From NCBI RefSeq assembly GCF_964355755.1, contig NC_092671.1, positions 33,499,304 to 33,563,303 of the forward strand: DNA of 64,000 bases. Direction: 5' to 3'. Each line of letters starts with the position of its first letter. Positions within the stretch are counted from its first letter, which is position 1. The stretch is from Antedon mediterranea. Lineage: Eukaryota; Echinodermata; Crinoidea; Comatulida; Antedonidae. A program made the position numbers and the translations under genes. Shown here piece by piece: positions 1 through 64,000 of this stretch. Below the pieces are notes generated by a model that was given only the letters and a program-made list of their open reading frames with translations, did no database searches and was not told where the DNA came from.

Positions 1-510
1 GTAATCATAATCCATCATACTGATGGCAGATAATTATACAAATCTTATCTGTTCATATATCGTTTTTTTAATCTATATAATCATAGTCCATCATATTGAT
101 GGCAGGTAATTATCAAATATCTTATCTGTTTATATATCATTTTTTAATCTATATACAGTAATCATAATCCATCATATTGATGGCAGATAATTATACAAAA
201 TCTTATCTGTTCATGTATAGTTTTTTTAATCTATATAATCATAATCCATCATATTGATGGCAGGTAATTATCAAATATCTTATCTGTTTATATATCATTT
301 TTTAATCTATATACAGTAATCATAATCCATCATATTGATGGCAGATAATTATACAAAATCTTATCTGTTCATGTATAGTTTTTTTAATCTATATAATCAT
401 AATCCATCATATTGATGGCAGGTAATTATCAAATATCTTATCTGTTTAGATATCATTTTTTAATCTATATACAGTAATCATAATCCATCATATTGATGGC
501 AGATAATTTT
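1..510. repeat. Dimeric satellite, about 158-bp higher-order unit
   Basis: Two alternating monomers of about 77-81 bp share CCATCATATTGATGGCAG. One continues with a GATAATTATACAAA-type segment, the other with GGTAATTATCAAATA. Together they form a dimer that restarts at about positions 1, 158, 316 and 474. The array breaks off near 505 and probably continues left of the window. The dimers are nearly identical, which suggests recent homogenisation. No coding content. Confidence 0.9.
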
Positions 511-1900
511 AAACTATAGAGGGCCAAATCACATGACCTAATGTAGGATGTATATAGATAGAAAGGTGATACTGGGTTCAAATCTTGTGCAAATATAGTT
601 CAAAGGTCAATAACCGTACTATCGGTCATTCTTGTGCAAAATGTTTCTTTAGACTAGATAGAAACTTACATGGTCTGTACAATTTGAAACAAAAAATAAT
701 TTCATAAGACCAATATTTTCAAAGTTATGGAATTTTATTTAATTAAAAGTTCAAAGGTCAACAGCTGTAGAATCGACCATTTTGTGTAAAAACATGTCAT
801 TATAATAAATATGAAATAATAGCTTCTGAACAATTTGAGCCCTATTTTGTGTCTTTGCGATTAGTGGTTAAGGAGATATGATAAATCCAGGTCAAAGGTC
901 AAAATGTCAAAAATAGCACTTCCATTTATTTTTGGACAAAAAGTTTCATTAAAGTAAATATAAAAACATATATTTTAAACATTTTGACACCATAATTAAT
1001 TATCTGTGACTAGCGGTTTTCAAGATATAGTGTAATTATAGAAAATGGCGGCCATTTTGAATTATGCAAATTAGGCTACTTCCCGTTGTCGAAAAACGTC
1101 CTAACGTTGATAAATGTGTTCAGTAGGGTCTAAAGAACACATTTCATCCAAAAAACCTTTTCTTGCAATTTGTGTGAGAAAAGGGTCATTTTTTAGCTAA
1201 ATCCCATGGACTACAAGGCTTTCGATGCAAGTAACCGAAACTTATCAAAAATAGTAAGTCTATTTTTGTTGTGGTTTACCAAATAGAAAAAAAATACTAA
1301 CATTAAAATGTCATATTCAACAAAAATATGTTAACAAATCATTTTTAGGGGGACAATACATCTTTACCATTCGGTCCGAAAAACAGAGCAAAGGTTATGA
1401 CGTCATAACAGTAAACAATGGTCGATCAAAGTTTTTTTTTCAATTTTAGTTGTAAAATTAACTGAAACATTTATGTATAATATTGTATGTGTAGATTGTC
1501 AATTTACTTTCAGTTTTCTAGATTCATTAAAAAGGGCATCCCTAGCCGCCTTTTTAATGGTTTTAATTAGGTGTTTTTAGTTTTTGAAATTTGCGAACCT
1601 AAGACTTGGTCTAGGTAAACGCAGAAACTTTTCAAACACGCCCACAAAGCCCGCGTCTACATGGTCTGCGGACTACGTTACAGTATCTATCTCGCTGGGT
1701 ATTATTATCTTAAAGATGATAATAGAAAGTTTATGTGGAAAATACAACGATTTATGAATTTCTTTAAAGATTTTCCAACAATATTTCACACAAATGTGTT
1801 CCATAAATCTCAACCAACTTTGATGACATTTTAATGTTGTTGTTAATTGTTAAATCTTAAAACGATGATAACAATTACAAGGGAGGATAAAACAAAATGA
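511..1900. other. Noncoding repeat-like stretch with GGTCAAAGGTCA motifs
   Basis: No gene seen. Between about 590 and 1010 there are three diverged copies of a segment pairing a CAAAGGTCAA motif with a TGTGCAAAA...GTTTCATTA block and an ACAATTTGA block. This looks like an old tandem triplication or an unidentified transposon. AGGTCAAAGGTCA at 889-901 is a perfect DR1 nuclear-receptor half-site pair, but it lies inside the repeat. Confidence 0.4.
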
Positions 1901-1982
1901 ATGAATGTACAGTAGACTTACAATCTCACTTATATGCAGCACTAAACAACAATTTAAAAGTATATAAACGTGATACACTTAC

Positions 1983-4900
1983 AGTTTTTTCAATGATGTA
2001 AAACCTTCAAATAGATTCACTGTCAATTCACGAAACGCGTACTGCAATTCCCTTTTAAGTAAACACAACTTATAAGAATTTTGCATTTGAATATGTTTTT
2101 TAGCATTGGATGTTTCTATGGCAATTATGAAAATATTGAACGATATTATTTTAATGCATACCGTAATAACAAAGCAGATCTAACACTGATTTACGATAAA
2201 TTTATTAAAAAAATAATTCGACACTAAAACTATTTCATTTAATCTAAACCCTGCGAAGATATGACCACTTTGGATTAAATTTAAATAGTTTTTTTTTAAA
2301 ACATATTTAATGAGGGTGATCCATCCAGCAATTGCTAATCATTAGGTACCCTCAGAGGTTCACAAGACAAACATATACACACAAGATGCTCTACATAAAC
2401 AAAGTCTTATTACAAGTCTTTGGAGTGGATTTGTAATTTGGTTCTTAGAAAAAATCCTGACATGTGATGGGACTTCAACCCAGGACCCTTGGAGTGGTAG
2501 CCAAGCATCATAACACCAAGCCACAACTCCACTCCAGTTATATTGAGGTCAGTGGTCAAACAGGATTTTAGAAATGTGACAACATGAGTTTTTACAACCA
2601 GCTTCAAATATTCATAATACAATGTTTACATTGATCACGATGACAGGTGGGAATTACTGATTTTAATACTCCAGATAGAGAAAGAGAATAGAATAATACT
2701 AATATCGATCCATAAGATGAAGCTTTAATAAGTTGACACCGAATTAATACCCATGTTTACTATTATAAATGCCAATATATATTTTCAATAATATTTGATA
2801 CTGTATATTTTTCTATTTATTTTAGCGCCCTCTATAGATAAAACATTACCGATATTTCATTTTTCCAAGTTAAGATGGTCACAGTTCCTTTCGGCCGCCA
2901 GTCATGTTCATATTGGCCTTTAGTTATGGCGCGCAAATAACTTAAAATAATTGTATATATATGATACTTATTTACAGAATAAGCTGACCAAAAACGCTAC
3001 CTGCACCCAGTCTAGGGCTAGGCGTATATGATTTTGTTTGTCATTATCGTGCGATTTTCTTCATAAATATATAAAAAAATGGAGGCTGGCCAAAATACAG
3101 GAGGAGGGAGGTTATGCTATGCAACACGGATTTTTTTTTTCGGATGACAAAACTATCTTGGCAGACCTCATTTTGTTGAAAAAAAAAATACTGAAGGACA
3201 TGCCTATTGAGGAAAAGAAGCCCCTCTCCCGCTTTGTTTGTAATGCCGCCAGGCTTCTTTTCAAGATAAAGTATTTATTACTACTATCAAACTAAAGGTT
3301 CCGATTCCAAATCTCGGTTGAAAGTGAAATAATGGCTAGTAAAAATAGAGAAAACGGTCAGACCACCTTTTTTAACGAAAATATTCTTTATTTTTTTAAC
3401 GAAACTTTTAAGGTGTATTAAAGTACATTATTTAATTAATTTTTAAATTTAAATCTATATTTTGTTCTACCAGAAACAAGTTAAAAATTGAAATATTGGT
3501 AAATAATCCTTCGTCAAAACGCGTCAACAATAGCGCGCCCGATAGTTGACGCGAACTGTCTATTCGGCAGTGTTTTTATTAAATAAATTTCATAAAACGA
3601 ACAATTCAATATCCAAATGGCATTTTTTGTTTTGCTTTTTTTAAATCATGAAAACACTTTCGGTTGTCCGGGCCAAGATTTTTGCTTTCGCACATAAGTT
3701 GGGGATCCCTCATGAATAGTAACAAAATAAACATGAATATTCATTAAATCTATAAGATATGGCGTAAGAATTGTACTAACTACAATTCTCTATTGCAAAC
3801 GCTTTCTATCGAGCCATATGTGTAGCCACGTGGATTAGACAATGAACTCTACATGTCGATATATGTGGTTCGAATCCGATGGCGAAATTCTTTTTACTTT
3901 ATAGATATATGAGATAGAGATTATTTAGAGGGTTAGCTTTAGTTATATTTAGGAAGTAGTTCCACATTAGGGATCCCCAACTTATATACGAAAAAAAAAT
4001 CGCGTCCGGCCTTAGTATAGATTAATATGACCGGCATATAAAAAGTTATCTAAATCCCAATGTACCTCATGGAAAACATTGTAGTTGCCGGGGAAACCGC
4101 GGATTGTTCATTCTTCTGAAATATTCTTTGAGTATACTTACAAGACTTCTATTGGCTTATATTCATTGCACGTAGATAGATGTGTGGCCGGTATATCATA
4201 TATACTTCCCGATGAACAATCAATGTAGGTTGCGTTATTAGAATGTTTACATACGCAATTGTCTGGACATACACATCCTTCTGAAAAACAATAACAATAA
4301 ATAATGTGGAAACCACCCCCTAGCGAGTTGGCGAAGCGCAAGTTAACTTTGATACACTCAATTCCCAGAAGTTCAAACATTTTATGCGTCGGTAATTCGT
4401 TTTGGTCTACTACCACGCGTTTCGGATCTAACATCAAAACGTTCATAGACAACCACTTCGATGACATCCAAAGAGGATGATCTGAAATAATAAATATCTA
4501 ATTTATTGATATATAGTATTTCGATATTTTGTGTGATTGGTTGTTGAATGGGAACCATTAAAGATGTATTGTCCACTGAAAAAATAATTTGTTGAATATG
4601 CCATTTTAATGTCACATAATAAATATTCACTTCACTTCACAAAATTGGACCGGAAAATAAACTATTTACCTGAAAAAAACTGTAATTTAAAGCGAAAGAT
4701 AGTCAAATTTGCTGTCAGCCAATGTGTTTTTGGTTGAATTTAACCGTTTATTTTGTCATTTATTAAGTGAAAACATTATTTTTTTCGGGGTTTTCTCTAC
4801 GAAAGTGATTAACTTTGTTAAAACTACAAAATGGCCCATTTTCGAAGTCTGATAGAAAAATGAGTGGAGCAGTCCAGCTAAACACAACCAGATATCACCA

Positions 4901-6804
4901 GAGCAACAAGTCTTACTACCAAAGAGCAGCTTGCTTGGAATAACTTAACAATATATTAAGAATTTCAAAGCTTTTAGTAATTCTTTCAGAACTTAGTAAA
5001 ATTGAAGTTAAATGTTACATTGCTCGCCGTCGTATTCTATAATCGAATGCGTTTCGATCACAATAATAACGAAATTAAAGCATTAATCCGTGTCTCTTGT
5101 GTATCGTAGGCCTATATTCAGCGGTCAACTATGAGGCGCTACCGATTTTTTTTTTTGTTACAGTCACATACAATTATTTTTGTTAAGTCACTTCAATTAA
5201 TTGCGTGAATTCTTTCATTTTTCAGTTTGATTATCTTAATCATATGTGTCCTAAGTATATTAATAAATGTTTTTGGCCGCTATGAAACATATTAAAACTG
5301 TTATTATGTTTCGTAGCGGCCAAAAACATGCTTAGGACACATACGATTAACATAAAAAATAACACTATAATTAAATAGGTGATGTGTCTTGAATAATATT
5401 GCTTCCTGCTATTTGTATAACAAAATAAAGTAATACAATCAGCATTAAAATTGTATTTTTGTAATTCTTTTTTAAGTGGGTCGCCGCTTACTAGAGGTAA
5501 TTTACCATTTGTTAGTTAAAAAGTGGCGCGAATGCACTAATGGGATAGGGAGAACAAAGGGGCATTTGAATGTATGGCCGTCGTTTAATTACGACAATCC
5601 TTACTTAGTTTAACATGAAAGCTAATACTGTACATAATCCGGGTGTGCATATAACCGTTAACCATTTCCAAAACTTCGTTATAATTGAATGCAAACTATT
5701 TTCTGTACGGTGATTCACCATTTACAAATAAAATAACAATTTCACTTAGTACGGATAGCGCTTCATTATGACGCATGATAGCTGAATTATTAGGCCTAGA
5801 GACGAATGGTTAGCGTTCACAACAACATACACTCTTATTGAAACTAAAAATATTTTCTAACAAATCGGTCAGAAAATAATCAATAATTGGGTTGGGAACA
5901 CAATTCTATTTTGAGAACGGAGAAGGCGGTTTTCGACCTCTTTGATCAAGCACCTTCTCTGTTAACACGATCACATTAAGTTGAAGACAATTTTCCCTCC
6001 CTCCGTCCAATATTTAGACACTTATGGTAATAGGGCTATTTTTCTCAGAGGATCTATATTGTGCTTACTTAGAATTGGAAAATTATTGCTATATAACTTA
6101 CATTTGCTTATGACTTTTATGTGCAGTTTTACATGGGCGAATGTTCATTTTATAATTAAACTATTTAAGCCAGAACTTATGCTGTATGCGTCGTTATTTA
6201 TTATTCTATGAGTTTGTTAATTGCCGCAGTCTCCGAGTAGCAAAAGCGTTTTTAATACATTACACTTTTTCAGTAACTTATGGGTTATTAGTTTACAATA
6301 CGTCGTTACACATGGCGATGGACGCGTTTTGTTGGTCGTTGAACGCGTTGGTTTAATTTCTTTCCTTTGGTAAATTATAGTGTCGAAAAATGGCGAATAA
6401 ATTTTATACACAAAATTAATGCGATTTCTGTAGGCCCAAGTAATATTTCAGATAACAAGGTCATGTACATGGCTGCAGTCTCGTGCTTAAATTTGAGTTA
6501 GTGTTTACCGACCAACCGACCGTTATATCCTGGCTATTACACATCGTAAATGCCAATTTATACAGACGAGCGGTAATTAAGCGGTGAAGGTAAGTGAAAA
6601 ACGCAAAAATGGAATCTATGTTATTTCTTATGACCATTTACACAGAAAGAAACAACCAAACTTCATACCTGTCTGCCCATCAATAATGCTGCTTTGATCG
6701 GGAGTTACAGTTGAGACTTCATAATAACTTACGAAGCTAAACATTGAATCACAGCTAGAAAACGGAATTACATTCAATATTACGAAGCATTTAAAGAGGA
6801 ACAT
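1983..6804 (-). CDS. Secreted or membrane leucine-rich-repeat protein, 5' exons (partial)
   Basis: Minus-strand exon model, read from high to low coordinates. Exon A (6804-6669) starts at an ATG with a hydrophobic signal sequence ([18 protein letters not shown]) and ends at a CAG|GTATGA donor, phase 1. Exon B (4575 to about 4414) follows TTTTTCAG; its donor (GTAGTA) is weak and uncertain. Exon C (4280-4142) follows TTTTTCAG and ends TT|GTAAGT, phase 2. It encodes a cysteine cluster [12 protein letters not shown] followed by IDCSS and DIPA, the pattern of an LRR N-terminal cap. Exon D (2051-1983, 69 nt, phase 2 to 2) encodes one repeat ending [12 protein letters not shown] and a GTAAGT donor. 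Exon phases match throughout. The gene continues left of the window, so a membrane anchor or other domains cannot be judged. The specific LRR family is unknown. Confidence 0.6.
2303..2535 (-). mobile_element. tRNA-derived SINE
   Basis: On the minus strand the head reads like a tRNA gene: an A-box-like TGGCTTGGTGTTA and a B box GGGTTGAAGTCCC. A tRNA-unrelated body follows, ending near CTGGATGGATCACCCTCATT. A second copy lies at 32291-32474, so it is a dispersed family. It sits in an intron of the LRR gene. Confidence 0.75.
2536..3659. other. Intron of the LRR gene, nothing recognised
   Basis: AT-rich sequence. A short plus-strand reading frame at 3038-3295 has no recognisable domain and homopolymer-rich composition. 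I do not call it a gene. Confidence 0.4.
3660..4016. mobile_element. Short terminal-inverted-repeat element carrying a tRNA-like core
   Basis: The left arm (about 3665-3712, ending ATAAGTTGGGGATCCCT) is mirrored by the right arm (about 3967-4016, starting AGGGATCCCCAACTTAT), with further matching around GGCC..GATTTTT. Between them, about 3811-3884 looks tRNA-derived on the plus strand: a TGTAGCCACGTGG A-box-like segment and a perfect B box GGTTCGAATCC at 3868-3878. It may be a MITE that captured a tRNA-like SINE head. Confidence 0.55.
5238..5348. repeat. Near-perfect inverted repeat (hairpin)
   Basis: The left arm, with TGTGTCCTAAG and TGTTTTTGGCCGCTATGAAACAT (5268-5290), pairs with the right arm, with ATGTTTCGTAGCGGCCAAAAACATG (5306-5330) and CTTAGGACACAT. 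The loop is about 15 nt. The left arm has an extra AT-rich insertion of about 11 nt between the two paired blocks. It is a fold-back element or an RNA hairpin. Confidence 0.8.
6459..6530 (+). repeat. Dispersed repeat with ACCGACCAACCG tract, copy 1
   Basis: A TACATGGCTGCAGTCTCGTGCT block followed by TTAGTGTTTACCGACCAACC recurs, longer, at 9414-9511. Class unknown. Confidence 0.5.
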
Positions 6805-6830
6805 CTTTGTACTCAATTCGCACTTGTCAA

Positions 6831-9413
6831 CTCAACACTGAACTTGTTCGTAGTAGTCGAAGACACAAACAATTCCGTCTGAGTAGTCGAGTTACAAAAA
6901 TTCTTATTGTCGATACTGATTCGAATTCTCTGATTCAGTTCAATTTATGTATATGAAATGCTTGATATTCATTGGTTTTCCTTCACTACATTATTGCTGA
7001 TTAAAAAATTAATGTAAAATCACATCACCAGGTGAACGTTTTAAATATATAATAATTTAAATACAGTAATCGTGATCAATGTTAGTGCAAAGTGTTGGAT
7101 AAACAATCTAAACTTCTATAATTTTACAGAATTTTTTTTTAAATTCAAAATGTCACTCAGAGGCGAGGCTTCTCACAAAGGCACGACCTTTGTACCAAGG
7201 AGCCTCCGCAACATATTACAAATACTGAACTTCACAACAGACGATAATTTATCCTACAGTATATGTCCTACCTACTTGGTAAAAGCGTTTTGTTTGTGAC
7301 AAAAACACACATAAATAAAAATACCAGAAAGTCAACAAAATAGTAAGAAATTATATTACGAAAAATACAAACTCCCACTACTTTACCATTATAAACATGT
7401 AAGCACCTAGCAATTAAGTGTATACAAGGTAAGTCAAAACATTCGAAACATATTTCCAGAACTTGATAATGAAACAAAAAATGCTTTGGTGCTATGATGG
7501 GGATCAGTCAGTGAATGGCCAGAGTCTTAGAAAGTGTGAAATAAAATGGAAGTGAAGTTAACCTACTTGTGAATTTTCGAAATTAAAGGTGAGAGATGGG
7601 CTGAGCTGGGCTTTTCAACTTGGATCTAACTATGTCCTATGAACTCCTATTCTCTGATTTTGATGAATAGTAGTTTATTGCACAAAAATGAATACTGTAG
7701 CTCTTTAAATGCAACTGTGTTGTGCCACATGATTGAAGTTCAGGTTAGCATTAATTTTTAACATTATAACATGTTAACAGTCATATTATTAATTGTATTA
7801 TTATTTACAGCATTATAACATATTTCAAATAATGCGCAATATAAGAGAAAAACATCATACCATAACTCTTATCAAATAATGGGATTACATTTATTATATT
7901 ATTATATATATAATTTCATTTGGTGAAAGATGAAAGATCATATTTTTATCTTTCACATCTTGAAATTGTTTTATACCATTGCACTCATAAACATTCATCA
8001 TGCTTATGTTTTCAAGCAGTTAGAGAATATCATTATTTTTAGAACATAAAAATATGTTTTTTTTCTTTCTTTTTTGGTTTATCCCACTTTTATTTCCATT
8101 ATATAAACTTACATATAAATATAATAATTAATACATACTTTGTATTTTATCATATTATGATGGCATACATGATTTTGTTGTAATCGTTTAAACAAATATT
8201 TAATGTTAAAACGAAAAGCACATTGTTAAACAAATAAAACAAATAAACAAGCATCCCCTGATAAAAATTGAACAATATAAACAATATCAAAAGCATACTT
8301 AATAAATAACGTGTCTTCAACTTAAGATACCGGTATGCATACATTTCTTATTTTTAATGTGTTTTTACTGTGTAAAAAATGATTTTTTTTTCAACTTACA
8401 CCATGTTTATATGGTTTGTATGACTACTAGCAAAGTAAATATGGAAAGTGTATAACAATTCAGAAATAATTGCAACGGTTTACCTCGCTACTTGACACGA
8501 AGTGAATAGACCAATCCCAATCATATCACCAGCAGTTTGTTACCGCACTGTTTTTACAAGAATTAATTATTCTACAACAATTTTGATTTAATAACTGTTG
8601 ACGTAGGCCTACACGGTATTGTATATAAGTTGCAGTGTGATTGATATGATTGTTCCCAACAATTTCAAAGTCATTAAAAGAAAGAACAATTTGAGTAACC
8701 ATGATGTGGTGAAATTCAGAGGGGAATTCAAGGGGAAGGGAGGGCCAGTCAGCCCGAGCCTGTCCATGTCAACTCTACTAAACACATGATAAAACTCACC
8801 TAAAATAATCACATTCGATTGTGTTGTCAAGTTTGTAAAAGTGTATTGAATTATCAGATAGGCCTATCTTCTTCAATTAATTATTTATTTGTTTATAAAC
8901 CGTTGAGAAGATAATTGATTGTAAAGAGTCCTACATCTGTTAAAGTCTTAATTTTGCCATTAGTCTGTATACATTATGAATATATACATGTATTTCATAG
9001 TAATATGTATGTTTCAAAGAAGTGATAATTATTTAATCTTCTTATTTGCTTTATAGTTATGTTTAAGCAAAAGTAGTATCTGTTTGTTATTTTCATTACG
9101 TTTAAGTTAAACACATAAATAGTTATTATTTATACTTTTGGAGTTGATGATTCGTTCAATACTAACAATCACTCCTTTGAGAACCTGCTGGTGGACAAAT
9201 TGTTGATAAATAAGTAATTATAACTCCAAAATTCTTTTGTTGAATTCTCCCCTTAATATCTCATTGTCCTGAACCCTTATTGTATACTTCAAAGGCAGAG
9301 ATAAGCGTAAAGGCCGTGTTTCAGATAATTGGAAAAAAAAGTGCGCATGATCAGTCATTACCGAACAACAAAGTGTCCAATCACAACGCAACAATTTCTT
9401 CTTTAGGTAAACA
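6831..9413. other. Upstream of the LRR exons, no gene recognised
   Basis: AT-rich, with several short unrelated open frames. A minus-strand ATTTTAG|GTGAGT at about 8802 looks like a donor, but no exon can be framed convincingly around it. Nothing else is supported. Confidence 0.35.
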
Positions 9414-9511
9414 AGGCCATATACATGGCCGCAGTCGCGTGCTCAAGTTAGTGTTTACCGACCGACCAACCAACCGACCAAACGACCAACCGACTGAAAT
9501 AGTGAGCTGTA
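9414..9511 (+). repeat. Dispersed repeat with ACCGACCAACCG tract, copy 2
   Basis: TACATGGCCGCAGTCGCGTGCT followed by a run of CCGACC/CCAACC quartets, ending near GAGCTGTAGAGTCGCG. It matches the block at 6459-6530. The reading frames across it are a product of the simple repeat. Confidence 0.55.
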
Positions 9512-9855
9512 GAGTCGCGAAAATTACCGAATTTATCCGAAAATTATCTGATTTGAATAAGACAATTTTTTTGGAGCGAAATCGGTTAAACTCCGTTTCC
9601 ACATACATTTTATCAGTTATTTATCGGTTAACCTTTTGAAGACGTGGCCCGTATCTCATACGGGGTAATTTACTGTCCCAGGACGCGAGGTCCGTATATG
9701 AACGGTTTGACTTTTTGGGGTCACTGAATTGAACTTTTTGAGCCTTTGACCTTTGTCCTAGGTAAAAAATGCACTTTTTCGGAAGGCCAAAACATTTCAC
9801 AACAATAATGTGATTCTAATATTTTAAGAGGCCCACTAAAAATACCGGCATTCAG

Positions 9856-10009
9856 TGAACAGCGTGTTACAATGCGGCATTATGGTAGCTACTCTTCTAC
9901 ATTACTTTGTTCTCACAACACTTTTCTGGATACTTGTCGAAGCCGTAAACATATGTTACGAAGAAACACGTTATTTCATGCTGAAGTTAGTTATAGTTGG
10001 TTGGGGTCG
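9856..10009 (+). CDS. Single exon of an adhesion-type seven-transmembrane receptor (fragment)
   Basis: The exon is bounded by GGCATTCAG at 9847-9855 and GTAAGT at 10010 (phase 1 in, phase 2 out). It encodes a cysteine-led third transmembrane helix, LQCGIMVATLLHYF then TTLFWILVEAV, and further on VIVGWG. These match adhesion/secretin GPCR helix 3 (conserved Cys, LLHYF, WxLVEA) and the GWG at the start of helix 4. The connecting loop is about 9 residues shorter than usual. I find no neighbouring exon on either side, so it is a fragment or relic, or its partner exons lie far away. It faces the 3' end of micro-exon gene copy 1. The class is clear; expression is unknown. Confidence 0.6.
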
Positions 10010-10567
10010 GTAAGTTTAATCTTCAATAAATCTACTTAAAAGGAAATGATTCATATTGTAAACCTAGTTAAATAAAATTAATCTGTTGGAAAAACAATTT
10101 AGGCCAAAATTGGTAAGGCTTTTTTACATTTGACAAGTATATGATAATTTAAGTATAAATTTTATTTTCACAATCACATAATCTTTAAGCAAATGAATGC
10201 ATCGATAATTGTCGCATGTTGAATTGGTAATTGTAGTTTATGGTTGAATAACTTATACATTAATTGTTAAAGCAACGTGAACAATATATTGGTCTTTTAT
10301 TTTAAGGATGTTAAATCTTTTAAATAGAGGTTCGGATGGAGTACCGAAAGGAGATTTTTCTGCACTTTTTTTGAAATGTTAGTATTTTATTTTATTGTTT
10401 ACTGTTCTGATGATGAGATCCATGACGTACAACGTTAATAGCAAGGTTACAATACAAACCTCAGAGAAAAAATGAGGTGTTCAGAACCATAGCATACAGT
10501 TATCGGTACAACTTAAGTGCGCCATTCAAGGTTGTTTCTAGTTGCATATTCATGTGCTCTTACTCAC

Positions 10568-13500
10568 CATTATATGCTGTAGAAAATAAGCCTAGATCTA
10601 AGCCATAAAAAATTAGGACAACATTACCTTGGACAAATGTTGCTGTAAATAAAACATACTTCATAATTTTTTTTTATAATATAGTATACAAGTTTATGTT
10701 GTTTTTATTTTATAGTAGCCTAAAAACACATTTCATCAGGCTCTTGTGATGTTACGAAAATAAGCAGGCCCCATGACGGAGATGTCAGAATGCACGATCC
10801 TATTTTATATACAGTAGTCTACTGTGTATAGGAAATTGTGTTAACCACATGGAGGAAAAAATTATTGGTTACATTACATTTGTGGAATCACTTGACAATT
10901 TTTAATCCGACATGGAAAGCTTAAGTTAGACCTTGTTGTAAAAATACAATGCAATCAGTTACGTACGTCAGGAACCAATTTTTAAAAATGTTGAGGAGTT
11001 GAATCTTAAGTTACACTTTATTTTCATGATTCTTCCTTATTTATAAAAATAAACCGCCTAAGATAATAAAATAATTTGATCATAACTTGACTTGAAGAAT
11101 GTAGAAATGACTAGGTTAATGATCTTGTTATCCGTACCTATCTTATAAAGATGAGAGATCCAAGATTTTGTCATCTGAACATCATTCTCTAAAGGTAGAC
11201 ATGACGTCATTCGTCTCTTCTAAATCCTGTAGATATGATGATTAATAATTTAACTCATTCTCTTCTAAAGCCTGGTTCTAACTAGAACGCAATGCAAGAC
11301 ACAAGTCGTAACGCAAGCGACTTTTCCAATCAAAAGCGTTGGCGTATTACGTTCTTGCGTGGCGTCCTAGTAGGAAACACATCGATGCGTCTGCATTGAT
11401 AGTAGTACATGTAATTTAAAAAAAAATCTCTACAGACATCACCTAGAATTTTGTTTCAGTAATTGAAAAATAATATAATAATAATACGTTAATATCACGG
11501 CCAGCATGTTACATTGTGTGGGTTTCAATACAAAACACAAATAGACGATTACAATTACGTATCAACCATAGGTTTATTTAATACAGTACCAATAAAGGCT
11601 AAGCAAGCAAATTAATAAGCAAAAAATGAATACAAGAACACATTTAGTAGATCTAGATCTAGACATGTCACGTGTGTACATCACATCATTCACGCGTTCG
11701 ATTTTCAACGACGTATCCAAACCCAACTAAAAAAAGAAAAGAAATAATTTCACAAATTTTTATTGTAAATAAGGTTATGTGTAATAATGTTATGCAGGTG
11801 TGTGACCTGCACTGTAATAAGGTCAAATGTCAGATAACAGTGAACTACAATTGACGTTGGTGCGTTATGGTGCGGTATCGTTATCTGTCTTAAAACGATG
11901 CAAAAGGAATCATATAAAATTTGTTTGGGTACAATATACTCACTTTTATCCCCATCTTTGTTTTCTGCCTTTGCCTGAAATTAGTTTCATAGAAATAACA
12001 TTATACTCTGTGTTATAAGATGCGGTCAGATAAGATTTTCTACCACCGTACAAGGTGATAATGATAATTATACAATAAAATAATTATAATTGGTATCGAT
12101 GATAGTCAACTTTTTCCGTACTTGAAATTCTGAAATTTGCTTCATCTGATAATTACTTATAAATGGTAAACTTCCACAGACAACTGCTAATAATTTCTTG
12201 TAGGCCTACTTTAATTTTTATTATTCAAAACAAGGCCACAGACTAGTGAAAACATATGCACCATATGCATAATGATTTTGAAATTAGTGAGATAAGGACT
12301 ATGTAACAGTTTGCTGAACTCATTGAGGCCTAAAATATAACTATTTGGATTTCAAAATTGTGTTTGATCTTTGCAGTTGCAGAAACTCACGTGTACTTCG
12401 AATGATTCGGTCGCCGGCTAATAGATAGAAACAAAATATGTGTATGTCAACGATTCTCTGTTTTTTCCCCATTCATTTTTATGGTTAAAGCCTTGTTCGC
12501 ACTGGACTGGAAAATGGTAAATTTATCACGATAGCTTTACCGAATGTAATCGGAAGATTTGACCATCGTTCGCACTTGGATATTTTGCATGATAACCATG
12601 AGGGATTTTTTGATTGGTCAGTTTAGCCGCCGGCGCGGTTAATTTGACCAAATTAGGTCCAGTGCGATCGAGGCTTTAAACTTCAGTTTATCTAACTGAC
12701 GCCTTATACACTGTTTATGATTTCATTACATGTTATAAAAACGTAACGCCTTGCAGCACCCACACCTCCTCCTCTCCCACACGACGACATTTTTTCAATT
12801 ACGGTACCGCATATATAAATTAGCATTTCGCATATTCAAAAAGTATATATGTTATGTAACCTTCTTACACTGTACTAAACTAAGCACATTATTTTGATTT
12901 CATAAATTCTAAAAGTTGCAGTTACTCACGTTGCTCCTGATGGATTTGATCAACACCTATAGAATAACAATTAAACAAAATTACATCGATATATAAACAA
13001 AAATCAACCGGTAATGTACTAAATATATAGGCCTATTAATTTAAAAGGATAAATATAATTAAATCTGTGAGAAAAAACAAAAACTGATTTTTCTTTACAA
13101 CCGATACTCACTTATATCTCGGCGGATTCTGTTATAAGCTGAAATGCATCCTGCATCAAAATAGAAATATGTAATTATATGTATTAATAACCAATTCATT
13201 ATTTATTATTATGACTTGATAACAATTAGCAGTATGCAATAAAACTTACAATGTAATAATAATAGGTCATCGATAAAGCGGTATGAGAAAATAAGTATCA
13301 TAACATTTAATTCTCCGAGCGGAGAAGGTATCATTGTTTGTGGAGGGAGACTATTACGACGAGCTAGATGAGTAAGGCCTCTCATTTTTACTAAACCCTG
13401 TTTTCCAGTCGACGTTGAGTTACGTTGAGTAGCGTTGACTTTTCAAATCATTCAAGTTGAAAATAATAAATATATCGATGATCTAGCCTGATCGCTAATA

Positions 13501-15101
13501 TTTACATACTTTTATGCGATCGTTCATGGTTTCTTGGTTTTTTCGAGCGTTCCTTGGACAGGGCTGCATAAGTGTTGCAAAATCAAGGCCGGTCACGCGC
13601 ATCAGAGCCCTCGTGAAAATTGAAGTGACGCGTTTTGATGATCTTCAACCCAGCCTAATGCAGGACATTTTTTTCACTGATATCTTATTCTATGCTTACA
13701 CTAAGAAAACATTAAATACAATTGTTTTTGTGTTATAATTTAAATCAACTTACACCTGTTATTTTGAAATATCAGACCTTAAAAGTGTACAAAAAAGGTT
13801 AAAACCATGTTGCGTTTTAAAGATTCAAGTATGGTCAGCGCGTACGTATTTTTCCACATACCATGACGACGTAATTTGTGAACCATTTGATTGGCAGCCA
13901 ATTTTAACATGTTTTGCTTTAAATTAAATTTTTTTCAGGAAAATAAACGTTTTCAATCCAATTTTGGTTAAAGTTGATAACCATATTACAGTATCGATGT
14001 ATACATACATACAAAGCGCAGATCCGCTTTTAATAGTGGGGGGAGCGTATACAAATAAAATACTTTGCGAGTGAAGCGAGTAACATTAGGCTTGGTGGTG
14101 GCCTCCGGTTCGGATTCAGTGGGAAAAACGCCCTGGAATCCCGGTTCTGTATGTATGTATAGGTCGTTTCAGTCGATCCCCTCCCTCAGGATCTCCGCCG
14201 GTGCATACGTACATCGAATTAAGGCTACATCGCCAGAATTGTAATGTTATGTACAATTAACAAATTTAACAATATGCGTCATTGCTGTAACGTAAAGTTA
14301 TAATAAAATATATATATTTTATACTTACTTGCACCTTCCAAGCCATGTCGACAATCATCATCTTCAGAGTCAAACAAAGTAGAAAGAGTTAGATAGTAAT
14401 TAAGGTAAATAGTGTGTACACATGAATACAAAGGATATTTAAAAAGAAAGTGAAACAAATTGTATACTTAAAACCGATTTTTCACTAAACGAATTTGTTC
14501 GCGCGAATCCAACGTATCGCAAAAAAAAAAATCGTGTTTTCCACTGCAAGAGAGGGGATTTTCATATTTATCGCGTATCTTCTGAGCTAAAGCGAAAAGC
14601 TCGATGAACTAGAATTCGTCACACAGAAGGATTTGGAAAATGGAAAAATAAATACGTATACGTATAAACGTATAGGCCTAAGCTGACGCGTTCGATTAGC
14701 GCGAACACATTTGCCTAGAGTGAAAATCGGCTTTTAATACTTACTCTGACATTGCCCAAATTCAGGCTGCAATAAGAACACGACCAAAAATACTACGACC
14801 AACGTTTGTAATCTCCTGAAAATTGTCCTCAGAATATTAGTTTGAAAACAAAACATAGGATTAATAAGGTCATTGAATATTTAAACACCTACTCCGCTTC
14901 GGCTTTAGATCACGTTCGCGTCAGTACGTACAGCATTAACGACTTTTCGTTTATACGACGCGCCACGCGAATACTTACTGACTTTAAGATTTGCGCATAG
15001 TTAAGCCACGTATAGCAGCGTGATAAGGAAACAGTGAGATGCGATTTATTAGCAGATGTGAAAAACGCTTTAGTTGGTACTTACTGTTGAGCAGTTGCCA
15101 T
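10568..15101 (-). CDS. Secreted micro-exon gene, copy 1
   Basis: Exons in transcript order: 15101-15085 (17 nt, MATAQ), 14815-14745 (71 nt), 14361-14329 (33), 13150-13112 (39), 12956-12930 (27), 12417-12391 (27), 11964-11944 (21), then probably 10642-10628 (15) and 10576-10568 (9). Donors are GTAAGT or GTGAGT (GTAATG for the 15-nt exon) and acceptors end CAG, TAG or AAG. Intron 1 is phase 2 and all later introns are phase 1. Exon 2 encodes a signal-peptide core (LVVVFLVVFLL) ending PEFGQCQ. Later exons encode NDDCRHGLEGA, RCISAYNRIRRDI, SVDQIHQEQ, PGDRIIRST, QNKDGDK, TTFVQ and AYN. The terminal exon was not located. An alternative acceptor 10 nt upstream of the 21-nt exon would give a stop codon there. 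I recognise no family; the product is inferred to be secreted. Confidence 0.7.
13990..14230. repeat. Copy-1-specific insertion in intron 3
   Basis: About 240 bp containing TACATACATACA, GCGAGTGAAGCGAGTAA and ATGTATGTATAGG segments. It is absent at the matching place in copies 2 and 3. The partly self-complementary ends suggest a small transposon. Not classified. Confidence 0.4.
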
Positions 15102-15150
15102 GATGGTTAGGATATCGAACGTCAGTTTATTACGAATGGTTCATGTATCC

Positions 15151-15158
15151 ACTTTATA
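15151..15158 (-). promoter_or_regulatory. TATA box of micro-exon gene copy 1
   Basis: TATAAAGT on the minus strand, 50 nt upstream of the start codon. It lies in a block (TATAAAGT, then GATACATGAACCATTCGTAATAAACTG) that is conserved in the other two copies. Confidence 0.6.
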
Positions 15159-15303
15159 AACTCTTTTATATCTAAACCGATGCAATAATATTAATAACAA
15201 TACTAGATATAAATATTCTAAATAGAATAGAATGATGGCTGACTTTAAAAAAATGTTAACATAACTATAAAAATCTATTTATCTAGAGTAGTTTACGATG
15301 TTC

Positions 15304-15865
15304 ATTATTGTTGTTATTCGAATACCATTAAGTAAAACAATGTTTATACTTTTAAATATATTTAGTTTAAGTGTGCTTATTGTTTTTAGGCTATATGGTG
15401 TATGAAATAATAATGAAAATAACAGACACCTGCTGTAAGAAATATTTTCCAAACCATTCTTTAGAAAAATTGAGGAATTGTATTAAAATTGAATAGCTAT
15501 CATCACAATATAAATAAAGTTAGTGAGAAAATTAACAATTTTTCAATAATAATAATAATAATAGATATACATTATTATCCTGTATAAATATGTTGTTAAA
15601 CAAATAAATAAATAAATTATTTCAAATAGACTAAAATGACGGCTGACATTAAAAAAAATGGTATTGTTGTTATTCGAATACCATTAAGTAAAACAATGTT
15701 TATACTTTTAAATATATTTAGTTTAAGTGTGCTTATTGTTTTTATATTGTGTATGAAATGATAATGAAACTAACAGACACCTGCTGTAAGAAATGTTTTC
15801 CAAACCATTCTTTAGAAAAATTGAGGAATTGTATTAAAATTGAATAGCTATCATCATAATCTATA
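15304..15865. repeat. Tandem upstream block of copy 1 (two units)
   Basis: A block beginning TTGTTGTTATTCGAATACCATT and running through ATATTTAGTTTAAGTGTGCTTATTG to a CAGACACCTGCTGTAAGAAAT segment occurs twice, starting near 15304 and 15663. The same block occurs twice upstream of copy 2 and once upstream of copy 3. Its position, always 5' of the gene, makes it a candidate regulatory repeat, or simply part of the duplicated unit. Confidence 0.7.
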
Positions 15866-15959
15866 TATAAGTAATTGTTAATTCTGATATGGGCGAGCAC
15901 AATGGAAAAACTTCGGGACAAATCTCTGCCTTGGATACCTACCTGATCTATCGCAGATG

Positions 15960-16345
15960 TACCGCGAAATGTAAATTTGAAAACATCATATTGTATTATA
16001 TCTCTCTCTACGTTTTCCGTCTTCCGACATTACGCTTTCCACAATTTGTTTCTATTTTTTTTCTGTTTATGGCAGGATGGTTTGTTATTGTTTTAGTGTC
16101 TACATGTCCTTGTAAGTCTCTCTTTATTTGGTTCATGAAGTTTTTTCTTCGTCTTCCTACGAGTCGTTTAACTTTCCTGTTAGTTTCCTTCATTGTTTGT
16201 TTGATTGGGGTATCATCCGGTAATCTAATTATGTGTCCATATCATTTTAGTCTCTTTCGTTTTATTCTTTCACTCCATTCTTCTTGTTTTATTATCTCGT
16301 ATATTTTCATGTTACACATTCTATCTGTTAATTTAATATTTATCT
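15960..16345 (-). pseudogene. LINE reverse transcriptase C-terminal relic
   Basis: Read on the minus strand, it encodes ERIKRKRLK-stop-YGHIIRLPDD followed by a basic GRRRKNFMNQIKRDL segment. This matches the conserved tail of many LINE ORF2 proteins (KRRLRWFGHV.R.. then GRR..RW...I..DL). The tryptophan before YGH is a stop codon, and no catalytic domain remains. Confidence 0.6.
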
Positions 16346-17656
16346 TTTTTCGCAACATTTGATAACATTACTTTTCACTATTACGATATTTTTTCATATT
16401 TCTATCTTAGGAAGATATTATAAAGAGTTAAAAAAAAAATCTGATTTTATTGGTAGATTTTCAACTCAATTTCAATTGTACGCGGCCAAAGTAATTTCTG
16501 GGTTCAAGATGAGTTCACAAGTTTACCTTGCAACTACCTGGTTTCAACTAAGTTGGCTGTTAGTGGCTATAGCCATTTTAGTTTTTTGTTTATTTTCTGA
16601 TCGGACCGCCCGTGTGAAGATACAGTAGTTAAAAAACATTAAAATTATACTAAAATAATAAAGATAAAATTAAATATACGCCATAAAGCATCGGAATATA
16701 TTGTGGGGAATAGTGTTATAAAATTACATAGGGAGATCTGATGATAAGAAATTTTGTTTAAAATCCAGTGAAATACCGATAGCCGAGTTTTATTGAGTAA
16801 GCTGGCAGGAATAACTGTAGGCTATCTGTGTCCCTTTAGGACCGGGATGTCTGGCCATGTTGCAAGCCGTCTAAAACCTCTTCCTTCTTGGCCCGAAACG
16901 GCCCACTTTGTTTAAATCATTAGGATGGTATTTATTTAATAAACGCCTCCCCAATAAAACATCACTTCCCCATAAAACACCCCCCTCCCAACCCAACTAT
17001 ATAATAAACGCCCATCAACATTTATACACACAAGAAAAAGAAATCCTACCATACCTGTCTACACACAATTATTTGTAATAATTAGTCATTAGTTTGAGGT
17101 ACACACCTAATTGGTGACAGTGGCTTAGGCTGCTTTTGTGCTTTCCTGGCAGCTAGTTACTATGATTTTATATTTCTTCTTGCGTCGTGTTTGTTTAATT
17201 TGTTGATTTGTATTATATTTTGTAAAATGTATTTTTTGCCTGAATAAATAATAATAATAATAATAATAATAACAATAATATTGTATTACATTTATAATAA
17301 CACAATTATACTATTTGTAGTACAATTCATGTTATGAATGTTATTAATCATCTAAGACACTGTGGAACTGAGTAGGTTTAGTTTTACGAATGTCAGTCAT
17401 TTTCAATAATGGTACCGTAATCGACAGAAAAAATATAAGGAGAACGTCCTTCTAAAACCTTTTTACCTGAGTAATTATCATTCCGAGAACCATCTTCTAC
17501 ACTTCCTAGAGGAAGAGCGAGCGAAGCGAGCTCACCTTTTAGTATAAATAAAGTATAATATATTTAATAATACTATTGGCCCAAATATCATTCACCACCT
17601 TTTGTTCGGTCGATATCTACGCCTTGCAGTATTTGATAAACGGTTTTGCAAATGTC
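16346..17656. other. Unit-1 spacer with an (AAT)n tract
   Basis: No gene recognised. An AATAAATAATAATAAT-type tract near 17246-17275 follows a segment resembling a LINE 3' end. The rest is AT-rich. A block around 17555-17650 (CACCACCTTTTGTTCGGTCG, then ATATCTACGCCTTG) recurs in the other spacers. Confidence 0.4.
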
Positions 17657-19970
17657 CAATAGGGTTGGTGAAAACTGTTCATGATAGGTTACTTTTCTGT
17701 CCATAATAGGGACTAGAGGGCGCTCTTGTTTGTCCATAATAGGTAACTTTCATAATTGGCTGTCCAAAATAGGTGACTCTTTGTCCACAATAGGAGATTT
17801 TATTGGAGTAGTGCACCATCCATTGTGTTGTCCATAATAGGTGATTTTGTTGGCGTACTTGTACGTTCGTAGTTTATTTCGCGAGTAGACAGTTCGGACA
17901 GTTAGTAGGTTGGCTGTATAGTAGAACCAGAGCTATTGTTACTGTATGTTATTATGTCATCTATTTAAATCTCAATTGTTTTCCCATATTTTCTGCATGT
18001 ATTACAGATTGTGTACAGTGTATCTTCTGATCAATGTTATAGTACAGTAGCATGGACATTTCTATTAACTAGGGTAAGTAACAGATAGGCCCAACCTACA
18101 ATTCAAGAAAAATACTTTACATATAACCCACTAGACCTACATCTTTTAGGAGATTTTTCAATATGTTTGCAAAAGTAATCTCGAAAAGAAGGATACAATT
18201 TAGTCAAACATTTTCAGAGAGACAAACTGAATATTGTCATTACCATAGTAGAAAAACTTACTGACAGTACATGAAAATTAATTTTTAACATTCTGATTTG
18301 AAATGTTCTATTTATTTGAATTGCTAAGAAATTAAAAGTAGATATTTCTTTTTTATTTTCATTCATTATAAACATTACAATCACTGTACAAAGAATAGAT
18401 AAATCCACTAACAAATTCATGCAGAAAATACATAAAATTAAATTAAATGTTATATCAAAGCATTCATTCAATAAAGCCTTTATCTTTAAAACATTTAATA
18501 TCAGTTTTCATATAGTGAGTATGGTAATAATTGACTCTGACAACTGGTATAAACTTAAATTTAGTAAAAAAATCCTACATATCTTTTTTTAAATGCAATA
18601 AAATATTTAAACATAACTGTGTCCCACCATACAACATGAACAGTTGTCTCAGCATTAACAAGATTGAAGTTACTTGCATTATACAAAACTTAAACATTAT
18701 TATAGTATTTAAATATTTCCTTTTTTATTATAGGCATACAGATGTTTGATATTCTGCTCATATACAGTATGCTGCTGAAATGGAAAAGTACATCACTTCA
18801 ACATAATAACTTTAATCATATCATCGATCAATAATTATAGTAATAAACATAATAATTATGGTGTATTTTATTTATCTTTGCTATTTTTAAAATTGTAGTT
18901 TAACCATGTTTTTACACTTTGAAAATTAATATAATTCAGTATTTTATAATGTGATTTAGATTTTGAATAAACTGTTCTGAATACATGAATACAGAACAAA
19001 GGTGTTGATTGTACACTGCGTATATGTAAACTTGATTTATTGTCTATTTCTTATTATTAAACATTAAATTTGATTCATTTAATTAAACAACAATATAATA
19101 AATGGATGAGAAGTGCTGCTGTTGATCCACTTCAGACTGGGATGATTTGTCATTTGACTTGAGCTATGTGGATCCAGGATTTTGAAATAGGGAAGGACCT
19201 AAAATGGTGAAATGAAGTGCTGAACTGTGATGTCTTTTTCAATATTAAATTTTTATTATTACTGTTAACAAAACAAAATAAAGTCCAAAGAAAAAAAAAA
19301 TACAACTATTACATTGAAATACCAATGCATTAAAAATAACAGTTTACATTTTCATTATCTTAAAAAAATAAAACTTCTTCAATATTAGAGTATTATTATG
19401 GGGTATTTTTTATTTTTGTAAAAGAACAGGTGGGTTGGGTGATTTATTTAAACTTGCAATAGTATGGTAAGTTGCGCAATGTCTGTCCGTACTAACATTC
19501 AAAACCTAAAATTAAGTTCAAATTAAATTATTTGTTGTTGAATAAATCTCACATTTCATTATTAGTGGACAATAACAAATGGACTAGGCTAGTAGTACTA
19601 GTAGGCCTATAGAGGTAGCCTAACTAACAGGACTAGCCTAGGCCTAGGCTAGAGAGACTTAAATAAATATAGTTATACTAATTAGGCCTCCTAGGTAGCC
19701 TCGAAGTCTGAACAGAAAACAAATTAGTACTCGCGAAATAAACTACGTACGTACGAGTACGCCAAAAAAATCACCTATTATGGACAACACAATGGATGGC
19801 GCACTACTCCAATAAAATCTCCTATTGTGGACAAAAAGTCACTATTTTGGACAGCCAATTATGAAAGTTACCTAATATGGACAAACAACAGCGCCCTCTA
19901 GTCCCTATTATGGACAAAAAGTAAGCTATTATGGACACAAAAGTATGGACAGATTTCACCAACCCCGCTC
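17657..19970. mobile_element. hAT-like non-autonomous DNA transposon
   Basis: The element is flanked by identical 8-bp direct repeats CAAATGTC at 17649-17656 and 19971-19978. Its ends are inverted: GGGTTGGTGAAA at the left and TTTCACCAACCCC at the right, extending into arms of about 240 bp (left about 17665-17905, right about 19725-19967). Each arm carries five or six copies of a GTCCATAATAGG-type motif, in opposite orientations. The 1.8-kb interior has no transposase reading frame. Paralogous spacers lack the element, giving an empty site. An 8-bp target duplication points to the hAT superfamily; the tips (CAATAGGG) are not classic CAGNG ends, so the superfamily call is tentative. Confidence 0.75.
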
Positions 19971-19978
19971 CAAATGTC

Positions 19979-21147
19979 TATGTTCCCATAAACAAACAGA
20001 AGACATCTTCGATCGATGACAAACAATTTTGTGAAGGGAAGCGTAACCAACAGAAATAACATAGCATCCTCAGGGGATTTCCACCATGTTAATACTTATA
20101 CCCTGTTTTTTTTGGTCTTTTATTTCATTCTTTACAATTGTTACAATAATCTATATCAATTTTGTTTCAGTAGAAAAATATCTCTGCAGCCTAAAATTGT
20201 TTTTGTTTTTCTTATTTTGAGTATTTTACATATATAAAAAGTTAAAGCATTTAAAAATATACCACCAGTAAATAAAACTAGTAAAGTAAAAACCATACTA
20301 GAACACTAAGTATTGTGTCGTAATAATATTTTCTCGTGTTTTTAGCCTGTTATTGTTTAACAATTATAAATTTTTACATTGCTAAAATAATATTTTTTAC
20401 TTTTTCCCATTTTTTATGTTTTCCTCTCTTTTATACACTATATCACATTCTATTCTGAATACCTTGCTTAAAAGATTTCCATAAATTAAAATAACTTTAA
20501 TTTGTAACATCAGCCAGTATCTTTTGTTTATAAACCGTGAAAGCAGCAAATGTATATATACAATCAATAAAAATATTTCTTGTTCCAATTACCAGATTTT
20601 GAAAAGACATGTTTATATGATTGGTACCTTTTAAAACAATCTCTATTTTTGAATAAATTTACAAGTAAAAGGCATAGGCGCCTCATCTTGTACCTCTCCA
20701 CATCAACCACATATATTAGTATATTTTAGTTTCCAGATAAACAACCTTTTGTTGGTTGCTAACATTCTATTTAACAGTTTGTAATTAAAGTGTATTCATT
20801 TTTTATCTTTCATTTTACAAACTTTAGACAACCAACATGACTTCCAATCAATATTCAAATTATCAAAATATTTTTCCCATTTTCATTGACAAACCGGAGG
20901 GACAAAAATTTCCTCCACAAAACAGAGATAAATACTCTTTGTTGTAATGTCCTTATATCTATTCTTAATGACATTTTCTGTTATATTATAATAACAATTT
21001 TTCTCGTATTTGATTATAGTTTTCCATTGTATTGGTATCGCTTTTAATTATAATATACCCTGGTTTTTACTCATATTTTTTCTTTTCATTTTTAGGCGAT
21101 TAGAACAATTGTTTTAAGTCATACATTGGTGTATTTATTTTATTTTT
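19979..21147. other. Left half of a spacer inverted-repeat element, split by the gypsy insertion
   Basis: TTCGATCGATGACAAACAA and GCGTAACCAACAGAAATAACAT near 20009-20060 form the left arm of the inverted-repeat family also seen at 40568-41203, 58812-59407 and 62627-62970. The matching right arm lies beyond the gypsy element, at about 29065-29165. The remainder is AT-rich with no gene. Confidence 0.55.
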
Positions 21148-21195
21148 TTGTGTTTGCTTATCGTAAATTGCCTCCTACTCCTCCACCCATATATA
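21148..21195 (+). repeat. 5' LTR remnant of the Mag-like element
   Basis: TTGTGTTTGCTTATCGTAAA followed by TTGCCTCCTAC and CACCCATAT matches the last part of the 3' LTR at 28943-28986. The first roughly 105 bp of this LTR are missing. Confidence 0.7.
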
Positions 21196-21455
21196 TATAG
21201 GTATTTATTCATAAAAAAACACATAAATAGTACAAACAGAAGGCGACGGGATTATTTTTTGATCATCGACACATATAGAAAGACGTCGATTATACAGAAA
21301 ACAAGGCATGACGAAATTAGCAGCGCCAGCCAATTTTTAACTTTTCCCAACCGGCGGCATGGCCCGAGTGACGCCTCCGCTTTGAACGATATCGAACGGC
21401 TACAAAGCTACACAAGGAAGACGGCGATATACAAGTTAGTACCTTAATATATGCG

Positions 21456-22160
21456 ATGGGGATGGAGGCTGAAACCATTTCAAATCTTTTACCTTCACCG
21501 AAGATGAGGAAAAACAAAATTACATTAAAGTAAGAGATAAATTTAACGAACATTTTATCCCCAAAATAAACGTGATTCACGAATGGGCAAAATTCTTCCA
21601 ACGACAGCAACATGAGGGAGAAACCGTCGAGGAGTACGTGCGTGAACTATATGATATGGCTGAAAAATGTGATTTTCAAAGCCCAGTGGTCAACAGCAAA
21701 AACATCAGAAATAGAATTGTCGTTGGTCTAAAAGACAAAAAGGTTTCAAAGGAACTTCAACTCATGACAAAGCTTACGCTTGAGGGCGCTCGCGATTTTA
21801 GTTAATCCAGCAAAGTCGAAGCAGATATTGCAAGCGTAGGACGTGGTAGACAAACCAGCAGATACAGACCTAGAGTAAGCGAACCTAGAATAAGTAATGA
21901 CAACACAAACTATTAATATAACCGTACTGGTGGAAGAAACACCCAACAATGTGGCCGGTGCGGATATGTACATCAAAGTACAACCTGCCCAGTGAAAAGT
22001 GCAGAATGCCGTCGCTGCAACAAAAAGGGACACTTTGCAAAATGTTGCCGCACTAAAGGAGTGGGGGAACTATCATTGACAGACGAACCTGAGGAGTTGT
22101 ACTTGTTAGATACTGTTACATGTAACGATAAAGATTCAAAATTGATTCAGGAGCTGATGC
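21456..22160 (+). pseudogene. Mag-like gag and protease
   Basis: The gag segment is in pieces. A capsid-like part contains FFQRQQHEGETVEEYVREL and is followed, after stops and frameshifts, by two zinc knuckles: CGRCGYVHQSTTC (about 21957) and CRRCNKKGHFAKC (about 22013). Protease begins with IDSGAD at about 22141-22158. The capsid and knuckles would package element RNA; the protease active-site triad is DSG. The frame is broken, so no product is expected. Confidence 0.7.
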
Positions 22161-22283
22161 TACAATAATATCCGAACATGCATATAATCAGCTAAAGCCA
22201 AAACCGAAGTTAACTCCAACACACGTTATTCTCAAGAGCCTAACAACAAAATTAGTGTCACTAGGCAAGTTTACAGTCAAAAC

Positions 22284-22577
22284 ATGGTAGCCTATAACAA
22301 TGAAAATTACACATTTCATGCTCATGTGACTAGAGGAACTATGAGTAATCTATTGAGTCGCAACACGTCGTCAAAGATTGGGCTTATTACTGCTAATAGA
22401 GTACCATTGCCTGTACTGCCTAAGGTGGAAAAAGAGTTACAGAAAATGGAAGAAGCCGGTGTGATTGAAAAGGTTACTGAGCCCACAGAATGGTGTGCTC
22501 CGATGGCGGTAACTCTAAAAAAGTCTGGGGATGCTCGTCTATGCGTTGATTTACGCCAACTGAACAAATCCGTGCAG
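22284..22577 (+). pseudogene. Mag-like reverse transcriptase, N-terminal part
   Basis: It encodes the start of a gypsy reverse transcriptase (WCAPMAVTLKKSG, then CVDLRQLNKSV). The frame stops where the LINE begins, and the next residues of the domain appear at 26100 in the same frame. Confidence 0.75.
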
Positions 22578-25448
22578 GTGATGGTGGCGCTGCCTCGTTA
22601 GCGACGTGTTTGCCCACACTCTGCATAAATGTTGTCTAAGTCGCTTTTTTGATTGATTTTTGATAATTGTTGATGTTTGACAAACTATATCTGTGACTTG
22701 TGTTTCTCTGTCTTGTGGATTTTTGTGATTTCTAGATGTGTTTAAGTGTAGTATCAAGGAGATTGGTGTACAGTCAGGCCCTAAAATCACTGCAGGTTAG
22801 CCCATTGTCTATCAAGAGGCCCGCTTTCGCGGATGATTTTCCGCGGGAATTGAAACCTGGGAAGCGGGGTAGGAGAGGCGGCGTTCGTCAAAGACTGAAG
22901 CGCAGAACCTTCAATCCACCGCTTCCTTCGATCATAATGTTCAATGCTCAATCTGTCAGGGAGAAGCTGGATGAACTTACGACTAAGGTATCTACCTTGA
23001 ATGACTACAGAGATGTAAGTTTAATGGTTGTTACAGAAACATGGTTCCAACCAAATAAGGACACTCAAAGTTACAGCCATATTGATGGTTTTACATGTGT
23101 ACGAGGAGATAGGACACCAGATGCGCTTAAGGAATGTGGGGGAGGGTGTATGCATTTATATAAATAACCGCTGGTGCTCTAATGTAAGCATTTTCAGACA
23201 ATACTGTTCACCGGATATCGAAGTACTTACGCTCTCTCTTAGGCCTTATTTTCTCCCAAGGGAATTTCCTAAGATTTTTATTACTGCCATATACATTACC
23301 ACCTCAGCAATTGTGAAAAACTCTGATAATTTACATGATCTAATAAGAGACATGGAAAATGACTCACCTCACGCGGTTATAATCATTGCAGGCGATAATC
23401 AGTGCGAACTAAATAAAGCAGTACCACACTACCACCAGTATGTAGACAAACCTACTAGAGGTGAGAACATTCTCGATAAATGCTATGGCAATGTTACTAA
23501 GGCTTATAAATGCATGATAAAACCAGGAATTGGCGCTTCTGACCATAAGTCTGTTCACCTGATGCCTAAATATGTTCAGAGAATAAAGGCAATTAAACCT
23601 ATTATCAGGTCTGTAAAAGAGTGGTCCTACGAAAACATTGAAAAGTTAAAAAGATGCTTTGAATCAACCGACTGGAATATTTTTATGGAAGGTGCTACAA
23701 TTCATGATGCGACAGACGCGATATCCGGATACGTTGATTTTTGTGTTGGAAGTATTAAGGAAAGGAAAATTAAGCTGTTCCCTAATAATAAACCTTGGTT
23801 AAATGGAAATATTAAGAAATTAGTGCAAAGAAAGCAAAAATGTGCTAACCACGATGAAAGGAGAAAAATACAGAAGGAATTAAAAAAAGAAGTAGCTCGC
23901 AGTAAGAAACAGTATGGAAAAAAAGTGGAGGCAAAGTTTAAGTCTGGAAACAGCAAGCAGGTATGGAATAGTATGCTCAACATGACAGGTTATGGAAATA
24001 AGATGCGTAATAATATTAAAGCAGGAAATGGCAAAAATGGCGAGCGAGTTAAACTCTTTCTACACTCGGTTTGACGACAAGGACTTTAGTGCAAAAAGAT
24101 CTCAAACTGTTAACGAGATAGTAGACAACCCTGTGGTGGTTGACACATCTGATGTCAAGTTTATGTTTGGGAAAATTAACATCAAGAAAGCAGTAGGGCC
24201 GGATAAAGTCAGTGGAAAGGTGCTAAAAGAGTGCAATGAGCAACTCTCGCAAGTGTTTTCGTCGTTGTTCACTGCGTACATTTGAAATTCCTAGAATCTG
24301 GAAAAAATCCTTAATTCACCCCCTGTCAAAGAATAATAAACCTGAAGCTCTCAATGACTATAAGCCCATTGCCATAACTGCTGTACCTATGAAATGTTTC
24401 GAAAAATTAATTAAGAATGAGATTTTAAGTAAGACTGAGAGTCTTTTGGATCCCTGTCAATTTGCCTACCGTTCCAAAATGGGTGTAGAAGATGCAGTTA
24501 CAACTTTATTACATAAAATACTTGATCATGTTGACAGGCCAAATTCGTATGCCAGAGTTTTATTCTTAGATTTTTCATCCGCTTTTAATACTTTGCAACC
24601 TCATATTTTAATGGAGAAAATGAATGTCTTGGGTATAAATCCAGCTACTATTTTATGGATCAATGATTTTTTTAAAGATAGGGAACAATCCGTCTGTTTT
24701 AATGATAATATTTCAGAAAAACTTATGTGCAATACTGGTGCACCACATGGTTGTGTTTTATCTCATATTTAATTTTTTTTATATACTAATGATTTTAAAT
24801 GTTCAAATGATCTAGTTTTAACCAAATGCTTTACTGTGAAATACGCTGATGACACCGGTCTAGTTGGTCTGATAAAACATGATGACCCTAAGTCATATTT
24901 TGATAATCTCAGTTATTTTTCTACTTGGTGTTCTAATAACTATCTAAAATTAAAGAAATGATCATTGATTTTAGAAAAGGTACGGTAACAAAACACATGA
25001 TAAGCTATGTATATTAAACGATGAAGTGGAAGTTGGGAGTAACTTTAAGTGTGTAGGCACAGTAATCGATGATAAACTTAATTGGAAGGAAAACACTAAG
25101 TTAGTTACCACAAATTGTTATAAACGACTGTACTTTTTGAGAAGATTGAAGAAATTTAATGTGTTCAATAGGATCTTGACTTTATTTTATGAATCTATTA
25201 TTATATCTGTTTTAACTTTTAATGCCATAGTTTGGTTCAACAATTTAAACCAGCAATGCATGAAAAAAGTACAAAGAATAAGTAAATCTGCCAAAAAGAT
25301 AATAGGAAACGATATTAAGAAATCAGATGAAGTTGTTAACAACGCACTTACAAATAAACTTAAAGTTATTATGTCAGATGTTAGCCACCCCCTTAACCAG
25401 TACATTACGTTAAGCCGGTTTGGGCGCATTACATATCCTCGCTGGAAC

Positions 25449-25567
25449 ATATACGGCTTTACCACGTTGAAATACCGGTTCTCGTCAGATCACCGAAGTT
25501 AAGCGACGTTGGGCCTGGTTAGAGCTTGGATGGGAGACCATCTGGGAATAACGGGTGCTGTATACGG
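25449..25567 (+). rRNA. 5S rRNA-like SINE head (not a functional 5S gene)
   Basis: ACCACGTTGAAATACCGGTT, CAGATCACCGAAGTTAAGCG, GTTAGAGCTTGGATGGGAGA and TGGGAATAACGGGTGCTGTA follow the eukaryotic 5S rRNA order, including the internal pol III promoter region. It lacks a terminator after the 5S end and continues into a SINE body, so it is a retroposed promoter head. Confidence 0.8.
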
Positions 25568-25800
25568 AGCTTGGGTCCCGTTAGGCATTTGAAATCAGCA
25601 CTGCTGACTCTTATGGCAGCCCCTGCATCTAGTATCTGCCTCAGACCTCTGGTCAAGGTGGCACTGGACGAGAGAAGCCCTTGATCAATGTTAGGACCAA
25701 TCAAGGTGCTTTAAACAGTCCTGGCTTTGTTTATATCAAACCTGTTAGTGGCGGTAATTATCGCTGTTGGTTTCGATTAAATAAAATAAATAAAAAATAA
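25449..25800 (+). mobile_element. 5S rRNA-derived SINE
   Basis: The first about 119 bp are a 5S rRNA-like head. The body then ends in CCTGTTAGTGGCGGT, ATCGCTGTTGGTT and an A-rich AATAAAATAAATAAAA tail. It interrupts the Rex1-like LINE coding region between a GRITYPRW segment and an RSFLPSAMRYFN segment that belong together. Possible target duplications are CTGGAAC at 25442-25448 and CTGAAC at 25801-25806. The 3' end matches the 3' end of the LINE at 33330-35785 and 47675-50130, the expected mark of a SINE mobilised by that LINE. Confidence 0.8.
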
Positions 25801-26097
25801 CTGAACGCCCACGTAGATCCTTTCTCCCATCTGCTATGAGGTATTTTAATTTAAGGTGGAAACGATAACTGCAATAAGTATCTTAAATCTGTATGTTTAA
25901 CTCAATTTGTACTTTTTGTGTCCTCTTTTAACTTTTTTATATAACATCTTGTTCTCTGTTTTATGTGATTTTATTCTTTTTTACTGTTTGTGCGACAATG
26001 TTTTTAGACAATTTAATGTGTGTACTTTCAGTCAAAGTTTCAAGCCATTTATGAGTTTGACAATAAAGTTTATTGAATTGAATTGAATTGAATTGAG

Positions 26098-27056
26098 AGA
26101 GATATATTCTTCCAACGATAGATGATATAACACAAAAGTTGGCGGGCACCACAGTATTCTCAGCGTTAGATGCAACTAGTGGCTATTATCAGGTTCCGTT
26201 ATGCAAAGAGAGTTCAAAACTCACAACGTTCATAACACCAATGGGACGATATCTTTTTAGACGACTGCCCTTTGGCATAACAAGTGCTAGCGAAATATTT
26301 CAAAGAAAGATACAGGATGCTACAGAACGTCGAAGGCATTGTTGTAGTGCAAGATGACATATTTATATCTGGACGCACAATGACTGAACACGACAAAAGG
26401 TTACAGCAAGTTTACAAATGAGTTAATGAGGCTGGGCTTAAATTAAATAAAACCAAGTGCCAAATCCGACAAAAAGAACTTATATACATGGGTGAGAAAT
26501 TCACCGCAGCAGGCACAAGCGTAGAGCCAAACAAGACAACAGCTATCTGCACACCAACAACCAACAAATGTCAGCGAACTGATAGGTATACTTGGTATGG
26601 TTAACTACGTGGGTCGCTACATTCCTAATCTATCTGACGTAGCCAGACCTATGACAGAATTGTTAAAAGACTCAAACGCATGGACATGAGGTCAAGTACA
26701 GGATTTACACAAATCAAGAAACTGATGACAGAACCGACAGACACTAACGTATTATGACTCAACTAAACCAATCACCGTGTAAGCAGATGCTAACAGCTTC
26801 GGACTGGGAGCAGTCTTAGTGCAAGAAGAGGAAACAAATTAAAAGTGATAGCACATGCATCTCGCACATTGACTGAGGATGAACGCAGATACGCTCAAAT
26901 AGAAAAGGAACTATTAGCATCAGTATGGGCTAGTGAACGATTTCATCGGTATCTCTGTGGACTAGACAAATATGAGCTACTTACCGACCACAAACCACTA
27001 GTCCCACTCATCAACAGTACTGATCTTGATAAAATTCCCATAAGATGTCAATGACT
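26098..27056 (+). pseudogene. Mag-like reverse transcriptase (remainder) and RNase H
   Basis: The reverse transcriptase resumes with LPTIDDIT, ALDATSGYYQVPL and RLPFGITSASEIFQRK. A frameshift near 26325 follows, and the catalytic box reads VVVQDD instead of the usual YxDD. RNase H begins after further stops near 26700-26780 and includes YAQIEKELLASVWA and LLTDHKPLVPL. The catalytic box change and multiple stops mean it is inactive. Confidence 0.7.
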
Positions 27057-27060
27057 AATC

Positions 27061-28549
27061 ATGAGGCTAATGAGATACAACCCCAAAGCAAAACACGTAC
27101 CTTGGAAGGATATGGTTATTGCAGACACGTTGTCCAGAAGCCCTATAAACACAAATGAATCAAACACAGAGCAAGCTGTAGCACACTATCTAGAGTCAAT
27201 AACAAACACCTGGTCAGTCTCTCCATCAAGACTTAAGCGGATAAAGGAAGCAACTAAACGTGAATGCCAAACGCTCATGAAAGACATATTAGAAGGATGG
27301 CCAAAGCATTTCAGTGACCTTCCTGATAGCATAAAACCATTGTATAGTTTAGGAAGTCACTTCTCTACTGATGATGGAATTATAACCGTTCATGATAAGA
27401 TATACATCTCCACTGTTATGATAAGGGAAGTTTTACAGAGAATTCATGAGGGACACCAAGGTGTTAAAAAATGTAGAGAGTGGGCAAAATCATGTGTTTG
27501 GTGGAATGGCCTCAGCAAGGACATAGCTAACTTTTTTGAAAAATGTAGTCACTGTCAACTCTACGAGAGAACACAGAAGAAAGAGCCAATAATAACAACA
27601 CCACTACCGGACCGACCCTGGCAACGAATAGCTACCGACCTATGTGAGTTCCAAAACAACCACTACCTTATAATATCCGATTACTTTTCAAGATATATTG
27701 AAATCACAAACCTTAAAAAAGACACAACAAGCATGAGAGAAGTAGAAGCGATTAAAACTGTTTGCGCTAAATTAAGATAAGATAACTTTTATTGATCCTC
27801 AAAAAGGAAATTCATTGCTCGTCATAATAACAAAGAAAACACTAGATGGGGAATCCATGAAACGGTCATCTCCGGACAATGGACCCCAGTTCACTTCATG
27901 TCAGTTTAAACTATTTGCAGAATAATTTGGGTTTCACCATGTAACAACCAGCCCACACTTCGCACAAGCAAATGGTAGAGCAGAGCGTGCAGTCCAAACA
28001 GCGAAAACTATGCTAAGACAAACAGACCCAACGTTGACACTTATGATATATCGATCAACGCCCATCGAAGCAACAGGCTATAGCCCTGCACAATTGATAA
28101 TGGGACGCCAACCAAAGACGACACTACCAATACATGTAAAGAAGCTTCAACCAGAATTGCCTAGCATAAACAAATTAAAAGAAAAAGATAGAGAAACGTT
28201 ACGAGCACTTTTACAACAAACGATACGGTGCCAAATCACTACCAGAATTGAAACCAAGTGACGTTGTACGTGTTAAGACATGCCACGATGAAATTTGGTC
28301 GAGTCCAGTAAATGTTGTAAGTGAAACAGATCAGCCAATATCCTACATTGTCCAGACCGCAAGCGGACAACTAAGGAGAAATCGTCAAAACTTACAGCAA
28401 AACACAGGTCACACTGACACTGAACAATATCAAAACCGTATTCCAGAAACCAACAATACTACAACCGACGTAGCATCACCACGACCAAACCAGAGCTACA
28501 GAACTCCCGCTAGACGACGAGTGAAGTCAGTCAACAAACTTGACTTGTG
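27061..28549 (+). pseudogene. Mag-like integrase
   Basis: It contains a zinc-binding H..H..C..C region (HEGHQGV up to CSHCQLYE). The core follows, with a first aspartate in RIATDLCEF, a second in SPDNGPQF (about 27874) and the glutamate in GRAERAVQ (about 27971). A 60-bp LINE tail at 27773-27832 and a stop at 27922 interrupt it. The C-terminal segment runs in two frames to 28549. Inactive. Confidence 0.7.
27773..27832 (-). mobile_element. Very short LINE 3' end inserted in the integrase
   Basis: On the minus strand: AATTTCCTTTTTGAGGATCA, then ATAAAAGTTATCTTATCTTA. This is a 3' end with a (TTATC)n tail of the kind seen in several LINE families. It falls where the integrase reading frame breaks. 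An extreme 5' truncation. Confidence 0.6.
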
Positions 28550-28837
28550 AACTTTTACACACAAAATATGTTGTGCAACGTTGTGCACCTTAATCGTTTA
28601 AGATGGAACTTGTTATTTTGAACTTTCGGACATTGTTTATTTGTTAATGTTTCTGTGGCTCATGATTAATGACAATGCTATTGTTTCGATAAATAAGACC
28701 AACAATACAGTATCAATACTTTAATGCATTTATTACTAATTAGCATAATAATATAGCACAACCACTGACTTAATAATATTTAATGATTTATTCTATAATT
28801 AATAATATTCTGTTCTTTGAACTCAAAGTAAGGAAGA

Positions 28838-28989
28838 TGTCATGATAATGTATTACCGATACACCGCCATCTATGTCTCATAATGATACACAAATAAAAG
28901 TACACGGATGTAACATGGCCGACTAGAAACGAACCACGTTGTTGTGTTTGCTTATCGTAAATTGCCTCCTACCCCCCACCCATATGACA
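28838..28989 (+). repeat. 3' LTR of the Mag-like element
   Basis: 152 bp, starting TGTCAT and ending ATGACA, so the ends are a 6-bp inverted repeat. It is preceded by a purine tract AAAGTAAGGAAGA. It contains AATAAAAG and shares its last roughly 45 bp with the 5' remnant. Confidence 0.8.
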
Positions 28990-29379
28990 GCTAATATTTA
29001 AAGAACATTTTAACAATTTTGTCCAGAAAATAAATAAAATAAATAACCTGTCCTCCAAAAATATGCTCACCGCGTTATGTTATTTCTGTTAGTTATGATT
29101 TCAATTCAATTCAAACTAACATTTATTTAATTGAAAAGGCGCAGCGTTGTTTGTCATCGGTTTAGCGTACAACGTTAGGTGCAAGGTTACAATACAAACC
29201 ACAAAGAAAAATGGTGTTCAGACCCATAGCGTACCATTATCGTTACAACTATATTTAATAATACTTTTGGACCAAATATCATTCACCACCTTTTGTTTGG
29301 TCGATATCTACTCCTTGAAGTATTTGATAAACGGTTTTGCAAATGTCTATGTCCCTATATAATTATTATGGGTTTGATG
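28990..29379. other. Right arm of the split inverted-repeat element and start of unit 2
   Basis: Right arm at about 29065-29165 (GCGTTATGTTATTTCTGTTAG to TTGTTTGTCATCGG). From about 29165 the sequence is paralogous to 10430 onward (ACGTTA...GCAAGGTTACAATACAAACC). No gene. Confidence 0.5.
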
Positions 29380-29665
29380 TTATCTGTACCATACTAATTG
29401 TATCCTTAGGCAAGATGCTTTACTCCCATTGCCTCGTCCTTCGGATGGGATGTAAAGCCGTTGGTCCCGTGTACTTAACAGTGCACGTTAAAGAACTTGG
29501 TACACTATTCGAAATGAGTAGGGGATCGTCTCCCGGTGTGCTGATCTGGTAGGGGCTGCACTGCTTGCTGCCGTGGGTCCGTAGAGGGCCTAATCCGAAT
29601 TTTCTCAGTTTCCAGTTAAGCTTGAGGACTAAGATAAATACCTTTACCTTTACCTTTAACTTAAG
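29380..29665 (+). mobile_element. SINE-like element with (CTTTAC)n tail
   Basis: It contains TTAGGCAAGATGCTTTACTC, CCATTGCCTC, GGATGGGATGTAAAGCCG and AAAGAACTTGGTACACT, then a TACCTTTACCTTTACC tail. The core is reminiscent of SINEs widespread in marine invertebrates, from memory. It is inserted relative to copy 1, where GGTACAACTTAAGTGCGCC is uninterrupted. Confidence 0.5.
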
Positions 29666-29689
29666 TGCGCCATTTAGGTTGTTTCTAGT

Positions 29690-29790
29690 TGCATATTCAT
29701 GTGCTCCTACCCACGTTTTTCATCTTTATTTCTACAGTATAGGCCTAGATCTCAGCTCTAAAACATTTCAACAAAATTACCTCGGAAAAA
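29690..29790 (-). pseudogene. Degraded 9-nt and 15-nt micro-exons of copy 2
   Basis: The sequence is paralogous to 10560-10645. The 15-nt exon has lost its acceptor AG (TTTTACAACATTTTTCCGAG), and the 9-nt exon and its donor are replaced by unrelated sequence. Copy 2 therefore cannot use these exons. Confidence 0.5.
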
Positions 29791-29881
29791 TGTTGTAAAA
29801 GTATAAATTTCTGTTTATGTTTTATTTTGTAGTAAAAACACATTTTCCCAGCCCCTTGTGTTGTTACGAAAATAAGTGGTA

Positions 29882-30513
29882 ACGGGACGATTCGGCCCTG
29901 AGACGATTCGGTCCGGGACGATTCGGCCCACTTTTGGTGGGACGATTCGGCCCACTTTTGGTGGGACGATTCGGCCCACTTTTGGTGGGACGATTCGGCC
30001 CACTTTTGGTGGGACGATTCGGCCCACTTTGAGACCCGAAACGTCTCACTTCAGACCAAATTCATATTCATTTTTTTATTTATCAAGTTTTTAAAGGGGT
30101 TTAACAATCCGTATTTTATTGATATTGACAATGTTGATATAATATATAAAATAAATTACTAAAAAAACGTAATATTATATTCAATTTAGTACTTCGAAAA
30201 CTTTTTTTTTCGTGCATTCGTCAAGCGGTCAACAGAGGGCGTAACTTTTTACATAGTTCGCGTGACTACAAAATGTTCATTTTCGACAATATTTTCAAAC
30301 TGTTTGCTTTATTGCATCTTTATCCCTAGTAGTACTAACCCATAGTCTCTCTGAAAATAAATTTTGGGGGAAAAACCTTATTTTATGCTAATAAAATGCA
30401 TATCAAAGCCGATAAATGTATGTGTGCCGAATCGTCTCAGGGCAGAATCGTCCCTAGCCGAAAAGTCCAGGGCCGGGCCGGGCCGAATCGTCTCCGGGCC
30501 GAATCGTCCTGAA
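29882..30513. mobile_element. Inverted-repeat element with amplified GGACGATTCGGCCC ends
   Basis: The left end carries GGACGATTCGGCC motifs, including a 24-bp unit (GGGACGATTCGGCCCAC, then TTTTGGT) repeated about five times up to 30035. The right end (about 30426-30513) carries the same motif inverted (GGGCCGAATCGTCC). The interior is AT-rich with no gene. Copy 1 is uninterrupted here (TTACGAAAATAAGCAGG). Open frames across the array are products of the repeat. Confidence 0.7.
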
Positions 30514-32190
30514 GGCAAGATCCTATTTTATATACAGTAACCTACTGTATATAGGTGGTTGTGTTAACATGAAGAAAAAAATGGATTAGATTACATTTGT
30601 GGAATCACTTGATGATTTTTATTCTGACATGGAAAGCGCAAGTTAGGCCCTGTTGTAAACATACAATCTTCAATCAGTTTCGTACGTCAGGAAACTATTT
30701 TTAAATATTTTGAAAAGTTTGAATCTTAACTTAAAGACACCTTTCCTACAATTTGTGACGTTTTGTAAGAATAATACATATATATTACTTTAAAAACACT
30801 AAACCATTGATTGACCTCTCGTGAACGGTCTTTAGGCCTAGCCTAGGTAGGCTTGGTTTTGTAGGCCTAGCTGGTAAACATCGGTAACGTACGAACATCG
30901 TACGCTGGCTATATAACTAGCCTGGCGTTGTATAGTTGCTGCATTAATTATCTTTCTATTGCCAGACTCCGTTGATACAAATTGGGGAAAAAACGGTATT
31001 TTCGCTGGAAAGTTAGGAGTCTTCCATTTGTTTTGGCCTCACGATCTATCGAAAAGTGGGTGAATTACAAAAGAAAAACAAAAATATCAATCCGCACGCA
31101 ATTCATTTTGGGATTTATAGCGGGCCGCTATAATTATTAGATTCAACTTATTTTTCACATTTTTTACCATTTAAAGACGAAAAAAGTTTTCGCAATAGGA
31201 CCATATAGTATTATTTTTACATTAAATATACTGTAGTTTGTGATCTTAGGCCTAAATTAGATCTAAAAAACGTAGGGAATGTGTCTTTAACTTTATTCTC
31301 ATTATTCTTCCTTATTTATAAAAACCGCCTAAGATAATCACATCATTTGATCATATCTTCTTGAATTAAAGAATGTAGAATGTAGAAATGACTAGGCTAA
31401 TGATCTCGTTATCCGAACATCATAAAGCTTTTAGACGAAAGAGATCCAAGATATTGTCATCATTCTCTTCTAAAGGTAGACATGACGTCATTCGTCTCTT
31501 CTAAATCCTGTAGATATGATGATTAATAATTTAATTCATTCTCTTCTAAAGCCTGAATCCAACTAGAACGCAATGCAAGAAACAAGTCGTAACGCAAACG
31601 ACTATTCCAATAAAAAGCGTTGGAGTATTATGTCCTTGCGTTTAGTAGGAAACACATCGATGCGTCTGGATTATTAGTACATTATGTATTTTCGAAAACA
31701 TTTTCTACAGACATCACCTAGAATTTTGTTTCAGTAATAAATTGGAAAATAATATAATAATAATACGCTAAATATCACGGCCAACATGTCGCATTGTGTG
31801 AGTTTCAATACAAAATACAAACGATTAAAATTACGTATCAACCATAGGTATTTTATTTAATAAAGTACCAATAAAGGCTAACCAAGCAAATTTAAAAGCA
31901 AAACATGAATACAATAGGACTAACACATTTAGTAGATCTAGACAAGTCACGTGTGTACATCACAGCATTCACACGTTCGATTTTCCATGACACACCCAAC
32001 TAAAAAAAGAAAAGAAACAATTTCACTCATTTTTATTGTAAATAATGTTATGTATAGTAATGTTATTAGGTATGTGACCTGCACTGTAAGGTCAAATGTC
32101 AGATAACAGTGAACTACAATTGATGTAGGTGCGTTATGGTACGGTATCGTTATCTGTCTTAAAACGATGAAAAATGAATCATATAACATT
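30514..32190. other. 3' flank of micro-exon gene copy 2
   Basis: Paralogous to about 10790-11920, with insertions such as about 30735-31290. Possible terminal exons of the gene may lie here, but none could be framed. Confidence 0.4.
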
Positions 32191-32211
32191 TTTTGGGTAC
32201 AATGTACTCAC

Positions 32212-35200
32212 TTTTATCCTCGTCTTTGTTTTCTGCCTTTGCCTGAAACTAGTTTAAAGAAATAGCATTATACTCTGCATGTTTTTTTACCATATTTAAT
32301 GAGGGTGATCCATCCAGCTGATTGCTGATCATTAGGGACCCTCAGAGGTTCACAAGACAAACATATACACAAGATGATCTACATAAATAAAGTCTTATTA
32401 CAAGTCTTTGGGAGTGGAGTTGTAATTTTGTCCTTAGAAAAAAATCCTGACATGTGGCAGGACTTGAACCCAGGAAAAAAGATGCGTTCAGATAAGATGT
32501 ACATACCGCCGTACCAAGAGGAGGATTGATATTGATAATTATACAATAAAATAATCGATGATAGATTCGTTTAACTTTAAATTCTGAAATGTACTTCATC
32601 TGATAACTACTTTATTTGTTCATGGTAGGCCTATATGGTAAACTTCCACAGACTCCTAAATACTTCTTGTACTTTAATTTTCATTATTCAAAAGGCCACA
32701 GACTAAAGAAAATATATGCACATATGCATAATAATTTTGAAATTGGTGAGATAAGGACTAAGTAGCAGTTTTTCTGAACTCATTGAGGTTATTGTAATTG
32801 CAGTAACATATTTTTTATTCGAATTTAACTCTCAATTTTGATTTACAACTATGTATACATATATATATAAATCCAAAGGCAAATTACTGAAAAATGACAA
32901 TGCTGTGGGTATCAGTGGCTGGATCTCAATGGAGGTACAACAAAAAAGAAGCGAAAAACTAGATTAAAACGATAAAGTAAAACAGCCAGAGAAGTTAGCA
33001 GAGCTTTCGAGCAACACTAGCCCTTCATCAGTGCAAGTGAAGGAATTTGGATAACGTCATATGTAGCATAAGTGCTGCTTGGGTGGACAGGAATACAAGA
33101 AATACCACAAAAGGAGAAAGGGTGGTGAATGGTGGGTGGAGACTGAATAAGAGTAGAAAACAAAGAAGGTAGCTTGGTAGAGATATAAACAAATTTGGAA
33201 TGAAACTAAAAAACAGCTTAAATGGTGGTTAATATTGAAACTTAAATTTTGGTAGTAATAATTTTACCGATCTTGGAGTATGTTCTTAATGTTAAGTTCA
33301 AAAGGTTTTGTGGTAGTAATTCCCAGTGGTTTTTATTTTATTTTTATTTTATTCAGTTGTCAACCAACAGCGATGAAACCGCCACTAACAGGTTGAATCT
33401 AAACATAATAAACTATAAAATGTATTCAAATAAACAACAAAAACATAAACAATGATCACAACATTAAAAAGATTTAACAATTTTACCCTTAAATACATTT
33501 AAACTATCATAAAATAAATCAATATCCAAACAAGTAACCTATTAAATGTGTTAGGTAACCGCTGAAAAATACCTCGTTTTGTGCATTCAACACGACCACA
33601 AGGAACGTGAAGCAAACACTTGCTGCGAGTACAAGTTGGTATATTCAACTTAAACAAAGCAACAATAGGACAATCATAAACGGAATTGAATGAGTTGTAT
33701 AAAAAAAACCATATCAAAAACAACACTACGATTTTCAAGAGGAATAAGAGAAACATAATAATTAGGACAAGTGCGAGTAAGGAATCTAATGAATTTGTTC
33801 TGAACATTATAAACACGCTGAGATTGAGTACAAGAAATTGAATTAAAAATGACTGAACAGTATTCCAGGTGGGGGCACACGACTGAACGGTACAATGATG
33901 TTAATGCTCCACCATTGCCCATGAATCTACAGTTCCTCCATAACAAACCCAGCATTCTATTTGCCTTAGATACAACATAATTAAAATGTAAACAAAAATT
34001 TAACTTACTATCAATTAAAACTCCTAAATCCCTTTGAGAATTAACATAATCTAATTCCTGATCATTCAACTTATATTTGGTTATAATAGGCTTTGTTTTC
34101 AGAGTGATACACACAGATTTGCATTTGCTTATTTTTAAAGAAACTTTCCATGTCTCAGCCCATCCCACAAGAGAATCTAGATCCTCTTGCAGCAGATGAG
34201 CGTCGTCAAGTGAAGAGATTACTTTAAACAACTTAAGGTCATCAGCAAACAGAAGTGATTGTGAAATCTTAAAAACAGAAGGAAGGTCATTAATATACAA
34301 ATTAAAAAGCAAGGGGCCAATAATTGACCCATGCGGAAACCCAGAAAGTACAGGAAGCCACTCAGAACAGTTTCCACTGATGACTACCCTCTGCTTCCTG
34401 TCAGTCAAATAATCTGAAAACCATTTAAGAAGATTGCCTTTTAAACCCAACTTTGAAATCTTAAAAACAAGTAAATCATGAGGGACCGAGTCAAATGCTC
34501 TAGAAAAATCAGTGTAGACCACATCACATTGCTTCTGACTATTCAAAGCATTGTATGCTGTAGAAAGAAGCAATGCGAGGTTGGTCTGACACGATCTTCC
34601 AGGAATAAAACCATGCTGAACCGAAGTAATAACTGAACTTATGTTTAAAAACCGCATCGTGAACAATTGGTTCGAACAATTTCGATAAAGTAGGCAACAG
34701 AGAAACAGGACTGTAATTTTCCATTGCCTTTTTGGAGCCACTTTTGTGAATTGGCAAGACATTAGCAAATTTCCATGTCATAGGGAAAATTCCAGAGGTT
34801 ATTGAAAGCTGGTAAATTTTGGAAAGAGGATATGAAAGTGGAGATGCGGCTGATCTAAGAAGAGTATTACTAATTTGGTCATTACCAATGGCCTTATGAA
34901 TATTAACATTACCAACTGCTAATTCTACAGAATGTCGATCTACTACTAATGTTGACATATTATCAATTGAATAATCAGGAAGATCAGGACATTCTTGCAT
35001 TCCATGCAAAGAATTATCACTAAAAAAGGAATGAAAAAAAGTATTAAATAAAAATGCTTTTTCAGAGTCTGATTCAACAGAAATATTTCCCCGTGACATA
35101 ACCGAAGGAAAATCACTAGTCTTGTTTTTACATTTCAACCAACTCTCCAGAATCTCTTTTTATTCGAACCAATTTGTTCAGCAAGTGATTTAAGATAACT

Positions 35201-38200
35201 ATTATATTTTCTTTAACAAAGGTTCTTAAATGAGCGTCGAGCAAAACTAAAATTACTTTGAGTCATACGATTGTTGTTTTTCTTCATAAATCTGAAGCAC
35301 CTTTCTTACTCATACAATACTTTACGTAGTTCTTTATCAAACCATGGAGGTAGTTTCCTTCTCTTTCTAACTTTAGGGACAACGTCCTTGATAGCAGCGA
35401 TTAAAAGATCGTAAAATAATTCAACAGCATCGTTAATATTTCCATTAAAATTAATTAAATTCCATGGTACATAATTTAGTGTATTGCACAAATCATCCAG
35501 ATTCATATTTTTAAAATTGTAGAATATTCTATCATTAAAATTGTTAACATTATTATTGCACCTCGTATTAAACAAATGATAATCAATTCGTATTGATGAG
35601 TGATCAGAATCAAATATGTCATCAGCAGTGTAAACATTTTCAGATAGATTTTGGCTGCTAATAACCAAATCTAAAATTTTATCTAAACGTGTTGGAAATG
35701 TGTTACACTGTAAAAGTCCACAACTGTCCAAGAGAACGTCAATTAAATGTTCACCCATAGAATTACAAGGTTTACTTTGTCTATATTATTATATATATAT
35801 ATATATATATATATATTTTAAACTATTTTTATTTAAAAATTGTATTTGATCGTTCGACGAGTTGCAGATACTCACGTGTACTTCGAATGATTCGGTCGCC
35901 GGCTATTAGATAGAAACAAAATATATACTTATGTCAACGATTATCTGCCAGTCATTTTTATGGTCAAAGCCTTGTTGGCACTGGACTGGAAATGGTAAAT
36001 TTAATCACGGTAGCTTTACCTAATTTCATCGGAAGCTTTGACCATCGTTCGTTTTAACGTAATGTAATGTACTAATGTAACCGTGATGCTAAAAACAACG
36101 ATTGACATATAACATGTGTGATAACATGAGTCGCAAGCGCTTGGATCGGACGTTTTAGCCAGCGTAGTTAATGTTACCGATACATTTCAAGTTCTACTGG
36201 GCAGGTAGTGGTTGGTCAAGTTAACCATCGGAATTGCTTAGTTTAACCATAAGGGATTTTTGCTTGGTAAATTTAGTCGCCGGCGCTGTTAATATGACCA
36301 AATTAGGTCCAATGCGATCGAGGCTTTAGACTTCAGTTTATCTAACTGGCGCCTTATACACTGTTCATGATTTCATTACACGTTTTGAAAATATAACGCC
36401 TTACACACCATCCACACCTACTTTTCCTCTCCCTCACGACGACATTTTTTTTTCAATTAAGGTACCACATATACAATTTAGCATTTTGCATATTCAAAAT
36501 GTCTAAATGTTATGTAACCTTCTTACACTGTACTAAACTAAGCACATTATTTTGATTTCCTAAATTGTCTTTGATCCTTCTACAAGTTGCAGTTACTTGC
36601 GTTGCTCCTGATGGATTTGGTCAACGCCTATAGAATAACAATGAAACAAAAGTACATCGATATATACAAAAATCAACCGGTAATATACTAAATATATAGG
36701 CCTATTAATTTAAAAGGATAAAGATAATAATAATAATAATAATAATAAATAACATTTATAAAGCGCAAGAGACAAAGGTTTCAAAGCGCTGTGTTTTCCA
36801 AGATCAGTGCAAGTAGTAGCGTGCGATTATGCTTCTCTGAAGAGATGAGTTTTGAGTTTAGTTTTAAATGTGATAACAGATTTTGATGAGCGTATTTCGA
36901 GTGGTAGAGTGTTCCAGAGTTTTGGGGCTGCGACAGCGAAAGCACGATCACCGTAAAACCGAGTTCTGGAACGGGGTCCAGGTTTTAGAAGAAGTCTGCT
37001 GGATGAACGAAGCGAAGAGTTGGTTGACGGAGTAATGATGTCACATATGTAGGCTGGAGCACATCCGTTGATGGCCTTATATGTCAGCAACAGGATTTTA
37101 AAACGAATGCGCTGATCAACAGGCAACCAGTGTAAGTCACGTAAAACGGGAGAAATATGTTCATGTCGTTTAGTGCCAGTGATAAGTCTTGCGGCGGAAT
37201 TTTGGATTCGTTGAAGAGGAGACAGATAAGAAGTTGGTAGGCCGTACAGAAGCGAGTTATTACAGTCCAGACGAGATGAAACAAAAGCATGAACAAGACG
37301 TTCAGTTGATGTTTTGTCAAGGTACTTACGAATCTGGCCGATCTGGTAAATTCCAAAGGAAGCACCACGGCAAACATTACGAATGTGTTCTTTTAAACCG
37401 AGGCTGTTGTCTAGTTGGACGCCTAGATTTCTGGCTGAGCTGGAGGTAGAGACACTAGTATCTCCGATATGGACCAAAGGAAATGATGATGCCTCACGGA
37501 ACTTTGAATGAAAATGGATCATTTCAGTCTTGGAGTCGTTGAGCATGAGTTTATTTTGAATGGCCCATGAGCGAACATCTGCAATGCATGATTCAAGGCT
37601 GTTAACAGATTCAGAGTGATGTGTAGGTTTCATGATTAAATATAGTTGAGTGTCATCTGCATAGATCATATGACGAACTTCCGGGTGGGAATCAATGATG
37701 TTGCTGAGTGGTCCAGTGTATAAGATGAAATCGAGTGGACCTTTTACGGATCCCTGTGGTACACCCCAGGGTAGAGCGAACTCATCAGACATCGAATCAC
37801 CCACAATGATTGCTTGTCTACGATTCTCAAAATATGAAATAAACCATTTCAATGCGGTTCCGCTTATGCCGTATCTTTTATGAAGACGTTGAAATAATAA
37901 ATCATGATTGATAGTGTCAAATGCTGCGGAGTAGTCGAGTAGAATAAGTACCGCTTCATTACCTTTGTCTAAAGCAAGTAGTAGATCGTTTGTAACACGT
38001 AATAAAGCGGTTTCAGTTGAGTGAAATCTGTGAGAATAAGAAATAGCCTCCGTAATCAATCGGAACTGGAACATTTTGCTTTATATGCAGATGCCCTAAC
38101 CATATTTATTTATTTATGTACATTAAACCAAAAAGTGTAACATATGCCTGAACCTGACTTAGCTTTATATCTATATCTGACAGAAATAAAACATTGTCTC

Positions 38201-39670
38201 TTAAGAAAAACATGTATAAAAATAAGTAAATTAAACATGCAACATTAGAGATCGACAAAGAGATTATTTAACAATTTGTAAACTTCTTTATTTTTTATTT
38301 CCATTCTAAAATTCTTTTCTTAGAGGAAGGAAACACAAACTGATTTATCTTTACAACCGATACTCACCTATATCTCGGCGGATTCTGTTATAAGCTGAAA
38401 TGCATCCTGCATTGAAATAGAAGTATGTAATTAAAGTATATGTATTTAATAACCAATTCATTATTTAATATTATTACTTGATAACAATAGCAGTATGCAA
38501 TAAAACTGAAAATGTAATAATAATAGGTCATCGATAAAGTACTATGAGAAAATAAGTAAACATTTAATCCTCCGAGAGCGGAGAAGGTATCCGAGAATAT
38601 AGATTCGCACTGAGCACAAGGGATTGTTTGTGGAGGGAAACTATTACGTTGAGCTAGAGGAGTAAGGCCTCTCATTTTTACTTTTACGCGATCGTTGATT
38701 GTTCATGGTTTCTTGGTTTTCGAGCGTTGAGTTATAATAAAATATATATATATTTTATACTTACTTGCACCTTCCAAGCCACGACAACCTTTTTCTTCAG
38801 AGTCATACAAATTAGAAAGAGTTAGATAGTAATTAAGGTAAATGGCGTGTACACTTGAATACAAAGGATATTTAAAAACAAAGTGAAACAAATTGTATAC
38901 TTAAAACCGATTTTCCACTAAACGAATTTGTTCGCGCGAATTCAACGTATCGCAGAAAATAAAATCGTGTTTTCCACTACAAGAGAGGCGATTTTCATAT
39001 TCATGGCGTATCTTCTGAGCTGAAGCGAAGAGCTCAATGAACTAGAATTCGTCACAGAGAAGGATTTGGAAAATGGAAACATGAATACGCACACGTATAA
39101 ACCTAAAGCCGATTTTCCACTAGGCGAATTTGTTCGCGCGAATCAAAAGCGCCAGCTCATACGCATGCGTATAGATGTTTCCATCTTCCAAATCCCTCTA
39201 TACGCATGTGTATAAGCTGACGCTTTCGATTCGCGCGAACAAATTCGCCTAGTGGAAAATCGGCTTAAGCTGACGCGCTAGATTCACGCGAACACATTTG
39301 CCTAGTGTGAAAATCGGCTTACTTACTCTGGCATTGCCCAAATTCAGGCTCCAATAAGAATACGACCAAAAATACTACGACCAACGTTTGTAATCTTCTG
39401 AAAATTGTACTAAAAATATTAGTTTAAAAACAAAACATGGGATTAATAAGGTCAGTGAATATTTAAGCACCTACTCCGCTTCGGCTCTAGATCAAGTACA
39501 GTATTAACGACTTTTCGTTTACAGTACGCGCCACGCGCATAGTATAGCCGGCTAGCCACGTAGAGCAGCGTGAAGACGAAACAGTGAGATGCGATTTTAT
39601 TAGCCGCAGCCGGGACCGGAGTAGATATGAAAGACGCTTTAGTTGGTACTTACAATTGAGCAGCTGCCAT
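32212..39670 (-). CDS. Secreted micro-exon gene, copy 2
   Basis: Exons in transcript order: 39670-39654 (17 nt, MAAAQ), 39397-39327 (71), 38794-38765 (30), 38406-38368 (39), 36627-36601 (27), 35902-35876 (27) and 32232-32212 (21). Phases are identical to copy 1. The signal peptide has the same LVVVFLVVFLL core and ends with GQCQ. Exon 3 is one codon shorter (KKGCRGLEGA). Exon 5 ends in a GC donor (GCAAGT) instead of GT. Exon 7 encodes QNKDEDK. Most differences from copy 1 in exons 2, 5 and 7 are synonymous or conservative. Introns have grown by insertion of a LINE (33330-35785), an L2-like LINE (36729-38021) and a SINE (32291-32474). The downstream 9- and 15-nt exons are degraded, so this copy may be truncated or dead. 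Confidence 0.65.
32291..32474 (-). mobile_element. tRNA-derived SINE, second copy (head truncated)
   Basis: Same family as 2303-2535. On the minus strand it starts at the B box (CCTGGGTTCAAGTCCTGCC) and runs to the GGATCACCCTCATTAAATATG end. The A-box part is missing. Absent from copy 1, so it was inserted after that split. Confidence 0.7.
33330..35785 (-). mobile_element. Jockey-superfamily LINE, 5'-truncated, copy A
   Basis: On the minus strand: a C-terminal endonuclease part (35758-35306, with FDSDHSSIRID), then reverse transcriptase in two frames (35138-34539 and 34768-33674). Motifs are NVLPIHKSGSK, QHGFIPGRSCQTNL, YTDFSRAFDSVPHDLL, GFPHGSIIGPLLFNLYINDL and LLFADDLKLF. The usual GVPQGS box reads GFPHGS. 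The 3' end carries CCTGTTAGTGGCGGT and an AATAAAATAAAAATAAAA tail, shared with the 5S-derived SINE. It lies in the intron before exon 7 of micro-exon gene copy 2. Frameshifts make it inactive. Confidence 0.8.
36729..38021 (-). mobile_element. L2-like LINE, 5'-truncated
   Basis: An open frame on the minus strand from the truncated 5' end to a TAA at 36829-36827 encodes the last about 400 residues of a reverse transcriptase: FHSTETALLRVTNDLL, LLDYSAAFDTINHDLL, GVPQGSVKGPL, IYADDTQLY and a C-terminal domain ending KTHLFREA. Its 3' tail is an (ATT)n tract at about 36727-36748. The empty site survives in copy 3 near 51068 (GGATAAAGATAATGAAATCT). With no interruption in the retained part, it is a young insertion, incapable of retrotransposition because the 5' half is missing. 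Confidence 0.85.
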
Positions 39671-39715
39671 GATGGTTAATCGAACGTCAGTTTATTACGA
39701 ATGGTTCATGTATCG

Positions 39716-39723
39716 ACTTTATA
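39716..39723 (-). promoter_or_regulatory. TATA box of micro-exon gene copy 2
   Basis: TATAAAGT on the minus strand, about 46 nt upstream of the start codon. Same context as in the other copies. Confidence 0.6.
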
Positions 39724-39854
39724 CACTGTTTTATCTAAACCGATGCAATAATAGTAATAGATATACATATTCAAAATATAATTAAATGGTGGCTGACATT
39801 TAAAATATCTAACCATAAGTATAAAAATCGTATAAAACGTAATTTACGATGTTT

Positions 39855-40420
39855 GTTATTGTTGTTATTTGAATACCATTAAGTAAAACAATGTTTATAC
39901 TTTTAAATATATCTAGTTTAAGTGTGCTTATTGTTTTTATATTGTTTATGAAATAATAATGAAACTAACAGACACCTGCTGTAAGAAATATTTTCCAAAC
40001 CATTCTTTGGAAAATTTAGGAATTGTATTCAAATTGAAAGCTATCAATCACAATAGAAATAAAGTTAATGATAAAATTAACTATTTTATATAGATATACA
40101 TTATTCGAAATAGAATAAAATGACGGCTGACATTTTAAAAATGTACTCATGAGTCAAAAAAATATTTATAAAATCTATTTTACGATGTTCATTATTGTTG
40201 TTATTCGAATAACATTAAGTGAAACAATGTTTATACTTTTAAATATATTTAGTTGAAGTGTAATTATTGTTTGTATTGTTTATTGTGTATGAAATGGTAA
40301 TGAAACTAACAGACACCTGCAGTAAGAAATATCTTCCAAACCATTCTTTGGAAAAATTGGGGAATTGTATTAAAATTGAATAGCTATCATTACAATAAAA
40401 ATAAAGTTAGTGAGAAAATT
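39855..40420. repeat. Tandem upstream block of copy 2 (two units)
   Basis: Two copies of the block described at 15304-15865, starting near 39855 and 40195. The second is followed by CCAATAAGTACATCG, the uninterrupted target site of the Gmr1-like element found in unit 3. Confidence 0.65.
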
Positions 40421-40567
40421 AACCAGTTTTGATCCAATAAGTACATCGTATTTTTTTTAGAAGAAAATTGTAATCTACCTTCTTAATACTATTAACCCTA
40501 TCATTCACTACCGTTTGTTCGGTCGATATCTACTCCTTGAAATATTGAATAAAAGTTTTTGCAAATA

Positions 40568-41203
40568 CGCCTTTTTACCGAAACGGAAGAAATCTTCGAT
40601 CGATGACAAACAATGATGTGGAGGAAAGCGTAACCAACAGAAATAACATCCTCGGGGGATTTCAGGACACTGTGTTCATACTTACTGTGTTTTTCCTATC
40701 TTTTTCCTCTTGATTTGATAACCAGGTAGCAAGCCCATATGAAAGCATAAATGGGTAGGCCTACCATATGGGTTTCCCATATTGGATTCCACTATTTTTG
40801 TACTCAAGAACCATAGACCTATGGGTCCCACATGGGAAGGCCCACATAGCCCATATATAACCAACATGGGGCCCATATTTCAAAGCATATGGGCATCGTA
40901 TTTTGTTGCCCATATGGAATTCTTCTTGTTTTGACACATGTACATTGATGTAGGCTAATATTTTAAGAACACTTTACAGTAACAGTTTTGTCCACAAGAC
41001 TGTCTGTTAAGGAATATTTAAATATTACTTATAATAATAATTCTCAACGCGTTATGTTATTTCTGTTGGTTACGCTTTCAATTCAATTCAATTCAATTAC
41101 AAATAACATTTATTTACATTTATTCTTTTAAAATTGAAAAGACACAGCATTGTTTGTCATCGGTTGAAGATGTATTCCGTATGTTTATGGGAACAGACAT
41201 ATA
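40568..41203. mobile_element. Spacer inverted-repeat element with CATATGGG core (unit 2)
   Basis: The left arm (CGAAACGG, CTTCGATCGATGACAAACAA, GCGTAACCAACAGAAATAAC) is mirrored by a right arm (GTTATTTCTGTTGGTTACGC, TTGTTTGTCATCGG). The core at about 40726-40925 is packed with palindromic CCATATGGG-type motifs. An ATTCAATTCAATTC tract in the right arm resembles a reversed LINE tail. Same family at 58812-59407. Confidence 0.6.
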
Positions 41204-41682
41204 ATCATTCTTTATTTATAAACTGCTTAATAAAAAGGTCAGTATTTGAATTACAAAAATAAATCAGCCATTCAATAGTACAGTTTGTAAGCCACTGGCC
41301 CAAGTACAATAAAAGATAATAAAAATATTTAAATTTGAGTAGGAACAAAATAATTAAAATAAAATAAATAAAATACATGCAGGGTGCCAAAGACAAATTT
41401 ACACAATACAAAGAAACACTAAAAAAAAACCAACGTAAATAAAAATCTTTAATATACTTTATTGCTCATAATTTTTTTTTCTTTCGTGGTTAACCACCAC
41501 CACCTTTATTCATTCAATGTCATTTTTTATACATCTTCTACTTATATCCTCTTTTATATATCATTGGTCTACGTATACATTATATTCTGTTGTTTTCTGT
41601 TAAAAATAAATTTACATTTAATTTTACATATTGAGAATTTTGCATAAATAAAATTGTATTTATATATTTACGATTCAATCTT
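41204..41682. other. Unit-2 spacer, nothing recognised
   Basis: AT-rich sequence paralogous to about 59408-59860 in unit 3. Short frames on either strand have no recognisable domain. Confidence 0.4.
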
Positions 41683-42214
41683 AGCTCAAGTTCAAGTTCA
41701 AGTTCAAGTTAAAATTTATTGTCAAATACACAGTAAATGAAATTTGCCTTCCAAGGTTAAAAAAAATGCTATGTATAAAACATTATGAACAGTATAAATA
41801 TTAAAATTCTATATAAGGAATAAAATATAAAACGTCTCAAATTATCTTTTAAATTGCTTGTTGTATTGCCTGATTGCACACGGAAGAAATGATTTATTAT
41901 GACGCTCAGTCTTCTTAATTGAAGGAATCATCCTTCCGGATCTACTGAAATTTATAAAGTTAAAAAGAGGATGAGACTGGTCGTTAATTATACATTTTAG
42001 TTTTTTCTCAATAACCTTATCGCATATCATGGGTAGATGGGACGTTTGCACCTATTACCTTCTTAGCCATTTTTATTATTCTCTGTAATTTATTTGAGTT
42101 ATTCTTAGATAAACTATTTAGCCATACAATACAGCAAAATGTTAATATGGACTGTATCATAGCCTGATGGAATAGAGACAGCGCATCTCTGCCAATCTTA
42201 AATCTTAAAGTCAT
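41683..42214 (-). pseudogene. Rex1-like LINE 3' fragment
   Basis: On the minus strand it encodes LTFCCIVWLNSL, LQRIIKMAKKVIG, SHPLFNFINFSRSGRM and a RHNKSFLPCAIRQYN ending. It then runs to a (CTTGAA)n tail at about 41683-41710. This is the same C-terminal region as the Rex1-like LINE at 22577-26097. A frameshift sits between the two pieces near 42035. Confidence 0.7.
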
Positions 42215-43469
42215 AATGATTAATTAAGTTAAGGGCAAATTTTTCAGACAGCGGGCTATGTGCTTTATCGATGTTTGTTTCGAATGGAATAGTGAGTATT
42301 ATTAAATAAAATTATCTTTAAAAAATTACCGTATCTGGTTTTAGATTGGTAATGTGAATGTTTGGCGGAATTGAGTCACCTCTCGTGGAATAGCCTGTGA
42401 GATGTTCAAAGTACTGTTATTTAAGTAGGATAAAATACTGATATGGCGCCAAGATAATATAGTGCCGAAAGGTACATTATACAGCATTTAAAGTAGAAGG
42501 AAAATAACGTTAATAGGCATACTGTATTCTTCTTTATATTTCAGTGTCTATTTTATTTTAATTCTAAAAAAAAAAGCAAGCAATTTTAAATATAAATGTA
42601 CAGAGTCATCACAAATAATAGTAGGTCTAGTGCTCACTGTAAAATGAAAAAAAAAAATCAGAATCTCGTTAATAAAATAATTTGTAATATACATCTGTAT
42701 CTGTAACATATATTATACGTATAAGCATTTTAACCGAACAATCATCTTTTCTATACTCGTCCTATCCATCTTCTTCATGACTAAAATGTGTTTGGGTGAC
42801 AATTCCGAGCATCCCAATGCCTCCGAAGACCTTGCTTCCGAGATGACGTTCTTTGTGACATCACAGGTCTTTTAAATAAAATCATAAAATACACTTTTTG
42901 GCTCAGATATATACTATTTCGTATGTTTTTCAGCGTTTCCAACTCTGTTTTTTCTCTACGAAAGTAATTAAAAGTGTTCCGTTTAAGATAGTCGTGTACA
43001 GCGCCACCTACCTTAATGATACTAATGTTGACGTTTTCTCGGTTCCTGCTTTTATAGTCTAAATGCCGTCCTCTGGAAATTCCACATTTCATAGCCTTTT
43101 GTAATTTTTAAAATATTTAATGTCATAATTTATTAATAATTTGGTTTACGAACTTTTTATATAGACTATGACCATCTCTGTTGCAAGATTGATGTTTGTC
43201 AACAGAGGGCACTATCAAATGTGTGTAAGAAAGGCCCAAGTCCTGCAGTTGGGCCTTTCTGTAATACATTATCACGTGTTAATTGTACTTAGAGAGAAAC
43301 TCATACACAAGGTAGCCCTATGTATAAGTGACAATTTTTTTATGTTTAGCTCAATTTGGCCAAGTAATGAACTATGGCTACCATAAACGTCATTACATTG
43401 TAATTATGAATTTGCTTTTTTTTCATACTCTGTGGAATCACTTGAATATTTTTATTCCGACATGGAAGG
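42215..43469. other. Unit-2 spacer and left edge of unit 3
   Basis: Paralogous to about 60430-61400, including a conserved minus-strand stretch (RNSIYLSQ, ILFKRPVMSQRTSS, WDARNCHPN). The frame is not consistently open between the two copies, so I do not call a gene. From about 43197 (GTCAACAGAGGGCACTATCA) the sequence matches 63238 onward. Confidence 0.4.
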
Positions 43470-44264
43470 CCCTGCAACTGCTCAAAATACGGTATAAAAA
43501 TACGGTATTTAAAATACCGTATTTTTTTCTGCTAAAAATACTTCTTGGGTGGTCGTGCTAAATTTCATCTTTATTACCCAAACTGCCATTCTTGAAGCGG
43601 AAGTCTGTGTTTGACCTAAGAATACTGAGCGTGCGCACTGTAACTCAGGAATTCACACTCTCGATGTCTACCGGTTGTCACACACACTTGGTATGGTACA
43701 CGATCTCCTAATATTGTGTCCAAAACCTCGTAATGTAGACAAGTTATTCTGTCCCTAGCAGACTTCGAGTTGTTGTCCTTTGCAAAGTTGTATTACTTTT
43801 TGAAGCTATTCAGTTTCGTGTTCACTTGCTTCGGATAAAAATCTACATTGTATTCCTGTTTTTGTTCGAAATTACTTTATAAATAGTCCTTTTATTGCCC
43901 CTTAGTTTTCCTGAAAGTTTTGCTTCCCCCCACAAATTAATAGTAAAAACGGTAACTTCTTCGCTCCACATTTTCGCACGTGTGTTAAACAACTGAGCTG
44001 TCACAGCGACAAAAAAACACAACACGATGTTGACCTCATGTCACAGGACAAAAAAGAAACGGTATTCTTTATTGGCAGCAGAAACGGGTACATAAAATAC
44101 GGTATAAATTCGTAAATACCGTATTTTATCCACACATTTTGTGGGGCAAATACGGTATTTTTTTATGAGCGATGTTTCTGCTGCCAAACAAAAAATACGG
44201 TATTAATACGGTATTCATAAAATACCGTATTAAATCCGGTATTTTCTTGGCAGCAGAAACAGGG
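43470..44264. mobile_element. TIR element with ATACGGTATTTT motifs, copy 1
   Basis: The ends are roughly inverted (GCCCTGCAACTGCT at the left; AGCAGAAACAGGGC at the right). Clusters of ATACGGTATTTT and its complement lie at both ends (43483-43530, 44090-44250). It interrupts ACATGGAAAGCGCAAGTTA, which is continuous in units 1 and 2. The interior has no transposase. A second copy begins at about 63312. Confidence 0.65.
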
Positions 44265-45030
44265 CTGAAAGCGCAAGTTACGCCTTGTTGTAAATATACA
44301 ATATGCGCATGCGTATTGTATTTTGAAAATAACCTTTGTTACGTAGTAGGTCAGAAACATATTTTTTTTAATTTGGATAATCAGATCATTTTATATCTTC
44401 CTTGTATGTAGAAATGACGAGATTAATGATCTCGTTATCCGAACATCTCTTATAAATGTTTTAGACGTAAGAGATCTAAGATCTTGTCATATGAACATCA
44501 TTCTCTTCTAAAGGTAGACATGACGTCATAACCGTCTCTTCTAAATCATGTAGATATGATTAATAATCATTCTCTTCTAAAGCCTGGTTCTCACTGAGAA
44601 CGCAATGCAAGATACAAGTCGCAACGTAAGCGACTTTTCCAATCAGACAATAGACGATTACAATTACGTATCAACCATAGGTATTTTATTTAATACAGTA
44701 CCAATAAAGGCTAAGCAAGCAAATTAATAAGCAAAATTAAATACAATATGACTAACACATTTAGTAGATCTAGATCAAGACATGTCAAGTGTGTACTACA
44801 CAGCATTCACACGTTCGATTTTCCATGACGTATCCAAACCCAACTAAAAAAAAATAAAATAAAATAATAGTTTCACTAATTTTTATTGTAATTAATGCTA
44901 TGTGTCTGACCTGCACTGTAAGGTCAAATGTCAGTTAACAGTGAACTACAGTTGACGTTGGTGCGTTATGGTGCGGTATCGTACTTTGAAACGATGTAAA
45001 ATGAATCATTTTACATTTTTTGGTACAATT
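44265..45030. other. 3' flank of micro-exon gene copy 3
   Basis: Paralogous to about 10920-11930 and 30640-32200. No counterpart of the 9- and 15-nt exons was found. Confidence 0.4.
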
Positions 45031-45037
45031 TACTCAC

Positions 45038-48000
45038 TTTTATCCCTATCTTCGTCTTCTGTCCTCTGAAACTAGTTTTACAGAAAAAAAGTGCAATAAG
45101 ATAATGATACAATAAAACAATCATACATTTGAATGTGTAAAATATAATTTTAGCAATTTAGTTTACAACTTTTTGTAATTTTAGACCTTACCTACTTATT
45201 TTGACAATTAATAAATAATCGTCAGAGTTCAACAATCGCTGTGCGATTTATAATCGTTACAAATAATTAAAGCGCATGAGCATGATTCTTATATATAGCA
45301 TGAAATAGTCTAAAACATAATTAATGTTTATGAATGCAATAGAGAAAATAATTTCATAAGGTGCAAGATGAATACTTGCTTATCAAGTAAACAGATCAGC
45401 GTCAAGAAAACAAAACATTGAGATGCAATTTTATTTGCCGGAGCCAGACCGGAGCCGAATCGGAGCACATTTGAACGATGCTTAATACTACTTTTCTTTT
45501 TTAGGCTTAACAGTTGTACCCACTAGAGATTTTGATAATAATTCAATTGAAATAGGAAAATATTAATAATTATATTAATGATAAGTTAAAGGAAGCCATG
45601 TTGTGCAACATGACGATGATTCTGGAGGAGGAGGTTATGTGAGATTGGTTGTTATAGTTAGGGTTTTAGTTATCTCAAAGCTAAGGCCAGGCTATGCTTA
45701 TGGACAAGTACTGCATAATATAAAGTATATATACTGAAAATTATGGTTGAGGAGGAGGAAGTTAATTATTGCATTTATATATTATTATAACGCATTACAA
45801 AATGACTCACTTTATACTTTAATCAATCTAACTTACCGTTAGCGTTATTTACAACAAGAATATGGACACATTAATTATAGATTATTAGTTCCAAGTCATT
45901 AACAAAAAATATATAATGGATCGAGCAAATACTGAAATGAATTCATTTTTTTCAGTTCGTATTTCTCTTTCTTCAACCTACCAATTCGGTTAACTCCCCT
46001 TTGACCTACTCTTCCTTGGAATATCTCTGTAAAGAATTGAAAAAAACCTGTACTTTAATTGAAACATTTGACAATATACATTGACTTTATTGTGTTTTCC
46101 TATGTATTTGTCACATTTCTACATAGCTATGTCGATAATTGTTTATACTATTTAGGAGTAGGTTTGCAAATTTATTACATTTTAACGCTGTTCTTTTTGA
46201 CTGTTTTATTGCAATGTTTTATTCCTACTCACCTCCATCCCGACGAATTCTGCTACCATGTTCTTCTGAAATGCAATAAAACAAGAATACACACGATCAT
46301 GTATGCTTCACTATCATTTTTTAAACATTCTGTTATGGTGCCAAATAATGGCCTATAATTAGTTTGTTCCTTTATTATGTTATCCACTTGTACATAGTTA
46401 CTGAAGTGAGGTTTTCTATTTTCTTTTATAATATGCTATAATTAAATTGATTGGTCTTTATGTAGTCTGTTGCTGAAGAAAAATGACGTTGTATCAAGAT
46501 GATCGTCATCACTGGTATGACCTGAAATGCAGTAGGCCTACATTATGGAAGTTAATGGCAGCCATGATGTGCAACATGGCGATGGTTCTGGAAAAGGAGG
46601 TTATGTGAGATGGGTTTTTAGGTTAGGAGTTTAGTTACTAAAGCTAAGGCCGTAAAGATAGGCTTATGGCCAATAGATACTGTATAGTATACGTTTTTAT
46701 GCAGATTATTATGGAGGAGGAAGTTAGTTGGTGCATTTAATTATTATGATAACGCATTGCAACATAACGCTAACTTTTATACGTTATTTGATAACATACC
46801 GTTAGCGTTATTTACAATAGGATTATTAACACATTAATTATAGATTATTAGTTCCAAGTCATTAAAAAAAATATATAATGGATCCAACAAATACTGAAAT
46901 GAATTCATTTTTTTCAATTTGTATTTTTCTTTCTTCAACCTACCAATTCGGTTAACTCCCTTTTGACCTCCTCTTCCTTGGAATATCTCTGTAAAGAATT
47001 GAAAAAAACCTGTACTTTAATTGAAACATTTGACAATATACATTGACTTTATTGTGTTTTCCTATGTATTTGTCACATTTCTACATAGCTATGTCGATAA
47101 TTGTTTATACTATTTAGGAGTAGGTTTGCAAATGTATTACATTTTAACGCTGTTCTTTTTGACTGTTTTATTGCAATGTTTTATTCCTACTCACCTCCAT
47201 CCCGACCACATTCTGTTATGGTGCCAAATAATGGCCTATAATTAGTTTGTTCCTTCATTATGTTATCCACTTGTACATAGTTACTGAAGTGAGGTTTTCT
47301 AAGCTAAATCAAAACGATAAAGTAAAACAGCCAGAGAAGTTAGCAGAGCTTTCGAGCAACACTAGCCCTTCATCAGTGCAAGTGAAGGAATTTGGATAAC
47401 GTCATATGCAGCATAAGTGCTGCTTGGGTGGACAGGAATACAAGAAATACAACAAAAGGAGAAAGGGTGGTGAATGGTGGGTGGAGACTGAATAAGAGTA
47501 GAAAACAAAGAAGGTAGCTTGGTAGAGATATAAACAATTTTGGAATGAAACTAAAAAACAGCTTAAATGGTGGTTAATATTGAAACTTAAATTTTGGTAG
47601 TAATAATTTTACCGATCTGGGATTATGTTCTTAATGTTAAGTCCAAAAGGTTTTGTGGTAGTAATTCCCAGTGGTTTTTATTTTATTTTTATTTTATTCA
47701 GTTGTCAACCAACAGCGATGAAACCGCCACTAACAGGTTGAATCTAAACATAATAAACTATAAAATGTATTCAAATAAACAACAAAAACATAAACAATGA
47801 TCACAACATTAAAAAGATTTAACAATTTTACCCTTAAATACATTTAAACTATCATAAAATAAATCAATATCCAAACAAGTAACCTATTAAATGTGTTAGG
47901 TAACCGCTGAAAAATACCTCGTTTTGTGCATTCAACACGACCACAAGGAACGTGAAGCAAACACTTGCTGCGAGTACAAGTTGGTATATTCAACTTAAAC

Positions 48001-51000
48001 AAAGCAACAATAGGACAATCATAAACGGAATTGAATGAGTTGTATAAAAAAAACCATATCAAAAACAACACTACGATTTTCAAGAGGAATAAGAGAAACA
48101 TAATAATTAGGACAAGTGCGAGTAAGGAATCTAATGAATTTGTTCTGAACATTATAAACACGCTGAGATTGAGTACAAGAAATTGAATTAAAAATGACTG
48201 AACAGTATTCCAGGTGGGGGCACACGACTGAACGGTACAATGATGTTAATGCTCCACCATTGCCCATGAATCTACAGTTCCTCCATAACAAACCCAGCAT
48301 TCTATTTGCCTTAGATACAACATAATTAAAATGTAAACAAAAATTTAACTTACTATCAATTAAAACTCCTAAATCCCTTTGAGAATTAACATAATCTAAT
48401 TCCTGATCATTCAACTTATATTTGGTTATAATAGGCTTTGTTTTCAGAGTGATACACACAGATTTGCATTTGCTTATTTTTAAAGAAACTTTCCATGTCT
48501 CAGCCCATCCCACAAGAGAATCTAGATCCTCTTGCAGCAGATGAGCGTCGTCAAGTGAAGAGATTACTTTAAACAACTTAAGGTCATCAGCAAACAGAAG
48601 TGATTGTGAAATCTTAAAAACAGAAGGAAGGTCATTAATATACAAATTAAAAAGCAAGGGGCCAATAATTGACCCATGCGGAAACCCAGAAAGTACAGGA
48701 AGCCACTCAGAACAGTTTCCACTGATGACTACCCTCTGCTTCCTGTCAGTCAAATAATCTGAAAACCATTTAAGAAGATTGCCTTTTAAACCCAACTTTG
48801 AAATCTTAAAAACAAGTAAATCATGAGGGACCGAGTCAAATGCTCTAGAAAAATCAGTGTAGACCACATCACATTGCTTCTGACTATTCAAAGCATTGTA
48901 TGCTGTAGAAAGAAGCAATGCGAGGTTGGTCTGACACGATCTTCCAGGAATAAAACCATGCTGAACCGAAGTAATAACTGAACTTATGTTTAAAAACCGC
49001 ATCGTGAACAATTGGTTCGAACAATTTCGATAAAGTAGGCAACAGAGAAACAGGACTGTAATTTTCCATTGCCTTTTTGGAGCCACTTTTGTGAATTGGC
49101 AAGACATTAGCAAATTTCCATGTCATAGGGAAAATTCCAGAGGTTATTGAAAGCTGGTAAATTTTGGAAAGAGGATATGAAAGTGGAGATGCGGCTGATC
49201 TAAGAAGAGTATTACTAATTTGGTCATTACCAATGGCCTTATGAATATTAACATTACCAACTGCTAATTCTACAGAATGTCGATCTACTACTAATGTTGA
49301 CATATTATCAATTGAATAATCAGGAAGATCAGGACATTCTTGCATTCCATGCAAAGAATTATCACTAAAAAAGGAATGAAAAAAAGTATTAAATAAAAAT
49401 GCTTTTTCAGAGTCTGATTCAACAGAAATATTTCCCCGTGACATAACCGAAGGAAAATCACTAGTCTTGTTTTTACATTTCAACCAACTCTCCAGAATCT
49501 CTTTTTATTCGAACCAATTTGTTCAGCAAGTGATTTAAGATAACTATTATATTTTCTTTAACAAAGGTTCTTAAATGAGCGTCGAGCAAAACTAAAATTA
49601 CTTTGAGTCATACGATTGTTGTTTTTCTTCATAAATCTGAAGCACCTTTCTTACTCATACAATACTTTACGTAGTTCTTTATCAAACCATGGAGGTAGTT
49701 TCCTTCTCTTTCTAACTTTAGGGACAACGTCCTTGATAGCAGCGATTAAAAGATCGTAAAATAATTCAACAGCATCGTTAATATTTCCATTAAAATTAAT
49801 TAAATTCCATGGTACATAATTTAGTGTATTGCACAAATCATCCAGATTCATATTTTTAAAATTGTAGAATATTCTATCATTAAAATTGTTAACATTATTA
49901 TTGCACCTCGTATTAAACAAATGATAATCAATTCGTATTGATGAGTGATCAGAATCAAATATGTCATCAGCAGTGTAAACATTTTCAGATAGATTTTGGC
50001 TGCTAATAACCAAATCTAAAATTTTATCTAAACGTGTTGGAAATGTGTTACACTGTAAAAGTCCACAACTGTCCAAGAGAACGTCAATTAAATGTTCACC
50101 CATAGAATTACAAGGTTTACTTTGTCTATATTATTATATATATATATATATATATATTTTAAACTATTTTTATTTAAAAATTGTATTTGATCGTTCGACG
50201 AGTTGCAGATACTCACGTGTACTTCGAATGATTCGGTCGCCGGCTATTAGATAGAAACAAAATATATACTTATGTCAACGATTATCTGCCAGTCATTTTT
50301 ATGGTCAAAGCCTTGTTGGCACAGGACTGGAAATGGTAAATTTAATCACGGTAGCTTTACCTAATTTCATCGGAAGCTTTGACTATCGTTCGTTTTAACG
50401 TAATGTAATGTACTAATGTAACCGTGATGCTAAAAACAACGATTGACATATAACATGTGTGATAACATGAGTCGCACGCGCTTGGATCGGACGTTTTAGC
50501 CAGCGTAGTTAATGTTACCGATACATTTCAAGTTCTATTGGGCAGGTAGTGGTTGGTCAAGTTAACCATCGGAATTGCTTAGTTTAACCATAAGGGATTT
50601 TTGCTTGGTAAATTTAGTCGCCGGCGCTGTTAATATGACCAAATTAGGTCCAGTGCGATCGAGGCTTTAGACTTCAGTTTATCTAACTGGCGCCTTATAC
50701 ACTGTTCATGATTTCATTACACGTTTTGAAAATATAACGCCTTACACACCATCCACACCTACTTTTCCTCTCCCTCACGACGACATTTTTTTTTCAATTA
50801 AGGTACCACATATACAATTTAGCATTTTGCATATTCAAAATGTCTAAATGTTATGTAACCTTCTTACACTGTACTAAACTAAGCACATTATTTTGATTTC
50901 CTAAATTGTCTTTGATCCTTCTACAAGTTGCAGTTACTTACGTTGCTCCTGATGGATTTGGTCAACGCCTATAGAATAACAATGAAACAAAAGTACATCG

Positions 51001-52838
51001 ATATATACAAAAATCAACCGGTAATATACTAAATATATAGGCCTATTAATTTAAAAGGATAAAGATAATGAAATCTGTGAGAATAAGAAATAGCCTCCGT
51101 AATCAATCGGAACTGGAACATTTTGCTTTATATGCAGATGCCCTAACCATATTTATTTATTTATGTACATTAAACCAAAAAGTGTAACATATGCCTGAAC
51201 CTGACTTAGCTTTATATCTATATCTGACAGAAATAAAACATTGTCTCTTAAGAAAAACATGTATAAAAATAAGTAAATTAAACATGCAACATTAGAGATC
51301 GACAAAGAGATTATTTAACAATTTGTAAACTTCTTTATTTTTTATTTCCATTCTAAAATTCTTTTCTTAGAGGAAGGAAACACAAACTGATTTATCTTTA
51401 CAACCGATACTCACCTATATCTCGGCGGATTCTGTTATAAGCTGAAATGCATCCTGCATTGAAATAGAAGTATGTAATTAAAGTATATGTATTTAATAAC
51501 CAATTCATTATTTAATATTATTACTTGATAACAATAGCAGTATGCAATAAAACTGAAAATGTAATAATAATAGGTCATCGATAAAGTACTATGAGAAAAT
51601 AAGTAAACATTTAATCCTCCGAGAGCGGAGAAGGTATCCGAGAATATAGATTCGCACTGAGCACAAGGGATTGTTTGTGGAGGGAAACTATTACGTTGAG
51701 CTAGAGGAGTAAGGCCTCTCATTTTTACTATACCCTGTTTTCCAGTCGACGTTGAGTTACGTTAAGTTGAGTTGAATTTTCAAATCGTTAAAGTTGAAAA
51801 TAAATATAATTTTATATCGATTATCGTGTCGGATCGCTAATATTTACACACTTTTACGCGATCGTTGATTGTTCATGGTTTCTTGGTTTTCGAGCGTTGA
51901 GTTATAATAAAATATATATATTTTATACTTACTTGCACCTTCCAAGCCACGACAACCTTTTTCTTCAGAGTCATACAAATTAGAAAGAGTTAGATAGTAA
52001 TTAAGGTAAATGGCGTGTACACTTGAATACAAAGGATATTTAAAAACAAAGTGAAACAAATTGTATACTTAAAACCGATTTTCCACTAAACGAATTTGTT
52101 CGCGCGAATTCAACGTATCGCAGAAAATAAAATCGTGTTTTCCACTACAAGAGAGGCGATTTTCATATTCATGGCGTATCTTCTGAGCTGAAGCGAAGAG
52201 CTCAATGAACTAGAATTCGTCACAGAGAAGGATTTGGAAAATGGAAACATGAATACGCACACGTATAAGCCTAAAGCCGATTTTCCACTAGGCGAATTTG
52301 TTCGCGCGAATCAAAAGCGCCAGCTTATACGCATGCGTATAGATGTTTCCATCTTCCAAATCCCTCTATACGCATGTGTATAAGCTGACGCTTTCGATTC
52401 GCGCGAACAAATTCGCCTAGTGGAAAATCGGCTTAAGCTGACGCGTTAGATTCGCGCGAACACATTTGCCTAGTGTGAAAATCGGCTTACTTACTCTGGC
52501 ATTGCCCAAATTCAGGCTCCAATAAGAATACGACCAAAAATACTACGACCAACGTTTGTAATCTTCTGAAAATTGTACTAAAAATATTAGTTTAAAAACA
52601 AAACATGGGATTAATAAGGTCAGTGAATATTTAAGCACCTACTCCGCTTCGGCTCTAGATCAAGTACAGTATTAACGACTTTTCGTTTACAGTACGCGCC
52701 ACGCGCATAGTATAGCCGGCTAGCCACGTAGAGCAGCGTGAAGACGAAACAGTGAGATGCGATTTTATTAGCCGCAGCCAGGACCGGAGTAGATATGAAA
52801 GACGCTTTAGTTGGTACTTACAATTGAGCAGCTGCCAT
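45038..52838 (-). CDS. Secreted micro-exon gene, copy 3
   Basis: Exons in transcript order: 52838-52822 (17 nt), 52565-52495 (71), 51962-51933 (30), 51453-51415 (39), 50968-50942 (27), 50243-50217 (27) and 45058-45038 (21). All donors are GTAAGT or GTGAGT. Exons 1-6 encode the same residues as copy 2. Exon 7 is more diverged (QDEDRDK), yet keeps length, phase and an open frame. The exon 6-7 intron is long, with the LINE at 47675-50130 and a tandem duplication at 45540-47300. As in copy 1, an earlier acceptor for exon 7 would lead straight to a stop codon. No later exon was found. Function unknown; secretion is inferred from the signal peptide. Confidence 0.65.
45540..47300. repeat. Two-copy tandem duplication, about 960-bp spacing
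   Basis: Segments starting near 45590 and 46550 share GTTATGTGAGAT, AATATATAATGGATC, a long CATTGACTTTATTGTGTTTTC block and a TTAGTTTGTTCCTT end. The second copy lacks about 75 bp present at 46252-46330. Similar short open frames in both come from the duplication and have no recognisable domain. Confidence 0.75.
47675..50130 (-). mobile_element. Jockey-superfamily LINE, 5'-truncated, copy B
   Basis: Same element as at 33330-35785, with the same frameshifts and the same truncation next to a (TA)n tract. It is therefore a duplicate made with the surrounding DNA, not an independent insertion. The encoded pieces read identically in the two copies. Confidence 0.85.
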
Positions 52839-52886
52839 GATGGTTAGATGTCGAACGTCAGTTTATTACGAATGGTTCATGTATCG

Positions 52887-52894
52887 ACTTTATA
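52887..52894 (-). promoter_or_regulatory. TATA box of micro-exon gene copy 3
   Basis: TATAAAGT on the minus strand, about 49 nt upstream of the start codon, in the conserved promoter block. Confidence 0.6.
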
Positions 52895-53032
52895 CCCTCT
52901 TTTATCTAAACCGATGCAATAATAGTAATAGATATACATATTCCAAATAGAATTAAATGATAGCTGATATTTAAAAAATCTAAACATAAATATACAAATC
53001 TATTTATCTAACGTAATTTACGATGTTCGTTA

Positions 53033-53263
53033 TTGTTGTTATTCGAATATCATTAATTAAAACAATGTTTATACTTTTAAATATATTTAGTTTAAGTGTG
53101 CTTATTGTTTTTATATGGTGTATGAAATAATAATTAAAATAACTGACACCTGCTGTAAGAAATATTTTCCAAACCATTCTTTAGAAAAATTGGGGAATTG
53201 TATTGAATAGCTATCATCACAATAAAGTTAGTGAGAAAATTTACAATTTTTTGGATCCAATAA
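53033..53263. repeat. Upstream block of copy 3 (single unit)
   Basis: One copy of the block present twice upstream of copies 1 and 2. It ends in CCAATAAGTAC, where the Gmr1-like element is inserted. Confidence 0.65.
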
Positions 53264-53267
53264 GTAC

Positions 53268-53398
53268 TGTGATGGGTTTGTCACACGGAAGTGAGCCCTC
53301 TAGAGTAAAAGAGGAGATGGATAAAGATGGACGACAACTACAACGTGTTTTGTTATGTTCTTATTGTTGGTTTCAGCCTAACGAGCGAGCCCGTAACA
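53268..53398 (+). repeat. 5' LTR of the Gmr1-like element
   Basis: 131 bp, TGTGATGGG to CGTAACA. It is followed by AATAGGGGGGTCATCCGGG, the presumed primer-binding region, whose tRNA I cannot name. Confidence 0.9.
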
Positions 53399-53750
53399 AA
53401 TAGGGGGGTCATCCGGGAACAAAGTGCGGAATTGTAGTTGTAGATCGAACCGATGGTAATTTTAGTTACTTATTCTAAGCTGGTTTTAGGTTTAGAGGCG
53501 TTTTATAACGAACGAGGTTTGGCGGTCGTCGAGCCAGTACACTGTGTTGTTGTTTTAGGCTTGTGTAGGCTTGCCTGTGATACTAGAAGTCGGTTTGGCT
53601 TTGATTTTAGGGGTCTAGTTATTGAGACCACGGCGCACGGTAGGTTTAATACTGTGTGGGCTTGGCAGGTATTTCATTACTGGTGCCTTAATTATCGTCA
53701 TATTGGTTATTTTAACCTGTGTTTTTGTTTGTTTGTTTCGAATAGAAACT

Positions 53751-54899
53751 ATGTCAGAAAGTGATTTTGACGAGGAATTTTTGGATAGCATGTCCATTGA
53801 GGTGGTAGCTCAGCTATCAGAGGAGCGTTTGCGACTCCTAGGTACTAGGGTTGGAGCATCTATAAATGATTCCATGAATAAATATGACTTGATAAATGTG
53901 ATTGGAAATCATGTTGGTTTAATTACACATGAATCCGTAAAAACTGCGGGGAATGAGGTCGAGTTGGCTAGAATCGAGTTGGAACGTGAAAAATTAATGT
54001 TTGAAAGAAGAAAAATAGAAATTTTAGAGATGCAAACTCAAAGAGAAATGGAAAAAGAAAAACATGAATTTGAGTTAAGGAAATTAGAATTAGCTAACCA
54101 AATGGGTCACACACGGGTTTCTACACCTAATGATTCAGAGATTACTCAGAATATTAAATGGGTTCCCAAGTTTAATGAGGACGAGGTAGAGACATATTTT
54201 TTAGCTTTTGAGAAAATTGCTAATAGATTAAAGTGGCCTGCTAGACACTGGACTGTGTTGTTACAAACTGCTCTTGTGGGTAAAGCCCAAGAGGTATTTT
54301 CTGCATTGGCTGATGATCAATGTGAAAGCTATGATGCGGTTAAAACTGCTGTTTTGTCAGCTTATGAGTTAGTTCCAGAGGCGTATCGTCAGAAATTTAG
54401 GAACTTAGGTAAACCTTATGATCAAACGTTTACAGAATTTGCACGTAAGAAGCAGATTCTTTTTGATAGATGGTGTAGTTCGGAAGGAGTAAAGGGTGAA
54501 TTTGGAAAGCTTCGTGAGCTTATGTTAGTTGAGGAGTTTAAATCTTGTTCCCCTACTGAAGTTCGTACACATCTAGAGGAGCAGAAAGTTGATAATTTAA
54601 TGAAAGCGGCTTCTGTTGCCGATAATTACGTGCTCACGCACAAGGTAGTGATTACCAAATCGGTTTCAAAATTTGTTGATGATTCTAAGGTCCAAAGCAG
54701 GCAGAAAACTACAGTTAATAGTAGTAGTAAATTTGTCAGAACTTGTTTTTACTGCAAGAAAAAGGGTCATATAAAGGCATATTGCTGGTTGTTTCAAAGC
54801 AAAGCTAAAGGGGATAATAAGAAACCCCAATCACTTCCAAACACGTTAGTAAATACAGTCCCGTTGAAAGTGACAGCGTTGATGAAAATGAGAAGTTGA
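53751..54899 (+). CDS. Gmr1-like gag (capsid and zinc knuckle)
   Basis: I chose the ATG at 53751 (MSESDFDEEFLDSM) because the open frame upstream is hydrophobic and unlike gag. An acidic N-terminus is followed by a coiled-coil-like charged stretch (LEREKLMFERRKIEI, about residues 80-120). Next comes a capsid segment with WPARHWTVLLQTALVGKAQE and YELVPEAYRQKFR, similar to the SCAN domain. Published work (recalled) derives SCAN from a Gmr1-like gag. It ends with one zinc knuckle CFYCKKKGHIKAYC (about 54743-54784), whose role in packaging is to bind RNA. Protease continues in another frame from about 54860, by frameshifting or mutation. Confidence 0.8.
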   Translation: MSESDFDEEFLDSMSIEVVAQLSEERLRLLGTRVGASINDSMNKYDLINVIGNHVGLITHESVKTAGNEVELARIELEREKLMFERRKIEILEMQTQREMEKEKHEFELRKLELANQMGHTRVSTPNDSEITQNIKWVPKFNEDEVETYFLAFEKIANRLKWPARHWTVLLQTALVGKAQEVFSALADDQCESYDAVKTAVLSAYELVPEAYRQKFRNLGKPYDQTFTEFARKKQILFDRWCSSEGVKGEFGKLRELMLVEEFKSCSPTEVRTHLEEQKVDNLMKAASVADNYVLTHKVVITKSVSKFVDDSKVQSRQKTTVNSSSKFVRTCFYCKKKGHIKAYCWLFQSKAKGDNKKPQSLPNTLVNTVPLKVTALMKMRS

Positions 54900-55363
54900 T
54901 CCAATCTTCAGGTCCAGAAAAAGTGCGAAAGCTATTTAAGCCTTTCTTCTCTACTGGTTCTGTAGCATTGATCAACGATGTGAATCTGAGTAAAGTTCGT
55001 GTCTTAAGAGACACAGGGGCGTCATAATCCCTGATAATAGAATCGGCATTGTCATTTTCAAACGACTCTTCTGCTGGAGCAAGTGTGCTCATCCAAGGTG
55101 TTGAAGGGGGTTATAAGGAAGTCCCACTTCATGTAATTCGGATTGAAACAGATATTGTTAGCGGAGATTTTGTTGTTGGTGTCGTTCCGAGTGTTCCAGT
55201 ATGGGGTGTCACACTCCTTTTGGGGAATGATTTGGCCGGAGACAGAGTGACAGTAGAACCGGTTGTGTGCAAAAGTCCTGTTGAAGACAAAAGCACGGTG
55301 TGTTTAGAGAAAGAATTATCATGTGTTTCCATCATGTGCGGTGACACGATCTATGGCAAATAA
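54860..55363 (+). pseudogene. Gmr1-like protease
   Basis: Retropepsin-type protease in the -1 frame relative to gag. The active-site loop RDTGAS is at 55007-55024 and is followed immediately by TAA (55025-55027), where a CAA would be expected. The rest continues open, with GVTLLLGNDLAGDRV near the C-terminus. A frameshift near 55325-55340 leads into the integrase part. Confidence 0.75.
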
Positions 55364-56620
55364 AACCATAGATGAGGATGAGAGTATTGACTTATGTGAT
55401 AGTTTTTACGGAGACATTACGGATCGCGTTTCCCAAGAGGCTGTCTGCTCAGGTCCCGAGTCACACACTGCCCAGGCTGAACAACAGCACCCAAAAGTGT
55501 GTGATTTCGGTCCGACAGTTCTCAATCGGTCCAGGTTAGTGGAAGAGCAGAGTAAAGATCCTGATTTGGTGTCATTTGGTCAGCAAGCTCTTTCTGTAGA
55601 GGAAATGTCTATTGTTCCTGTTTGTTATTATATAAAGGATGGCATACTTATGCGTAAGTGGAGGCCACCAGATATTCCAAGTAGTGATGTTTGGAATGAG
55701 ATTCACCAGATAGTTATTCCTAGTGGATACCGTCAGGATATTATTGGTATTGCGCATGATGATCCTCTTTCAGGTCATTTAGGTGTAAAAAAACGGTAGA
55801 CAAAATTCTCAGGCATTTCTTTTGGCCAGGTCTTAGAAAAGATGTGTCTAACTATTGTAAATCCTGTCATGCGTGTCAGGTAGTGGGGAAGCCTAATCAA
55901 AAGGTTCCAGTAGCCCCACCTAAGCCTATTCCTGCATTCGGTGAACCATTTTCAAGGGTTATTGTTGATTGTGTGGGTCCATTACCACGTACTAAAAATG
56001 GAAATGAGTATATATTAACAATAAAGTGTGCATCAAGTAGGTTTCCAGAAGCGATTCCTCTTAGGCGTATTACAGCTAAGAATGTTGTTAAAGCATTGGT
56101 AAAATTCTTTACATGGGTAGGATTGCCTAAAGCTGTTCAGTCCGATCAAGGATCAAACTTCATGTCAAAGATATTTAAACAAGTCTTAGAGCAGTTAGGT
56201 GTTGCCCATATAAATTCAAGTGCTTACCATCCACAGTCTCAAGGGGCACTTGAGAGATTTCATCAAACACTTAAGAATATGATTAAAACCTATTGTTTTC
56301 AATGTGAAAAGGAATGGGATGAGGGAGTTCCCTTATTGTTATTTGCTGTTCGTGAAACAGTGCAAGAGTCCTTAGGGTTTAGCCCATTTGAGTTGGTGTA
56401 TGGTCATTCGGTCCGAGGCCCTCTTAAAATAGTCAAAGAAAGGCTGTTAGGGAATGCAGAAGAGTCTGTATCGATACTAGATTATGTGTCTGAATTTCGT
56501 GATCGATTAAATCGTGCTCGTGAGATGGCTAGAAAGAATCTTGTGAAGGCTCAGGGTAAAATGAAGAGATTGTTTGATAGTAAATCAGAAAAGAGAAGCT
56601 TTAGTTCAGGTGAAGTGTAG
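55340..56620 (+). pseudogene. Gmr1-like integrase
   Basis: It begins after AVTRSM. The zinc-binding histidines (AHDDPLSGHLG) precede a frameshift in a run of seven A at about 55787-55793. The cysteines (YCKSCHAC) follow in the other frame. The catalytic triad is intact: Asp in IVDCVGPL (55967), Asp in QSDQGSNF (56144) and Glu in GALERFHQ (56252), a DD35E spacing. The frame ends at TAG 56618-56620, but the downstream sequence to the reverse transcriptase stays open in the same frame. Without that stop and the frameshifts it would form one polyprotein. Confidence 0.8.
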
Positions 56621-56704
56621 TTATGTTGCCTCTTCAGTCAACCATTATCTGCAATATTTGCTGGTCCTTACAAAGTATTAGAAAGAGTAGGAGAAGTTGA
56701 ATAT

Positions 56705-58291
56705 GTGTTAGATACTTCAGATAGGCGTAAGAAGAAGCGACTGTGTCATATAAACATGTTGAAACCATACACAGCGATAAATAATACTGATACCTGTACG
56801 TCAACACCAGTTGCGTGTGTTGTTGAAGAGAATTCTGAAGAGTTTGGGGATCCTGATACATGTGTTAAGTTCAGTAATTCAGATGTCCTTGCAAACATTG
56901 AAGAGAAAGTTGGTCATTTATCTCGTGATCGTAAGGTTGAAATTGTTAGTTTGATATTTGGAAATCTGCAGTTGTTTTCGGATGTTCCAGGTCGAACGAA
57001 CTTAGTGGAGCATGATGTTAAGACAGCTGATTGTTCACCAATAAAACAAAATCCATATAGAGCAAATCCGTTCAAGATGAAGATATTACAAAATGAGATT
57101 GATTACATGATTAAGAATGATATAATCGAGCCTAGTTGCAGTGCTTGGAGTTATCCATGTATATTAGTTCCGAAGCCAGATAAATCGTATCGTTTTTGTA
57201 CTGATTATCGGAAGGTTAATGCTAAATCTACTACAGATTCATATCCCATACCGAGGACAGACGACTGTATTGATCGTGTGGGTAGTGCTAAGTTTGTCAG
57301 TAAATTTGATCTTCTAAAGGGTTACTGGCAAATTCCTTTAACAGAGCGTGCGAAAGAAGTGTCAGCTTTTGTAACTCCTATGGGTCTTAATCAGTATAAG
57401 GTCATGCCTTTCGGTTTAGAGAATGAACCAGCCACGTTCCAGAGATTGGTTAATGGTATAATTTCAGGGTTGGAGGGCTGTGAAGCTTATATAGACGATT
57501 TGGTTGTTTATAGTGATACATGGGATGTCCCTGTGCAGAGAATTAAGGCATTGTTTGACAGGTTGACAGCTGCAAAGTTGACAGTAAATTTGGTGAAAAG
57601 CGAGTTTTCCTGTGCAGAAATTGTGTTCTTAGGTCATAAAGTTGGTTGCGGAAAAGTGAAACCATTAAGTGCTAAGATAAAGGCAGTCTGTGATTTCCCA
57701 GTTCCAAAGAGTAAGCAGGAGTTAATGCGGTTCCTGGGAATGGCTGGGTTTTATCGACGTTTTTGCAGAAGTTTCTCAACGCTTGTAGCTCCATTAACGA
57801 ATCTGCTGAAAAAGAATGCAAGTTTTGTGTGGCAGGAGGAATGCAATAATGCGTTCATTAAAGTTAAAGCAATGTTATCAAACGAACCGGTGTTGATGGC
57901 TCCACAATTTGATAAACAGTTCTCGTTGATGATTGATGCCAGTGATGTTGGTTCTGGTGCTGTGTTGGCGCAAACAGACGAGAATGGTGTTGACAAGCCT
58001 GTGTGTTTCTACTCAAGAAAATTCAACCAGCATGAGAAACGTTATTCTACTGTTGAGAAGGAGACATTAGCTTTGATGTCAGCGTTAAAGCACTTTGAAG
58101 TGTATCTTGGATCTACTCCGTTTCCAATTGTAGTTTGGACTGACCACAACCCATTAACGTTCTTGGCAAGAATGAAGGACAAGAATCAACGCCTGTTGAG
58201 ATGGAGTTTAGCAGTTCAAGAAATGAATCTGGAAATTCATCATATCAGAGGAAAAGACAATGTTGTAGCTGACGCTTTGTCAAGAGTTTAG
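56705..58291 (+). CDS. Gmr1-like reverse transcriptase and RNase H
   Basis: 529-codon open frame. The reverse transcriptase spans about residues 90-270: YPCILVPKPDKSYRFCTDYR, SKFDLLKGYWQIPL, MPFGLENEPATFQRL and the catalytic box YIDD at 57488-57499. The connection follows, with FLGMAGFYRRFCRSFS. RNase H is C-terminal: MIDASDVGSGAVL, TVEKETLALMSAL, VWTDHNPLTFL and HHIRGKDNVVADALSRV, giving the D-E-D-D residues. The first about 30 residues are the tail of the integrase. It ends about 260 bp before the 3' LTR with nothing after RNase H, consistent with the Gmr1 order. The enzyme region looks intact. Confidence 0.9.
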   Translation: MLDTSDRRKKKRLCHINMLKPYTAINNTDTCTSTPVACVVEENSEEFGDPDTCVKFSNSDVLANIEEKVGHLSRDRKVEIVSLIFGNLQLFSDVPGRTNLVEHDVKTADCSPIKQNPYRANPFKMKILQNEIDYMIKNDIIEPSCSAWSYPCILVPKPDKSYRFCTDYRKVNAKSTTDSYPIPRTDDCIDRVGSAKFVSKFDLLKGYWQIPLTERAKEVSAFVTPMGLNQYKVMPFGLENEPATFQRLVNGIISGLEGCEAYIDDLVVYSDTWDVPVQRIKALFDRLTAAKLTVNLVKSEFSCAEIVFLGHKVGCGKVKPLSAKIKAVCDFPVPKSKQELMRFLGMAGFYRRFCRSFSTLVAPLTNLLKKNASFVWQEECNNAFIKVKAMLSNEPVLMAPQFDKQFSLMIDASDVGSGAVLAQTDENGVDKPVCFYSRKFNQHEKRYSTVEKETLALMSALKHFEVYLGSTPFPIVVWTDHNPLTFLARMKDKNQRLLRWSLAVQEMNLEIHHIRGKDNVVADALSRV

Positions 58292-58554
58292 ATAAAACAT
58301 GCATGAAATGATTTTAAAAGTTTTGTTGATTTTAAAAGTGTTTATTTAATTATAATATGTTAGTTGTGATAGAGTGATGCATTAATGGCATACACGGATT
58401 TAAAGTAATTATAACTTGTGAAATTTTAAAGAAGCAGTTGAAGTAAATTCATATCAACGACCTGTTAAAATAACTACTGTATAAGAAAAGATTTAAGATG
58501 TTATAGTAAACAGTTATAAGTTTAATCATATCAAACTTTCTTTAAGTGGGGGTG

Positions 58555-58685
58555 TGTGATGGGTTTGTCACACGGAAGTGAGCCCTCTAGAGTAAAAGAG
58601 GAGATGAATAAAGATGGACGACAACTACAACGTGTTTTGTTATGTTCTTATTGTTGGTTTCAGCCTAACGAGCGAGCCCGTAACA
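58555..58685 (+). repeat. 3' LTR of the Gmr1-like element
   Basis: 131 bp, preceded by a purine tract AAGTGGGGG and followed by the target duplicate GTAC. It differs from the 5' LTR at GATGAATAAAG versus GATGGATAAAG. Confidence 0.9.
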
Positions 58686-58811
58686 GTACATCGTATTTTT
58701 TTAGAAGAAAATTGTAATCTACCTTAATACTATTAGCCCTAGTATCATTCACTACCGTTTGTTCGGTCGATATCTACGCCTTGAAATATTGAATAAAAGT
58801 TTTTGCAGATA

Positions 58812-59407
58812 CGCCTTTTTAACGAAACGGAAGACATCTTCGATCGATGACAAACAATGTTGTGCAGGGAAGCGTAACCAACAGAAATAACATCCTCGGG
58901 GTATTTCAGGACACTGTTTTAATACTTACTGTGTTTTTCTTATCATCTTTTTCCTTTTGATTTGATACCCAGGTAGCAAGCCCATATGGGAACCATATGG
59001 GACCCTTATGAAAACATATAATATGGCTACCATATGGGTTTCCCATATGGGATTCCACTATCTTTGCACCCAAGAACCATATACCTATGGGTCCCAGAGG
59101 GAAGGCCCACGTAGCCCATATATAACCCACATGGGGCCCATATTTCAAAGCATAATATGGGCATCGTTTTTTGTTGCCCGAATGGGATTCTTCTTGTTTT
59201 GACACATCGGTAGATTGATGTAGGCTAATATTTTAAGAACATTTTACAGTAACAATTTTCTCCACAAGACTGTAATTTCTGTTGGTTATGCTTTCAATTC
59301 AATTCAATTCAAAATAACATTTATTTACTTTCTTTTAAAATTAAAAAAGCACAGCATTGTTTGTCATCGGTCGAAGATGTATTCCGTATGTTTATGGGAA
59401 CATAGAT
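58812..59407. mobile_element. Spacer inverted-repeat element with CATATGGG core (unit 3)
   Basis: Same organisation as 40568-41203. The left arm has TTCGATCGATGACAAACAA and GCGTAACCAACAGAAATAAC; the core at about 58975-59200 is rich in CCATATGGG; the right arm has ATTTCTGTTGGTTATGC and TTGTTTGTCATCGGTCGAAG. Confidence 0.6.
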
Positions 59408-61699
59408 ATATAATCATTCTTTATTTAAACTGCTTAATACAAACGTCAGTATTTGAATAAAACAAATAAATCAGTCGATCAATATTACAGTTTGTAGGCC
59501 ACTGTCCAAAGTACAATAGATGATAATACATACATTTAAATTTAATTAGGAGCAAAATAATAATATAAAATAAATAAAATACATGCAGGGTGCCAAAGAC
59601 AAATTTACACAAAGAAACTCTAAAAGAAACCCCGTAAATACAAATCTTTAGTATACTTTATTGTTGTTGTATATTTTAGCTCATATTTTTTTTCCTTTCG
59701 TGGTTAACCACCACCTATATTCATTCAATGTCATATTTTTTTTTATACATCTTCTACTTGTTTCCTCTTTAATATATCATAGGCCTACGTATACATATAT
59801 TTTCTTTTGTATTCTGTTAAAAAACAATTTAACACATTTCCATTAACACTTTTTTATTGACATAGTTGTTTTTTGTTTGTTTTTTTATCCATCTGCATAT
59901 TTTATACTTTTATCTATTATCTGTTAATACTGTACATTTAATTTTCAATAAATCCATCCAATTTTTGGATTATTAGTATTTTTTTTATAAATATGTATAA
60001 TCATAGTCTGCTATTACAGTTGCATTTGTTTGTATCAAATAAATTCATTTAACAACAACAATGCTATTCTCTCTCTCTTAACTAATGATTACTACTTAAT
60101 AATAACTATTTAAGCAACATTAACATAGTATTCTTCATTTAACATTGCTTTTTATTTCAAATAGACTTTAACGAACATTGCAAGTATAATAAGTAAGTCC
60201 AAGAAAAAAAAAAGAAACAGAGAGCATAAAATATAATTATAACGACATGAATATGGTATATTATATTTACCAATCTTAGTACCAATATTGCACATTCCTT
60301 GTGCTTAGTTCATTATGAAAGATTAATAAGATTGTTTTTATGTACATATGTTTATTTTGTTTAAATTTACATATAGAGAATTTTGCAATAAATAAAATTG
60401 TATTGATATATTTACAATACAATCTTAGCTCATAATGATTATTTATGTTAAGGGCATTTTTCCAGACAGCGGGCTATTACTTCGTCATCTTTCTATCATG
60501 TGCTTTATCGATGTTTGTTTCGAATGGCATAGTGAGTTACTTTAAAAAAAACAAAATACTGTATCTGGTTTTAGATTGGTAATGTGGATGTTTGGCGGAA
60601 TTAAGTCACCCACCGCCGAATAGCCTTGGAGATATGCAAAGTACTGTATTAAAGTAGGATAACATACTGATATGACGCCGAGATAATACAGTGCCGAAAG
60701 GTACATTATACAGCATTTAAAGTAAAAGGGAAATACAGTAAATAGGCATACTGTATTCTTTATATTTCAGTGTCTATTTTGTTTTAATTCTAAATAAGCA
60801 ACCAATTTGATAATAAAAGAATTTGTAATATACATCTGTATCTGTAACATATATTCTACGTATAAGCATTTTAACCGAACAATCATCTTTTCTATACTCG
60901 TAAGTCCTATCCATCTTCTTCATGACCAAACTTTGTTTGGGTGACAATTTCGGGCATCCCAAAGCCTCAGAAGACCTTGCTTCCGAAGACAAGTCGAAGA
61001 TGACGTTCTTTGTGACATCACAGGTCTTTTAAATAAAATCATAAAATTCACTCTTTGGCTCAGATATATACTGTTTCGTATGTTTTTCAGCGTTTCAAAC
61101 CCTCTTGAAATCATTCGAAACAATGTCAAAATGTTGGCTACATCATACCGTACGTTTCTGAGGCATTTCAGGTTATTATCTGTTTTTTCACTACGAAAGT
61201 AATTAAAAGTGTTCGTGTACAGCGCCACCTACCAATAATAATGTTGACGTTTACTCGGTTCCTGCTTTTATAGTCTAAATGACGCCCTCTTGAAATTCCA
61301 CATTCCATAGCTTTGATCCAGTGGTAATTTTTAAAATATTTAATAAGTCATAATTTAATAAATATTTAGTTTACGAACTTTTTATATAGACCATGGCCAT
61401 CTCCGTAGCAATATTGATGTTAAGTGCAGCATTCACACCAATCAGATTTTGTACTGCGGCGTGCATAGAGGACAAACTTTTTGTGTTTGCGCGCCTTTAT
61501 ATAGATATTAGGGAAAACCTTGTCACGTACGCGGAAAAAATTATTTCTAAAAATGAACATCAAACCAAAAATTGGCATACATTAACTGCTGACATTTAAA
61601 ACTGGTAAATTTACCTATAAAAACCGAACAAAAATGTTTTTTTGTCATTCGTTTTTTAAAATTTTGATATCAATAAGTAAACTGTGCTTTTTTTATATT
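59408..61699. other. Unit-3 spacer, nothing recognised
   Basis: Paralogous in part to 41204-43100 but without the Rex1-like fragment. The minus-strand stretch at about 60920-61100 keeps the RNSIYLSQ, ILFKRPVMSQRTSS and WDARNCHPN words. A plus-strand frame at 61393-61599 has no recognisable domain. Confidence 0.4.
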
Positions 61700-62084
61700 T
61701 TAATAACCATTGTCAAAGAACTTAACACAATCAAGAATCTCCTGTTCGTATGAAGCGCGTAACAATTTTGAAAGGCATTGTGGAATAGAATAGAGCTAAT
61801 GGGTGGCGCCATTATGAGCCATGGAGTAGTGCGCCCGCATCATATTAGAAAATCAAAATCATAGAGGGGATCTGCTAATACTATAGGGGGATAGAGAAAT
61901 TGACTGAACCCTCTATAGGAATTAATAGTTTTGACTTCTTAGTTTGGAGCGGGCGCTGCTCCATGCTGTGAAATGGCGTCGCCCAGTTTGACCTAAGTTT
62001 TAACCCTGTACTTCCATTACTGTGTTTTGAATGCAAATTGAAGAACAGGAGATTCTTGTGTTATAAGTTCTTTGCCATTGTCTG
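61700..62084. repeat. Imperfect palindrome (MITE-like)
   Basis: The left arm (CATTGTCAAAGAACTTAACA, CAAGAATCTCCTGTTC, then GGCGCCAT..GAGCCATGGAG) is mirrored by the right arm (CTCCATGC..ATGGCGTCGCC, then GAACAGGAGATTCTTG and AAGTTCTTTGCCATTG). The pairing spans nearly the whole 385 bp. No gene. Confidence 0.65.
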
Positions 62085-62626
62085 TTGTAGTAATTTACGA
62101 GGATTAGAGTTTCAAAATAATTGCAAAATGATAAATTTCTTAAAATTGAATACCTGAATATAAGAAGGGTCCAAGTCCACGCAATAGTGTTTAGAGAAAA
62201 TTAACAAAATAACTTATATATTCATATCTAAATGTAAAATGATATAGTACATGATTACAGGGCGGATCCAGGATTATTTTTGCGGGGGGGGGGGGGGGGC
62301 ACACGTACGCGATCGTAGAGAGAAAATACACTGGGGGAAGCCCAGAATAAAAATGCATTTTATGGTGTTCGAGATCACTCTAACGCACTCCTGATTCGAT
62401 CATCTGTAAAGGGTCTTGCACACCTGTTCACAGTTCCGAAGGGTGGCGAAAGTAGTGAGAAAGACTGAGAGAGGGCGTCCTATTTCGTCCCATTTTAGGG
62501 GAGCATATTATGAATATGCATCTCTCTGCACTCGCCTTCTGAATGAACATTTTAATACGCTGCGCTTTCCCAATGAATTGCCGATTCTTACAAAGGGAGG
62601 ATATCGCCTTGTTGTAACTACGTATA
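62085..62626. other. Spacer with a hAT-like end and a G16 tract
   Basis: CAGGGCGGATCCAGGATTA near 62259 resembles a hAT terminal sequence. It runs into a 16-G homopolymer at 62284-62299. The opposite end was not found. No gene. Confidence 0.4.
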
Positions 62627-62970
62627 GGCCTTTTTCACGAAACGGGAGACATCTTCGACCGATGACAAACAATGTTGTGCAACGAAGCGTAACCAACAGA
62701 AATAACATAACGTTTTCAGGAGATTTCAGGACACCATGTTAATTTAAAAATCGTAACTGTTCAACGGAAATGTTGAACAGTTAACTGTAAAATGTTCTTA
62801 AAAGATTTGCCTACATCACTGTGTGATTGAAAAAAAATATTTTTTCACTGCTTAAAATCCATCGAAAAAAACACCACAGTGTATAAGCATAGGCTGAAAA
62901 CGCTATGTTATTTCTGTTGGTTACGCTTTGTTGCACGGCATTGTTTGTCATCGTTTCGTGAAAAAGGCGC
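62627..62970. mobile_element. Compact member of the spacer inverted-repeat family
   Basis: The left arm, CTTTTTCACGAAACG to AACCAACAGAAATAACATAA (62627-62715), is mirrored by the right arm, TTATTTCTGTTGGTTACGC to TTTCGTGAAAAAGG (about 62903-62970). There is no CATATGGG core. It shows that the arms form a mobile unit independent of that core. Confidence 0.65.
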
Positions 62971-63311
62971 ATTGGTCCCTGGATGTAGCATTCAGATATC
63001 GACGCCCGCGGCGGCGTGAGCTGGGCCAACTTCTAAATATAGAAGAATTGTAACTTTAACTAGATTTGAACTCGTCACTACGGACGAGTTAGGTTATCCG
63101 CATCGCAAAAGCCACGTGCACGTCACGTCATAATCATTATACGCGCTTCTGTGGCATAATGGGAACGCGTTTAAGACAATGACTTGGGCCCTTCCTATAA
63201 TCATATATCATGTTTGTGCAGTGAAACAGACATATTATTTGTCAACAGAGGGCACTATTATCAAATGTGTAACTCATATACACAAGGTAGCCCAGTGACA
63301 ATTATTGTTTC
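62971..63311. other. Unit-3/unit-4 junction
   Basis: From about 63238 (GTCAACAGAGGGCACTAT) the sequence matches 43197 onward, marking the left edge of a fourth unit. No gene. Confidence 0.45.
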
Positions 63312-64000
63312 TGCTGCAACTGCTCAAAATACGGTATAAAAATACGCTATAAAATACGGTATTTTTTATACCGTATTTTTTAGTACCCCGTTTCTGCTAA
63401 CAATACTTCTTGGGTGGTCGGGTTAAATTTCATCCTTTTTACCCAAATTGCCATTCATTTATTTGGTCGATAATTAAAAGTCGCAATAAAGGAAGTTTTA
63501 CGTCTCATTTTCAACAGCCTAGCCCTAGTGATAGAGATGTTGTGAGAGCACAGAAAACATCGTAATGGGGACAAATAATTCGTTCTCTCCCCGAGTTATT
63601 GTCTTTTGCAATGTTGTACTGCTTCGCAGGCGCTTCATCTTTGAATTTACTTGCTTGGAGACAAGTCTATTCCGTACTCTTGCTGCTTTATTTTTTTAGA
63701 AATGTCTTTATAAATGTGGTTGTCCCTTTTATTACCTTTTAATTGGCCGGAAATTTTAGCTTTCCCACACAGATTTATATAGTAAATACTGTGACGTCTT
63801 CGCTCCACATTTTCGCCGAATATATCTATACACGTGTGTAAAACAGCTGACAGCAACAGAAAATAAAAACACGATGTTGACTTCATGTCACAGGTAAAAA
63901 AAATACGGTATTTTTTATTGGCAGCAGAAAAGGGTACAACAAATACGGTATAAATGTGTAAATACCGTATTTTATCCACAAATCTTGTGGGGAAAATACG
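63312..64000. mobile_element. TIR element with ATACGGTATTTT motifs, copy 2 (cut by window end)
   Basis: It starts CTGCTGCAACTGCTCAAAAT with ATACGGTATTTT clusters at 63334-63385, and again from 63902 to the end. The interior shares CTTCTTGGGTGGTCG and CATGTCACAGG with the copy at 43470-44264. Its right end lies outside the window. Confidence 0.6.

Follow-up and report, generated by a model that had tools for sequence, protein, structure and literature searches.

A tandem group of three micro-exon genes in the window, the 64,000-nucleotide stretch of Antedon mediterranea DNA analysed here, appears to form the left edge of a ~310 kb cluster of small secreted-protein genes, which probably encode secreted precursors that are built from micro-exons and that a furin-type protease processes into short peptides. 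A typical gene of this cluster would consist of a 14–17 nt exon carrying the ATG, a signal-peptide exon ending in phase 1, a series of symmetric cassettes of 21–54 nt and a terminal exon, the commonest cassette type being the one that bears the motif R-x-R-R. Both whole genes and single cassettes seem to have multiplied via tandem duplication and apparent gene conversion. We infer that the genes are transcribed and spliced, that the precursors are secreted and then cleaved by the protease, and that cassette content, fixed in the genome and perhaps also adjusted by exon skipping, decides which peptides come out; the likeliest role would be defence or other outward-facing secretion.

The exon plan, the splice sites and the open frames of the three copies (denoted c1, c2 and c3) can be read directly from the DNA. 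All three lie on the minus strand and share exons of 17, 71, 33/30, 39, 27, 27 and 21 nt, with the first intron in phase 2 and all later introns in phase 1. These seven exons are bounded by AG acceptors and GT donors, the sole exception being a GC donor at exon 5 of c2, and the frames are open across the exons of each copy; lengths, phases, splice sites and frames are thus as described in the initial annotation. That description had overlooked the terminal exon, which in each copy contains the stop codon and is followed by AATAAA, as well as three additional in-frame cassettes of 45, 33 and 45 nt that are present only in c3.

In c1, which extends over positions 11686–15101, exon 1 (15085–15101, 17 nt, containing the ATG) is followed by exon 2 (14745–14815, 71 nt), exon 3 (14329–14361, 33 nt), exon 4 (13112–13150, 39 nt, CISAYNRIRRDI, with R-I-R-R), exon 5 (12930–12956, 27 nt), exon 6 (12391–12417, 27 nt), exon 7 (11944–11964, 21 nt), the terminal exon (11686–11726) and AATAAA at 11573–11578. 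The order in c2 is exon 1 (39654–39670, 17 nt), exon 2 (39327–39397, 71 nt), exon 3 (38765–38794, 30 nt), exon 4 (38368–38406, 39 nt, with R-I-R-R), exon 5 with its GC donor (36601–36627, 27 nt), exon 6 (35876–35902, 27 nt), exon 7 (32212–32232, 21 nt), the terminal exon (31947–31999) and AATAAA at 31852–31857. In c3, exon 1 (52822–52838, 17 nt), exon 2 (52495–52565, 71 nt), exon 3 (51933–51962, 30 nt), exon 4 (51415–51453, 39 nt, with R-I-R-R), exon 5 (50942–50968, 27 nt) and exon 6 (50217–50243, 27 nt) precede the three extra cassettes (46944–46988, 45 nt, IFQGRGGQKGVNRI; 46233–46265, 33 nt, EHGSRIRRDG, with R-I-R-R; 45982–46026, 45 nt, IFQGRVGQRGVNRI), exon 7 (45038–45058, 21 nt), the terminal exon (44785–44843) and AATAAA at 44685–44690. 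Exon 2 of all three copies encodes a hydrophobic N-terminus, judged by eye to be signal-peptide-like, and is referred to as the putative signal exon. A TATA-like box lies 53–69 nt upstream of the ATG in five of six genes examined; on the minus strand it is located at 15164–15170 in c1 (69 nt before the ATG), at 39717–39723 in c2 and at 52888–52894 in c3.

Two further exons that had been ascribed to c1, of 15 nt (10628–10642) and 9 nt (10568–10576), are unsupported, lying past the stop codon of the terminal exon and ~0.9–1 kb past its AATAAA. The 15-nt candidate moreover runs into the edge of a dispersed repeat, for which a 333-base query gave 41 matches (its own site counted, most of them spanning query positions 65–203), and its donor reads GTAATG. 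Likewise, an 18-nt candidate at ~47208 in c3 was rejected as what is left of the 33-nt cassette after a deletion, as judged by eye.

Base-level conservation was discarded as proof of the exons, both for c1–c3 and for gene P and its second copy, two members outside the window, because exon divergence is not clearly below intron divergence. Between c1 and c3, 21 of 273 exon positions and 177 of 1949 aligned intron positions are mismatched, and when blocks were placed at random, 1555 of 5000 placements showed no more divergence than the exons; the corresponding values are 21/267, 211/2125 and 1265/5000 for c1 and c2, and 10/264, 82/1410 and 1815/10000 for gene P and its second copy. The earlier statement that the introns have changed a lot therefore holds for insertions and indels, but not for base changes. 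The dN/dS of the three copies, a calculation proposed at that stage, is 0.38 for c1–c2, 0.47 for c1–c3 and 0.70 for c2–c3, computed from 9 to 21 changes per pair. Along 3.8 kb, c2 and c3 share 99.3% identity and therefore do not count as two independent sources of evidence. Within the window, proof of the exons is weak; the evidence from the neighbourhood is stronger, and it is because of the paralogues outside the window that the exon pattern appears to be more than chance.

The similar divergence of exons and introns speaks for a decaying cluster or a chance pattern, in which most copies are unexpressed or the exons illusory, as do the GC donor of c2 exon 5, a gene F that looks decayed and is possibly dead, and one gene P cassette of decayed appearance. 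We nevertheless consider this explanation very improbable in view of the open frames of c1–c3 and of the second copy of gene P, the codon-position bias of the signal exon and the distribution of cassettes along the chromosome. Among seven members, the 24 variable sites of the signal exon fall on 7 first, 2 second and 15 third codon positions, and dS exceeds dN in all 20 pairs with finite dS (the 21st pair is saturated). These counts indicate that codon-level constraint acts on the signal exon. In members D and E, DNA similarity around exon 2 spans 85–89 nt, barely beyond the 71-nt exon itself. Between positions 10000 and 204000, numbered from the start of the window and continuing past its end, 33 of 341 minus-strand candidates but 2 of 291 plus-strand candidates resemble a known cassette; in the 110 kb leftward the figures are 0 of 187 and 0 of 157. 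The count used 11 reference cassettes from the same cluster, includes their self-matches and scores overlapping candidates separately.

The family extends over ~310 kb of one chromosome, on both strands; the tandem family of secreted type with symmetric micro-exons proposed in the initial annotation is supported and is larger than had been seen. In five exon-centred genome searches all matches listed fell within C2 33.51–33.825 Mb (7/7, 4/4, 10/10, 4/4 and 8/8, all of these counts being lower bounds), which confines the tested exons to a single chromosomal stretch. The genes read in the cluster, whose portion at 33.70–33.83 Mb was covered in part, have 7–11 exons each. Gene P, on the plus strand and assigned to the family by architecture and resemblance by eye rather than by a scored test, has 11 exons that would splice into an open product of 130 amino acids containing the repeated unit TPSWDEMITN; its second copy retains, in order and with splice sites, all eight cassettes between the signal and terminal exons. 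Internal exons of c1–c3, gene P and the second copy of P are 21–54 nt long, are all multiples of three and are in phase 1. The terminal exon of c1–c3, P and the E-type copy starts with I-G and contains N-R-T.

R-x-R-R, a furin-type site, speaks for proteolytic processing. Of the 23 basic cassettes selected by visual inspection, 18 contain it and five lack it, in a count that left out further decayed or motif-free relatives. The motif stays constant while x varies (I, A, V, F or Y), which favours cutting, and together with the terminal exon it suggests that the products are precursors cut into peptides. Gene P has four such sites, c3 two, and c1 and c2 one each, so the c1 and c2 products would yield two parts at most; units set apart by R-x-[KR]-R sites, as in furin-processed precursors, are found in gene P and c1–c3. 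The mature parts of c1–c3 would be near neutral, not cationic, which disfavours a simple antimicrobial-peptide reading.

An alternative is that the proteins are secreted uncut, that diversity arises mainly by exon skipping and that the variants contact microbes, parasites or other outside partners, much as the micro-exon genes (MEGs) of schistosomes are described (PMC4350168). The cassettes are indeed symmetric, and whichever of the eight internal c3 exons are combined, the frame stays open (256 of 256 subsets), so that skipping at this locus is possible on paper. We regard this alternative as rather unlikely, given the retention of R-x-R-R described above.

No related protein was found in the Pfam and PDB searches, in agreement with the initial annotation, in which no homologue had been recognised. 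Pfam returned only weak matches below cut-off (Ycf70, CRA, CTD, DUF7694 and Fis1_TPR_C), and PDB gave no match for the c3 product and four matches that are not credible for the gene P product (E 0.16–0.99).

Several known systems resemble the cluster in architecture. Schistosome MEGs are described as combining a signal peptide with very small symmetrical exons, tandem copies and splice variants, and as confined to platyhelminths, with 25 families defined by protein sequence (PMC4350168). The cluster genes share tandem copies, potential splice variants and a coding region made up mostly of very small symmetrical exons, and their hydrophobic N-terminus, read by eye, would correspond to the signal peptide. 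This likeness is one of gene structure; unlike in the MEGs as described, R-x-R-R is present on many of the cassettes, and a single cluster holds the genes. The bicycle genes of aphids, putative gall effectors, are reported as secreted, fast-changing and rich in micro-exons of one phase (PMC9168663); the predicted products and single-phase micro-exons here are similar, but bicycle internal exons, as described there, are almost all in phase 2, with an average of ~17 per gene, whereas those of the cluster are in phase 1, in genes of 7–11 exons. As regards processing, Baramicin A (BaraA) is described as a signal peptide plus units parted by RXRR furin sites and cut there (PMC8423362), and apidaecin as encoded by several exons with one distinct peptide per exon (PMC3415428). 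The putative signal peptide and the units between RXRR-type sites recall Baramicin A by architecture; unlike in these two systems as described, the cleavage motif here lies on symmetric, potentially skippable exons of 27–39 nt.

In the literature surveyed, which was partial, we found no published precedent for symmetric micro-exon secreted genes combined with R-x-R-R peptide-precursor cassettes. Secreted families with symmetric micro-exons are described from flukes and from gall aphids, animals that each exploit a host (PMC4350168, PMC9168663), and a similarly designed cluster for which no homologue is detected would suggest repeated origins of this architecture. We tentatively propose, as a possibility still open to considerable doubt, that micro-exon secreted genes arose separately in a further animal lineage, with the protease site itself placed on skippable micro-exons, so that splicing as well as proteolysis would set the output of a 'protein operon', and with cassettes copied between neighbours on both strands. 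The R-x-R-R cassettes would link the micro-exon design to peptide precursors, and gene prediction programs optimised for longer exons could overlook genes of this kind.

Repeated units between multibasic sites behind a putative signal peptide, with TPSWDEMITN recurring in gene P, would also suit a family of neuropeptide or hormone precursors rather than one devoted to defence or outward secretion. Rapid turnover and confinement to a single tandem cluster are unusual for neuropeptide genes. Both genes and cassettes turn over rapidly here, in the only cluster found, as is visible in the DNA from copies with zero versus three extra cassettes, from a module of ~1.9 kb that is repeated in gene H and from the 99% identical c2–c3 tract, and inspection by eye revealed no C-terminal amidation glycine ahead of the R-x-R-R sites; a neuropeptide or hormone function is thus improbable.

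The exon plan proposed in the initial annotation (17, 71, 33/30, 39, 27, 27 and 21 nt, with a phase-2 first intron followed by phase-1 introns) is common to the three minus-strand copies c1, c2 and c3, each exon being bordered by AG acceptors and GT donors. The exception is exon 5 of c2 (window 36601-36627, minus strand), whose donor is GC; the donor is GT in c1 and c3. To this plan we added a terminal exon, which in each copy carries the stop codon and is followed by AATAAA. The resulting products are 91 aa (c1), 94 aa (c2) and 96 aa (c3) long, and the interval between exons 6 and 7 of c3 holds three additional in-frame cassettes of 45, 33 and 45 nt that extend its product to 137 aa. Each of the 256 combinations that the eight internal exons of c3 allow keeps the frame open. 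The 15- and 9-nt exons previously ascribed to c1 had to be dropped: both lie past the AATAAA that follows the terminal exon, and the former overlaps the margin of a repeat for which the genome gave 41 matches, its own locus included.

The notion that exons had been kept while introns changed does not hold for base changes, as mismatches between c1 and c3 amount to 21/273 in exons versus 177/1949 in aligned intron, and those between c1 and c2 to 21/267 versus 211/2125. Only one indel of the c1-c3 alignment falls in exons, and it is 3 nt long; in introns, 9 of 36 are multiples of three. Two codons are missing from the terminal exon of c2. The dN/dS check suggested earlier gave ratios of 0.38 (c1-c2), 0.47 (c1-c3) and 0.70 (c2-c3), derived from 21, 21 and 9 changes, respectively. 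Copies c2 and c3 are 99.3% identical over 3.8 kb (window 32956-36751 and 47301-51092) and fully identical between 38022-38682 and 51069-51729, yet only ∼80% identical in the surroundings of exons 7 and 8. Such a mosaic is best explained by gene conversion or unequal crossing-over, probably recent. A pair of frames that are reverse transcriptase-like by eye (33674-35758 and 48019-50103) is common to c2 and c3; a further such open frame of 415 aa (36827-38074, minus strand) occupies part of the intron that separates exons 4 and 5 in c2 and is missing from c3.

The tandem family is borne out and extends beyond the window. Counting positions above 64,000 on from the window, further minus-strand signal exons lie right of c3 at ∼94.3 kb (gene E), ∼101.4 kb (D), ∼153.4 kb (F), ∼203.5 kb (G) and ∼325.6 kb (H). 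On this flank 140 kb were read; the 100 kb read on the left yielded short repeat-like matches and no convincing exon match. The window occupies G000:C2:33499304-33563303. Five exon-centred searches of the genome (354 Mb in eleven large contigs, 22-41 Mb each, plus seven small contigs) gave matches only at 33.51-33.825 Mb of contig C2 (at least 7 of 7, 4 of 4, 10 of 10, 4 of 4 and 8 of 8); these counts are lower bounds, the first search having missed F.

The best evidence for coding constraint comes from exon 2, the signal exon. Similarity of D and E to it spans 85-89 nt, that is, the 71-nt exon and a few bases. Across 21 codons of seven members (c1, c3, G, D, E, F and H; c2 equals c3), variable first, second and third positions number 7, 2 and 15, and dS is higher than dN in every one of the 20 pairs whose dS is finite. 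In raw counts, non-synonymous changes equal or exceed synonymous ones in five or six pairs of E, and the F-H pair stands at 2 against 4. We consider it highly probable that the micro-exon family is real and coding.

The more divergent members vary this plan. Gene D (106099 down to 99576, minus strand) has exons of 14, 77, 27, 27, 27, 24 and 17 nt, the last read by eye, and encodes 70 aa with a mature part of pI ∼10.6. The first exon of G is identical to that of c2 and c3, and a terminal exon resembling those of c1-c3 at 64.7 kb was allotted to E by order alone. H carries a repeated module of ∼1.9 kb with an ERGSRIRRDE cassette and the donor GTTAGT; F may be dead. On the plus strand, gene P (175005-189341; 11 exons, 130 aa, excluding one mid-gene cassette that appears decayed by eye) alternates the cassettes NYDRxRR(Q/Y)A and RTPSWDEMITN. 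Judged by eye, its plan, D-like first exon, basic cassettes and I-G...N-R-T last exon place it in the family. A second copy of P at 33.723-33.727 Mb, read from the cassettes onward, retains, in order and with their splice sites, the full set of eight cassettes that separate the signal exon from the last one; its last exon has a similar start and an earlier end. A TATA-like box lies 53-69 nt upstream of the ATG in five of six genes examined (c1, c2, c3, D and G) and was not found before that of P. D and P are basic, while c1-c3 have mature parts close to neutrality, so a single antimicrobial action common to all is at most tentative.

Of 23 basic cassettes picked by eye from both strands, several of them near-identical and so not independent, 18 contain the furin-type motif R-x-R-R and five lack it. 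This set leaves out two DHDISSKQE-type pieces of H with weak donors, decayed-looking pieces near 159.7, 159.9 and 174.4 kb, and the identical cassettes of the second P copy. Residue x is I in 12 motif cassettes, A in three and otherwise V, F or Y. The successive arginine codons are AGA 17/CGA 1, CGT 16/CGC 2 and CGA 11/CGG 6/AGG 1; choosing motif-bearing cassettes makes the arginine part circular, which does not apply to the variation at x.

We propose that the genes open with constant parts (promoter, ATG exon and signal exon), after which come phase-1 cassettes that are interchangeable and could be skipped. The protein would be routed into the secretory pathway and cleaved C-terminal to R-x-R-R, by analogy with Drosophila Baramicin A, for which cleavage at this motif is reported (PMC8423362). 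As a whole, this secreted-precursor mechanism appears likely, with fair confidence. In apidaecin, several exons each encode one distinct peptide (PMC3415428). Schistosome MEGs combine a signal peptide, very small symmetrical exons and splice variants, and are termed platyhelminth-restricted (PMC4350168); the likeness of the cluster to them is one of gene structure. The numerous micro-exons of aphid bicycle genes are nearly all phase 2 (PMC9168663), whereas those of the cluster are phase 1, and the cluster thus departs from the bicycle phase pattern. Cluster products had no Pfam match above cut-offs, and their best PDB match reached only E 0.16. MEG terms occurred nowhere among the listed literature matches on micro-exon genes and echinoderms or bryozoans; among those joining micro-exon, furin or precursor terms, none was of this kind by title, save bicycle and one schistosome paper.

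Several other features were recorded. Frames resembling a Ty3-type retroelement (gag, integrase and reverse transcriptase by eye) adjoin c3 (53622-58291, plus strand), a 158-nt unit is present in three tandem copies at 40-513, and a long inverted repeat (17694-17887/19728-19920; arms 96% complementary, ∼1.8 kb apart) is possibly a DNA transposon. On the minus strand, ∼20.1-19.0 kb to the left of the window, a 342-aa open frame resembles the beginning of a seven-helix protein of the relaxin-receptor (LGR) type; a segment of 90 aa had no match in Pfam. Genome-wide, innexin gave only two weak matches, at 34 and 31 bits against a cut-off of 25, on another contig (G000:C10:4916006-4916407 and 4937165-4937557). 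The first 2 kb of a 20.6-kb contig (G000:C17:1-2000) are not mitochondrial-looking and contain pieces resembling, by eye, a receptor-type tyrosine phosphatase.
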